This document shows, piece by piece, positions 1-42,141 of a stretch of DNA of 42,141 nt. How positions within the stretch are numbered: position 1 is the stretch's first letter; every line of letters begins with the position of its first letter. Source of the DNA: Chloroflexota bacterium (GTDB lineage Bacteria > Chloroflexota > Anaerolineae > Promineifilales > Promineifilaceae); contig JAKEFB010000008.1 in NCBI GenBank assembly GCA_022616275.1, positions 1 through 42,141 of the forward strand, in the 5' to 3' direction. A program made the position numbers and the translations under genes. The notes beneath the pieces are model-generated. The model was not told the DNA's origin. It did not search any database and saw only the letters and a list, made by a program, of their open reading frames with translations.

Positions 1-27
1 CGGTAGCTAACAGACTTTTAATGATGA

Positions 28-60
28 AACGCCAGGTTGCGCATGCAACCTGGCGTTTTT
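28..60 (+). terminator. Rho-independent terminator, 13-bp stem
   Basis: A perfect 13-bp inverted repeat (28-40 with 45-57) closes on a GCAT loop and runs into five T on the plus strand. It would end a plus-strand gene lying left of the window and also faces the 3' end of the minus-strand gene at 62-850. The first 20 bases resemble the leader words at 32421-32436 (shared TAGCTAACAG). Confidence 0.85.
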
Positions 61-61
61 G

Positions 62-850
62 TCAGGCAAAAGCCAGTCGTTTTTCCACGGCCGTCATTGG
101 ATCGGCCGGAACATAACCTCCCAATTCCACCACGGCCGGCGCTAGGGCTACCATTCGCCGGCCGGCCTGGCGCAGGGCCTCCTGTTGCGCTTCGACTGTC
201 AGAGCCAGCGGAAGCCGCGCCCTGGGCTCGAAGACCGGCGTCTTGCCGGCCAGCAGTCCCTCCACGTCGTAGACCAGCCAGTGCAACTCGTCCAGCCAGG
301 AATTAAACAGGAGCGTATCCTCCTGGACGATGTACTTGACCACCACGGCCGCCATCATCCAGAAAAAGGCCACTTTCTCCGAGGCAATCCTGGCTCGTTC
401 GGCCGGCTCCAATGGTTCGGCTGGTAGTTGCGGAGGAATACCCACCCTGTCAAACAGCAGCCGCGAGCGCTCCGGCCACTGCGCCTGGGACTGTGGTCTT
501 AGAATCCAATCCACGATGAGCGCCGTCTCCTCGTACAGGATAAAGGTAAGGGTTCCGCCCGGCGGGGCATTGTGATGGTTTTCATGGATGAGCGCCGGCC
601 GGCCAAAGCGGCTAAACAGTTCCAACCGTTCCGGGGTAATACGGCCACCAACCTGCCACGGCCGGTCACAGAGAACCTGGGCTGCTTCGTCAGTCAAGAC
701 AACGGTCACATCCAGGTCGCTAATGGCGTCGCCTTCTCCCCGGCCTAGACTGCCGGCCAGCCAGGCAGCGACAACGCGGTTATCAGCCTCCAGTTGGGTC
801 ACAATCTCCTGCAACAACTGATCACCAGCAACGGCGTAGTCGCTTAACAT
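62..850 (-). CDS. Nucleotidyltransferase-fold protein
   Basis: This 262-residue soluble protein has an N-terminal polymerase-beta-type nucleotidyltransferase domain. Gly33-Ser34 is followed by the Asp45-x-Asp47 metal pair, and a VDW segment near residue 115 probably supplies the third acidic residue. The C-terminal half is helical, as in aminoglycoside or lincosamide nucleotidyltransferases. The family transfers NMP to a small molecule or protein, and nothing here identifies the substrate. The ATG at 848-850 follows a GAGGAT element with almost no spacing, so the ribosome site is poor. It is transcribed divergently from the DUF3048 gene across 116 bp and ends just before a strong terminator. 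Calling it a resistance enzyme would go beyond the evidence. Confidence 0.85.
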   Translation of the reverse strand: MLSDYAVAGDQLLQEIVTQLEADNRVVAAWLAGSLGRGEGDAISDLDVTVVLTDEAAQVLCDRPWQVGGRITPERLELFSRFGRPALIHENHHNAPPGGTLTFILYEETALIVDWILRPQSQAQWPERSRLLFDRVGIPPQLPAEPLEPAERARIASEKVAFFWMMAAVVVKYIVQEDTLLFNSWLDELHWLVYDVEGLLAGKTPVFEPRARLPLALTVEAQQEALRQAGRRMVALAPAVVELGGYVPADPMTAVEKRLAFA

Positions 851-966
851 ATCCTCATCATCTTACCATCCTTGGTGGCGGCCGGCTCCATTTGAAGTAG
901 AATCCCTGAAGTGGAGAGCGAAAGCAAGAGCTTGAGGAAGGGCTAACGAAGAGGTCGAGTACGCCT

Positions 967-2190
967 ATGTTCAAAAAGTTTGCCAGTTTTTGTTTTGTCT
1001 TCTTGCTGCTCGGTGCTGCTTGCCGGCAAGAGCCGCCAACGGCTACCCTCGCGCTGCCCACAGCCATGGCCACGGCCGAAGCCATAACTCAGACCACCCC
1101 GGTCGCCACTTCCACCCTGGCCCCGACCAGCACGCTGGCCGCCCCTGGACCAACGCTGACGCCTATCCCCACCACCACACCCCCGGCCACGCCGACCGCT
1201 ACCGGTACGCCGGAAGCGGTCGTCCTGCTGACTGCAGCAGATTTTGGCGATGACCGCAACCCACTGACCGGCGAATTAGTGGCTGACCCCACGCTTTTGC
1301 AACGCCGGCCGATTGCTGTGAAAATCTCCAACTCGCCGGCCCAATACGTCCGGCCGCAGGCCGGCCTCAGCCAGGCCGACCTGGTTTTTGAGCACGCTAC
1401 CGAGGGAGCCATCACCCGCTTTACGGCCGTCATCTACAGCCAGACACCGCCCGACATGGGGCCGATCCGCAGCGCCCGCCTCATTGACGTCGAAATCCCG
1501 GCCATGTACGACGCCGCCCTGGCCTTCTCCGGCAGTAGCATCGGTGTCTCGCAACGGCTGTTTGGCTCCGACTTTCGTTCCCGCATTCTCCGCTCCAACG
1601 AGCCGGGCTACTATCGCACCGGCGAGGACAAGCCCTACGAACACACCCTGCACGGCAACCCGGAACTATGGTGGGAAGCGCTGGACGACAAGGGGGAGAA
1701 CCGCCCCCCGGCCTTTACCAGCACCATGGCCTTCGCCAGCGAGACGCCGGCCGGCGGCGAACCGGCCAGCGAGGTCAACATCAGATACCGCGACTTTACC
1801 AGCGTGGACTGGCGCTACGACCCTGATACCGGCCGGTACTGGCGTTGGGTAGACGGCGAGCCACACGTAGACGCCAATAACGACCAGCAAATCAGCGCGG
1901 CCAACGTTGTCGTCGTCTTTGCCCTTCACCAGTTGAATATGTCCATCTGCGAATACCAGGTCGGCAATACCTGCCAGGCTTTCTCGGCCGAAATCCAGAT
2001 CTGGGAAGAGGGCGACGCCCTCATCTTCCGCGATGGCCTGGCCCTTGAGGCCACCTGGAAGCGGGAAAACCGGAGCGACATGCTGACCTTCTGGAACGAC
2101 GAAGGCAATCCGGTGCCCTTGCAAATCGGTAACACCTGGTTCCAGGTTGTACCTTATCACTACACGAATCCGGTGGCGATTACGCCATAA
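967..2190 (+). CDS. DUF3048 domain lipoprotein
   Basis: This is a secreted lipoprotein of 407 residues. A basic-hydrophobic signal peptide ends in LLLGAAC (Cys19 would be lipidated). A Thr/Pro/Ala-rich linker (about 25-85) follows, then a DUF3048 domain of the B. subtilis YerB type. Recognisable parts are RPIAVKISNSP, RPQAGLSQADLVFEH, GAITRFTAVIY and MGPIRSARLID. YerB-like proteins are anchored at the outer face of the membrane, and their biochemical role is unknown. The start at 967 puts the signal peptide at the expected length; upstream GAAGAGG is only a weak ribosome site. No operon partner lies downstream, since a 173-bp gap with its own promoter-like elements precedes the ABC importer. 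Confidence 0.9.
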   Translation: MFKKFASFCFVFLLLGAACRQEPPTATLALPTAMATAEAITQTTPVATSTLAPTSTLAAPGPTLTPIPTTTPPATPTATGTPEAVVLLTAADFGDDRNPLTGELVADPTLLQRRPIAVKISNSPAQYVRPQAGLSQADLVFEHATEGAITRFTAVIYSQTPPDMGPIRSARLIDVEIPAMYDAALAFSGSSIGVSQRLFGSDFRSRILRSNEPGYYRTGEDKPYEHTLHGNPELWWEALDDKGENRPPAFTSTMAFASETPAGGEPASEVNIRYRDFTSVDWRYDPDTGRYWRWVDGEPHVDANNDQQISAANVVVVFALHQLNMSICEYQVGNTCQAFSAEIQIWEEGDALIFRDGLALEATWKRENRSDMLTFWNDEGNPVPLQIGNTWFQVVPYHYTNPVAITP

Positions 2191-2238
2191 CGGCAAAATC
2201 GCTTAAGAATGCTGTAAGCTAATCGTAAAAAACTGGCC

Positions 2239-2320
2239 CTATAATCAGCCAGATTTTTTCAGCGAAAGCCGGCCGGGTGTACTGTCTCTTACAGTTTTGC
2301 GGTAAGATAGGCTCTATAAT
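2239..2320 (+). promoter_or_regulatory. Two candidate -10 boxes before the ABC importer
   Basis: The 173-bp gap before the binding-protein gene holds two exact TATAAT hexamers, at 2239-2244 and 2315-2320. Neither has a convincing TTGACA at 16-18 bp. The second would give a leader of about 37 nt ending in a strong AAGGAGG ribosome site at 2351-2357, so it is the better candidate. Confidence 0.35.
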
Positions 2321-2363
2321 CCGGGCGGTCTATTCTCATTTACTCTACGAAAGGAGGTAGAAG

Positions 2364-4073
2364 ATGATATCCCTGTTAGGCACATCGTTCCGTATTCACA
2401 CCAAGAGGTTGCCGGCCACAGGCACGTTTGTATTGCTCCTGGCGCTCATTCTCGCCGCGTGTGGCGGCGGTGAGGAAGCCACTCCAACCTCTCAGGCCAC
2501 ACCGGTTCCCCAAACGGAAGTTGCCGAAGAAGCTCCCCCAACAACGGAAGTTACTGAAGAAACTCCCCCCCCAACGGAAGTTAGCGAAGAAACTCCCCCA
2601 CCTGAAGAAACCCCAACCGAAGAAGTAATGACGATGGAACGTACAGGTACGCTCCGGGTAGCCATGCAGCCCATCGTCAACATTGACCCGATTGCTATTT
2701 CTTCCGACAGCGAAGTGCTCGTCGCCAACCACGTTTACGATTACCTGGTGGACATTGATCCCCAGTCTAACCCCGCGCCCCGGCTGGCCACCAGTTGGGA
2801 AAGCAGCGAGGACGGCCTGACCTGGGTCTTTACCCTGGCCGAGGGCGTTACCTGGCACGACGGCAGCGAATTCAGCGCCGAGGACGTAGTCTGGACCTTC
2901 GACCGGCTGCGCAACACCGAGGGCGCGCCCACGGCCGACCTCTACGCCAACGTTGCCTCTGTTGAAGCGACAGGTGACCTGGAAGTCACCTTTACGCTGC
3001 AGGAGCCCAACCCCTTCTTCCTGTACGACTTGAGCGACAACCACGCCCTGGTGCTCAAGGCGGGCACCGAGGACGCGGATACCAATTTCAACGGCACCGG
3101 CCCCTTCGTCGTGACCAACTACACCCCTGAAGATCGCATCGTCATGGAAGCCAACGCCAATTACTTCGTCGAAGGGCAACCCCACCTGGCCGGCCTGGAA
3201 ATTATCTTCTTTAACGACGAAGCGGCCGCCGTCGAAGCGCTGCGCGGCGGCCAGATTGACCTGGTCATGCGTATGTCTACCGCCCTGTTCACCAGCCTGC
3301 AGGGCGAACCGGGCATCGTTACTATTGACATCCCCACCAATGGCTTCGACCTGATCCGGCTGCGCTCCGACCGGCCGCCGGGCAATGATCCCCAGGTCAT
3401 CCAGGCCCTCAAGCTGGCCACCGACCGCGAGGCCATTCTCAACGTGGTCCAACAGGGGTATGGCGCGCTGGGCAACGACAGCCCTATTGGACCGCTGTAC
3501 GAGGCTTACCACGACCCTTCGGTCCAGCCTCCGGCGCGGGACGTCGAAGCCGCCAGGGCCTTGCTGGCCGAGGCTGGCTATGACGACAGCAACCCGCTGC
3601 AACTGACGCTCCACACTCCGGATACTGGCGGCCGGCCCGACCTGGCGGCCGTGCTCCAGGACCAATGGGCCGAAGCCGGCGTGGAGGTTGAAATCAGTGT
3701 CGAGCCGGAAAGCGTCTACTACGCCGACGACGGCTGGCTGGAAGTAGACCTGGGCATTACCGGCTGGGGCTCTCGCCCCTACCCCCAGTTCTACCTGGAC
3801 GTGATGCTTGTGACCGGGGCACAGTGGAATGAGTCTCATTTCTCCGACGAGGAGTTTGACCAACTGGCCGCCACGGCCGGCACTACGCTGGACGAGCAGG
3901 AGCGCGTTGAAGCCTATGCCGAGATCCAACGTATCCTGGCCGAGCGCGGACCGATCATCATTCCGTACTACTTCGCCCAGTTCGGCGCGATTAGCGACCA
4001 GTTCGAAGGCTTTGAGTTAAAAGCCTTCGCCGGCCGGACCGATTTCCGCAACGTGACCTACACCGGCTCGTAA
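2364..4073 (+). CDS. ABC transporter substrate-binding lipoprotein, family 5
   Basis: This is the extracellular receptor of a peptide/nickel-type importer, 569 residues. The signal peptide ends in LILAAC (lipidated Cys33). A linker of repeated TEV-EE-PPP units spans about 50-92. The SBP_bac_5 domain follows, with signatures such as LATSWESSEDGLTWVFTL, GVTWHDGSEFSAEDVVWTF and a C-terminal LAERGPIIIPYYF. The start is fixed by AAGGAGG seven bases upstream. It heads an operon with permease, ATPase and second permease genes that follow on the same strand. A large hairpin directly after the stop may let it be made in excess over the membrane parts. The substrate is probably an oligopeptide, but this family also binds nickel, heme and sugars, so that is open. 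Confidence 0.95.
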   Translation: MISLLGTSFRIHTKRLPATGTFVLLLALILAACGGGEEATPTSQATPVPQTEVAEEAPPTTEVTEETPPPTEVSEETPPPEETPTEEVMTMERTGTLRVAMQPIVNIDPIAISSDSEVLVANHVYDYLVDIDPQSNPAPRLATSWESSEDGLTWVFTLAEGVTWHDGSEFSAEDVVWTFDRLRNTEGAPTADLYANVASVEATGDLEVTFTLQEPNPFFLYDLSDNHALVLKAGTEDADTNFNGTGPFVVTNYTPEDRIVMEANANYFVEGQPHLAGLEIIFFNDEAAAVEALRGGQIDLVMRMSTALFTSLQGEPGIVTIDIPTNGFDLIRLRSDRPPGNDPQVIQALKLATDREAILNVVQQGYGALGNDSPIGPLYEAYHDPSVQPPARDVEAARALLAEAGYDDSNPLQLTLHTPDTGGRPDLAAVLQDQWAEAGVEVEISVEPESVYYADDGWLEVDLGITGWGSRPYPQFYLDVMLVTGAQWNESHFSDEEFDQLAATAGTTLDEQERVEAYAEIQRILAERGPIIIPYYFAQFGAISDQFEGFELKAFAGRTDFRNVTYTGS

Positions 4074-4088
4074 TTCCGCCGGGCTATC

Positions 4089-4141
4089 AAACCCCGCAGG
4101 TTTTGAGGGCACGATAATTCGTGCCCCGACCTGCGGGGTTT
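4089..4141 (+). repeat. Composite hairpin between binding protein and permease
   Basis: An outer 13-bp inverted repeat (4089-4101 with 4129-4141) encloses an inner 8-bp one, GGGCACGA/TCGTGCCC (4107-4114 with 4117-4124). There is no long T tract, so it looks like a partial terminator or mRNA-stabilising hairpin rather than a full stop signal. The inner stem recurs at 5040-5059. Confidence 0.75.
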
Positions 4142-4160
4142 CAAAATCGCGGGGAAGCAC

Positions 4161-5036
4161 ATGGCCGCTTCGACCACTCCAGTCACCAACACCTTATCTG
4201 CTCGCCACCGCCTGGGGGAGGTCGTTCGCCTGCTCTACGACAAGCCGGCGACGGCCCTGGGTACGACGATCTTTCTCCTGTTCTTCTTCCTGGCCCTCTT
4301 CGGCCCGCTCATTGCCCCTTACGGCTTTAACGAGCAGATTTACACCGACGCCCGCCAGCCGCCCTCGGCCGCCCACTGGTTTGGCACCGACAACCTCGGC
4401 CGGGATGTGTTCAGCCGGATCATCCTTGGCGCGCGCGAGATTCTTCTCCTCTCCGGTCTGGGGACGGCGCTGGCCGTGCTCAGCGGCACCAGTTTTGGCC
4501 TGCTCAGTGGCTACCTGGGCGGCCTGTTCGACGAAGGGCTGATGCGCTTTTTCGACAGCCTGCTGGCTATGCCGGCCCTGCTCCTGGCCCTGCTCCTGCT
4601 GGGCACCCTTGGCCCCTCTAAGGAAGGCGTGCTCATCGTCATCGTCATCGTCTACACGCCCATTGTCGCTCGCGTCGTCCGCAGCGTCGTGCTGGCCGTC
4701 AAAAGCAAAGCCTTCGTTGAAGCCGCCCAAATCCAGGGCGAGTCCCTGAGGCGCATCCTTTTTCGTGAAATCTTGCCTTCGGTACTGCCGGCGCTGGCTG
4801 TGGAAGCGGCGCTACGCTTTTCTTACGCCATCTTCCTGGTCGCTTCGCTTGGCTTCCTGGGCGTTGGCGTCCAAACGCCCAGCCCTAACTGGGGGCTGAT
4901 GGTCAGCGAAGCCCGCCATCACGTCAGCCAACTGCCCTGGGCCATGTACTTTCCGGCCGGGGCCATTGCCGTTGTCGTCATCGGCGTAAACCTGATGGCC
5001 GACGGATTGAAACGAATTTTGCAGGCGTCGCGCTAA
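4161..5036 (+). CDS. ABC transporter permease, DppC/OppC type
   Basis: This inner-membrane subunit has 291 residues and six predicted transmembrane helices. The N-terminal HWFGTDNLGRDVFSRI signature is typical of DppC/OppC proteins. The EAA cytoplasmic loop that docks on the ATPase is EAAQIQGESLRRILFREILP. The C-terminal LGFLGVGVQTPSPNWGLMV stretch is also family-typical. It pairs with the DppB-like permease at 7216-8160. It starts at ATG 4161 after GGGGAAG and ends one base before the palindrome at 5037. It is placed between the binding protein and the ATPase, which is not the usual B-C order. Confidence 0.95.
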   Translation: MAASTTPVTNTLSARHRLGEVVRLLYDKPATALGTTIFLLFFFLALFGPLIAPYGFNEQIYTDARQPPSAAHWFGTDNLGRDVFSRIILGAREILLLSGLGTALAVLSGTSFGLLSGYLGGLFDEGLMRFFDSLLAMPALLLALLLLGTLGPSKEGVLIVIVIVYTPIVARVVRSVVLAVKSKAFVEAAQIQGESLRRILFREILPSVLPALAVEAALRFSYAIFLVASLGFLGVGVQTPSPNWGLMVSEARHHVSQLPWAMYFPAGAIAVVVIGVNLMADGLKRILQASR

Positions 5037-5063
5037 GTAGGGCACGATGCATCGTGCCCCTAC
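5037..5063. repeat. GGGCACGATGCATCGTGCCC palindrome
   Basis: A near-perfect palindrome (one extra C in the right arm) centred on TGCA sits between the permease stop and the ATPase start. Its core GGCACGA/TCGTGCC also forms the inner stem of the hairpin at 4107-4124, so this is a dispersed extragenic palindrome rather than a terminator. No T tract follows. Confidence 0.75.
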
Positions 5064-5083
5064 CATCTGTCGTCCAAGAATCT

Positions 5084-7165
5084 ATGACAACTGGTACAAC
5101 ACCCCTCCTTGACATCCACGACTTGACGGTAGCCTACCGCCAGAGGAACCAATGGCTGGAAGCGGTCCGTGATTTTTCGCTGCAAATCGCTCCTGGCCAG
5201 ACCTATGGTCTGGTTGGTGAGAGTGGCAGCGGCAAGACAACCGTCGCCCTGGCCATCATGCGCTACCTGAGCGAAGCAGGCGCGGTGCGAGAGGGCCAGA
5301 TCTTCTTTAACGGCCTGGACCTGCTAAGCCTGAGCCCGGCCGAGATGCGCCAGGTGTGGGGCCGGCAAATTAGCCTGGTGCCCCAGGACCCCTCCTCCTC
5401 GCTCAACCCGTCCATTCGGGTGGGCGAACAACTGGCCGAAGGGCTGCGCCTGCACCTGGGCCTGGCAACCGCCGCGGCCCGTTCTCGGGCCGTCGAGTTG
5501 CTGGCCATGGTCAACGTGCCCGACCCGCCCCGTGTTGCCCAAAGCTACCCCCACCAGCTTAGCGGCGGCATGCAGCAGCGGGTGATGATCGCCATGGCCC
5601 TGGGCGCCGAGCCGCTGCTGCTCATCCTGGACGAGCCGACGACCAACCTCGACGTCACAACCCAGGCGGCCGTGCTAGACCTGCTCCAGGAGTTGATTCG
5701 CGACCAGCACACGGCCGCCCTGTACGTCACCCACAACCTGGGCGTGGTTGCTCGTATTTGTGACCGGGTGGCTGTACTGTACGCCGGCGAACTGGTGGAA
5801 GACGCCCCAACCATCGAGTTGTTCCGCCGGCCTTTACATCCTTATACCCAGGGCTTGTTAGATAGCATTCCCCAGTTGGGCCAGAACAAGCAGCTTGGCC
5901 AGCTTCAATCTATTCCTGGCCGGATTCCACCCCTGGGCAGCCGGCCGCCAGCCTGCGTCTTTACCCCTCGCTGCCCGCTGGCTATTGACATTTGCCACCA
6001 GCAGCGGCCAACTCTGGATGTGGTGGACGGGCGGCGCGTCCGCTGCCACCGCTGGCCGGAAATTGCCGCCGGCCAGGTATCGGCCAGTCGAGAAGTAGCC
6101 AGGTTGCCGTCTCCAACCGCTCCTTCAGCCAACGGCGAAACGGTCTTGACCCTGGAAAATGTGAAGGTCCACTTTGAATTGCGCCGGTCGTTGGCCGAAC
6201 TCCTGGCCGGCCAGCCACCGCCCACGGTCAAAGCCGTGGATGGTATCAGCCTGGAGGTGGAGCGCGGCCAGACGCTCGGTCTGGTCGGCGAAAGCGGCAG
6301 CGGCAAGACCACCCTGGCCCGGACCATCGTCGGCCTGGCCGAACGGACGGCCGGGCGCATTGAGCTACTGGACATTTCCCTGCCGGCCACCCTTTCTGAG
6401 CGCAGCTTGAAAATGCTGCGCCACTTGCAATACGTCTTCCAAAACCCCGAAGAGGCCCTCAACCCCTATTTGACCGTGGGTGAGACGTTGCGCCGGCCGT
6501 TTATGACCTTGCTGGGTAAGTCCCGGCCGGCGGCGGACGAGGCGGCTGAAAAGCTGCTGGCGGCCGTGCGGCTACCGGTGGAGTATGCCGGCCGGCTGCC
6601 CGGCCAGCTCAGTGGCGGCGAAAAACAGCGGGTGGCCATTGCCCGCGCCTTTGCCACCAACCCGGACCTGCTCATTGCCGACGAAGCCGTCTCGGCCCTG
6701 GACGTTTCCGTCCAGGCCTCTATTTTGAATCTGCTTGGCGAACTCCAGACCGAACACGACAACACCCTGATCTTCATCTCCCACGACCTGGCCGTCGTCG
6801 GTTACCTGGCCGACCAGATTGCCGTCGTCTACCTGGGCCAGTTAATGGAGGTCGCCAGCGCCGGCGAACTGTTCAAACCACCCTACCACCCCTACACCGA
6901 AGCCCTGCTCTCGGCCATTCCTCTGGCCAACCCGGAGGCCCAGCAAGAACCAATTCGCCTGGAAGGCGATGTACCCAGCCAGGTCAACGTGCCCACCGGT
7001 TGCCCGTTCCACACCCGCTGCCCCCGTTTTCTGGGCGACATTTGCGTCAACGAGCGGCCGCCCTGGCGCGTGTCTGAGAGCGGCAATCGTATCTTTTGCC
7101 ACATTCCCTTAGAGGAATTAGCAACCATCCAGGCGAAAGCCTTTTCTCTTGATTCTAGACTTTAG
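5084..7165 (+). CDS. ABC importer ATPase, fused DppD-DppF type
   Basis: Two complete nucleotide-binding domains sit in one 693-residue protein. Domain 1 has Walker A GESGSGKTT near 45-53, signature LSGGMQQR near 159 and Walker B LLLILDEPT near 180. Domain 2 has Walker A near 402, signature LSGGEKQR near 508 and Walker B LLIADEAVS near 530. Each is followed by the Cys-rich oligopeptide/dipeptide C-terminal motif (CVFTPRCPLAIDIC and CPFHTRCPRFLGDIC). Separate DppD and DppF subunits are more usual, although fusions such as GsiA are known. The ATG at 5084 is preferred to a GTG at 5054 that lies inside the palindrome. The last residues (SLDSRL) lie in a degenerate arm opposite the heptad repeat at 7177. 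Confidence 0.93.
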   Translation: MTTGTTPLLDIHDLTVAYRQRNQWLEAVRDFSLQIAPGQTYGLVGESGSGKTTVALAIMRYLSEAGAVREGQIFFNGLDLLSLSPAEMRQVWGRQISLVPQDPSSSLNPSIRVGEQLAEGLRLHLGLATAAARSRAVELLAMVNVPDPPRVAQSYPHQLSGGMQQRVMIAMALGAEPLLLILDEPTTNLDVTTQAAVLDLLQELIRDQHTAALYVTHNLGVVARICDRVAVLYAGELVEDAPTIELFRRPLHPYTQGLLDSIPQLGQNKQLGQLQSIPGRIPPLGSRPPACVFTPRCPLAIDICHQQRPTLDVVDGRRVRCHRWPEIAAGQVSASREVARLPSPTAPSANGETVLTLENVKVHFELRRSLAELLAGQPPPTVKAVDGISLEVERGQTLGLVGESGSGKTTLARTIVGLAERTAGRIELLDISLPATLSERSLKMLRHLQYVFQNPEEALNPYLTVGETLRRPFMTLLGKSRPAADEAAEKLLAAVRLPVEYAGRLPGQLSGGEKQRVAIARAFATNPDLLIADEAVSALDVSVQASILNLLGELQTEHDNTLIFISHDLAVVGYLADQIAVVYLGQLMEVASAGELFKPPYHPYTEALLSAIPLANPEAQQEPIRLEGDVPSQVNVPTGCPFHTRCPRFLGDICVNERPPWRVSESGNRIFCHIPLEELATIQAKAFSLDSRL

Positions 7166-7176
7166 GTTGGATGGGT

Positions 7177-7210
7177 AAATCCAAAATCTAAAATCTAAAA
7201 TCCAAAATTC
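7177..7210. repeat. Heptad repeat, AAATCYA
   Basis: Five head-to-tail 7-base words, AAATCCA, AAATCTA, AAATCTA, AAATCCA and AAATTC, fill most of the gap between the ATPase stop and the permease start. The region just upstream (about 7150-7172, including the end of the ATPase gene) is a degenerate inverted copy. No ribosome site is visible for the permease. Confidence 0.8.
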
Positions 7211-7215
7211 ACAAC

Positions 7216-8160
7216 ATGGCTCGTTACTTACTTCGCCGTCTCGGATTCCTGGTCCTGACCCTACTGGTGACCTCCCTGGTCATCTTTATCGTGACCCAGT
7301 TTCTGCCGGGCGACGTGGCCCGCGTCGTCTTGGGGCGGGAGGCCGGCGAAGCGGCGCTGGAAGCGTTCCGCGAAAAATACGGCCTGAACGATCCGCTGCC
7401 GATCCAGTACGGCCGCTGGCTGGCCAATTTTGTCAGGGGTGATTGGGGCGAGTCCATTGCCTTCCGCAGCGAAATCCGGCCGGTGATCATGCAGCGGCTG
7501 CGCAACTCCCTGATGCTGGCCGGCATCACCTTGCTCATTTCTGTGCCCCTGGCCGTGCTGCTGGGCGTCATTGCCGGGCTGAACGAAAACAAATTGCCGG
7601 ATAACGCTATTAACATCCTGTCTCTATCTGTGGTTGGCCTACCCGAATTTGTCACCGGGCTGTTGTTGATTGAGCTGTTCTCCCGCCGTTACCGCCTGCT
7701 GCCCCCCAACTCCTCTATTGAACTGGACGCCAGCTTCCGTGAGGCTTTGCCCATGCTGGTTTTGCCGGCCGTCACCGCCACGCTGGTGCTCCTGGCCTAC
7801 ATTGCCCGCCTCACCCGGGCCGGCGTGGTCGAGGAGCTGAAAAAGGCCTACGTTCGTACCGCCATCCTCAAGGGCGTCCCCCGGCGCCAGGTCATCGTCC
7901 GCCACGTCCTGCGCAACGCCCTGCTGCCGACCATTACCGTCATTGCTATCAGCTTTGGCTGGCTGATCAGCGGTCTGATCGTCATCGAAAACGTCTTCAA
8001 CTACCCGGGACTCGGCCGGCTGCTGGTTTTTGCCATTGACCGGCGCGACCTGCCCCTGATGCAGGCCGTCACCATGGTCACCGTCCTTGGCTTTGCCCTG
8101 GCCAACCTGACGGCCGACCTTTTATACGCCTATCTCAATCCCCGCATTCGGCTGGGTTAG
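7216..8160 (+). CDS. ABC transporter permease, DppB/OppB type
   Basis: This inner-membrane permease has 314 residues and six predicted helices. The N-terminus MARYLLRRLGFLVLTLLVTS is typical of DppB. It continues with the FLPGDVAR and GLNDPLPIQYGRWLANF segments. The EAA loop is around RTAILKGVPRRQVIVRHVLR, and the IENVFNYPGLGRLLVFAI motif is near the C-terminus. It forms the channel with the DppC-like subunit at 4161-5036. Its position after the ATPase is unusual for this transporter family. No Shine-Dalgarno is seen because the heptad repeat occupies the spacer. Its TAG stop lies inside the first arm of the palindrome at 8156. Confidence 0.94.
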   Translation: MARYLLRRLGFLVLTLLVTSLVIFIVTQFLPGDVARVVLGREAGEAALEAFREKYGLNDPLPIQYGRWLANFVRGDWGESIAFRSEIRPVIMQRLRNSLMLAGITLLISVPLAVLLGVIAGLNENKLPDNAINILSLSVVGLPEFVTGLLLIELFSRRYRLLPPNSSIELDASFREALPMLVLPAVTATLVLLAYIARLTRAGVVEELKKAYVRTAILKGVPRRQVIVRHVLRNALLPTITVIAISFGWLISGLIVIENVFNYPGLGRLLVFAIDRRDLPLMQAVTMVTVLGFALANLTADLLYAYLNPRIRLG

Positions 8161-8198
8161 AGATAGAGTTAGAGTGTCACTCTAACTCTATCTCTAAC
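8156..8198. terminator. Perfect 21-bp palindrome between convergent genes
   Basis: Arms 8156-8176 and 8178-8198 are exact reverse complements around a single T. Each arm is built from 6-base words (TAGAGA, TAGAGT, TAGAGT). The permease stop lies in the left arm and the thioesterase stop begins two bases past the right arm, so it probably works as a bidirectional terminator, although no clean T tract is present. Confidence 0.8.
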
Positions 8199-8199
8199 T

Positions 8200-8658
8200 T
8201 TACCGGCCGGCCGCCTGTTCGCCCCGCAGCGTCATGCACGTGCTGCTGGCCCGGGCCACCAGGCTGTCCTGCTCGTCTACAATATCGCACTCCGCCAGGC
8301 CCACCGTCCGGCCGCGCTTGACCACCCGGCCGGTGGCCCGTAGCTTCGCTTTGCGGATCGGCTTCAGGAAATTGATCTTCAGTTCCAGTGTCGTAAACGT
8401 CTCTCCCGGCTCCAACGTGGACACGTAGGCCATCCCCATTGCCGCGTCGGCCACGTCACAGAGAATGCCGCCATGCACCGTGCCCATCGGGTTAAAATGC
8501 CGTTCGTCCGATTCAAAAGACACTTCCACCCGGCCCTTTTCCACGGCCACTATTTCAAAGCCGATAAAGCGGGCCACCGGCGGAGGTAGCGCTTCACCGC
8601 GCAAGACCATCGCTGGAAAATCGGCTATCCTTGGCTCCTTGGAGCGTTCCTCGTCCAA
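8200..8658 (-). CDS. PaaI-like hotdog thioesterase
   Basis: This single-domain hotdog-fold acyl-CoA thioesterase has 152 residues. The family motif HFNPMGTVHGGILCDVADAA holds the HGG turn and an Asp that serves as general base in PaaI relatives. ETFTTLELKINFLKPI is the typical central strand. It is expected to hydrolyse acyl- or aryl-CoA in the cytoplasm. The start is TTG at 8656-8658, chosen because AGGAGG lies six bases upstream; an overlapping ATG at 8660-8662 is out of frame. It converges with the ABC operon and has no partner on its own strand. Confidence 0.88.
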   Translation of the reverse strand: MDEERSKEPRIADFPAMVLRGEALPPPVARFIGFEIVAVEKGRVEVSFESDERHFNPMGTVHGGILCDVADAAMGMAYVSTLEPGETFTTLELKINFLKPIRKAKLRATGRVVKRGRTVGLAECDIVDEQDSLVARASSTCMTLRGEQAAGR

Positions 8659-8726
8659 CCATCACCTCCTGTAACCGGCTAACATTGATATCCAATCTTA
8701 GCCCGAAACGTGCGCCCCTGCTACCC

Positions 8727-8753
8727 GTTGCACCTTTCGTTCTGTGCTACAAT
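8727..8753 (+). promoter_or_regulatory. Extended -10 promoter, probably leaderless
   Basis: TTGCAC (8727-8732) and TGC-TACAAT (8745-8753) form an extended -10 promoter with a short 15-bp spacer. The -10 box ends seven bases before the ATG at 8761, so transcription should begin at or next to the start codon, and no ribosome site is present. Confidence 0.55.
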
Positions 8754-8760
8754 AGCCTCA

Positions 8761-9069
8761 ATGTTAGACGAGCTTTTTGCCATTACTAAAAATCTGAATC
8801 ACCGCTTTCCCGACGGTAACCAACCATTCCAGATTATGACGCGGATGTTAGAAGAATGTGGGGAGCTAGCCCAACAGGTAAACCATTTCGAGAGCACGGG
8901 GGTGAAACAGCAGAAATACGGCGTGCCGGACAAGACCAAAATGGCCAAGGAAGTCATGGATGTCATTCGTGGCGCCCTTCAGATCGCCCTATATTACGGC
9001 CTGGAGGCAGAGGTAGAAGCCTTCTTTGAAACGGCGTACCGGTCGCTGCCGCCTGAGCATCGTGCATGA
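8761..9069 (+). CDS. MazG-like NTP pyrophosphohydrolase
   Basis: This small all-alpha protein has 102 residues. The MazG/dUTPase-like metal-binding pattern is visible: EECGELAQQV supplies the first acidic helix and KEVMDVIRGALQIA the second (E-x-x-D type). Such enzymes hydrolyse NTPs or dNTPs to NMP plus pyrophosphate, often as house-cleaning. The ATG at 8761 is chosen because it begins seven bases after a TGCTACAAT extended -10 box. The upstream GTG at 8710 would place the promoter inside the gene. Its stop overlaps the next gene as ATGA, so the pair is translationally coupled. Confidence 0.75.
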   Translation: MLDELFAITKNLNHRFPDGNQPFQIMTRMLEECGELAQQVNHFESTGVKQQKYGVPDKTKMAKEVMDVIRGALQIALYYGLEAEVEAFFETAYRSLPPEHRA

Positions 9070-10142
9070 TACGAACGGCCATTTTCGGCCTGGGCAAAGT
9101 GGCCGAGCAGATCCACATTCCCGCCTGCCAGACCGTCGAGGAAATCCAGTTGGTCGCCGGCTGCGACCCGGCCGGCAACCGGCGCGAGGCGATGCAGGCC
9201 CGCTTTCGCCTGCCGGCCGTTTATGCCGGCGCCCAGGAGTTGCTGGAAAAGGAACAGCCGGAGCTGGTCATTATTGGTACGCCGCCCGACAGCCACAAGG
9301 ATTTATGCCTGCTGGCTCTGGAGCAGGGCGCGCACGTCCTGTGTGAGAAACCGTTTATGCCCTCCGTGGCCGACGCCGACGAGGTCATCGCCGCGGCCGC
9401 CCGGAACCGCCGTCTGCTGGCCGTCAACAACCAGTACCGTTACATGAACACCTACCGCCAGGCGCAGGAGCGGCTGGCGCGGGGCGACTTCGGCCGCCTC
9501 TTTTTCCTCCACTGCTGGCAACAAATGTTCCACCCACCAGCCCTGGAACCGGCCCCCTGGCGCTCCGCCCTCAAGCGTTCCACCCTCTTTGAGTTTGGCA
9601 CTCACGCTCTGGACCTGATCACCTTCTTTTTCGACGCCCTGCCCGTAGCTGTAGGCGCGGCCATCCCCCGCGCCCGGCCGGAATACGACGCCGACGTCCT
9701 CGTCCACCTGACCCTCTATTTCCCCGACGAGCGGCTGGCCACGATGACCCTCAACCGGGTCAGCCACGCCCCGGAGCGTTACCTGGAGATGCGCCTGGAC
9801 TGCGAAAAGGCTTCATTGCGTCTCTCTCTGGGCGGGGTGGGCCGCGCCTCGTTTGGCCTGACCCGCTATCACGGCCGTTCTCGCCCCCAGGCCCGCTTCA
9901 GCTTCGTCAAAGGCGGCGAAGCCCGGGCCGAGGTCGGCTGGCGCTCTAGCTTGCTGGCGGCCGAGCCGCGCCCGGCCTTTGCCAGTGCCACGGCCGCCCA
10001 CCTGCGCCACCTGCTGCCGGAAATGCAGCAGCCCATTCCCAGCCTGGACCACGCCCGCCACGCCCGCGAGGTGCTGCGGCTGGTCTTTGCCGGTTATGAA
10101 GCGGCCGAAAAGCAGGCTATCATTACGAGTGATGAGCAATGA
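9066..10142 (+). CDS. Gfo/Idh/MocA family oxidoreductase
   Basis: This NAD(P)-dependent sugar-type dehydrogenase has 358 residues. The Rossmann motif is GLGKVA at 8-13 and the family signature is Glu94-Lys95-Pro96 (HVLCEKPF). A C-terminal alpha/beta substrate domain begins near residue 125. The substrate cannot be read from sequence; myo-inositol, glucose-fructose and biliverdin relatives all share this fold. It overlaps the MazG-like gene by four bases (ATGA). The C-terminal residues SDEQ and the TGA stop are encoded by the ATGAGCA heptad repeat, so the end of the protein has been shaped by that element. Confidence 0.9.
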   Translation: MIRTAIFGLGKVAEQIHIPACQTVEEIQLVAGCDPAGNRREAMQARFRLPAVYAGAQELLEKEQPELVIIGTPPDSHKDLCLLALEQGAHVLCEKPFMPSVADADEVIAAAARNRRLLAVNNQYRYMNTYRQAQERLARGDFGRLFFLHCWQQMFHPPALEPAPWRSALKRSTLFEFGTHALDLITFFFDALPVAVGAAIPRARPEYDADVLVHLTLYFPDERLATMTLNRVSHAPERYLEMRLDCEKASLRLSLGGVGRASFGLTRYHGRSRPQARFSFVKGGEARAEVGWRSSLLAAEPRPAFASATAAHLRHLLPEMQQPIPSLDHARHAREVLRLVFAGYEAAEKQAIITSDEQ

Positions 10143-10152
10143 GCAATGAGTA
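10132..10152. repeat. Heptad repeat, ATGAGCA
   Basis: Three tandem words ATGAGCA, ATGAGCA and ATGAGTA lie across the end of the oxidoreductase gene. They are the reverse complement of the CTCATTG array at 18586-18630, so the same word occurs in two places 8.4 kb apart in opposite orientation. Confidence 0.75.
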
Positions 10153-10163
10153 AGGAGAAACTG

Positions 10164-11501
10164 ATGCGTCCATTGTACGCTGTTCTATTGATTACTCTGC
10201 TGTCGGTGGCTTGTAGCTCCGGCCAGCAGAATGCTACCCAGGAAGCGGCCATAGCCAGTAACCCGGCCGGCGCTCCGGCGATGGATACAGCAATCACGGC
10301 GACCAGCGTTCCCACGCCGGAGCGGACGGCCCCGGCCGTCAGGATTGAAGAAGCACCGGCAGCCACCAGCGCTCCGACCATGGCTGCCCCCACTGTTACT
10401 CCTTTGCTACCTCCTGTCGAGGCTACTCTCCCGGCCGAGGGCGCGGCCTTTGCCGTGGCCGGCGATGGAACCATTTACGTCGTCGCCGGCGATGGGGACA
10501 GGAACGTCCTCGTCTATCGCTCGACCGACGGCTTCGGCGAACCGGTCCTGATCAACCCTGGCAAGCCGGCTTTTACTGCTCCGGCCGAAGTCCCTGGGGT
10601 TATTGCCTACCCCGACGGCCGGGTGGGCGTCACCTGGCTCGAACTCCTGGGCCATGAAGCCTCGATCATCTGGTACGCCGAATCGGCCGACGGCGGGCAG
10701 ATGTTTGGCAATCCCGTCCAGGTTAACGACCAGACTCAAGGGCACCAATCACTACCCCGCATTGTCGCCGGCGAAAACAATCTCCTGGTCGCCTGGCTGA
10801 ATCGCGCCGGGCTATTCCGGGCCATTTCCCAGGACGGTGGAGAATCGTTCCTGCCTACCGAATTGTTAGACGAGGAGGTGTGTAATTGCTGCCGGCCGGA
10901 ACTGGTCGTGGCTGGCAACCGGGTTATCCTCACTTATCGCAACGTCGAGCGAGACGAAAACGACCGGGAAATTCGCGACATTTACGTGGCCACCTCAGAG
11001 GACGGCGGCCAGACGTTCCAGGAGCCGCTGCGGGTCAGCGACGCGCCCTGGTACCTCAACTCCTGCCCCTCCTCCGGCCCGGTCATCGCCACTCACGACG
11101 ACACCGTCTACGTTGCCTTCATGGACGGCCGGAACGATGACGGCTCCCAAACCCGGGCCGACATTTACCTGGCCACCTCCACTGACGGCGGCCAGAGCTT
11201 CTCCCCCAACGTGCGCGTCAACCCGGCCGCAGCCGGCTTTCACAGCCTGGCGGCCCTGGCCGTTGGCCCGGATGGCGCGTTGCACGTCACCTGGCAGGCC
11301 ATCGAGGACAACCGGCAGAAGATCTACTACGCTACCTCCAATGATGATGGGCTGACCTTTAGCCAGCCCCAGGTCATTGTCGAAAACGGCGACGACTCCG
11401 GCCGCGGCCGGCCCAACCACCCCACCGTGTACGTGGACCAGGCCGGCCGGGTCTACCTGATGTGGCTGGACAAACTGGGCGCTCACCTGATTAGCCTGTA
11501 A
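10164..11501 (+). CDS. BNR/Asp-box repeat lipoprotein, sialidase-like fold
   Basis: This exported lipoprotein has 445 residues. A short signal peptide ends in LLSVAC (Cys17), an Ala/Pro/Thr-rich linker runs to about residue 95, and a beta-propeller follows. Six Asp-boxes are visible: STDGFGEP, SADGGQMF, SQDGGESF, SEDGGQTF, STDGGQSF and SNDDGLTF. Such propellers occur in sialidases, but the catalytic Arg triad and Tyr/Glu pair cannot be assigned, so a binding or structural role is equally possible. The ATG at 10164 is preferred to the one at 10146 because AAGGAG lies six bases upstream of it. A strong terminator follows directly. Confidence 0.82.
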   Translation: MRPLYAVLLITLLSVACSSGQQNATQEAAIASNPAGAPAMDTAITATSVPTPERTAPAVRIEEAPAATSAPTMAAPTVTPLLPPVEATLPAEGAAFAVAGDGTIYVVAGDGDRNVLVYRSTDGFGEPVLINPGKPAFTAPAEVPGVIAYPDGRVGVTWLELLGHEASIIWYAESADGGQMFGNPVQVNDQTQGHQSLPRIVAGENNLLVAWLNRAGLFRAISQDGGESFLPTELLDEEVCNCCRPELVVAGNRVILTYRNVERDENDREIRDIYVATSEDGGQTFQEPLRVSDAPWYLNSCPSSGPVIATHDDTVYVAFMDGRNDDGSQTRADIYLATSTDGGQSFSPNVRVNPAAAGFHSLAALAVGPDGALHVTWQAIEDNRQKIYYATSNDDGLTFSQPQVIVENGDDSGRGRPNHPTVYVDQAGRVYLMWLDKLGAHLISL

Positions 11502-11506
11502 ACTCT

Positions 11507-11543
11507 AACCTCCCGGAGGTTGCGATCCTCCGGGAGGTTTTTT
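11507..11543 (+). terminator. Rho-independent terminator of the BNR lipoprotein gene
   Basis: A perfect 13-bp stem (11507-11519 with 11527-11539), a 7-base loop TTGCGAT and a run of T (11538-11543) make a textbook terminator. The loop and T tract also hold promoter elements for the next gene. Confidence 0.9.
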
Positions 11544-11548
11544 ATAAT
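11520..11548 (+). promoter_or_regulatory. Promoter threaded through the terminator
   Basis: TTGCGA (11520-11525, the terminator loop) and TATAAT (11543-11548, starting at the last T of the tract) are separated by exactly 17 bp. It would drive the FAD oxidoreductase gene with a leader of about 25 nt. Confidence 0.55.
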
Positions 11549-11579
11549 CCCCCCTTTGCGTGACGAGGGATCAAATCCA

Positions 11580-12965
11580 ATGACCAGAACAGTGGTTTTA
11601 GGCGCGGGCCTGGCCGGCCTGCGTGCAGGTGTGGCCCTGGCGGCCGCCGGGCACGAGGTCACTCTGCTGGAAAAAGAGCCGGAGGCCGGCGGCATTGCCC
11701 GGACCATATCCTTGAACAGCTTTCTCTTCGACCACGGCCCGCATGGCTTCCATAGCCGCGACAACGACCTGGTGGAAGAGTTCAAGACGTTCGTCGGCGA
11801 AGGCAATTACCACCGCTTCGCCAAGCGGTCCCGCATTTATTTTAACGGCGCCTACTTTGATTACCCGCTCAAGCTGCGCGACCTGGCCTTCAACATGGGG
11901 CCTAACCGGCTGGCTTCGGCCCTGTTCAGCTACTTGTACGCCCGTATCCAGCGTGCCCTGGACGGCCGCAAAGCCAGTAACGCCGAAGAGTACCTGGTCG
12001 GCCAGTTCGGCCGTGTCTTTTACGACGCCTTCTTTGGTCCCTACACCGCCCGCGTCTGGGGCATCTCCCCCTCGCGTATAGACGCCGACTTTATCGAAGA
12101 CCGCGTGCCCCACGTCAGCCTGGGGAGCGTGATCAAGCAACTGTTCCTGCCCGACAAAAAGCCCCGGCTATCACCCTCCGGCCGGCCCATCGTCCACGAC
12201 ATCCACTATGGTTACTATCCAAAGTACGGCATCCAGGTCTTAAGTGAAGGCCTGGCCCGTTGCTACCGGGAGTTGGGCGGCCACCTTTGCCTCTCGACTA
12301 GGCCCGTGGCCATAGACACGGCCGACCGGCGCATTATCGTCCGGCAAAACGGGGAGGCTCACGACCTGGCCTATGACCATGTGGTTTCTACCATTCCCCT
12401 GGATAGCCTCATCCGGCTGATTACCCCGGAACCGCCGCCGGAGGTCCAGGCGGCCGTGGCCAGTCTCGTCTACCGGCCGGTTGTCCTGGTCTGCCTGTGT
12501 ATCAACCGGCCGCAGGTCTTCGACGTTTTTTGGGTCTACTACGCCGAGGGCGAGTTCAATCGCATCTCCGAAATCAAGCACTTCAGCCCCCACCTGGCGC
12601 CGGAGGGAAAGACCGGGCTATGCGTGGAAATCTCCTCCAGTCCCGAAGAACTGCAAGGCGCCGGCGACGAAACCTTTTACCGGCGCAGCGTGGCCGAACT
12701 GAAAAAGATCAAGCTGTTAGATGAAGCCGAAATTGAGGATTATTTCGTCATTCGCGAAACCAACGCCTACCCCATTTACCACATCGGCTACCGGGACACC
12801 TTAAAAACGCTCCTGGACTTCGTGAAAAGCCGCGGCATTGAAACGGCCGGCCGCCAGGGCGAGTTCAGCTACATCAACATGGACCAAGCCATGCGCTCCG
12901 GCCGGGAAGCGGCTGGGCGCGTTATCGCCGCGGCCGCTAACGTTCCACTAACCAACTATGTCTAA
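11580..12965 (+). CDS. FAD-dependent oxidoreductase, protoporphyrinogen-oxidase/UGM-like
   Basis: This flavoprotein of the amine-oxidase superfamily has 461 residues. The dinucleotide-binding start is VVLGAGLAGLRAG (Gly8, Gly10, Gly13), followed by the acidic strand end LLEKEPEAGG and the DHGPHGFHS region. Central and C-terminal parts resemble protoporphyrinogen oxidase and UDP-galactopyranose mutase relatives. Being first in a row of glycan genes, it more likely acts on a nucleotide sugar or lipid-linked sugar than on heme. That is inference from context. The ATG at 11580 is used; earlier in-frame codons lie inside the terminator. It overlaps the acetyltransferase gene by eight bases. Confidence 0.82.
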   Translation: MTRTVVLGAGLAGLRAGVALAAAGHEVTLLEKEPEAGGIARTISLNSFLFDHGPHGFHSRDNDLVEEFKTFVGEGNYHRFAKRSRIYFNGAYFDYPLKLRDLAFNMGPNRLASALFSYLYARIQRALDGRKASNAEEYLVGQFGRVFYDAFFGPYTARVWGISPSRIDADFIEDRVPHVSLGSVIKQLFLPDKKPRLSPSGRPIVHDIHYGYYPKYGIQVLSEGLARCYRELGGHLCLSTRPVAIDTADRRIIVRQNGEAHDLAYDHVVSTIPLDSLIRLITPEPPPEVQAAVASLVYRPVVLVCLCINRPQVFDVFWVYYAEGEFNRISEIKHFSPHLAPEGKTGLCVEISSSPEELQGAGDETFYRRSVAELKKIKLLDEAEIEDYFVIRETNAYPIYHIGYRDTLKTLLDFVKSRGIETAGRQGEFSYINMDQAMRSGREAAGRVIAAAANVPLTNYV

Positions 12966-13980
12966 CTTTGACGACCTTTCCGCCCTCTTTGACGATCCGG
13001 TTCGCGCTGTGCTGGCCGCTTATCCTTACCACCCCTGGCGCACCGCCTTCCAGGTCTCGCCTGAGGAAGTGGCCCGGCGGGAACTGGTTCTGGTGAACCA
13101 GGTGAGTGAGGGAGATGGCCTGGCTACGGTGAACGGGACAGAGGACCAACCCGGAGGGTTGGCCACCTTAGCACCCCGCTCCTGGGAAAGCCAGTTCTAT
13201 CCCTTTGCCCTGGGCCACGTGCCGGTCATTGCTGTGGCTGAGAGCGTTAAAAGCCCGCGCCAGGAGTATGGCGGTTTACTGGACTGGGCCTTGGACCAGG
13301 CCCGCCACGACCTGGACGTCCAGCACCTCTTTTGCCGCGCCCCGGCCGAGGACATCGCCCTGGTTCACGCCCTGGAGGGGGCCGGCTTTTACCACGTGGC
13401 CACTATGCTGGAGTTTGCCTGGCGGCGCGACGAGACGCGGGACGCTCCGGCCGTGAGCTGGCCACTGCGCCCCGCCACAGGCGACGACTGGCCGGCCATT
13501 GAGACCCTAGCCCGGGCCACCATGACCGAGATCCCCACCCGCTACACGGCCGACCCGCATCTGCCTCTGGCCGGCACTCAGGAGTTATACGCTGCCTGGG
13601 CGGCCGAGTCCCTGCGCGGCAACTTTGCCGATGTCGTCCTGGTGATCACTGAGGGTGAGGCCGTGGCCGGCTTTATCTGCGGCCGTTTTGATCCCCGGCT
13701 CGGCGAGGTGTTGGGCGGCCCGGCAGGCGACATGACCATCGGCGGGGTGGAGCCTGGCCATCGCCAGCGGGGCGCTTTTCTCTCTTTGGTCCAGGGGTTG
13801 CTTAACTGGTTTTGGGAACACGGCGCTCAAACCGTTATTACCCGCACCCAGTTGACCAACTACGGCTCGCAGCGCACCCTCTTTCGCTGCCACGGCCGGA
13901 TTGTCAGTACCCATCATTGCTTCCATTGCTGGCTACCCTCTATCTATGACCGGCGTTCGAAAACATTGGTTATCCTCTAG
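12958..13980 (+). CDS. GNAT acetyltransferase, WecD-like
   Basis: This 340-residue protein has a divergent N-terminal half and a GNAT domain in the C-terminal half. The segment SWESQFYPFALG (about 80-91) resembles the start of WecD/RffC amino-sugar acetyltransferases. The C-terminal VEPGHRQRGAFLSL is the acetyl-CoA pyrophosphate loop, followed by TQLTNYGSQRTLFRCHGR and a final FHCW, as in WecD relatives. The likely reaction is acetylation of an amino sugar used by the downstream glycosyltransferases. It is tightly packed: it overlaps its upstream neighbour by eight bases and the GT39-like gene by 35 bases. Confidence 0.75.
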   Translation: MSNFDDLSALFDDPVRAVLAAYPYHPWRTAFQVSPEEVARRELVLVNQVSEGDGLATVNGTEDQPGGLATLAPRSWESQFYPFALGHVPVIAVAESVKSPRQEYGGLLDWALDQARHDLDVQHLFCRAPAEDIALVHALEGAGFYHVATMLEFAWRRDETRDAPAVSWPLRPATGDDWPAIETLARATMTEIPTRYTADPHLPLAGTQELYAAWAAESLRGNFADVVLVITEGEAVAGFICGRFDPRLGEVLGGPAGDMTIGGVEPGHRQRGAFLSLVQGLLNWFWEHGAQTVITRTQLTNYGSQRTLFRCHGRIVSTHHCFHCWLPSIYDRRSKTLVIL

Positions 13981-15688
13981 CGTTCCGGTAATAGCCCTCC
14001 TGGCCGGCGGGCTGTTACTTCTGGCCCTATTCTTGCCGGGGCCGGCGCTGGCCACCCGCCTGGCTGGCGACAACGCCGCCCGCCTGCCCGCCTTGCAGGC
14101 AGGAACCGTGATTTTGCGCCTGGCTCTGGCCACCACAGCCGGATTGCTGCTGGTCGAGAGCTACGGCCGGCGCTGGTTTGACTCGCCCGGCCTGCCCCCG
14201 GCCGTTACCGGGTTGTTGTTGGGGCCGGAGAGGTGGGTTCAACAGCAGGAACGGCCGCGCCACCGGCTGCTGGCTGGGCTGGTGATCCTGGCCGCGGCCC
14301 TCCGCCTGGTGGCGCTGAACCGGGACCTGTGGCTGGACGAAATTGCCACCCTGGTCGAATACGCCCGGCTGCCGTTCCTGGAAACGGTAACCACTTTTGT
14401 CAGCGCCAATCAGCACCCCCTTTACTCGGCCTTTTCCAGCCTCAGCCTGTCCCTCTTGGGCGAGAGTGCCTGGGCGGTGCGGCTGCCGGCCGTGCTCTTT
14501 GGCGTGGCCGGAATACCAGCCCTTTACTATTTTGCCCGCGTCTTGACCAGCGAGCAGGAAGCGTTGTGGGCCACGGCTCTGCTGGCCGTCTCTTACCATC
14601 ACGTCTGGTTTTCCCAGAATGCGCGCGGCTGGATCGGCCTGCTCTTTTTCGTCCTGCTGGGCAGCGGCCTCTTTCTGCGGGCGCTGGCCCAAAACCGCCG
14701 GGCCACCTGGCTGGCTTACGCCGTGGTCATGGTCCTGGGCATTTTTGTGCACCTCAACACCCTCTTCGTCTTCCTGGGCCACCTGGCGGCTTACCTGTTC
14801 GTTCTGCCGCGCTGGCCGGGCTGGGCCCGGCAGCATTGGCCGCTAACCCGGCGGCTGGTCTGGGTAAGCCTGCTCACCGGCAGCCTGTCCATTGCCCTGT
14901 ATAGCTTCATCCTGCCGGAAATGGTCGTCTATTATCAGACGGCCGACCGCACCGGCGTGGGCTGGGCCAACCCGCTCGACCTGCTGGCCCAGGTGACTGT
15001 GGGACTGCTGGCCGGTTTCCTGCTGGCCGGCCTGCTCGTCCTGGGACCGGTGATGCTGGCCGGCCTGGCCAGTTACTGGCGGCAGAGCCGGCTGCTCATT
15101 GGCTTGCTCATCTTTCCGGCCGGCTTTAACGCCCTGGCCCTGCTGGCCCTCCAGGTTGGGGCCTACCCCCGCGCCTTTCTTTATCTTCTGCCCCTGGGCC
15201 TGGTTGTTGCCGTACGCGGCGCTTTTGTCTCGATCGGCTGGCTGGCTGGCCGGCTGGCCGGCGCGGCCGGGAGCTGGCTGCGGCAATACGGCGGCGCAGC
15301 CCTGCTGGGGCTGCTGGTCGTGGCCTCGCTCCTGTCGTTGATACCTTACTACCGCGTCCCCAAGCAAAATTACACCGGCGCGCTGGCCTACGTGGAAGAG
15401 CGGCGAGAGCCGGGCGACGTGGTCGCGGCCGTGGGCCTGGCCATCTCCAGCTACCGTGTCCTTTACGCCCCCAATCTGGCCTTCCCGGAAACAGCCGAAG
15501 AGCTGGCCGCCTTGCGTGGCCCAGATCACGCCACCTGGGTCATCTACACCTTTCAACGGGACATGCGTATCCGCTACAATGACCTATACAACGCCATCGA
15601 GCGCGATTTCACCCTGGAAGCCGCCTTCCCCGGCACCGTCGGCGACGGCACGGTCTGGGTCGTCAGAAGTAAAGATGGCCCTGGTTAA
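13946..15688 (+). CDS. GT39/ArnT-like membrane glycosyltransferase
   Basis: This polytopic membrane protein has 580 residues and roughly a dozen hydrophobic segments. It belongs to the dolichyl/undecaprenyl-phosphate-sugar-dependent (PMT_2) superfamily. Key features are the loop LWLDEIATLVEYARLP with the conserved Asp-Glu pair and the ANQHPLYSAF motif after it. These enzymes transfer a sugar from a polyprenyl phosphate to lipid or protein at the outer face of the membrane. The ATG at 13946 is preferred over an earlier codon at 13901. The start overlaps the acetyltransferase reading frame by 35 bases, which suggests coupled translation. The acceptor is unknown. Confidence 0.87.
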   Translation: MTGVRKHWLSSSVPVIALLAGGLLLLALFLPGPALATRLAGDNAARLPALQAGTVILRLALATTAGLLLVESYGRRWFDSPGLPPAVTGLLLGPERWVQQQERPRHRLLAGLVILAAALRLVALNRDLWLDEIATLVEYARLPFLETVTTFVSANQHPLYSAFSSLSLSLLGESAWAVRLPAVLFGVAGIPALYYFARVLTSEQEALWATALLAVSYHHVWFSQNARGWIGLLFFVLLGSGLFLRALAQNRRATWLAYAVVMVLGIFVHLNTLFVFLGHLAAYLFVLPRWPGWARQHWPLTRRLVWVSLLTGSLSIALYSFILPEMVVYYQTADRTGVGWANPLDLLAQVTVGLLAGFLLAGLLVLGPVMLAGLASYWRQSRLLIGLLIFPAGFNALALLALQVGAYPRAFLYLLPLGLVVAVRGAFVSIGWLAGRLAGAAGSWLRQYGGAALLGLLVVASLLSLIPYYRVPKQNYTGALAYVEERREPGDVVAAVGLAISSYRVLYAPNLAFPETAEELAALRGPDHATWVIYTFQRDMRIRYNDLYNAIERDFTLEAAFPGTVGDGTVWVVRSKDGPG

Positions 15689-15698
15689 CATTTTAATA

Positions 15699-15788
15699 AC
15701 GCGAATCACGCGAATGAACCGGATCACGCGAATTTTTTAAAGAAAATTATTTGCGCCATTCGCTCACTCGCCCCATTCGCGATTTTTA
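15699..15788. repeat. Nonad repeat in inverted arms
   Basis: The 112-bp gap between the GT39 and first GT2 genes holds 9-base words ACGCGAATC, ACGCGAATG, AACCGGATC and ACGCGAATT (15699-15734). An AT-rich centre follows, then an inverted set built on CCATTCGCG-like words (about 15755-15782). It can fold as an imperfect long hairpin. Confidence 0.65.
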
Positions 15789-15800
15789 GACAGGTTCCTT

Positions 15801-16712
15801 TTGAACGAAAATAGGCCTATCCTTTCCGTAATCGTCGCCGGGCAGAACGCGTGGGCCACGGCCGGCGACTGCCTGGCGGCGCTGCTGCCCCAGGCGGCCG
15901 CTGCCAATGCCGAAATGATCTTCGTAGACGGCTCCAACGACGGCACGGCCGACCTGGTAGCCACCAGCTACCCCCAGGTTAAGTTACTACGCTGCGACGC
16001 TCAGGCGCTGGTGCCCCATTTGTGGAAAGCGGGACTGGACCAGGCCAGCGGCCAGGTAGTGGTTTTTACCATTGCCCAATGTATCCCCGCCCCCAACTGG
16101 CTGGCCGCAATCCTGGCCGCCGGCCCGGCCGGTGAGGTGGCCGGCATTGGCGGGCCGATTGACGGCCCGGCCGGCCGGCGCGCCCGCGATTGGGCCCTCT
16201 ACTTCGCCCGCTACAGCGCCTTCCTGCCGCCCGGGGGCGAAGCGGCCGCCCGGCCGATCCAGGACGTGCCCGGCGACAACGCTGCCTACCAACGGGCCGC
16301 GCTGGAATCGTGCCAGGCAGCGATGGCCGGCGGTTTCTGGGAAACGCTGGTCCACGTTTGCCTGCGCCGGCAGGGCCAGACACTGCGCTGGGAGCCGGCC
16401 GTGCGGGTCCGGTTCGGGCCGGTAGACAGTCTGGCTCGCGCCGCCAGCATCCGCCGCCGGCACGGCCAGCACTACGCCGTCACCCGTCCCGGCAACACGC
16501 TGGGCCGGCGGCTGGTCCGTATCCTGGCCTCCCCCCTGCTTCCGCCGCTGCTGCTGGCCCGCATTGCCGGCCGGGTCCGCCGCCAGCGGCCGGAGTGGAC
16601 GCCTCACCTGCTGCGGGCCTTGCCGGCGCTGTTGTTCCTGCTTCTGGCCTGGACGGTCGGCGAGGCCAGTGGCTACCTCCTCGGCCGGCCGCCGTACACC
16701 CCCCGGCCGTAA
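15801..16712 (+). CDS. GT2-type glycosyltransferase, copy 1 (motif-deficient)
   Basis: This is the first of three tandem paralogues, 303 residues. It has a GT-A N-terminal domain with the nucleotide-sugar motif DGSNDGT at 43-49. A C-terminal hydrophobic anchor carries the shared pattern AWTVGEASGYLLG. At the position where copy 2 has TEGHC and copy 3 TEDHC, this copy has TIAQC (90-94), so the acidic residue expected to bind metal and donor is missing. It may be inactive or a partner subunit. The start is TTG at 15801, with no good ribosome site, since the nonad repeat lies upstream. Sugar and acceptor are unknown. Confidence 0.83.
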   Translation: MNENRPILSVIVAGQNAWATAGDCLAALLPQAAAANAEMIFVDGSNDGTADLVATSYPQVKLLRCDAQALVPHLWKAGLDQASGQVVVFTIAQCIPAPNWLAAILAAGPAGEVAGIGGPIDGPAGRRARDWALYFARYSAFLPPGGEAAARPIQDVPGDNAAYQRAALESCQAAMAGGFWETLVHVCLRRQGQTLRWEPAVRVRFGPVDSLARAASIRRRHGQHYAVTRPGNTLGRRLVRILASPLLPPLLLARIAGRVRRQRPEWTPHLLRALPALLFLLLAWTVGEASGYLLGRPPYTPRP

Positions 16713-16720
16713 CCCCCGCC

Positions 16721-17620
16721 ATGTTGGACCCCACCCTCTCTGTCGTCGTCGCCGCCCAGGAAGCTCGCCTGACGATTGCCGCCTGCCTGGACTCGTTGCT
16801 GGGCCAAAACCAGGTGGCCGGACTGCAAATCATCGTCGCCGATGGCTCACGGGACGGCACGGCTGATTTCGTCGCCAGCCACTACCCGGCCGTCACCCTG
16901 GTCCGCCGGCCCTACCCCTGCTCGTTGCCCCACCTGCTGGGCGCAGGGCTGGCCCTGGCCCAGGGACAAATCGTGGCCATCACCGAGGGGCATTGCCGCT
17001 TCCCGCCGGAGTGGGCCGAGGCCGTGCTGCGCGCCCACCAGGCCACGGACGGCCCGGTGATTGGCGGCGCAGTCGAGCCGGGCGAAGGGCTGAGGCTGAC
17101 CGCTTGGGCGCTTTATTTTGCCGATTATGGCCAGTTCATGCGTCCCCTGCCGGCCGGCCCGGCCCGGGAGATGCCCGGCGAAAACGTCTCCTTCAAACGG
17201 CCGGTCCTGGCAGCGGCCGGCAAGGACTTTGCCACCGAGGGCTTCTGGAAAACCTTTTTTTGCTGGTCGCTGGAACAGGCCGGCCATCCCCTGCTGGCCG
17301 AGCCGGCGATTGCCGTCACCTATCATCGCCACATTGGACTGGGCCAGATGGTCCGGCGCCGGCTCCGGCACGGCCGCTGTTTTGGCGGAATGCGAGCCAG
17401 GGACTTATCGCCCGGCCGGCGGCTCTTGCTGGCTGCGGCCGGCCCCCTGCTGCCCCTATTGCTGGCCTGGCGCCTGTGGCGCAACGTCTGGCCTAAGAGA
17501 CGCTATCGCCGCCAATTCTTACTGGCCTTTCCCCTGGCCTATCTGGCTATTCTCGCCTGGTCGGCCGGCGAGTGGTGGGGCAACCTGATTGGACCCGGTC
17601 GGAGCTGCCAATACGTTTAA
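16721..17620 (+). CDS. GT2-type glycosyltransferase, copy 2
   Basis: The middle paralogue has 299 residues and keeps both donor-site motifs: DGSRDGT at 41-47 and TEGHC at 88-92. It also has the acceptor-side segment EMPGENVSFKRP and FWKTFFCW. A C-terminal hydrophobic segment (LAILAWSAGEWWGNLIG) probably anchors it at the inner face of the membrane. The ATG at 16721 comes eight bases after the stop of copy 1. The same frame stays open much further upstream through copy 1, but that part is a shadow. It is the most complete of the three and the best candidate for the active enzyme. Confidence 0.87.
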   Translation: MLDPTLSVVVAAQEARLTIAACLDSLLGQNQVAGLQIIVADGSRDGTADFVASHYPAVTLVRRPYPCSLPHLLGAGLALAQGQIVAITEGHCRFPPEWAEAVLRAHQATDGPVIGGAVEPGEGLRLTAWALYFADYGQFMRPLPAGPAREMPGENVSFKRPVLAAAGKDFATEGFWKTFFCWSLEQAGHPLLAEPAIAVTYHRHIGLGQMVRRRLRHGRCFGGMRARDLSPGRRLLLAAAGPLLPLLLAWRLWRNVWPKRRYRRQFLLAFPLAYLAILAWSAGEWWGNLIGPGRSCQYV

Positions 17621-17656
17621 CACCGTCGTAAGTTCTTGTTGGAGAGATAATTAATT

Positions 17657-18562
17657 GTGAGCGCCGAAACGCCAACCCTATCTATTGTCATTGCCTCGCT
17701 CAATGGCCGACCCTACATTGACGCCTGCCTAGCAGCCCTGGCCCGGCAGCAAGGAGACATGGCCGCTGAGGTCATCGTCGCCGAGTGTGTCGGGACAACG
17801 GTGACTGACTTTGTCCGGGCCGAATACCCGGCCGTGCGCCTGATCGCCTTTGACGAACGCAAAAGCGTCCCCGAGCTGCGGGCGGCCGGCATCCTGGCGG
17901 CGCGCGGCGAGATCATTGCCATCACCGAAGACCACTGCATCCCGGCCGGCGATTGGTATCTATCGCTGGTAGCCGCCCACCGGCAATACCCTGGCCCGGC
18001 TATCGGCGGCGCGGTGGACAACGCCGCCACTGACCGGCTCATTGACTGGGCCGTGTTCTTTTGCGAATACAGCAACTTTATCAGCCCGGTGCCGGCCGGC
18101 GCCGTCCACGACCTGCCCGGCCCCAACGTCTCCTATAAACGGGCGGCGTTGGACACCATGCGCGACATGATTGCCAAAGGGTACTGGGAAAATTTCCTTC
18201 ACCAGCGGCTGGAATCGGCCGGCCACCAGCTCTGGTCCGACCCCACGGTCAAGGTCTGGCACAAGAAGCATTTCCGTTTCGGCGACTTCTTTGCCGAGCG
18301 GTTCCACTACGGCCGCTGGTATGCCGGCACGCGCAACGAATTCACTAGCCTGCCCAAGCGGCTGTTTTACCTGGCCTTCTCCCCGCTGCTGCCACCTCTC
18401 ATTATGACCCGCATTGCCCGGCGGGTGTGGAGCCGCGGCCGCCACTATCGTGACTTCCTTAAAGCCCTGCCCCTCATCCTCGTCTTCATGGCTGCCTGGG
18501 CGGCCGGCGAGTTTACCGGCTACGCTACCGGCCCCGGCAGCAGCGTCCTGGAGCTAAGTTAG
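17657..18562 (+). CDS. GT2-type glycosyltransferase, copy 3 (DGS motif replaced)
   Basis: The third paralogue has 301 residues. It keeps TEDHC at 90-94 and the DLPGPNVSYKRAALD segment. Where the others have DGSxDGT it reads ECVGTTV (43-49), so the uridine/metal-binding Asp is replaced by Glu and the rest of the loop has changed. The C-terminal anchor has the shared pattern AAWAAGEFTGYATG. It starts at GTG 17657 after GGAGAG and lies 36 bp behind copy 2. Together with copy 1 it suggests division of labour or decay after duplication. Confidence 0.85.
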   Translation: MSAETPTLSIVIASLNGRPYIDACLAALARQQGDMAAEVIVAECVGTTVTDFVRAEYPAVRLIAFDERKSVPELRAAGILAARGEIIAITEDHCIPAGDWYLSLVAAHRQYPGPAIGGAVDNAATDRLIDWAVFFCEYSNFISPVPAGAVHDLPGPNVSYKRAALDTMRDMIAKGYWENFLHQRLESAGHQLWSDPTVKVWHKKHFRFGDFFAERFHYGRWYAGTRNEFTSLPKRLFYLAFSPLLPPLIMTRIARRVWSRGRHYRDFLKALPLILVFMAAWAAGEFTGYATGPGSSVLELS

Positions 18563-18568
18563 TAAACG

Positions 18569-18577
18569 TGCTACACT
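18569..18577 (+). promoter_or_regulatory. Extended -10 box before ferritin
   Basis: TGC-TACACT at 18569-18577 is an extended -10 element just after the stop of the third GT2 gene. Transcription from it would begin close to the CTCATTG heptad array, making that array the 5' leader of the ferritin mRNA. No clear -35 box is seen. Confidence 0.35.
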
Positions 18578-18585
18578 ACTTATAG

Positions 18586-18630
18586 CTCATCACTCATTGC
18601 TCATCGCTCATTGCTCATTGCTCATTGCTA
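18586..18630. repeat. Heptad repeat, CTCATTG x6
   Basis: Six words in perfect 7-base register: CTCATCA, CTCATTG, CTCATCG, CTCATTG, CTCATTG and CTCATTG, then CTA. The array ends four bases before the ferritin ribosome site. The same word, inverted, occurs at 10132-10152. Confidence 0.85.
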
Positions 18631-18645
18631 CTTGAGGAGAAAACC

Positions 18646-19152
18646 ATGAAGCCTAAAATGATCTTCCCCTTCAACGATCAGATTAAAAGCGAGTTTACTG
18701 CTTCGGCCCAATACATTGCCATTGCCGTTTACTTCGACGACATGGGGCTGGTGGAGCTGGCCAACTTCTTTTACCACCAGTCGGACGAAGAGCGGATGCA
18801 TGCCATGAAGTTCATTCGTTTTATGCTGGACTCGGACGCCAAGCCGGACATTCCCGGCATCCCCGACCTGCGCAACGATTTCGGCAGTCCGGCCGACGCC
18901 GTTCAGTTTGCCCTGGACCAGGAAAGGAAAGTTACCGAGCAAATTGACAACCTGGTAACGCTGGCTATCAACGAGGGCGACCACGCCAGCCACAGCTTCC
19001 TGCAATGGTTTGTCACCGAGCAGGTGGAAGAGGTAGCCACAATGATCATCCTGCTGCAAACGATTAAGCTGGCCGGGAACAATTTGCTGCTGGTCGAAGA
19101 TTACGTCCGCCGTAACCCGCAGCATGCCGGAGAAGCGCCGGCCGCCACCTAA
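18646..19152 (+). CDS. ftn: Bacterial non-heme ferritin
   Basis: This four-helix-bundle iron-storage protein has 168 residues, the usual length. Ferroxidase ligands corresponding to E. coli FtnA Glu17, Glu50 and His53 are present as Glu16, Glu49 and His52 (HQSDEERMHAMKF). The later Glu in DQERKVTEQ and the Gln/Glu of TEQVEEVATM complete the site. It oxidises Fe2+ and stores it in a 24-mer cage. The ATG at 18646 is fixed by GAGGAGA just upstream. Although it follows the glycan genes on the same strand, its own extended -10 box and heptad leader suggest separate expression. It converges with the homocysteine methyltransferase gene. Confidence 0.93.
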   Translation: MKPKMIFPFNDQIKSEFTASAQYIAIAVYFDDMGLVELANFFYHQSDEERMHAMKFIRFMLDSDAKPDIPGIPDLRNDFGSPADAVQFALDQERKVTEQIDNLVTLAINEGDHASHSFLQWFVTEQVEEVATMIILLQTIKLAGNNLLLVEDYVRRNPQHAGEAPAAT

Positions 19153-19156
19153 AAAG

Positions 19157-19226
19157 GTAATTGAGTAATTCAGTAGTTGGGTAGTTACGGCAGCCAATGA
19201 CTCCAATTACCCAATTACCTAATTAC
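19157..19226. repeat. Octad repeat in inverted arms
   Basis: Left arm words of 8 bases are GTAATTGA, GTAATTCA, GTAGTTGG and GTAGTTAC (19157-19188). Right arm words are CCAATTAC, CCAATTAC and CTAATTAC (19203-19226). The arms are imperfect inverted copies between two convergent genes. The homocysteine methyltransferase stop (19219-19221) lies within the right arm. Confidence 0.75.
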
Positions 19227-20118
19227 CTCTTCTTAACACCCCCGCCATCGCCGCCACCTGCTCCGGCGTACTGCCGCAGCAGGCGCCGATGAGCCGGGCG
19301 CCCAGTTCCTGCATCCGCCGGGCGTAAGTGGCCATGACGGCCGGCGTTCCCTCGTAAACCCATTCATGGCCCTCGCGGTGCGGCCGGCCGGCGTTGGCTT
19401 TGGCTACCAGGGGGATATTAGACCCGGCCGCCTGGAGCGCGTCCCGCATTCCAGCCATAACCGGTTCCAGGCTCGCCGGCCCATCGCCGCAATTGGCCCC
19501 TATCGCTACCAGCCCCCAGCCGGCCAGCGTTTTGGCCGCCCCGGCCGGGCCAACGCCGGTGGCTGTCCGCCCGGCCTGATGAAAGCTCAGCGTGACCACC
19601 AGGGGCAGGTCGCAGGCCAGGCGCGCCCCGGCCACGGCCGCCCGCGCCTCCTCCAGGTCGCCCATCGTCTCCAGCCAGAGCGCGTCCACCCCACCTTCGG
19701 CCAGCGCCGCCGCCTGGGTGGCAAAGGCTTCCCTGGCCTGTTCAAAGGAAACCGGGCCGGCCGGGGCCAGGCGCTCGCCGGTCGGCCCCATTGACCCGGC
19801 CACCACCACCGGCCGGCCGGCTGCACCGGCCGCTTGCCGCGCCAGGGCAACCGCCGCCCGGTTGATACGCTCTACCTGGTCTTGTAGACCAAAACGGGCC
19901 AGGCGAAAGGCGTTACCGCCAAAAGAGTTGGTTAAAATCAGGTGGGAACCGGCCGCCAGGTAGGCCAGGTGAACGGCCTGCACCCGTTCTGGAAAACGCA
20001 AGTTCCAGCCTTCGGGCGCTTCCTCCAGGGAGAGGCCGGCGGCCAGCAACATCGTGCCCATCGCCCCATCCAGCAAAATGCAAGGCTCTTGAGCGAGGCG
20101 TTGTGTAAAGGCATTCAC
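19219..20118 (-). CDS. Homocysteine S-methyltransferase family protein
   Basis: This Zn-dependent (beta/alpha)8-barrel methyltransferase has 299 residues. The N-terminal LLDGAMGTML is followed by TNSFGGNAFRL. The three zinc ligands are Cys210 (IGANCGDGP) and Cys280-Cys281 (GACCGST). It moves a methyl group from a donor such as S-methylmethionine or betaine, or from a corrinoid partner, to homocysteine. It is the length of MmuM/BHMT, and no folate- or cobalamin-binding domain is fused. It starts at GTG 20118 only nine bases after a long hairpin, with no ribosome site visible. The final Gly-Asn and the stop are encoded by the octad repeat. It lies downstream of formate-THF ligase, another C1 enzyme. 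Confidence 0.87.
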   Translation of the reverse strand: MNAFTQRLAQEPCILLDGAMGTMLLAAGLSLEEAPEGWNLRFPERVQAVHLAYLAAGSHLILTNSFGGNAFRLARFGLQDQVERINRAAVALARQAAGAAGRPVVVAGSMGPTGERLAPAGPVSFEQAREAFATQAAALAEGGVDALWLETMGDLEEARAAVAGARLACDLPLVVTLSFHQAGRTATGVGPAGAAKTLAGWGLVAIGANCGDGPASLEPVMAGMRDALQAAGSNIPLVAKANAGRPHREGHEWVYEGTPAVMATYARRMQELGARLIGACCGSTPEQVAAMAGVLRRGN

Positions 20119-20126
20119 AGCCCAAA

Positions 20127-20184
20127 GTTATTAGTTATTGGTTATTGGTTATTGGCGCTCACCTAATAACCAATAACTAATAAC
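20127..20184. repeat. Heptad hairpin, GTTATTG, 20-bp perfect arms
   Basis: Left words are GTTATTA, GTTATTG, GTTATTG and GTTATTG. Right words are TAATAAC, CAATAAC and TAATAAC. Arms 20127-20146 and 20165-20184 are perfect reverse complements around an 18-base loop. The element fills almost the whole gap between the formate-THF ligase stop and the next start, where it could attenuate read-through. Confidence 0.88.
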
Positions 20185-20185
20185 C

Positions 20186-21964
20186 CTAAAAAAGCCCCAC
20201 CACGCGGCCGTCTTCATCTATATCCACCTTCATGTAGGCCGGAGTGCTGCCCAGGCCGGGCATGGTGCTCATCTCGCCCAGGAGCGGATAAATAAAGCCC
20301 GCCCCGACCGAGGCCCGTACTTCGCGCACCGGCAGGGTGTAGCCGCTGGGAGCATTCTTCAGACTGGGGTCGTGGCTGATGCTGAGATGGGTCTTGGCCA
20401 TGCAGATCGGCAGGTGGCCGAATCCGTTCTCTTCGTAGGACTTGATTTGCGTCTCGGCCAGCGGCTCGTAGACGACCTCGGCCGCGCCGTAAATCTCTTT
20501 GGCAATTATCTCAATCTTTTGCTTGATGGGCAGTTCCAGGGGATAAAGGAAGTCAAAGTTGACCGGTTGCCGGCAGGCGTCCCTGACCGCCTCGGCCAGC
20601 TCGGCGGCGCCCTCACCGCCTCGAGTATAGTGGTCGCTCAGGGCGGCCGTTTCAGCCCCAGCCTCGATAGCCGCCTTCTTGATGAACTCCACCTCGGCCT
20701 GGGTATCCGTCTCGAACTTATTGACGGCCACGACCACCGGCACGCCAAAACGCCGGGTATTGCGAATGTGAAACTGCAGGTTGGCCAGGCCGGCCTCCAG
20801 CAGGGCCAGGTTCTCCCGGGTGTAGGCCGGGTCCAACGGCCGGCCGGGGACCACACGCGGCCCGCCGCCGTGCATCTTCAGGGCGCGGACGGTGGCTACC
20901 AGGACCACGCAATCGGGCGTCAGGCCGGAAGCGCGGCACTTGATGTCAAAGAACTTCTCCATGCCGATGTCGGCCCCAAAGCCGGACTCGGTCACCACGT
21001 ACTCGCCCAGGCGCAGGGCTACCTGATCGGCCAGGATCGAGGAGTTGCCGTGAGCGATGTTGGCAAACGGTCCGGCGTGGACAAAGGCTGCCTGCCCCTC
21101 TAACGTTTGCATCAGGTTGGGGTGCAGGGTGTCTTTCATCAGCACGGTGACTGCCCCGGCCACTTTCAAATCTTCCAGGGTAATTGGCTTCTTGTCGGCG
21201 CTCTGGCCGACGACCACCCGGCCGCAGCGCTGGCGCAGGTCACGCAGCGCCGACTTGTAGTCCGTGCCGTTGACCAGGGCCAGGATGGCCATCAATTCGC
21301 TGGCCACGGTGATGTCGAAGCCGGTCTGGCGCGGCCGGCCGTCGTTTTTCGTCCCCAGCCCGACGACGACGTGGCGCAGCGCCCGATCATTGACGTCCAG
21401 CACCCGGTTCCAGGTGACGCTGTAGGGATCAATGTTCAGCCGCCGCAATCCGATTTTGGCCAGTTGCTCGTCGTTCATCCGCTCCTCATGGTACCAGCGG
21501 GCGTCCAACGCGGCCGCCACCAGGTTGTGGGCGGCGGTAATGGCGTGAATGTCGCCGGTCAGGTGCAGGTTAAACTCCTCCATCGGGATGACCTGGCTGT
21601 AGCCACCCCCGGCCGCGCCGCCCTTAATGCCAAAGGTCGGCCCCTGGCTGGGCTGGCGAATGCAGGCAATAGCTTTGTGGCCCAGGTGGCCCAAGGCCTG
21701 GACCAGGCCAATGGTCGTGGTCGTCTTACCCTCCCCCAGCGGCGTCGGCGTAATAGCCGTTACGTCTACGTATTTACCCTTGGGCCGGCCGGCTAGCTTT
21801 TGTAAAACGTCCAGGTGGACTTTGGCCTTGGTCCGGCCGTACAAAATCAGGTCGTCTCCCTCCAAACCCAGTGCCGCGGCAATCTCCGTAATCGGCCGGA
21901 CCTCGGCCGCCTGGGCCACTTCCAGGTCGGATGGGACGGGATACAGTCGTTTCAACGTGCTCAT
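20186..21964 (-). CDS. fhs: Formate--tetrahydrofolate ligase
   Basis: This cytoplasmic enzyme forms 10-formyl-THF from formate, THF and ATP. It has 592 residues, slightly longer than the usual 555-560 of bacterial forms. The P-loop [13 protein letters not shown] is at 73-84, followed by [20 protein letters not shown]. The wording [10 protein letters not shown], then [17 protein letters not shown], is what I recall from the synthetase domain of eukaryotic MTHFD1; many bacterial enzymes read REPSLGPxFG. The C-terminus ends VVGLF. The ATG at 21964 is chosen because GGAGGTT lies just upstream; the frame stays open back to 22093 through the leader. Its leader holds a promoter and an attenuator-like pair of hairpins. 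Confidence 0.95.
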
Positions 21965-21980
21965 GCAACCTCCAACAGGC

Positions 21981-22012
21981 AATAAAAGAGCGACCGATGG
22001 TCGCCCTGACCA
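21981..22012 (-). promoter_or_regulatory. Attenuator-like hairpins in the fhs leader
   Basis: Read on the minus strand, GCGACC-ATC-GGTCGC (22004-21990) is followed by TCTTTTATT, a small terminator. Just upstream, TGGTC-AGGGC-GACCA (22012-21998) is an alternative hairpin that uses the same GACC. The two cannot form together. The ribosome site follows immediately. Confidence 0.45.
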
Positions 22013-22111
22013 TTTCCTTATGCGTTCAAGGGTAAATGGAAATAGACAAAACAGGTAGTGATAGATGTCATCTTGCCCACAGATGATTCTCACCCCTCGT
22101 ATTCAGGCAGC

Positions 22112-22140
22112 ACTATAACATAACCATAACCTATGGACAA
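22112..22140 (-). promoter_or_regulatory. fhs promoter
   Basis: On the minus strand, TTGTCC (22140-22135) and TATAGT (22117-22112) are separated by exactly 17 bp. Transcription would start near 22105, giving a leader of about 140 nt before the ATG at 21964. Confidence 0.6.
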
Positions 22141-22214
22141 TGGCTCCTTTGCTCCCCTCGTTCCCGGCCAGCGGCCGCCAGCAAGCAGCATTCAACCGGG
22201 CCGGGCAGCCCAGC

Positions 22215-22280
22215 GGAGATTAGAGATTGGAGATTATGAGAACCGTCGGTTGCCAATCTCCAATCTCTAATCTCCAATCT
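22215..22280. repeat. Heptad hairpin, CCAATCT, 21-bp perfect arms
   Basis: Left words are AGATTAG, AGATTGG and AGATTAT. Right words are CCAATCT, CCAATCT, CTAATCT and CCAATCT. Arms 22215-22235 and 22255-22275 are exact reverse complements with a 19-base loop. The S1-protein stop (22267-22269) and its last residues VEIGD are encoded inside the right arm. Confidence 0.9.
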
Positions 22281-23529
22281 CTACTTCCTCAGTTTCCGCG
22301 GCCGGCTCGGTCACTTTAACCCGCCGGCCAGAGCCATTTTTCCTCGTCCCGTTCCGTTGCTCATCGTCGCGCTGGGCCAGCCAGGCGATTTCCTCTTCCG
22401 GCGAGACCCGGCGCAGACTCAACGCCAGGCGTTCCTCGTCGGGATCAATGTTGATGATCCGGGCCAGCACCTTCTCCCCAGGCTGTAGCGCCGTCTGCGG
22501 CGCACTGCCGGCCGGGCTGCGGAACTCGCTGACGTGGATCAGTCCTTCCACGTTGGGCGCTACCCGGACGAAGGCGCCGAACTCGACCACGGCGCTGACT
22601 TCCCCTTCCACCAGGTCGCCGGCGTTGTACCTGTTTTCAAACTTCTCCCAGGGGTTGGGCAGCAACGCCTTGCGGTTCAGGCTGACCCGTTCCCGCTCCA
22701 CGTCTACACTGTCTATCATCACCTCGACCTCGTCGCCCACCTTGAGCGCCTCGGACGGGTGGTCAATGTGGTTCCAGGCTATCTGGGAAACGTGCAGCAG
22801 GCCATTGACCGCGCCCAGGTCTACAAACGCGCCGTAATCCACCACGTTTGTCACCCGGCCGGTCACCACCTGGCCTGGCTGCAACGATTCCAGTTGCCTG
22901 CGCCGCTGCTCTTCCTCGGCCGCCCGGGCCGAGAGCACCAGGCGCTTGCGTTCAAGGTCTACTTCGACCACCTTCAGGTAAAGCCTGGCCCCGACCATTT
23001 TGGCTTTCTGGCGGGCCAATTCGCGGCGGTCGTGGAGCATGTATTGCAGGCTCGGCACGTGCGAATTGGGCACAAAGCCGTGCAGCCGGCCGAACTCGAC
23101 CAGCAGTCCACCTTTGTTGTGACCAACCACCTCCAACTGAAGCGTTTCCTGGTTTTCCAGGTATTCTTCAGCCCGATCCCAGTCCCGTTTTTCCAGGCCC
23201 CGGTTCAGCGAGACGACCAGTTCTTCGTCGCCTGGGGGCGCGTAGAGCACGTAAACAGGCACCTGGTCTCCCTTGGAGATACCGGCCAGGAGTTCCCTGT
23301 CAATCAATTCCAGGTCTTCCTGGGGAACAATGGCGTCCCGCTTGGCGCCCACGTCCAGGTACACGGCATCGCTACTCTTTTTGAGCACGGTTCCTTCCAG
23401 GAACTGCCCCCGTTGAGGGAGGAGGTAATCGTATTGTTCCAGTAATTCGGCAAAGCTCAGCTCTTCCTGGCCATTGCCGTTATGGCCAGTTATCGTCGCT
23501 GTTCGTCTGTTCGTATCTTGCCTGTCCAT
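22267..23529 (-). CDS. rpsA: S1 RNA-binding domain protein, ribosomal protein S1-like
   Basis: Four S1 OB-fold repeats fill this 420-residue protein at about 41-110, 127-202, 218-287 and 304-373. The last two are the most canonical (VTGRVTNVVDYGAFVDLG and GLLHVSQI; VEGEVSAVVEFGAFVRV and GLIHVSEF). Four-domain S1 proteins are common outside Proteobacteria, where six is usual. It is expected to bind mRNA, helping initiation at the 30S subunit. ATG 23529 follows GAGGAAAG. The acidic tail ends in VEIGD, which is encoded by the heptad element. It is upstream of fhs on the same strand but separated by that hairpin and the fhs promoter. Confidence 0.87.
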   Translation of the reverse strand: MDRQDTNRRTATITGHNGNGQEELSFAELLEQYDYLLPQRGQFLEGTVLKKSSDAVYLDVGAKRDAIVPQEDLELIDRELLAGISKGDQVPVYVLYAPPGDEELVVSLNRGLEKRDWDRAEEYLENQETLQLEVVGHNKGGLLVEFGRLHGFVPNSHVPSLQYMLHDRRELARQKAKMVGARLYLKVVEVDLERKRLVLSARAAEEEQRRRQLESLQPGQVVTGRVTNVVDYGAFVDLGAVNGLLHVSQIAWNHIDHPSEALKVGDEVEVMIDSVDVERERVSLNRKALLPNPWEKFENRYNAGDLVEGEVSAVVEFGAFVRVAPNVEGLIHVSEFRSPAGSAPQTALQPGEKVLARIINIDPDEERLALSLRRVSPEEEIAWLAQRDDEQRNGTRKNGSGRRVKVTEPAAETEEVEIGD

Positions 23530-23549
23530 AGCTTTCCTCTTTTAGGGAA

Positions 23550-23600
23550 CACAGAGATCACAGAGAACATAAAGTTTTAATCCTTTGTGTGCTTTGTGTC
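23550..23600. repeat. Nonad repeat, CACAGAGAN / CTTTGTGTN
   Basis: Words CACAGAGAT and CACAGAGAA (23550-23567) face CTTTGTGTG and CTTTGTGTC (23583-23600) across an AT-rich loop as imperfect inverted arms. They lie in the gap between the P-type ATPase stop and the S1 gene start. Confidence 0.6.
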
Positions 23601-23615
23601 CTAAGGAGTGGGTTC

Positions 23616-23643
23616 CTCATCACTCAGTCCTCAGTCCTCATCA
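23616..23643. repeat. Heptad repeat, CTCAGTC
   Basis: Four words in register are CTCATCA, CTCAGTC, CTCAGTC and CTCATCA. The P-type ATPase stop (23624-23626) and its C-terminal residues VMRTED are encoded by this array. Confidence 0.8.
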
Positions 23644-26308
23644 CTTCTAACAACAACTGCCCGGCCGCCAGTGGGGCCAGGCTCATGACCACGGCCAGCG
23701 CCCAACCGGCCGGGCCGGGATCAACCACCTGGAGCACGCCGGATAGGCCCGGCAGGTACACGGCCGCGACTACCAATAAAGTACACAGGCCCAACGCACC
23801 CCAGACATATGGGTTGCGGGTAACTTCATTGCTTAAGACGCCGGTGTCGGGGTCACGCATGTTCAAGACGTGCCACAACTGGGCCAGGGCCAGCGTCAGG
23901 AAAGAAATAGTAATGGCCTTTTCCTCCGGCGCCTCCAGCCAGAAGAGGGCCAGGGCCAGCGCGCCCAGCACTGCTATCGTAATGGCCGCGCCAAAGAGGC
24001 CAATTGCCTGCCAGTGCCAGCGGGTGAGGATCGGCTCCTGGGGGTGGCGCGGCGGCCGGCGCATGACCGCCGGATCGCCCTGGCCCATCCCCAGGGCCAG
24101 CGCCGGGAAAACGTCGGTGACCAGGTTCAGGAACAGGATTTGCAGCGGTTGAACCGGCAGCGGCGCATTGACGAGCGACGCCAGGAAAACGACCATCACC
24201 TCACTGACGTTGCAGGAGATAAGGTAGAGGACAAATTTACGGATGTTGCCGTAAATGATCCGCCCCTCCTCAATCGCCGCCGCAATCGTGGCGAAAGAAT
24301 CGTCGCGGAGAACCATGTCGGCCGCTTCCTGGGCCACTTGTGTGCCCCGCAGCCCCATAGCGATGCCGATGTCAGCTTTCTTCAGCGCCGGGGCATCGTT
24401 CACCCCGTCGCCGGTCATGGCCACCACGGCGCCGTTTTTCTGGTGGGCTTCAATCAGGTCCAGCTTCTGGCGTGGCGTCACCCGGGCCAGGATGGGCGCC
24501 TCCAGGATGCGCCGGCGCTGCGCCTGGGGCAGGAGCGGCAAATTGTCTAATTCTTCGCCCAGGATCACGTCAGTGGTGCTGGGCTCACCGTTCCGGCCGT
24601 TGAGCAGGCCGACCGCCTGGCCGATGTTACGGGCCGTCACGGCCTGGTCGCCGGTCACCATCACCACTCGTATCCCGGCCGCCCGGCAGGCAGCAATGGC
24701 TTGTTGCACCTCTTCTCGAGGTGGGTCCAGCAACCCGGCCAGCCCCAGGAACGTTAACCCCTGGTAGGGGTCAGCCTGGGGATTGGCTACCGGCCGGCCG
24801 GCCAGGGCCAACACGCGCAAACCGGCGCCGGCCATCGCCTCATTGCTGGCCAGCCATTCTTCGCGTATGCCGGCTGAAAGGGGGGCGATAGCGTCTGATC
24901 TCAGGACGGCCGTGCTGGCGGCCAGGACCGCTTCCGGCGCGCCCTTGACCACCACCTGATACTGGCCGCCGGCGGTCCGGTGAATGGTGGCCATCAATTT
25001 CAAATCCGGGTCAAAGGCAACTTCGCGTACTTCCGGTTTTTCGGCCAGTAACGTCTGGCGCACCAGGCCGGCCTTGGCCCCGGCCACCAGCAAGGCCACC
25101 TCAACCGGGTCGCCCAGCGATTCATTCGCTTCGCCCAGGGAGGCGTTGTTGCACAACACCCCCGCTTCCAGAGCCTGGTACAGCCCCGGAACCTTTACCG
25201 GCTCGACGATATTTCCGTTCTGGTGAAATGCTCCTTCCAGTTCCAGCCCTTCGCCGCTGACTGTAAAGTCACCCGACGGCAGCGCCAGCCGGGTGACGGT
25301 CATCTGGTTTTCGGTCAGCGTCCCGGTCTTGTCGGTGCAGATGAGGCTGGCGCTGCCCAGCGTCTCCACGGCCGCCAGCCGGTTGACCAGGGCGTTGCGG
25401 CGAGCCATACGCATCATACCTCGAGCCAGGGCAATGGTGGCCACGATAGGCAGCCCTTCAGGGATGGCGGCCACAGCCAGGGCCACGCCCGTGCCAATCA
25501 TGAGCAGCACGTCCCGCCCTCGGGCGATGCCCAGCCCGGCAACGACGACGATAATGACCAGCACGACCCAGACCAACCGCCGGCCGAGACTCTCCAGCCG
25601 CTTTTCCAGCGGGGTAAATTCCTTGTGCGCCTCCTGGACCAGGGCGGAAATCTGGCCCAGCTCGGTGGCCATGCCGGTGCCCACGAGCACGCCCTCGCCG
25701 GCGCCTCGGGTCACGCCCGTGCCTTTGTAGAGCATATTGGAGCGCTCGGCCAGGGGCGTTTCTTTGGGCAGGGGGGCCTGTTGTTTCTCGACCGGGACCG
25801 ATTCGCCGGTCAGGGTTGATTCGTTGGCCTGGAGTCCTGATGATTCAATCAGCCGCATATCGGCCGTGATGACGTCGCCGCCCTCGACGATGACGATGTC
25901 TCCCGGGACCAGCTCTTCGGCGTTGACCTCCTGCTCCCGGCCGTTGCGCCGGACGCGGGCCTTGACACTGCCCATTTTTTGCAGCGCTTCCATGGAGCGA
26001 ACGGCGTTCAGCTCCATGGCAAAGCCAATAGCCGCATTCAAGAAGATGACGACCAGCACGGCCAGGGCATCTACGATTTCGCCAAAGGCAAAGGAAACGC
26101 CGGCCGCCACGGCCAGCAGCAAGACGATGAGGTTCTTAAATTGTTTGACGAGGATCTCCCCCAGGCTGACAGGCCGGGCCTGTTGCAGCCGGTTAGGCCC
26201 GTATTGCTCCTGTCGCTCCTGCACGCCGGCCGTGTCTAGCCCGCTCTCGGCCGAGACGCCCAGAGTGGCTAACAGTTCTGTGGCTGGCTGGGTCCAGAAT
26301 TCGCTCAA
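23624..26308 (-). CDS. Cation-transporting P-type ATPase, Ca2+ (type II) class
   Basis: This polytopic pump of 894 residues exports cations, probably Ca2+, at the cost of ATP. In order: an N-terminal cation-ATPase domain, the actuator loop LTGESVPVEK (near 166), and the M4 motif AAIPEGLP typical of calcium pumps. Then come the phosphorylation site DKTGTLTEN with Asp326, the hinge MTGDGVNDAPALKKADIGIA (near 629), and the M6 segment NLVTDVFPALALGMGQGD. The start is TTG at 26306-26308 with no strong ribosome site, chosen because it gives the normal N-terminal length. The C-terminus runs into a heptad array. Metal specificity is inferred from PEGLP and NLVTD only. Confidence 0.92.
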   Translation of the reverse strand: MSEFWTQPATELLATLGVSAESGLDTAGVQERQEQYGPNRLQQARPVSLGEILVKQFKNLIVLLLAVAAGVSFAFGEIVDALAVLVVIFLNAAIGFAMELNAVRSMEALQKMGSVKARVRRNGREQEVNAEELVPGDIVIVEGGDVITADMRLIESSGLQANESTLTGESVPVEKQQAPLPKETPLAERSNMLYKGTGVTRGAGEGVLVGTGMATELGQISALVQEAHKEFTPLEKRLESLGRRLVWVVLVIIVVVAGLGIARGRDVLLMIGTGVALAVAAIPEGLPIVATIALARGMMRMARRNALVNRLAAVETLGSASLICTDKTGTLTENQMTVTRLALPSGDFTVSGEGLELEGAFHQNGNIVEPVKVPGLYQALEAGVLCNNASLGEANESLGDPVEVALLVAGAKAGLVRQTLLAEKPEVREVAFDPDLKLMATIHRTAGGQYQVVVKGAPEAVLAASTAVLRSDAIAPLSAGIREEWLASNEAMAGAGLRVLALAGRPVANPQADPYQGLTFLGLAGLLDPPREEVQQAIAACRAAGIRVVMVTGDQAVTARNIGQAVGLLNGRNGEPSTTDVILGEELDNLPLLPQAQRRRILEAPILARVTPRQKLDLIEAHQKNGAVVAMTGDGVNDAPALKKADIGIAMGLRGTQVAQEAADMVLRDDSFATIAAAIEEGRIIYGNIRKFVLYLISCNVSEVMVVFLASLVNAPLPVQPLQILFLNLVTDVFPALALGMGQGDPAVMRRPPRHPQEPILTRWHWQAIGLFGAAITIAVLGALALALFWLEAPEEKAITISFLTLALAQLWHVLNMRDPDTGVLSNEVTRNPYVWGALGLCTLLVVAAVYLPGLSGVLQVVDPGPAGWALAVVMSLAPLAAGQLLLEVMRTED

Positions 26309-27047
26309 TACTCAGCACCATTACCTCAGAATTTACGGCGCACAGTTGCCAGGGCGTCGAGACGATGAATCTGCGCCCGCAAGTGTAGTCGCAGGCTGCG
26401 GCCGTTACCTGATCTTTTACGAGCAAATTGAATCGTAGACAATAGTCCTGGGTATAGGAATGGGGTACATTCTGGGTTACGTTTTGGAGCAGTTTGGAGC
26501 GAGAGCGAGAGAGGGGGCGGGGGGTGAGGAGGTGAGAGGGTGAGAGGGTGACAAGGTGACAAGGAAGGGGAACGCGGATTGACGGGATTGGCGGATTGGG
26601 GGAGAGGGGGAGTTAGAGCGAGAGCTAGAGGGAGAGGGGAGAGGGAGAGTTAAGGATACGGTGAGAGGTTGGAGTGAAGGGGGAAGGTGCGCAAGGTGTG
26701 CAAGGAGATCATGATCATAATAAAATATTTTTTGGATACATCGGTCTTGCCTGAATTAAAAACCCCCATATGACGCTTTTAAAGCCAGAATTTGCGCTCA
26801 AACACCATATGCGGCGATGGATGTGACCTGGGTACTATGCAGAGGTGTAAGGGTGTGAGGGTGATGGATTTAATGTTTTGGAGCACACGGCCATTCAAAA
26901 TGGATATAGCGATCATATTTGGTATCTTCTTCCAGGGGAAAGGAGGCAAGATGGAAATCGAAATCCTCTAGAGCAACAATTATTGATACCTCGAACCTTG
27001 TTTGCGGGCTGAACCGGGTAACTTGCCGGAGGGTATAGAAAATAGCC
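26309..27047. other. Gene-poor, compositionally odd interval
   Basis: No convincing gene is seen in these roughly 740 bases. From 26309 to 26490 is the upstream region of the P-type ATPase without an obvious promoter. From 26495 to 26708 the plus strand is strongly purine-rich. From 26709 on the DNA turns AT-rich, with few GGCCGG words. A strong AAAGGAGG followed by an ATG at 26951 opens only a six-codon frame, which could be the remnant of a lost gene. Confidence 0.6.
26524..26563. repeat. Octad repeat within a purine-rich tract
   Basis: Five 8-base words in register are GTGAGGAG, GTGAGAGG, GTGAGAGG, GTGACAAG and GTGACAAG. The surrounding tract (26495-26708) is almost all G and A on the plus strand, with several runs of three to six G that could form a quadruplex. 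The word GTGACAAG returns at 33654-33661. Confidence 0.75.
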
Positions 27048-27290
27048 TTACTCCGGGAAGATCAGGTAAGTGTAAGGCGATGAGCCATGATAGCCTATCT
27101 TTGGAATTTGCCAGACAACCTCGGCCGGCGGACCATAATAGGCAGTGATTTCGTCGAGTCTGGTGCGAGGCGACGTATAATCCACCAGGATGCCATCTTC
27201 GAAGACAAACTGGAAGGGATAATCTGGATTTTGTACTACAATGCCAATAAACAACAAAGCGACCGGCGCGGTTTTGGCAAACCGTGCCAC
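27048..27290 (-). CDS. Small hypothetical protein with N-terminal hydrophobic segment
   Basis: I do not recognise this 80-residue protein. It begins with a basic and hydrophobic segment (ARFAKTAPVALLFIGIVV) like a signal or anchor, followed by a soluble part with aromatic residues, DEITAYYGPPAEVVW and a C-terminal SSPYTYLIFPE. The start is GTG 27290, only two bases after the stop of a 28-codon frame. Upstream in the same frame a stop appears soon, and one base less in the A7 run (27321-27327) would join it to an ATG-ATG start at 27333. It may therefore be a frameshifted or truncated gene. It lies in the AT-richer island. Confidence 0.4.
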   Translation of the reverse strand: MARFAKTAPVALLFIGIVVQNPDYPFQFVFEDGILVDYTSPRTRLDEITAYYGPPAEVVWQIPKIGYHGSSPYTYLIFPE

Positions 27291-27292
27291 TA

Positions 27293-27379
27293 CTAATCTG
27301 GTATCTGAACATATTCGTCGTTTTTTTCATCATTAGGCGCAGCAGATTTGCTAAAGGCCCCAGGATTCTTCTTTTTCAT
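27293..27379 (-). CDS. 28-residue small ORF, possibly coupled
   Basis: This very short frame starts at ATG 27379, five bases after the stop of the small membrane protein gene, and ends two bases before the GTG of the next one. The product is basic at the start (MKKKNP) and acidic at the end (NDEKNDEYVQIPD). The tight spacing on both sides suggests translational coupling in a mini-operon. The alternative is that these are pieces of one frameshifted gene. No homology is recognised. Confidence 0.3.
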   Translation of the reverse strand: MKKKNPGAFSKSAAPNDEKNDEYVQIPD

Positions 27380-27384
27380 TAATT

Positions 27385-27609
27385 CTAGTCGTTAGTCGTT
27401 TCTCCTGTTTCGCCCGAAAAACTAAGTACCCAAACCACACTCATGCTCAAACCTGCTACTAGAGAGGCAAGCTCTAAAAGCAAAATCCCTCGGATATAAT
27501 TCTTTATGCTTTCAGGGGTCATCACCCTAGCAATGATCAGTAAAGCCATCACATACAAACCGCCTTGACAGAAAAACATCCAAATCAGGGTTTCGTCTGG
27601 GTCCGACAT
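27385..27609 (-). CDS. Small membrane protein, hypothetical
   Basis: This 74-residue protein has two hydrophobic segments (about 9-28 and 42-65) joined by a short polar loop (MTPESIKNYIRG), with acidic N- and C-terminal tails. It is probably a small integral membrane protein of unknown role. The start is ATG 27609; no strong ribosome site is seen. Codon use is more AT-rich than in the flanking core genes. The next small frames follow within a few bases, making an unexplained three-gene cluster. Confidence 0.5.
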   Translation of the reverse strand: MSDPDETLIWMFFCQGGLYVMALLIIARVMTPESIKNYIRGILLLELASLVAGLSMSVVWVLSFSGETGETTND

Positions 27610-27668
27610 TTTGGCACCTGAACGCAGGCAAAATTAGCAACCTGGCGTCTGTCCCTTCATCAGGGGAT

Positions 27669-30185
27669 CTACTCCTCCAATCCCGCCAGGTGCTCGCCGA
27701 CGGTGCCGGCTTCGGCTTTGATTTCGTGCTCGTACTGGCTGACCAGCTCGCGGCGGAGGACTTTGCCGATGAAGCTGCGGGGGAAATCTTTGACGAAAAT
27801 GACCAGGCGGGGGACCTGGCCAGGGGGCAGCCGGCGCTGGCAAAAGGCGATGATGGTCTTGGCCGGGACTTTGGCCCGCTCTTTAACGCTGACAAAGGCG
27901 ATGGGCTGGTTGGCAATGGCCACGACGACGACCTCGCGGACTTCGGGCAGCTCGTAAATGACCTCTTCCACGTCGCGGGGAAAGGCTGGGGTCTCGTCCT
28001 CGGCCGTCCACATATCCTGGCGGCGGCTGATAATCTGGAAGTAGCCGTCCTCGTCCAGGCGGGCCACGTCGTTGGTGTGCAGCCAGCCGTCGGCATCCAG
28101 CGCCTGCCGGCTGGCGGCTTCGTCTTGCCAGTAACCGAGCATGACCTGCGGCCCGCGCACAACCAGCTCGCCGATTTGCCCGGCCGGCAGCGGCTGGCCG
28201 GTGCGCAAGTCCACAATCCGGGCCTCGGTGTTGGGCAGGGGGATGCCAATGGAGCCGGCCTTGTTCAAGCCGTTGATGGGATTGGCGTGGGTCGCCGGGC
28301 TGGCCTCGCTCAGGCCGTAGCCCTCGACCAGTTTGCCCTTGGTCAGTTTCTCAAACGCTTCCTTGACCTCGACCGGCAGGGGCGCGGCCCCGCTGATGCA
28401 GGCGCGGATGGAGCGAACGTTGTATTTGCGCACGCCAGGGAAGTTGTTAATGGCCACGTACATCGCCGGCACGCCGGGGAAAAGCGTCGGCCGGTAGGCG
28501 CGGATGTGCTGCAAGACTTCCTCGGTATCAAAGACCGGCAACAAAATCATACTGGCCCCGATGCTGACGGCCAGGTTCATGGCCGTGGTCATGCCATAGA
28601 CGTGGCTGAACGGGACGACACAGAGGATCACCTCCTCGCCGTCGCGGGCGCCGGGCAGCCAGGCGCGGGTTTGGAACGTATTAGCCACCAGGTTGTAATG
28701 GGTCAGGGTCACCCCCTTGGGCACGGCCGTCGTCCCGCCGGTGAATTGGATCACGGCCGGGTCAAAGGGGCTGACTTCCACTTCCGGCGGCTTGGGCTTG
28801 TGCCGGCGCAACAGCGGCCGCCACTCGTGATCCTGAAGGGCCAGCGGCCGGCCCAGCCGCGCTGGCCCGCCGCCCAACCCCAGCCGCAGCAAGAGCTGCT
28901 TACCCACCGGCAGGTAGTCGCCCAGGGCGGCAAAAATAACGTGGCGGACGCCGCTCTGCTCCCGCACCGCCAGGGCGACTTCTTCAAAGCGGGCCAGGGT
29001 AATCAACACCTCCGCGCCTGACTCCCGCGCCTCGCGGATAACCTCGTCCTTGCGGGCCAGCGGGTTGCCCATGACGACAACGCCGCCCAGGCGCAGAATG
29101 CCGTAATAGGCGATGACCAAATGGGGCACGTTGGGCAGGAGCAGCATGACCCGTGTCCCCTGGCCGACGCCCAGGCTCTGCAAGGCATTGGCCAGCCGGC
29201 CGGCCTGGGCGCTCAGGCTTTTATAGCGCAAGGTCTTGCCCTGGAAGAGAATGGCCGGCCGGCGAGGAAAGCGCCGCCAGGCCCGGCTGAGGAGGCGGGT
29301 CAGCGCCAGCCGGGGGACGTCCAGCGTGTGGGGCACGCCCGATTCGTAGTGAGCCAGCCAGGGCCGCTCGGCCAGCAGGCTGCTGGTCCCCGGCCGCCGG
29401 CCGTCGTCGCGCCAGGAATGGGCCGCTTCGGCCTCCACGAACCGTTCAATGGCCCGGTTGACGGCGTCGCGGCGCTCCAGCATGACCATGTGGGCCGAAA
29501 CGCCGACGTTGATCACCTCGGCCTCCGGCATCAACTCGGCCACGCGGGCGAAAGCAGCCTGGGGAAAAACGATGTCCCGCTCGCCCATGATGATCATCGC
29601 CGGCGGCTTGAGCTGGGGAAATTTGTCCCAGCCGCGCCAGCGGCTCAGGTTCTGCCGGTAAAAACGCTTTAGCGCCGGCAGCGAGGCGTCTACCAGCCCG
29701 CCGACGAGCGGCTGGAGGGCCAGCAGCAAGGGGTCCGGCAGGCGAAAGGCGACCTGGTAGAGGGGGCGCAGCTCGTATTCGCCGGCCGAAGCAACCAGGA
29801 TCAGCCGGTTGACCCGTTCCGGGTAGAGCAGGGCAAACTCGGTGGCCACGGCCCCACCAAAAGAGTGGCCGACGAGGATAAACGGCCCGGTCACCCGCCG
29901 GGCGTTGAGCACCGCCACCAGGTCCTGCAACAGGCGGGGCATCTCGTAGCCGCTCAACGGCCGCGACGACCGGCCGTGGCCGCGCAGATCTATGGCCAGC
30001 ACCCGGTTGCGCTCGGCAAAGGCCTCGATCTGGTAGCGCCACTGGCTGGCCCGCCCGCCAAAGCCGTGCAGCAGGACCAGAGTGTGGTCTGGCCGCTCCG
30101 GGGCCACGTCAATGAGGCTGATGACCACCTCGGGGTTGGTAGAGACGACCACCTCTTCACGGTAAAGTTCCAGGTCCAGTTGCAT
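27669..30185 (-). CDS. Alpha/beta-hydrolase fused to acyl-CoA ligase
   Basis: One 838-residue polypeptide carries two enzyme domains. Residues 1-255 are an alpha/beta-hydrolase: oxyanion motif LHGFGG, nucleophile Ser108 in GHSFGG, probable acid Asp204 and His232. From about 280 on it is an AMP-dependent acyl-CoA synthetase of the long-chain FadD/LcfA kind: FTGGTTAVPKGVTLTH at 481-496, YGLSEASP at 623-630, and catalytic Lys808 in SFIGKVLRR. Two motifs differ from the family: GWLHTGD is GWLHTND, and the hinge region after RRQDM reads WTAEDETPAFP instead of a Gly-Gly-Asn loop. It lies 30 bp downstream of trmB. It may release an acyl group and reactivate it; the substrate is unknown. Confidence 0.87.
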   Translation of the reverse strand: MQLDLELYREEVVVSTNPEVVISLIDVAPERPDHTLVLLHGFGGRASQWRYQIEAFAERNRVLAIDLRGHGRSSRPLSGYEMPRLLQDLVAVLNARRVTGPFILVGHSFGGAVATEFALLYPERVNRLILVASAGEYELRPLYQVAFRLPDPLLLALQPLVGGLVDASLPALKRFYRQNLSRWRGWDKFPQLKPPAMIIMGERDIVFPQAAFARVAELMPEAEVINVGVSAHMVMLERRDAVNRAIERFVEAEAAHSWRDDGRRPGTSSLLAERPWLAHYESGVPHTLDVPRLALTRLLSRAWRRFPRRPAILFQGKTLRYKSLSAQAGRLANALQSLGVGQGTRVMLLLPNVPHLVIAYYGILRLGGVVVMGNPLARKDEVIREARESGAEVLITLARFEEVALAVREQSGVRHVIFAALGDYLPVGKQLLLRLGLGGGPARLGRPLALQDHEWRPLLRRHKPKPPEVEVSPFDPAVIQFTGGTTAVPKGVTLTHYNLVANTFQTRAWLPGARDGEEVILCVVPFSHVYGMTTAMNLAVSIGASMILLPVFDTEEVLQHIRAYRPTLFPGVPAMYVAINNFPGVRKYNVRSIRACISGAAPLPVEVKEAFEKLTKGKLVEGYGLSEASPATHANPINGLNKAGSIGIPLPNTEARIVDLRTGQPLPAGQIGELVVRGPQVMLGYWQDEAASRQALDADGWLHTNDVARLDEDGYFQIISRRQDMWTAEDETPAFPRDVEEVIYELPEVREVVVVAIANQPIAFVSVKERAKVPAKTIIAFCQRRLPPGQVPRLVIFVKDFPRSFIGKVLRRELVSQYEHEIKAEAGTVGEHLAGLEE

Positions 30186-30198
30186 AGGTTACTCTCTA

Positions 30199-30233
30199 GA
30201 GGTACCAGCTACTTTTCAAGTGCCTGGTACCTC
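30199..30233. repeat. Inverted repeat at the trmB 3' end
   Basis: Perfect 10-bp arms GAGGTACCAG (30199-30208) and CTGGTACCTC (30224-30233) flank a 15-base loop. The trmB stop is in the loop, and its last codons (VPGT) are within the arm. Confidence 0.7.
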
Positions 30234-31235
30234 AATAAGCAGGTTATGATGCACCAGGCGCGCTTCCGGGTGTAGTTCGGTCAGCCAGGCGGCCAGGCAG
30301 TGAATGGCAAAATGAACGCCGGCCGTGGGCCGGGGGAAACCGACTTCGTGTAAGTGTAGCAGAAATTCACCCGGCCGGCGCTGAGTGATGACCAGCAACA
30401 GGCGCTGGTCTAGCGGCTCTTCGTTGACGTAGGCGTCGAACAGCAATGCGTCATGAGTCACCGCGCGGTAAAGGTCGTTCAGGCGCACGCTGGTATGGCC
30501 GGCCGTCCAGCGGCGGGGCAGAAGACTGCCGGTGGCAAAACCGTCCTGGATTTGGTCCAGCGTCAGGGGCAGGGTAACGACGGCGTGGGGCATAGGTAAC
30601 TCCTGGGGAATGGGAAAGACGTTGGGGGCGGCCGTCTCATTGCGCCGCCACAGGAAATAGCGGCAGAGCCGGCCCCCGGCCAGGGCTTTGGCCTCGTACT
30701 TGGTGCCCAGCCGTGCCTCCTCCTGGGTAGTAAACGGCGTGGCCAGCCGGCTGTCAAAGTAGGGCGTGCGCTCCAGGCGTTCGGCAATCCAGGCGGCGTA
30801 ATCGTCGTGGTCGGTGGCAATGTCCAGGTGGCTGCCGGCCGGCAGCCGGGTGGCGGCCAGGTGTAGAAAACGATCGCTAATCAGGCGGCGATGATGGTGG
30901 GCCGCCTTGGGCCAGGGGTCAGGAAAGTTGATCGCCAGGCCGTTGGCGCTCCCTGGCAGGCACAGCGCCCAGAGCACCGTTTGGGCCGTGGCCTGGAGCA
31001 GCCGGACATGCCGGAAGCTGGCCCGGGCCAGCTTGCGCTCGACCTTGCGCAGCGAAGGCAGGGAAATTTCCAGGCCCAGGATGTTGGCTTCGGGGCGTTG
31101 TTCGGCCAACTCCAGCAAGAATTGCCCACTGCCAAAGCCAACCTCGATCAACAGCGGGGCGGCGCGCCCGAAAATGGCCGGCCAGTCGGCCGGCCAGGGC
31201 AGGCGGGAGGCGAAAAGCGTCTGGCCCAGCGACAT
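30216..31235 (-). CDS. trmB: tRNA (guanine-N7)-methyltransferase with C-terminal extension
   Basis: This enzyme methylates G46 of tRNA using SAM. The SAM site EVGFGSGQFLLELA is at 31-44, followed by the INFPDPWPK catalytic motif (102-110), TDHDDYAAWI (141-150) and EARLGTKYEAKALAGGR (173-189), all TrmB hallmarks. The catalytic part ends near residue 200, and a further 139 residues follow, rich in His and Leu. The protein is therefore 339 residues against about 215-240 usually. Long C-terminal regions are known in some thermophile TrmB proteins. It lies two bases after yggT in a minus-strand operon, and its stop falls inside an inverted repeat. Confidence 0.92.
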   Translation of the reverse strand: MSLGQTLFASRLPWPADWPAIFGRAAPLLIEVGFGSGQFLLELAEQRPEANILGLEISLPSLRKVERKLARASFRHVRLLQATAQTVLWALCLPGSANGLAINFPDPWPKAAHHHRRLISDRFLHLAATRLPAGSHLDIATDHDDYAAWIAERLERTPYFDSRLATPFTTQEEARLGTKYEAKALAGGRLCRYFLWRRNETAAPNVFPIPQELPMPHAVVTLPLTLDQIQDGFATGSLLPRRWTAGHTSVRLNDLYRAVTHDALLFDAYVNEEPLDQRLLLVITQRRPGEFLLHLHEVGFPRPTAGVHFAIHCLAAWLTELHPEARLVHHNLLIEVPGT

Positions 31236-31237
31236 TG

Positions 31238-31504
31238 TTACAAGAGCGTCAGGAGCACTCCTTTTAACAGCTCGCGTATCAGGATAGCGGCCAGGAGGGT
31301 GACCATCGGGCTAAAGTCCAGCCCGCCGGCCGGCGGCAGGATGCGGCGGATCGGTTCCAGGATCGGCTCGGTCAGGTTATAGACCGTCCGGCTAATAGGA
31401 TGATAGGGGTCAAAACGGGCAAAAGACATGATAATGCGGGCAATGATTAAAACGAACAGGGCGTAATAAAGCAAGTCAATCAGCAGAATCAACAGGCCAA
31501 TCAT
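31238..31504 (-). CDS. yggT: YggT family membrane protein
   Basis: This small integral membrane protein of 88 residues has two hydrophobic helices. The conserved segment is RTVYNLTEPILEPIRRILPP with GLDFSPMV just before the second helix. YggT proteins are widespread; roles in cell division and osmotic tolerance have been proposed, but no activity is settled. The ATG at 31504 is used because GAGGAG lies five bases upstream. An in-frame GTG at 31510 overlaps the yggS stop and is less likely. The yggS-yggT order is conserved in many bacteria and supports both calls. Confidence 0.88.
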   Translation of the reverse strand: MIGLLILLIDLLYYALFVLIIARIIMSFARFDPYHPISRTVYNLTEPILEPIRRILPPAGGLDFSPMVTLLAAILIRELLKGVLLTLL

Positions 31505-31506
31505 CT

Positions 31507-32253
31507 TCACTCCTCGTCACTTCGGGGGCCAAAGAGCGCCCGGCCGACGCGAATGTGCGTCGCCCCTTCCTCAATGGCGCTCACAAAATCGTCGGTCATA
31601 CCCATAGAGAGCGCTGACCAGCCGGCCTGGGGCACGGCCGCCTGCAACCATTCCGCCAGGGCTTTCGTCCGGCGAAAGACAGAGCGGATCGTCGCCTCCT
31701 CGACTTGCCAGGGGGCCATCGTCATCAGCCCCAGCGGCTGCAAGCCGGGTAACCCGGCCACGGCCGTGGCCACCTCCTGCAAAGCCCGGCGTTGGGCCGG
31801 CTCTTCCTCCCAGCGGCTGCATTCCAGGCCGGCCTTGGCAGCCTCGCCGGAGACGTTCACTTCCAGGAAGACTGGCAAGTTGCCCCGGCCGTTTTCTTGC
31901 AGCCGCTCCGACAGCCGCCGGGCAATTTTGAGCCGGTCGAGGGCGTGGAAGACGTCGGCGTAGTCGGCGGCCAGGTCGCTCTTGCGGCTCTGCACCGGGC
32001 CGATCAAGTGCCAGGTGATGCCGCTGTCCCGCCCCAGCCGGGCCTCGACTTCAGGGCGTTTGGCGGCCAGCTCTTCCGGCCGGTTTTCGCCAAAGTGGCG
32101 CATTCCGGCTTGGTAGGCGGCCACCACCACCGCGGCCGGCCACGTTTTGGTGACGGCTACCAGCGTGATCGCTTCCGGCCGGCGGCCGGCGCGCGCCGCA
32201 GCCTGGGCAATCTGTTCCTGGAGGGCAGCATAACGTTCGGCAATGGTCGTCAT
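31507..32253 (-). CDS. yggS: PLP homeostasis protein YggS/PLPBP
   Basis: This cytosolic alanine-racemase-fold protein of 248 residues binds pyridoxal phosphate. The PLP lysine lies in LVAVTKTW, followed by HFGENRPEE (family HFGENYVQE), WHLIGPVQSRK, LEVNVSGEAAKAG, LMTM and the C-terminal LSMGMTDDFVSAIEEGATHI. It maintains the vitamin B6 balance and has no known catalytic turnover. The ATG at 32253 is chosen because a TATAAT box ends six bases upstream, which suggests a leaderless mRNA. It heads an operon with yggT and trmB. Confidence 0.92.
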   Translation of the reverse strand: MTTIAERYAALQEQIAQAAARAGRRPEAITLVAVTKTWPAAVVVAAYQAGMRHFGENRPEELAAKRPEVEARLGRDSGITWHLIGPVQSRKSDLAADYADVFHALDRLKIARRLSERLQENGRGNLPVFLEVNVSGEAAKAGLECSRWEEEPAQRRALQEVATAVAGLPGLQPLGLMTMAPWQVEEATIRSVFRRTKALAEWLQAAVPQAGWSALSMGMTDDFVSAIEEGATHIRVGRALFGPRSDEE

Positions 32254-32259
32254 GCCTCC

Positions 32260-32289
32260 ATTATAGGTATAGGGCCGGCAAGCGGGCAA
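32260..32289 (-). promoter_or_regulatory. yggS promoter, probably leaderless
   Basis: On the minus strand, TTGCCC (32289-32284) and TATAAT (32265-32260) are 18 bp apart. The ATG follows six bases after the -10 box (GGAGGC between them), so the transcript should begin at or beside the start codon. Confidence 0.6.
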
Positions 32290-32315
32290 ACGGTTGGCAG
32301 AGGGTGGGTATCACG

Positions 32316-32378
32316 TATCAGGTGTCAGGTGTCAGCTACCAACTACCAACTATCAACCACCAACCATCAACTCTCAAC
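32316..32378. repeat. Nine heptads in one register, consensus NNYCARS
   Basis: Words in order are TATCAGG, TGTCAGG, TGTCAGC, TACCAAC, TACCAAC, TATCAAC, CACCAAC, CATCAAC and TCTCAAC. Positions 4-5 are always CA and position 3 is always a pyrimidine, although the other positions vary. It lies between divergent promoters for yggS and the Vgb-like gene. Confidence 0.88.
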
Positions 32379-32380
32379 CA

Positions 32381-32389
32381 TGTTATAAT
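32381..32389 (+). promoter_or_regulatory. Extended -10 promoter of the Vgb-like gene
   Basis: TGT-TATAAT (32381-32389) is an extended -10 element directly after the heptad array. No good -35 is seen; the array occupies that place. It would give a leader of about 60 nt. Confidence 0.55.
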
Positions 32390-32412
32390 CTGGTCCATAC
32401 GCCGCCACGCTG

Positions 32413-32436
32413 AAAGCTAATAGCTAACAGCTTTTT
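32413..32436 (+). promoter_or_regulatory. Terminator-like hairpin in the Vgb-like leader
   Basis: Three heptads, AAAGCTA, ATAGCTA and ACAGCTT, form a small stem (AAAGCT with AGCTTT) followed by five T. It lies between the promoter and the GGAGGT ribosome site, so it could attenuate the message. The stem is weak. Confidence 0.35.
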
Positions 32437-32454
32437 ACCACGGAGGTACAAGTA

Positions 32455-33627
32455 ATGGTTTTTAAGCGTCGAACCTTTCGAGCCTATCTTCTGGCCGCCC
32501 TGATGCTGGTTGGTTGTGAAACTGCGTCCACCCCGGCCGCGCCAACCACTGTATCGCCGGCGACTGAACCGGCCGCGCCAGCACCCGCTACGGCAACCGG
32601 CCCGGCCGGCGTGGAGACAACGGCCGGGCCTGATACGGTGACTGCGGCGCTGGAATCAACAGCTTCTGCCACGGCCGCTGCGGCAAATGAGGCAGCCCCC
32701 ACGGCCGCGCCCACGCAACCGCCTCTAGCCCAACCCACTATTCAAGAATACCCGGTTCCGCCGGGGTCGCACCCACACGACGTGGCCCCTGCGCCCGACG
32801 GCTCGGTCTGGTATACAGCCCAACATACGGGCGAACTGGGGCGGCTGGACCCGGCGACCGGCGAGGTCCATCATATTCCACTGGGCGCCGGCTCGGCGCC
32901 ACATGGCGTCATCGTCGGCCCGGACGGCGCGCCGTGGATCACCGATGGCGGGCTGAACGCCATCGTCCACGTAGACCCGGTAACCGAGGAAGTGCAAACA
33001 TTCCCCCTGCCGGCCGGGAGCGGCTCCGCCAACCTGAACACGGCCGCTTTCGACGGCCGGGGCATCCTCTGGTTTACCGGGCAGAGCGGCCTGTACGGCC
33101 GGGTGGACCCGGCGACCGGGGAGGTGGAAGTGTTCAGTGCGCCGGGCGGCCGGGGGCCGTACGGAATTGCCACCACCCCGGCCGGCGAGGTGTATTACGC
33201 CTCGTTGGCCAGTAGTTACATCGGCCACATTGATCTGGATACGGGCGAGGTGGAAGTGCTCGATCCGCCGACGGCCGGCCAGGGAGCGCGCCGGGTCTGG
33301 TCCGACTCGCAGGGCCGCCTGTGGGTGAGCGAGTGGGACGCTGGCCAGGTAGCCATGTACGACCCGGCCAACGGCGCCTGGCGCGAGTGGCCCTTACCCG
33401 GCAATAACCCGCAACCGTATGCGGTTTTCGTGGACGACCAGGACCAGGTCTGGCTGAGCGACTTTGGGGCCAACGCCCTGGTGCGCTTTGACCCGGTGTC
33501 AGAGAGCTTTGAGGTCTTTACCCTGCCCAGCTCCCCGGCTAACGTGCGCCAGATTCTAGGCCGGCCGGGCGAGGTGTGGGGGGCGGAATCGGGGGTAGAT
33601 CAATTGGTGGTGGTACGTACACAGTAA
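32455..33627 (+). CDS. Vgb-like beta-propeller lipoprotein
   Basis: This exported lipoprotein has 390 residues. The signal peptide ends in LMLVGC (Cys21), an Ala/Thr/Pro-rich linker runs to about residue 95, and a beta-propeller related to virginiamycin B lyase follows. Repeats of about 42 residues carry phrases such as GRLDPATGEV, HVDPVTEEV and GHIDLDTGEV. It may bind or cleave a small molecule outside the cell. The Vgb catalytic residues cannot be assigned with certainty, so the lyase function is not claimed. ATG 32455 has GGAGGT eight bases upstream. Its stop is followed closely by octad words and the toxin-antitoxin pair. Confidence 0.82.
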   Translation: MVFKRRTFRAYLLAALMLVGCETASTPAAPTTVSPATEPAAPAPATATGPAGVETTAGPDTVTAALESTASATAAAANEAAPTAAPTQPPLAQPTIQEYPVPPGSHPHDVAPAPDGSVWYTAQHTGELGRLDPATGEVHHIPLGAGSAPHGVIVGPDGAPWITDGGLNAIVHVDPVTEEVQTFPLPAGSGSANLNTAAFDGRGILWFTGQSGLYGRVDPATGEVEVFSAPGGRGPYGIATTPAGEVYYASLASSYIGHIDLDTGEVEVLDPPTAGQGARRVWSDSQGRLWVSEWDAGQVAMYDPANGAWREWPLPGNNPQPYAVFVDDQDQVWLSDFGANALVRFDPVSESFEVFTLPSSPANVRQILGRPGEVWGAESGVDQLVVVRTQ

Positions 33628-33645
33628 ACGGTACATGCTATATAC

Positions 33646-33669
33646 TTGACAAGGTGACAAGGTGGCGAC
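33646..33669. repeat. Octad words before the DUF433 gene
   Basis: TTGACAAG, GTGACAAG and GTGGCGAC are in 8-base register directly upstream of the antitoxin start. The word GTGACAAG is shared with 26548-26563. The GGTGG near the end may serve as a weak ribosome site. Confidence 0.55.
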
Positions 33670-33673
33670 AACT

Positions 33674-33985
33674 ATGGCTTTAGTTCTGGAAAAACACATT
33701 GAAATAACTGAAGGGGTACGGGGTGGGAAACCACGTCTGGCGGGCACGCGTATCACCGTCTCGGACGTGGTAATCTGGCATCTGCGATTGGGACAGTCCC
33801 TTGAGGAAATTGCGGTCAGCTACGATCTGTCGCTATCATCCGTCTACGCAGCCATCGCCTACTACTATGATCACAAAGAGGAGATTGACGCCGAAATTGA
33901 GGCCGGCCGCGCCTACTACGAAACCATGAAGCGACAATCTCCATCGTTACTGAAGGAAAAACTAGAATCTCAAGATCGTGACTGA
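33674..33985 (+). CDS. DUF433 antitoxin (VapB-like)
   Basis: This DUF433 family protein has 103 residues. It shows the typical opening HIEITEGVRGGKPRLAGTRI, followed by a helix-turn-helix: VSDVVIWHLRLGQSLEEIAV and LSLSSVYAAIAYYYDHKEEI. DUF433 proteins are antitoxins and probable DNA-binding autoregulators. The ATG at 33674 is preferred to a GTG at 33662. It overlaps its toxin partner by eight bases. This is a chromosomal two-gene module, not linked functionally to its neighbours. Confidence 0.88.
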   Translation: MALVLEKHIEITEGVRGGKPRLAGTRITVSDVVIWHLRLGQSLEEIAVSYDLSLSSVYAAIAYYYDHKEEIDAEIEAGRAYYETMKRQSPSLLKEKLESQDRD

Positions 33986-34313
33986 CCGCATCCGTTTTCA
34001 TCTGGATGAGAATGTTGATCCAGTAATCGCGGCCGCTCTGCGTCGCTATGGGATTGACGTTACCACAACGGTTGAGGCGGGCCTGCGCACGAGTAGAGAT
34101 GAGACGCAATTGGCGTTTGCAAATCGCGAAAACCGTGTCATCGTAACCCACGACGAAGGCTTTCTACGCGTGGCCAGTCGCACCCAAGACCACCCTGGCA
34201 TTACTTACTGTCATAAAGAAGCGCGCTCCATCGGTGAGATGATTCGCATGTTACGCCTTATCTATGAAGTCCTTTCTCCTGAGGAAATGCAAGGCCACGT
34301 GGAATACTTGTAA
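33978..34313 (+). CDS. DUF5615 PIN-like toxin
   Basis: This 111-residue protein has the DUF5615 PIN-like pattern. FHLDENVDPVIAAALRRYGI carries the first acidic residues, EAGLRTSRDETQLAFA the next, and VIVTHDEGFL the conserved Thr-His-Asp near the end of the fold. PIN-like toxins are Mg2+-dependent ribonucleases. The start is GTG at 33978, overlapping the antitoxin stop, so translation is coupled. It is complete, with no sign of decay. It converges with the small lipoprotein gene at 34371. Confidence 0.87.
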   Translation: MTDRIRFHLDENVDPVIAAALRRYGIDVTTTVEAGLRTSRDETQLAFANRENRVIVTHDEGFLRVASRTQDHPGITYCHKEARSIGEMIRMLRLIYEVLSPEEMQGHVEYL

Positions 34314-34370
34314 TCGTCAAAGCTGGTAAAAGTGAGGCTCAAAAAGATAATATTCGTTCTCTACAGCACC

Positions 34371-34952
34371 TCATAGATTATCTTGTTCAATGTAGGGTAA
34401 AATTAGATTGGGGGCAAAGTTACCCACATCAGGCACATTCACGGCGCTCCCAGCGGTGAAGTGCGGGGCGGCAATGGTGTTGCTGGTGCCATCCTTGATA
34501 CCATTAACGGCCCCCCGTTGGCTGCCATCATTCAGGAGAATCCACCCGCCGACAAAATTGTTGCCGTCAATCGCTTCTTCGGCCCGGTACAAACCAGCTT
34601 CACCACTGGCTAAAGTAGCTGTGAAGGAATGGACCTGCCCATCGACCAGGGTGACGTTCCCTGTTGCCGTTTCTGTTTCCAGGCTGGCTTGCAAACGCGC
34701 CCCATTGGTTGCCGTCAAGTCCAGGCTGTTTTCATTCCTTTCGCCGCGGAACCAGACCGAAATAGTCTGCCCATCACAGACATAGGCAATGATATTGTTG
34801 TTCTCTTGGGGCACGATGGCAATGTAGGCGTCGGTATCGGCGACTGTGCCCACAAAACTGCCGGCAGGGGTGGCGGATGGCGCCTGGCCGCAGGCCACAA
34901 GGATCAAGACAGTGAAAAAGAGCATTGGGATGAGAAAGCGATTCTGTTTCAT
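34371..34952 (-). CDS. Small lipoprotein with DUF1559-like phrases
   Basis: This 193-residue lipoprotein ends its signal peptide with LILVAC (Cys21). The mature part is small and beta-rich, with GTVADTDAYIAIV, VCDGQTISVWFRG and AGLYRAEEAIDG. The C-terminal third holds DGTSNTIAA and ILPYIEQDNL. Both phrases are familiar from planctomycete DUF1559 prepilin-like proteins, where the order is reversed. I cannot assign a function. The stop follows the terminal Asp-Asn-Leu directly. It lies downstream of the caspase-fold gene on the same strand, separated by a 15-bp hairpin. Confidence 0.7.
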   Translation of the reverse strand: MKQNRFLIPMLFFTVLILVACGQAPSATPAGSFVGTVADTDAYIAIVPQENNNIIAYVCDGQTISVWFRGERNENSLDLTATNGARLQASLETETATGNVTLVDGQVHSFTATLASGEAGLYRAEEAIDGNNFVGGWILLNDGSQRGAVNGIKDGTSNTIAAPHFTAGSAVNVPDVGNFAPNLILPYIEQDNL

Positions 34953-34977
34953 AGGGGTTTTCCTTTTACGAGATCAG

Positions 34978-35011
34978 AGGTGACTGTCACTTGCGGAAGT
35001 GACAGTCACCT
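34978..35011. repeat. Perfect 15-bp hairpin
   Basis: Arms 34978-34992 and 34997-35011 are exact reverse complements around GCGG. Each arm contains a small internal palindrome (GTGACTGTCAC or GTGACAGTCAC). It lies just after the caspase-fold gene stop and may end or stabilise that message. No T tract is present. Confidence 0.8.
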
Positions 35012-35018
35012 GTCCCAC

Positions 35019-35906
35019 CTAACCCCAGGCGGGCGTGGAGTTCTTAGTCAGGGTTTTGTCGCCGGTGATGATCTTTTTGGAGGAGAGGTTCATGATTTCC
35101 CGGCCGTTGGTCGCGCCATTCACCAGCGCCGCGTCAATGCCCCAGCGCTTCAGGAAGTAATCTTTAGCGCAGTCGTTCTGGCTCAAGACCGTCCGGCCGA
35201 GCGGGCAGCCGCCCCACTGTTGCCGGGTCTTGGGAGCATCCATCGTCGAGAGGTAAACCTGGGTGGCGGTTCGCGAAGCAGCCGTATCTGAGCGGGACAG
35301 GGCCGTTTCGTAGGACACATTGCCTTTGTTCCACTCCTCGGAGAAGCCCCGGAACTGGGTGGGGTAAAAGTTGACGTCCTGCGCCCCGGCGACCACTTTA
35401 GCGCCAACCGAAGTCCAGGCCGCATTGAGGCTGGCCCCGTAGCACAGCGTGGACCAGATCATGCGGATCGGCAACTGGGTCAGGCCGGTCTGGGCACTGC
35501 CCAGGCGAGCCTGGACGTCGCCAGCGCCAAACATATCTACCGTGCCGTGCTGGCCCTGGCTGGCCACAAAAGCGCCCGGCGCGCCGTGAGAGAAAATCCA
35601 CAGGTCAATCATGTAGCCGTCGTTGCCCAGCTCAATCAGGTACTTGACCAGGTTATCGGCCGTCGGCGCTTCTTTGATGTCCGCTTCCTTTTCGTCTCCC
35701 TCCCTGATGTCCAGGAAGTTGGGCACGACGTTGTGCTTCAGCAGGACCTTACAGGCGTAGCCGTCCATGGCCCGCTTGAGCTTCATCGTCTCCTGGGCCA
35801 GGGTGATCTGCTCGCTGTCGCCGTAGTAGAAGAAGATGAGGGAGGCGGCGCCCTTCGTGATCTGGGGAGTTTTCCCGGCCGGGGTACTGCTTGTGGTGGT
35901 GCTCAT
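35019..35906 (-). CDS. Caspase-fold (clan CD) protein
   Basis: This 295-residue soluble protein has no signal peptide. Two motifs fit the His/Cys dyad of clan CD peptidases: a hydrophobic strand ending in His107-Gly (IDLWIFSHGAPG) and a second ending in Cys155 (IRMIWSTLCYGASLN), about 48 residues apart as in caspases, metacaspases and clostripain-like C11 enzymes. A long Ser/Thr-rich C-terminus follows. It is not a close match to any subfamily I can name. ATG 35906 follows AAGGAG in a leader of perhaps 120 nt. It has no obvious partner gene; a regulatory or suicide role is possible but unproven. Activity depends on the fold being confirmed. Confidence 0.65.
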   Translation of the reverse strand: MSTTTSSTPAGKTPQITKGAASLIFFYYGDSEQITLAQETMKLKRAMDGYACKVLLKHNVVPNFLDIREGDEKEADIKEAPTADNLVKYLIELGNDGYMIDLWIFSHGAPGAFVASQGQHGTVDMFGAGDVQARLGSAQTGLTQLPIRMIWSTLCYGASLNAAWTSVGAKVVAGAQDVNFYPTQFRGFSEEWNKGNVSYETALSRSDTAASRTATQVYLSTMDAPKTRQQWGGCPLGRTVLSQNDCAKDYFLKRWGIDAALVNGATNGREIMNLSSKKIITGDKTLTKNSTPAWG

Positions 35907-36085
35907 GATTTGTTTCTCCTTTATCTATTGGATTGACTGGCAGTAAAGGTAGATAAGCAAGCCTGCTCAACCCCTATTTCCTCCATCGCTTCGCCTCTCC
36001 GTTTTGCTGTTTTATGCAGGCAACGAAGGCCAGTATAAGCAAAATAGTATGTTTTCGACACTATCCGGGGACAGGTTTTACCTGC

Positions 36086-36152
36086 GAAAAAAGTCAGGCT
36101 CCCGCCCCTGACTAAAGATAGGGAAAAGCCCTAACCAAAGTCAGGGCTTTTT
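36086..36152 (-). terminator. Two tandem terminators
   Basis: Read on the minus strand, hairpin 1 (36151-36124, stem AAAAGCCCT with AGGGCTTTT) is followed by hairpin 2: AGTCAGG (36113-36107), an 8-base loop, CCTGACT (36098-36092) and then five T (36091-36087). They lie downstream of the methyltransferase remnant. The first is A/T-flanked on both sides and could act in either direction. Confidence 0.8.
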
Positions 36153-36182
36153 CTGGGTGACTAAAGAAGTGATGGGCTGTGG

Positions 36183-36540
36183 CTAACCGGCCGGAATTTC
36201 GCAGTTGAGCGCCTGGAGCGCCGCCACCCACTCAGCCTCGTCGCGGGGCTTGCCGGCGCGGAAGTTGATGCCGACCGTGCCATAGTTAGCGGCGCTGCTG
36301 GACTGGGGCGCGCCGCTGAAGACGTCGGCCCGCCAGGTAATTTCAAAATCCACAAAACCGGCCATGACCACGGCCAAACGATTCGATAGACGCTTCGGGA
36401 ATACCATCCAACCAGGCGTTGCGATAGCCCAACATCCGGGCCAGAGGCCGGCCGATGTGAAAGTGGAAACCTTGTTGGGGATTCAGGGCAACGGCCGCGT
36501 ACTCTTCTTGGATGGCACGGCGCAGCTCTTGAATCTTCAT
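36183..36540 (-). pseudogene. Remnant of a SAM-dependent methyltransferase
   Basis: Two frames carry the two ends of one protein. The first (36540 down to about 36376) reads like the start of arsenite-methyltransferase-like proteins: GFHFHIGRPLARMLGY and IPEASIESF. The second (about 36365 down to 36183) reads like their end: AGFVDFEITWRADVFSGAP and GTVGINFRAGKPRDEAEW. The SAM-binding middle, probably 130-160 residues, is absent and the join changes frame, so an internal deletion has killed the gene. Both ends are still well preserved and the terminators behind it are intact, suggesting the loss is recent. The substrate class (arsenite or other) is an inference from resemblance. Confidence 0.7.
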
Positions 36541-36641
36541 GTTTAGTCAGCCCAGCCAATGGAGACAGGTACCGGCTCCCAAAATTCTTCCCCGGTTCTT
36601 ACCTCTGGCTTACGGCTGTAGTGGAATTCATACCTTATCCT

Positions 36642-37877
36642 TCAGCCGTGCGGCCCTGGCATGGTCCTTTGGGCCTCTTGAAGCAGGTAGACCTTCATCT
36701 CCCCCTTGCCTTTGATGTGAACGACGCCGCGCTCTTCAAAGCAGAAATCATGCCGTAGACGCTGGTACGTCGTTTCTGTCACCTGGACCTGGCCCGCCAA
36801 CCCGTGTGACTCCATGCGGCTGGCCGTGTTAACGGTATCGCCCCACAGGTCGTAAATGAACTTTTTGTGGCCGATGACCCCGGCCACAACCGGGCCGGAG
36901 TTGATGCCAATGCGGAAGGCCAACTGCCGGCCGCCAAAGTGGCGCCGGTTGACGTGGTCGCGCATTTCCAGAGCCATGCGGGCCAGGACGTGGGCGTGGT
37001 CCGGCCGGGGGTGAGGCACGCCGGCAGCGACCATGTAACAATCGCCGATGGTCTTGATTTTTTCCAGGCCATATTTTTCAACCAGGGCATCAAAGTCAGA
37101 AAAGACTTCGTTGAGCAGCTCAACCAGTTCCACCGGAGCCATGCCGGCCGATAGCGGCGTGAAGTCGGCCACGTCGGCGAAGAGAATGGTGGCCTCGGCG
37201 TGGTAATCGGCAATGGTCCGGCGCTCATTTTTCAGGATGGCGGCAATTCCTTCAGGCAAAATGTTCAACAACAGCTTATCCGACTTTTCCTGGAAAATAT
37301 TTCTCTGGCCCACAAAGTAGTAGATCAGGACAAAGACGATTGTCGAAACGGCGGCAATGTTCATGACGAAAAAAGCAGTCACCAATCTGGGTGACAGGCT
37401 GCCGACCATTGGCGTGGCTGGCTGCAAAAACCCACTCAGAACAACCAGGCCAAGATAGGCCACAAACCAATAAGGGGCGTGGCGCGGGCTGGCGAAAAGC
37501 AGCGCCCCAAGCGGCGAGAGGATTGACCAGAGAATGACGGCACTGGAGTTCACGAACCCGCCCAGGGCTAGTTGTAGCAGGAAAGGCAATAAGAGAATGA
37601 GGACAAGCTGGCTGATGCGGAAGAGCCGGTAACGCCGCGTCAGGCCAAAGAGAATGATGCTAAACAAGGAGACGGCCGCGTAGGAAAGTGGAATAAGGCC
37701 GGCCACTGGCTGGGCGAGGATAAAATATATGACCCCCCACAAGGCTCCGGCCAGGATAAACATAAAAGAGCCGGCCACCATCAGGTTCTTCTGTAAACGG
37801 AGTTCGTCGCTATCGCTGGGAGCAACACCAATACGAGCAATGGGTGGCAGGATTCGAGCGACCGCATTAAAAAACAT
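36642..37877 (-). CDS. Membrane adenylate cyclase, class III
   Basis: This 411-residue protein has about six transmembrane helices in residues 20-195 and a cytoplasmic class III cyclase domain from about 225. Metal-binding Asp residues are in ILFADVADFTPL. KIKTIGDCYMVAAG carries the Lys, and YDLWGDTVNTASRM the Asp, expected for ATP rather than GTP specificity; the transition-state Asn is in the latter motif. It should make cAMP as a homodimer. ATG 37877 is chosen over TTG 37883 because TATAAT lies seven bases upstream. No sensory domain beyond the membrane part is visible. Confidence 0.9.
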   Translation of the reverse strand: MFFNAVARILPPIARIGVAPSDSDELRLQKNLMVAGSFMFILAGALWGVIYFILAQPVAGLIPLSYAAVSLFSIILFGLTRRYRLFRISQLVLILLLPFLLQLALGGFVNSSAVILWSILSPLGALLFASPRHAPYWFVAYLGLVVLSGFLQPATPMVGSLSPRLVTAFFVMNIAAVSTIVFVLIYYFVGQRNIFQEKSDKLLLNILPEGIAAILKNERRTIADYHAEATILFADVADFTPLSAGMAPVELVELLNEVFSDFDALVEKYGLEKIKTIGDCYMVAAGVPHPRPDHAHVLARMALEMRDHVNRRHFGGRQLAFRIGINSGPVVAGVIGHKKFIYDLWGDTVNTASRMESHGLAGQVQVTETTYQRLRHDFCFEERGVVHIKGKGEMKVYLLQEAQRTMPGPHG

Positions 37878-37884
37878 GATCAAA

Positions 37885-37890
37885 ATTATA
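37885..37890 (-). promoter_or_regulatory. -10 box for a leaderless cyclase mRNA
   Basis: TATAAT on the minus strand (37890-37885) ends seven bases before the ATG at 37877. No ribosome site exists between them. No well-spaced -35 is visible (a TTGACC lies 23 bp upstream), so the call rests on the -10 and its distance. Confidence 0.4.
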
Positions 37891-37933
37891 AGGCGGTCTG
37901 GCTGTCATTTCCAGGTCAAAATTTGTTCATTTA

Positions 37934-39271
37934 TTATCCAGTCCCGGTCCGGCTGGCCGTCTGGCCGGCCGGGGTGTCACTGGTTGGCTCCTCGCTTAAG
38001 CCAGAAATATCAGGTAGGTCGCGGCGCGGTTTGGGTCGCGTGGCGTGGGTCTCAGGCAGAAAAACGGCCGTCACCCCGGCCGAGGCCAGGGTCAGGCCGG
38101 CAATCACCGCAATGGCTACTTCAACCGTGAAGGCGTCGCTGAGCAGGCCGGCCAGCAGCGCCCCGGCCGCATAGCCACCGTCGCGCCACAGCCGGTACAC
38201 CCCCACGGCCGAAGCGCGCCACGAGGGATGGGCCAGGTCGCCGACGGCAGCCAATAGGGTCGGGTAAACCATGGCCGTCCCCAATCCCATCAAAACGGTG
38301 GCCAAAAGCCAGGGCAGGCGGCCGGCGGCCAGGACAAAGAGGATGATCCCCAGCGACTGGACAAAAAGACCGGCCGTAATCAGCCGTTTGCGCCCCATGC
38401 GGTCGCTGAGCGGCCCGGTGGCCAACTGGCCGGCGCCCCAGACGGCCAGGTAGGTGCCGCCGAGGGCCGCCGCCTGGTCAACGCCAATCCCACTCCGCAC
38501 CGCCAGCAGCGGCAGCAGCCCCCAGATAACGACGTCGTTCAGGTTGTTGACCAGCCCCCCTTGCGACAGGCTGAAGAAGCCCTTGTCTTGCCAGCTTACC
38601 CGGCGAAAAATGGCTGCGAACGAAAGAGGTTTTGCCTCATCTAGATCAGGCCGCTGGGCAGACTCGTGCCGGGCAAAAGGGCGCGTCTCGCGGATCAGAA
38701 AGAAAGAGACCAGAAGGCCGGCCGCGGCAAAAACAATACCCAGGTAGAACGGGTACGGCCGCAGGGCAGTTTGCGCCGCAATCCAGCCACTGAGCATGGT
38801 AGATAAGGCCATAGCCAGGTAGCCGGTAAACTCGTTTAGCCCCATGGCCAGGCCGCGCCGCGCCGGACCGGCCAGGTCAATCTTCATGATCACGGCCGTG
38901 GACCAGCATAGACCCTGGTTGACGCCAAGCAAGACGTTGGCCAGGACAATCCACTCCCAGCGGGGAGCGGCGATGATGAGCAATGGGACCGGCAGACCGA
39001 TCAACCAGCCGGCAACCAGGAACGGCTTCCGGCCGGCGCGGTCTGAATAGCGGCCGGCGGTTAAGTTGGCCAGGGCCTTGACCAGGCCGAAGCTGACAAT
39101 GAAAGACAGGCTGACGCTGACTGACGCCAGGCCAAACTCCTGCGAGGCAATGAGGGGCACCACAGTCCGCTCCAGCCCCAACATGGCCCCGACGAAGGCG
39201 TTGACCAGCATCAACAAAGCGAACTGCCGCCAGTTGGCCCGCAGACCTAGCTGTATGGATGGTCTGGACAT
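37934..39271 (-). CDS. MFS transporter in the sulfur operon
   Basis: This major-facilitator protein has 445 residues and twelve predicted helices. The loop 2-3 signature is GRYSDRAGRKPFLVAG, and the matching motif in the second half is GPLSDRMGRKRL. A long loop separates the two six-helix halves. The C-terminal tail is polar and Thr/Pro-rich. It lies ten bases after the persulfide-dioxygenase-like gene and is the last gene of the operon, so it probably exports a sulfur compound or a toxic product. In comparable bigR operons, a TauE/SafE family permease fills this place. ATG 39271 is preferred to TTG 39274. Confidence 0.88.
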   Translation of the reverse strand: MSRPSIQLGLRANWRQFALLMLVNAFVGAMLGLERTVVPLIASQEFGLASVSVSLSFIVSFGLVKALANLTAGRYSDRAGRKPFLVAGWLIGLPVPLLIIAAPRWEWIVLANVLLGVNQGLCWSTAVIMKIDLAGPARRGLAMGLNEFTGYLAMALSTMLSGWIAAQTALRPYPFYLGIVFAAAGLLVSFFLIRETRPFARHESAQRPDLDEAKPLSFAAIFRRVSWQDKGFFSLSQGGLVNNLNDVVIWGLLPLLAVRSGIGVDQAAALGGTYLAVWGAGQLATGPLSDRMGRKRLITAGLFVQSLGIILFVLAAGRLPWLLATVLMGLGTAMVYPTLLAAVGDLAHPSWRASAVGVYRLWRDGGYAAGALLAGLLSDAFTVEVAIAVIAGLTLASAGVTAVFLPETHATRPKPRRDLPDISGLSEEPTSDTPAGQTASRTGTG

Positions 39272-39281
39272 CAAGAGCGCG

Positions 39282-40022
39282 TTACCGGCCGGCTATGTTG
39301 GCCTGGCGAATCCGGCGGAAATCAGCCGGAATGGGGGACTGGTCTCGCTGGACGAAGGCGACAAAAGCGTCGGGGTCGCGGTACTGGAGGGCAGGGTTGT
39401 AGCGCCGCTCAAAACCAATGGTCGAGCTGGGCTTGCCGCTCATGGATCGGCCGCACATAGAACCGGCAAAGTGGCTGGGGTAGACCTCAACCGAATCGTC
39501 GAGCTGCAGCAGCTTGCCAAAAAGGCTGTCGTACAATTGCCGGGCCAGGTCGGCCGTGTTCTCGTCGCCGTGCAGATCCGGCCGGCCGACGTCGCCAACG
39601 AAAAGCGTGTCGCCGGTCAGCACGAACCAGGGTGCTTCGGTGCGCACTTTATCGCCAGCGACCAGGCTGACGCTATCTGGGGAGTGGCCGGGAGTGTGGA
39701 GCACACGCACGTAGTCGTTGCCCAATTCAAGCGTGTCGCCGTCGTGGAGAGGGACAAAGGGAAAGCGAACCGGGGCCGACTCGTGGAGATAAATCGGCGC
39801 GCCACTCTGTTCGGCCAGTTGGGGCGCGCCGGAAAGGTGGTCGGCCTGGATGTGGGTCTCGAAGATAGCCACAATCGCCGAACCAGCCTGCTGGGCGACG
39901 TCCAAGTACTCTTGGACGTGGTCCTGGTGCGGGTCTACAACAGCCAGTTTACGCTTGCCGGTGCAACCAAAAATATAAGAAGCGCAGCCTGTTTCTGGAT
40001 GTAGGATTTGCCGGAAAATCAT
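39282..40022 (-). CDS. Persulfide-dioxygenase-like MBL-fold hydrolase
   Basis: This 246-residue metallo-beta-lactamase-fold protein resembles ETHE1/Blh. Visible metal-site residues are His57, Asp61 and His62 in ETHIQADH, His113 in HTPGHS, Asp138 in TGDTL and His184 in PSHFAG. The C-terminal SSTIGFERRYNPAL is typical of the family. Position 59, normally the second His of HxHxDH, is Gln. These enzymes oxidise glutathione or related persulfides to sulfite using mononuclear iron. The start at 40022 is fixed by GGGAGGTT and comes one base after the regulator stop, so the genes are coupled. The longer frame to 40166 is inside the regulator. Confidence 0.88.
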   Translation of the reverse strand: MIFRQILHPETGCASYIFGCTGKRKLAVVDPHQDHVQEYLDVAQQAGSAIVAIFETHIQADHLSGAPQLAEQSGAPIYLHESAPVRFPFVPLHDGDTLELGNDYVRVLHTPGHSPDSVSLVAGDKVRTEAPWFVLTGDTLFVGDVGRPDLHGDENTADLARQLYDSLFGKLLQLDDSVEVYPSHFAGSMCGRSMSGKPSSTIGFERRYNPALQYRDPDAFVAFVQRDQSPIPADFRRIRQANIAGR

Positions 40023-40023
40023 G

Positions 40024-40713
40024 CTAACCTCCCAAGCCTGGTCCGGTCTCGACCGGGAGACCAGCGACGTGCCAATCAGGATACCCTTCCCGAACTCGTT
40101 GGGCCTGGTAGCCGTGATCCAGGAGGATTTCAACGGCTTCGTCGGCAAAGACGCAGTACGGCCCACGGCAGTAGGCGACGATCTGCTTCTCAGGCGTCAA
40201 TTCCGATAGATGTTCGGCCAGTTCGGCAACCGGGATAGAGCGCGCCCCCGGAATATGGCCCTGCTCATACTCCAAAGCCGGCCGCACGTCCAGCAGCACC
40301 AGCTCCGGGTCGTCAAGCCGCGCCTGTAATTCGGCCAAAGTCATTGGCTCCAACATCTCCCGGCGATGCAGGAACGTCTCTACCAGGCGGTCCAGCTCGG
40401 CCAGTTGGCTCTCAGCCACCTCCCGAATGATCTGAAGGAGGCTGTAGACGGCCGGCGTGGCCAGGCGATAGTAGACACGCAGCCCCTCTTTACGGGCAGC
40501 GACCAGGTGGGCCTGCCGCAGCCCTTGCAAGTGTTGCGAGGCGTTAGCCAGCGTCAGGCCCGTTTCGGCGGCAACATCCTCCACGTGGCGTTCGCCCTGG
40601 GCCAACAGGTCCAGAATTTCCAGCCGGTGGGGGTTGGCAACCGCTTTGGCAATGCGGGCAAGCTGGCTGTTGAGTTGGGTTTTGAAGTGGCGGTGTTCGA
40701 TTGGGTCTATCAT
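40024..40713 (-). CDS. ArsR-type regulator fused to rhodanese domain
   Basis: This 229-residue protein has a winged-helix ArsR/SmtB domain at about 15-90 (PHRLEILDLLAQGERHVEDV, LANASQHLQGLRQAHLV, GLRVYYRL), a helical linker, and a rhodanese domain from about 123. The only cysteines are Cys182 and Cys187 in the active loop (AYCRGPYCVF), where Cys182 is the expected persulfide carrier. The DNA-binding part has none of the Cys or metal sites used by BigR, ArsR or SmtB. The protein should repress its own operon and let go when the rhodanese loop takes up sulfane sulfur. ATG 40713 lies within a palindromic operator. Confidence 0.92.
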   Translation of the reverse strand: MIDPIEHRHFKTQLNSQLARIAKAVANPHRLEILDLLAQGERHVEDVAAETGLTLANASQHLQGLRQAHLVAARKEGLRVYYRLATPAVYSLLQIIREVAESQLAELDRLVETFLHRREMLEPMTLAELQARLDDPELVLLDVRPALEYEQGHIPGARSIPVAELAEHLSELTPEKQIVAYCRGPYCVFADEAVEILLDHGYQAQRVREGYPDWHVAGLPVETGPGLGG

Positions 40714-40752
40714 TACTATTCAAGTAATCAATTGATTACTTGAATAGTAATG
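40711..40752. promoter_or_regulatory. 42-bp perfect palindrome, likely operator
   Basis: Bases 40711-40731 and 40732-40752 are exact reverse complements, centred on AATT. The element spans the -10 box, the transcription start and the ATG of the ArsR-rhodanese gene. The half-site contains ATTACT, ATTCAAG and TAATCAA, the AT-rich kind of operator bound by ArsR-family dimers. Binding would block RNA polymerase directly. Confidence 0.88.
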
Positions 40753-40772
40753 TCCTAATAATATTTTGTCAA
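40744..40772 (-). promoter_or_regulatory. Promoter of the sulfur operon
   Basis: On the minus strand, TTGACA (40772-40767, exact consensus) and TACTAT (40749-40744) are 17 bp apart. The -10 box is inside the palindrome. Transcription should begin near 40737. No Shine-Dalgarno precedes the ATG, and the leader is about 24 nt. Confidence 0.75.
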
Positions 40773-40789
40773 GCCCTAATACCGTTACC

Positions 40790-42141
40790 TTAACCTGTAT
40801 AACGGATCTGGAAAATGATCCCGGTTGCCCAGTCCGCGACGTAGAGGCTGCCCTCCGGCCCGGTAGTCACGTCAATAGGCGCGGCGAAGCCGGTGGCGAA
40901 GGTGCTGGCGCCCACGCCGCCCGGCCCAAAGCGCATGATCCGCTGCGCGGCCGGGAAGGCGCTCCACAGGGCCACGAACAAGTTGTTGTAATAGCCGGGG
41001 AACTGGTTGCCCAGGTAGGCAGTGATGCCGGTCGGGGCGCTGTGGGAGACGAAACTGTACAGCGGCGGAATGACCTCCACCCCGGCCGGCGGGCTGAAAC
41101 AGACGCCACAGTCGTACCAGGGATAGCCGTGTTCTCCCCCTGGCGTCACCCTGTGAAATTCGTCCGGTGGGCCGTAATCAGGAGCGTTGTCGGTGGCAAA
41201 AAGCTGGCCGTTGGCGTCCCAGGCAATGTCGTAAGCGTTGCGGAAGCCGCGGGCGTACGGCTCGACCACGCTGCCGTCAGGGCTGAAGCGAAGGATACTG
41301 GCCTCCCAGGGATGCAACTGGTCCTGCTGGCCCTCGTTGGGGTTGCCCGGCAGGATCTCGCCGTGGTCGGCTCTGGCCCCCACGGCCACGTAGCCAAAGC
41401 CGTCCGGCCCAAAGGCAATACCGTTAGCCGAGTGCAGCCCGGTGTAGCAGCAGGGAATTCCGCCGAAGACCTGGCTGGCCCCACCCCCCTGGACGGCCGA
41501 GACCTGGGCCTCGCCGCCGCTGTTCAAGTCCAGCACCCGGCTGGACACGTACAGCCGGCTCGTGCCTGGCTGGAAGGCGATGCCGGTAGGTGTGGTAAAG
41601 CCGCCGGCGACGGTTCCTACCTCGCCGCTGGAATTCACCGTCAAAATAGCTCCCCCTTGCGTGGCCACATATAGCAAACCGTCAGGGCCGAAGGTGATGC
41701 TGGTGGGACTGCCGGTGACGCGGGCCAGGTAACTCACAGCAAAACCGGCCGGGACGCGAATGCGCGCCTCCCAGGCCGCCACGTCGTCGTTGCAAGGGTA
41801 CTTGTCGCTGCAGGCGCTGGCCTGGTAAGGGGGTTGGTCCAGGTTGGCCGGCGGGGCCGTCGCCGCGCTGGTGGCAGCCGTGGCCAGGGAAGTGGCGGTT
41901 ACTGTCAGGATTGCTGTGGCCGTGACGATGGCCGGCGTCGCGGTAGCCGTCGGCGCCAGCGTCCGGCTTGGTCGGGGCGTGTTCGTCGGCCGGAGCGTCA
42001 GCGTCGGCGGTGGGGCTGCTGTCGGTGTCTCCGTCGCTGTGGCCATGGGCGTTCTCGTGGCCGGAGCCTCGGCTACCGGCGTCCCCATTGGTGTAACAAT
42101 TTCTTCAGGTGTAGACCGGCAAGCAGCCAAAATCAACAAAA
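40790..42141 (-). CDS. Sugar-dehydrogenase-like (sorbosone/PQQ) propeller lipoprotein, partial
   Basis: The gene runs off the right edge, so the first residues of the signal peptide are missing. What is seen starts LILAACRS (lipobox Cys), then a Thr/Pro/Ala linker of about 85 residues, then a six-bladed propeller of the glucose/sorbosone dehydrogenase family. Markers are GSPTSITFGPDGLLYVAT, HSANGIAFGPDGFGYVAVG, YARGFRNAYDIAWDANGQL and GGEHGYPWYDCG. Related soluble dehydrogenases use PQQ and oxidise aldoses at the cell surface. A conserved His for catalysis cannot be assigned confidently. The stop is 77 bp before the ArsR-rhodanese start, with the sulfur operon promoter between. Confidence 0.87.
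   Translation of the reverse strand, partial: LLILAACRSTPEEIVTPMGTPVAEAPATRTPMATATETPTAAPPPTLTLRPTNTPRPSRTLAPTATATPAIVTATAILTVTATSLATAATSAATAPPANLDQPPYQASACSDKYPCNDDVAAWEARIRVPAGFAVSYLARVTGSPTSITFGPDGLLYVATQGGAILTVNSSGEVGTVAGGFTTPTGIAFQPGTSRLYVSSRVLDLNSGGEAQVSAVQGGGASQVFGGIPCCYTGLHSANGIAFGPDGFGYVAVGARADHGEILPGNPNEGQQDQLHPWEASILRFSPDGSVVEPYARGFRNAYDIAWDANGQLFATDNAPDYGPPDEFHRVTPGGEHGYPWYDCGVCFSPPAGVEVIPPLYSFVSHSAPTGITAYLGNQFPGYYNNLFVALWSAFPAAQRIMRFGPGGVGASTFATGFAAPIDVTTGPEGSLYVADWATGIIFQIRYTG

Follow-up and report, generated by a model that had tools for sequence, protein, structure and literature searches.

Tandem arrays of short words at gene borders of a Chloroflexota bacterium and their replacement between congeneric species

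Our analysis confirmed that the excess of intergenic short-word arrays in the DNA under study and in its genome is real, and showed whole-word replacement between congeners at several orthologous slots. The typical array contains about four words of 6–9 nt in arms of about 28 bp and is found at the borders of genes throughout the sampled genome. Arrays are often paired, the two arms being inverted and convergent and folding as a single long stem, and 146 of 248 were unpaired at the pairing threshold used. The DNA is from a Chloroflexota bacterium (Promineifilales; Promineifilaceae; GCA_022616275.1, contig JAKEFB010000008.1, positions 1–42,141, forward strand). The whole stretch of 42,141 nt is called the window here, and the array sites claimed in an initial annotation fall within 7177..33669.

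Arrays in the window and in the genome

A tandem of the period given was present at each of the 14 claimed sites, at or near the base given (at 22215, the best-scoring arm is the partner at 22253). Each site was tested against 500 local dinucleotide shuffles, and TRF was used for the tandem-repeat list. Nine sites were matched by none of the 500 shuffles, while those at 15699, 19157, 23550, 32413 and 33646 were matched by 1–4 and are each weak taken singly. Folding was done for seven of the 14 sites, and four of these have inverted arms that fold. The first, a period-6 hairpin of GTTAGA and TCTAAC (8156..8199), starts at the stop codon of the gene at 7216–8160 and has an RNA fold of −32.3 kcal/mol (z −8.5). 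The second, of period 8 (GTAATTGA / CCAATTAC; 19157..19227; z −5.5), has convergent flanking genes according to our in-house gene caller, and its first arm alone was matched by 1 of 500 shuffles. The other two are of period 7: GTTATTR / YAATAAC (20126..20185; 20127 in the claimed list; z −6.9) and RGAGATT / AATCTCY (22215..22283; z −8.4). RGAGATT is the most frequent word of the genome sample, and with this last hairpin as query 78 own-genome matches were found at E<=1e-3, counting the self-match and both strands.

The other arrays are given on the plus strand. Two single-arm arrays of period 7, each matched by 0/500 shuffles, are AAATCYA (7177..7208; TRF score 50), whose stem is weak (z −2.2), and GCTCATY (18585..18629; TRF score 76 at period 14 and 69 at period 7), which showed no stem (z +0.7). 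ATGAGCA, of period 7, spans the end of the gene at 9066–10142 (10132..10150; 2.7 copies, 100% match; 0/500), and TCCTCAG/TCATCAC, also of period 7, is TRF-listed (23614..23640; 0/500). At 32308..32378 two period-7 arrays with unlike words, GTATCAR and then CAACYAT, lie next to each other (TRF-listed; 0/500); they do not fold together (z +1.1 for the site at 32316). The period-8 array GGTGAGAA/GGTGACAA (26523..26564; 0/500) is unpaired. A degenerate period-9 array AATCACGCG has 70% matches (15695..15733; 3/500), a weak period-9 repeat CACAGAGAT is absent from the TRF list (23550..23566; 2/500), a weak period-7 repeat AGCTAAT lies at 32415..32432 (4/500), and a period-8 repeat TGACAAGG at 33647..33664 (1/500). 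The initial annotation had described the arrays as often forming two inverted arms, which held for the four folded sites above but not for 32316, 18586 and the weak 7177. It had also placed them always at gene ends or in leaders. This fits most sites, but not the array at 26523–26564, which lies more than 200 bp from the edges of a 739-bp gap and thus not at a gene border.

In a 667-kb sample of the genome, 65.6 kb of intergenic DNA held 89 arrays of period 4–15, against 0.3 in shuffled sequence, and a fixed-step subset of contigs (231 kb; 24.8 kb intergenic) held 30 against 0.05. This is the comparison with shuffled DNA that had been proposed as a check, and the counts bear out the proposal. 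Period 7 was the commonest in the sample, as had been claimed, with 51 of the 89 arrays, followed by periods 8 (14), 14 (10), 6 (6) and 9 (3), and others (5). Coding DNA (552 kb) had 34 arrays of period 6–9, a density 14- to 18-fold lower than that of intergenic DNA. The arrays of the window and of the sample share an alike architecture with a word that varies by site, so the initial annotation was right to see one recurring class. Arrays were also present in relatives, although none was found in the samples of four of them (G003, G005, G007 and G038). Divergent gene gaps were weakly depleted of arrays in the own genome (7/60, p 0.028) but not in genus g23 (9/29, p 0.68).

Among 165 intergenic instances, 87 had a stem that reached score 12, whereas at least one of five shuffles did so in only 1/165. 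Arm lengths concentrated near 28 bp, shorter arms being lost to the detection threshold. Arms over 40 bp were found in 0 of 102 paired but 21 of 146 unpaired arrays (p 9e-6); it is as if palindrome length were policed. No T tract followed the array stems: none of 36 terminator-like sites lay at one in a scan of 7000–26990 limited to loops of 3–8, a limit too narrow to judge every stem. Within this scope the stems are not classical terminators. Rfam 15 covariance models gave no match at gathering scores in the whole window, and a known structured RNA family was rejected on this ground. The stems also differ from REP/BIME elements, where a single conserved palindrome occurs in many copies, as they consist of tandem words that differ between sites.

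Words, strand and the two arms

Words such as RGAGATT, GTTATTR and GTAATTGR were reused at many sites, and the RGAGATT pattern was found in 25 of 53 genomes of the family and 41 of 199 of the class. Each recurring word keeps one strand in inverted pairs, the same word being the 5′ arm, mostly with G>C. As G>C skew misreads the CGTAAYC family, which is C-first, we counted polarity word by word; none of 104 informative pairs in 13 multi-member word groups was reversed. Homologous pairs were G-first in 50 of 51 cases. In single arrays the G-rich strand mostly pointed from the border into the gap (71 vs 24). GGG tracts, of which a G-quadruplex needs four, are absent from RGAGATT, GTTATTR and GTAATTGA, but genus g23 has GGG in some of its period-8 words (GAGATTGG and GTAATTGG) and G024 in GGGTGGC, so that a G-quadruplex may be possible for these. 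A GNRA motif common to 5′-arm words was considered and dropped as unconvincing (12/25 vs 8/25 reversed and 2/25 reverse-complemented).

The initial annotation had explained the hairpins by slippage in one arm and copying of that arm onto its partner via the hairpin. Such copying would fit the usual presence of one word in both arms. It does not fit the variable base of RGAGATT. Its arm-to-arm matches at register 0 in six sets (21/40, 28/49, 20/34, 9/19, 4/4 and 0/2) were not above those of shuffled arms (0.49, 0.53, 0.55, 0.46, 0.75 and 0.00, respectively). Combinations pooled over 47 RGAGATT hairpins (GC 47, AT 21, GT 25, AC 28; p 0.37) likewise agreed no better than chance and gave no sign of selection for wobble pairing. 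Since the variable-base states were unchanged between sister species in two persisting hairpins, decay after copying is an unlikely excuse. Arm-to-arm copying was thus rejected for RGAGATT, and we consider it scarcely credible as a general account. A–C mismatches were not depleted in these stems (28 observed vs about 30 expected from margins), which argues against strong selection on pairing.

Along most arrays A and G followed one another in near-random order, and copy-paste of whole arrays was rejected accordingly. Three departures from random order are unexplained: lag 3 in the own genome (29/42 vs 0.47, sd 0.07), lag 1 in G043 (28/63 vs 0.53, sd 0.05), and, under the influence of one long array, lag 2 in G022 (34/49 vs 0.57).

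The loop of the 22215..22283 hairpin contains a mini-hairpin (22238..22254) of the GGCAACC-NNN-GGTTGC type with two changes, and its core was also found in the loops of hairpins L002–L008. A 19-base form of the core has 15 exact copies in the own genome, against 0 for a reversed control. The core alone showed no excess in the window (3 matches vs 3.0 expected, two mismatches allowed). RGAGATT hairpin loops thus carry a short dispersed, SDR-like element within heptamer arrays. Judged by eye, the A/G order of the arms is not evidently alike among hairpins with the common loop core.

The same gaps in five species

Orthologous slots were compared in five species of one genus, with flanks about 70–99% identical to those of G042. 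Arrays were present in at least two of the five species at 25 slots. With an array on both sides, 108 species pairs could be compared: 58 had the same word, 18 a near word (two changes), nine a period shift and 23 an unrelated word, whereas non-orthologous pairs had the same word in 14% and unrelated words in 58%. The 23 unrelated pairs were spread over nine sites, two of which (L101:9834 and L101:11630) are not clean swaps, their arrays lying at different places within the gap. In 66 further species pairs the array was on one side only.

The slot L106:3989 holds GGAGATTR, TGTGTCA, GGTAATTG or a plain hairpin in the five species, with flanks 90–95% identical to G042. In G042 and G043 this slot has flanks of 94/95% identity around entirely unlike hairpins, whereas at L106:3323, some 600 bp from it, the two genomes show 99% identity. 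Plain hairpins without tandem words were also found in such slots. These results agree with the earlier proposal that the architecture can stay while the sequence changes. The copy-number change by slippage that had been proposed with it was seen at L106:7810, where the array is 89 bp in one species and 47 bp in its sister. A stem in other species was no more frequent in array slots (13/29) than in other gaps (21/45).

Known systems and possible explanations

Heptamer repeats in bacteria have been noted since about 1990. Cyanobacterial STRR heptamers, reportedly described by Mazel and colleagues in 1990 with several tandem heptamers per genome, are close analogues, as the initial annotation had proposed: several heptamers per genome are alike, but the reported words and the phylum differ. 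Small dispersed repeats embedded in heptamers were reportedly described in Nostoc punctiforme by Elhai and colleagues in 2008; the short element inside our arrays resembles them, but sequence and lineage differ.

Rehm et al. (2015; PMC4692102) mention three Calothrix heptanucleotides and describe GGGAATC in Xanthomonas and GGGGA(C/T)T in Nostoc, dispersed between genes. These favour about four units, with the G-rich strand nearest the ORF on its 5′ side, and form convergent inverted pairs in 70 and 75 cases, with few between divergent genes; species differ in length but usually keep the type (single or pair). Our arrays share with them the intergenic excess of period 7, about four units and convergent pairs, and also the strand (50/51 pairs; 71 vs 24 single arrays). 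Unlike the genomes in that paper, each described with one word type, GGG tracts and G-quadruplexes, our genome has many words and periods, its commonest word, RGAGATT, has no GGG, and words are replaced at the same slot. According to Kaasalainen et al. (2015; PMC4476775), the P6b stem of the Nostoc trnL intron consists of heptamers (Class I/II). There too a whole word is exchanged while the structure stays similar, but in one intron, whereas here there are many gene borders and a genome-wide vocabulary. The TAACTGA repeats reported by MacGregor (2015; PMC4679880) from Beggiatoaceae, cyanobacteria and Bacteroidetes are likewise intergenic heptamers, mostly of 2–6 copies, with one word patchy across distant lineages. 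The earlier statement that such a set of repeats would be unusual outside cyanobacteria does not agree with these texts, which have Xanthomonas, H. pylori, Beggiatoaceae and Bacteroidetes on record (PMC4692102, PMC4679880).

Our preferred reading, to which we give a probability of about 0.4, is that gene-border hairpin slots are filled with tandem words through slippage, length surveillance and template-switch rewriting, around a weakly useful stem. Arrays would gain and lose copies by polymerase slippage, and stems with arms over about 40 bp would be eliminated by palindrome surveillance such as SbcCD. A break or stall at a stem might be mended by a template switch to some other array or hairpin in the genome; the slot would then take on, in a single step, a spelling from the genomic word pool. 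The border stem would be of slight use, most probably as RNA that marks or shields the end of a transcript. If any stem suffices at a border, its spelling could drift through replacement. The excess of arrays and stems over shuffles, the word comparisons at orthologous slots, the plain hairpins in such slots, the absence of paired arms over 40 bp and the fixed polarity speak for this reading. Against it count the missing T tract, the undepleted A–C mismatches, the similar stem frequency in array slots and other gaps, the 146 unpaired arrays, the weak or absent depletion between divergent genes and the 66 one-sided species pairs; no instance of template switching was seen either, the arms of hairpins with the common loop core not evidently sharing their A/G order by eye. 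SbcD was found in array-rich G000, G042 and G024 but also in the array-free samples G007, G003 and G038, and was lacking only in array-free G005. Present in 7 of 8 genomes, it does not discriminate and was rejected as a discriminating gene; the REP-type tyrosine transposase domain Y1_Tnp, present in all 8 genomes tested with or without arrays, is uninformative for the same reason.

It is possible, though we lean against it, that the arrays are neutral or selfish slippage DNA, in which words amplify where harmless, as at gene borders, and stems and word changes have no function. The low density in coding DNA and the undepleted A–C mismatches are consistent with this, as are long unpaired arrays with a block structure, for example the one of 20 words in G022 and the expanded dimer at L106:7810. 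However, slippage alone predicts site-specific words and no strand rule, but the vocabulary is shared and pairs keep a fixed polarity; most ordinary arrays have near-random A/G order, both arms are replaced in one step, and arms cluster near 28 bp (short arms being below the detection threshold). The words may instead be sites for an RNA- or DNA-binding protein, as PMC4679880 proposes for TAACTGA repeats (S1, Csp and Csr families). The fixed strand in pairs, the four or so words per arm and the same word in distant families would fit, and an S1-domain protein gene (22267–23529) adjoins one array, which is anecdotal. This is rather unlikely given that a complete word change is possible at one slot between congeners and that one genome has many words and several periods.

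Different-hairpin alleles might also circulate among strains and be exchanged with their flanks by homologous recombination, with no rewriting. The divergence of the flanks leaves room for imported tracts, but at L106:3989 the hairpin is wholly different between flanks and a neighbouring slot that are nearly alike, and the origin of new words is left unexplained, so that we regard this as improbable. Very unlikely, in our judgement, is a telomerase-like or DRT10-like enzyme that extends 3′ ends at breaks by degenerate words, two such ends then being joined into convergent arms. The G-rich strand usually runs from border to gap in single arrays and convergent pairs, the arms carry the same degenerate word with independent bases, and DRT10 makes tandem-repeat DNA according to a preprint (PMC12632851), but many words would require many templates. 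RVT_1 had four matches in the own genome and none at E<=0.001 in array-rich G042 (97% complete) or G024 (99% complete, 3 contigs), which makes a reverse-transcriptase writer unlikely. We hold as a long shot a trans-acting writer that is no known reverse transcriptase and places degenerate 6–9-nt words, of fixed strand and near-fixed number, on both sides of gene-border breaks. If it were true, the vocabulary would be a property of the genome and every slot rewritable, a bacterial counterpart of telomere addition inside the chromosome.

Detailed work on bacterial heptamer repeats is scarce, according to PMC4692102. What is new here is their occurrence in the phylum Chloroflexota, the large vocabulary with several periods, and the rewriting of slots in one step at several borders. 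Our results suggest, as a hypothesis, that the repeats of Xanthomonas, Nostoc and Beggiatoaceae are one phenomenon. Five species of one genus allow the same gaps to be compared directly, and in them a stem can persist while its word is swapped in one step. With such swaps, no reversed pair and arms that are not copies, the origin of these arrays (slippage, template switching or a writer enzyme) and their function (transcript ends or nothing) are therefore now directly testable.

Word arrays in the window and its genome

Our analysis showed that a tandem of the proposed period is present at all 14 window sites listed in the initial annotation. Nine of these beat every one of 500 local shuffles, and the other five were singly weak, being matched by 1–4 of the 500. 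The words had also been described as often forming two inverted arms; strong two-armed stems were found at four of the seven window sites folded but not at the other three. The window is one contig (C257) of an 8.53 Mb genome in 309 contigs. Its formate-THF ligase is 81% identical to that of a MAG named Promineifilum sp. SSF11, the closest match with a name within the best 80 loci, so the genome probably belongs to the family of Promineifilum (Anaerolineae, Chloroflexota).

The predicted excess over shuffled intergenic DNA was confirmed. A 667 kb sample of this genome, with 65.6 kb intergenic by a simple in-house gene caller and partly drawn from contigs with known RGAGATT (R is A or G), contained 89 arrays of period 4–15 against 0.3 in shuffles. 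The fixed-step part of the sample (24.8 kb intergenic) contained 30 against 0.05. Period 7 was the commonest, as proposed (51 of the 89). Coding DNA held 34 arrays of period 6–9 in 552 kb. Two other features were seen in the window: a perfect 40-bp AT-rich palindrome at 40712–40751, directly upstream of the gene at 40024–40713, and a strong terminator-like stem with a T tract at 11507–11539, just past the gene at 10146–11501.

Words and their spread among relatives

RGAGATT was present at 34 sites of the own-genome sample, and GACGACR-like and GTTATTR/GTAATTR-like words at 10 sites each. Other recurring words were GATTTTR, GAGCRAT-like, GTTGATR and GTGTCAR, together with GAGCYA at period 6 and GCGAGTYT and GGTGACAA at period 8. 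In both this genome and genus g23, RGAGATT has six positions that are each at least 94% fixed, while the variable R is split about 70:30 between G and A. The exact 21-base RGAGATT pattern was found in 25 of 53 family genomes, with 5 to 621 matches per genome in genus g23; matches to its reversed control were much rarer, no family genome exceeding 21. At class level it occurred in 41 of 199 genomes from many families and was not found in many other families; it was abundant in scattered ones such as f16, f18, f26, f40, f44 and f46. Most genomes are multi-contig drafts, some with 5–9% estimated contamination.

Within genus g23, G041 had only 5 matches against 48 to 621 in five congeners, and its locus L112 (1835–1940) was spelled with CAGTARYC and TACTGAA. 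G024, of genus g4, was equally dense with different words (GAATGAC, GAATTAG and CACCCGC types; 23 arrays in 9.8 kb). The G014 sample had 6 arrays in 13.1 kb, and those of G003, G007, G005 and G038 had none.

A mini-hairpin, GGCAACC-NNN-GGTTGC(TCA), sits in one or the other orientation in the loops of several RGAGATT hairpins (window 22238–22254; loci L002–L008 near 1520). Exact copies of its 19-base form numbered 15 in the own genome, two in G044 and one in G045, whereas the remaining 50 family genomes had none and the reversed control gave none either. With two mismatches allowed, there was no excess over chance within the window alone. Variant forms were located in a plain hairpin of G042 (L103:18136) and, in the own genome, inside a GGTGACAA region (L069:11856). 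In Nostoc, small dispersed repeats are nested in heptamers; the mini-hairpin, nested in the loops of word hairpins, resembles an SDR-like dispersed element.

In the literature searched, mainly open-access, none of the entries inspected described repeats of this kind from Chloroflexota. Xanthomonas and Nostoc repeats (PMC4692102) have the same period and geometry as the present arrays, a similar number of units and likewise convergent pairs, but their G tracts are absent from the commonest words here.

Replacement of words in orthologous gaps

Four 20 kb blocks of G042 were matched with its congeners G043, G044, G045 and G022, with flank identities measured against G042 over 300 bp each side. 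We compared 59 gene-border gaps of 15–600 bp, of which 47 were present in at least two species. Where both species had an array (108 pairs), 58 pairs shared the same word, 18 had near words, 9 showed period shifts and 23, at nine sites, had unrelated words. In another 66 pairs just one of the two species had an array, and in 87 neither did. Of 3207 non-orthologous pairs, 14% had the word in common and 58% were unrelated. This indicates that inheritance is clear but incomplete.

The proposal that the architecture stays while the word changes was borne out by clean swaps, judged by eye, including those at L106:3989, L106:3323, L101:16105, L100:10523 and L101:1399 (locus:position); these were demonstrated in genus g23, not at window sites, and the compared relatives include no congener of the window genome. 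At L106:3989 the same two genes flank four different stems across five species. Non-tandem stems also occupy such gaps (L099:1178 in G044, L100:18138 in G045, L106:3989 in G022). Some changes were less abrupt: in orthologous G042–G043 gaps below 180 bp, identity ran from 0.30 to 0.99 with intermediates. Word replacement at one place is described for the Nostoc P6b stem (PMC4476775).

The plain hairpin AGACATCCGATTT..AAATCGGATGTCT recurs at distinct gene borders in several species (L099:1178, L100:18138 and L103:18136, the last in G042). L101 also carries dispersed repeats of about 90–160 bp (6631–6787, 11812–11975, 17821–17909) with many copies in genus g23 genomes, mostly 78–96% identical among the matches listed.

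Arm geometry and origin of the arrays

The G-rich arm came first in 50 of 51 inverted homologous neighbour pairs. Eighteen neighbours were classed as different words (11 G-then-C, none C-then-G, seven on the same strand), though for at least three of those 11 visual inspection suggests a single word. Scored by word rather than skew, none of 118 inverted pairs was reversed; only the 104 that fall in 13 multi-member groups were informative, and among congeners orthologous copies do not count as independent. Single arrays followed the pair geometry in 71 of 95 cases. Arms were about 28 bp long and exceeded 40 bp in 0 of 102 paired against 21 of 146 unpaired cases (p 9e-6); lengths within a pair were poorly correlated (0.26 in the own genome, −0.01 in G042).

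Growth within one arm and copying to the other through the hairpin had been suggested; for RGAGATT the copying was rejected. Matches at the variable base were 21/40, 28/49, 20/34 and 9/19 in the four larger sets, no excess over shuffled-arm rates of 0.49, 0.53, 0.55 and 0.46; two tiny sets gave 4/4 and 0/2. Across 47 hairpins the combinations were GC 47, AT 21, GT 25 and AC 28 (association p 0.37), with no visible selection on pairing quality at this base. In the two persisting hairpins read (L099:1178, L106:3323) the base states were identical between sister species; therefore, the independence of the arms is probably not due to decay. The A/G order along ordinary arrays was mostly near random with a few departures, and a 20-word array of G022 showed blocks, the pattern slippage would give.

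Stems were common in the compared gaps: 87 of 165 instances held one, and in 1 of 165 did any of five shuffles do equally well. A stem was present in other species at 13 of 29 array-holding gaps and 21 of 45 other gaps; array gaps being no richer, selection for a stem at every array gap becomes less likely, though still possible. No T tract followed the stems scanned. A reverse transcriptase as writer is unlikely, failing in two array-rich, near-complete genomes. SbcCD cuts long palindromes, and SbcD was found in seven of eight genomes tested, including the own genome, G042 and G024; long-palindrome surveillance is therefore possible.

The explanation we favour, tentatively and at a probability of roughly 40% for the whole, is that arrays would grow by slippage, together with three inferred elements: the length of the array stem would be policed, the word in a gap would be replaced in one step from a genomic pool of words, and the stem at the gene border may have a weak transcript-border role.
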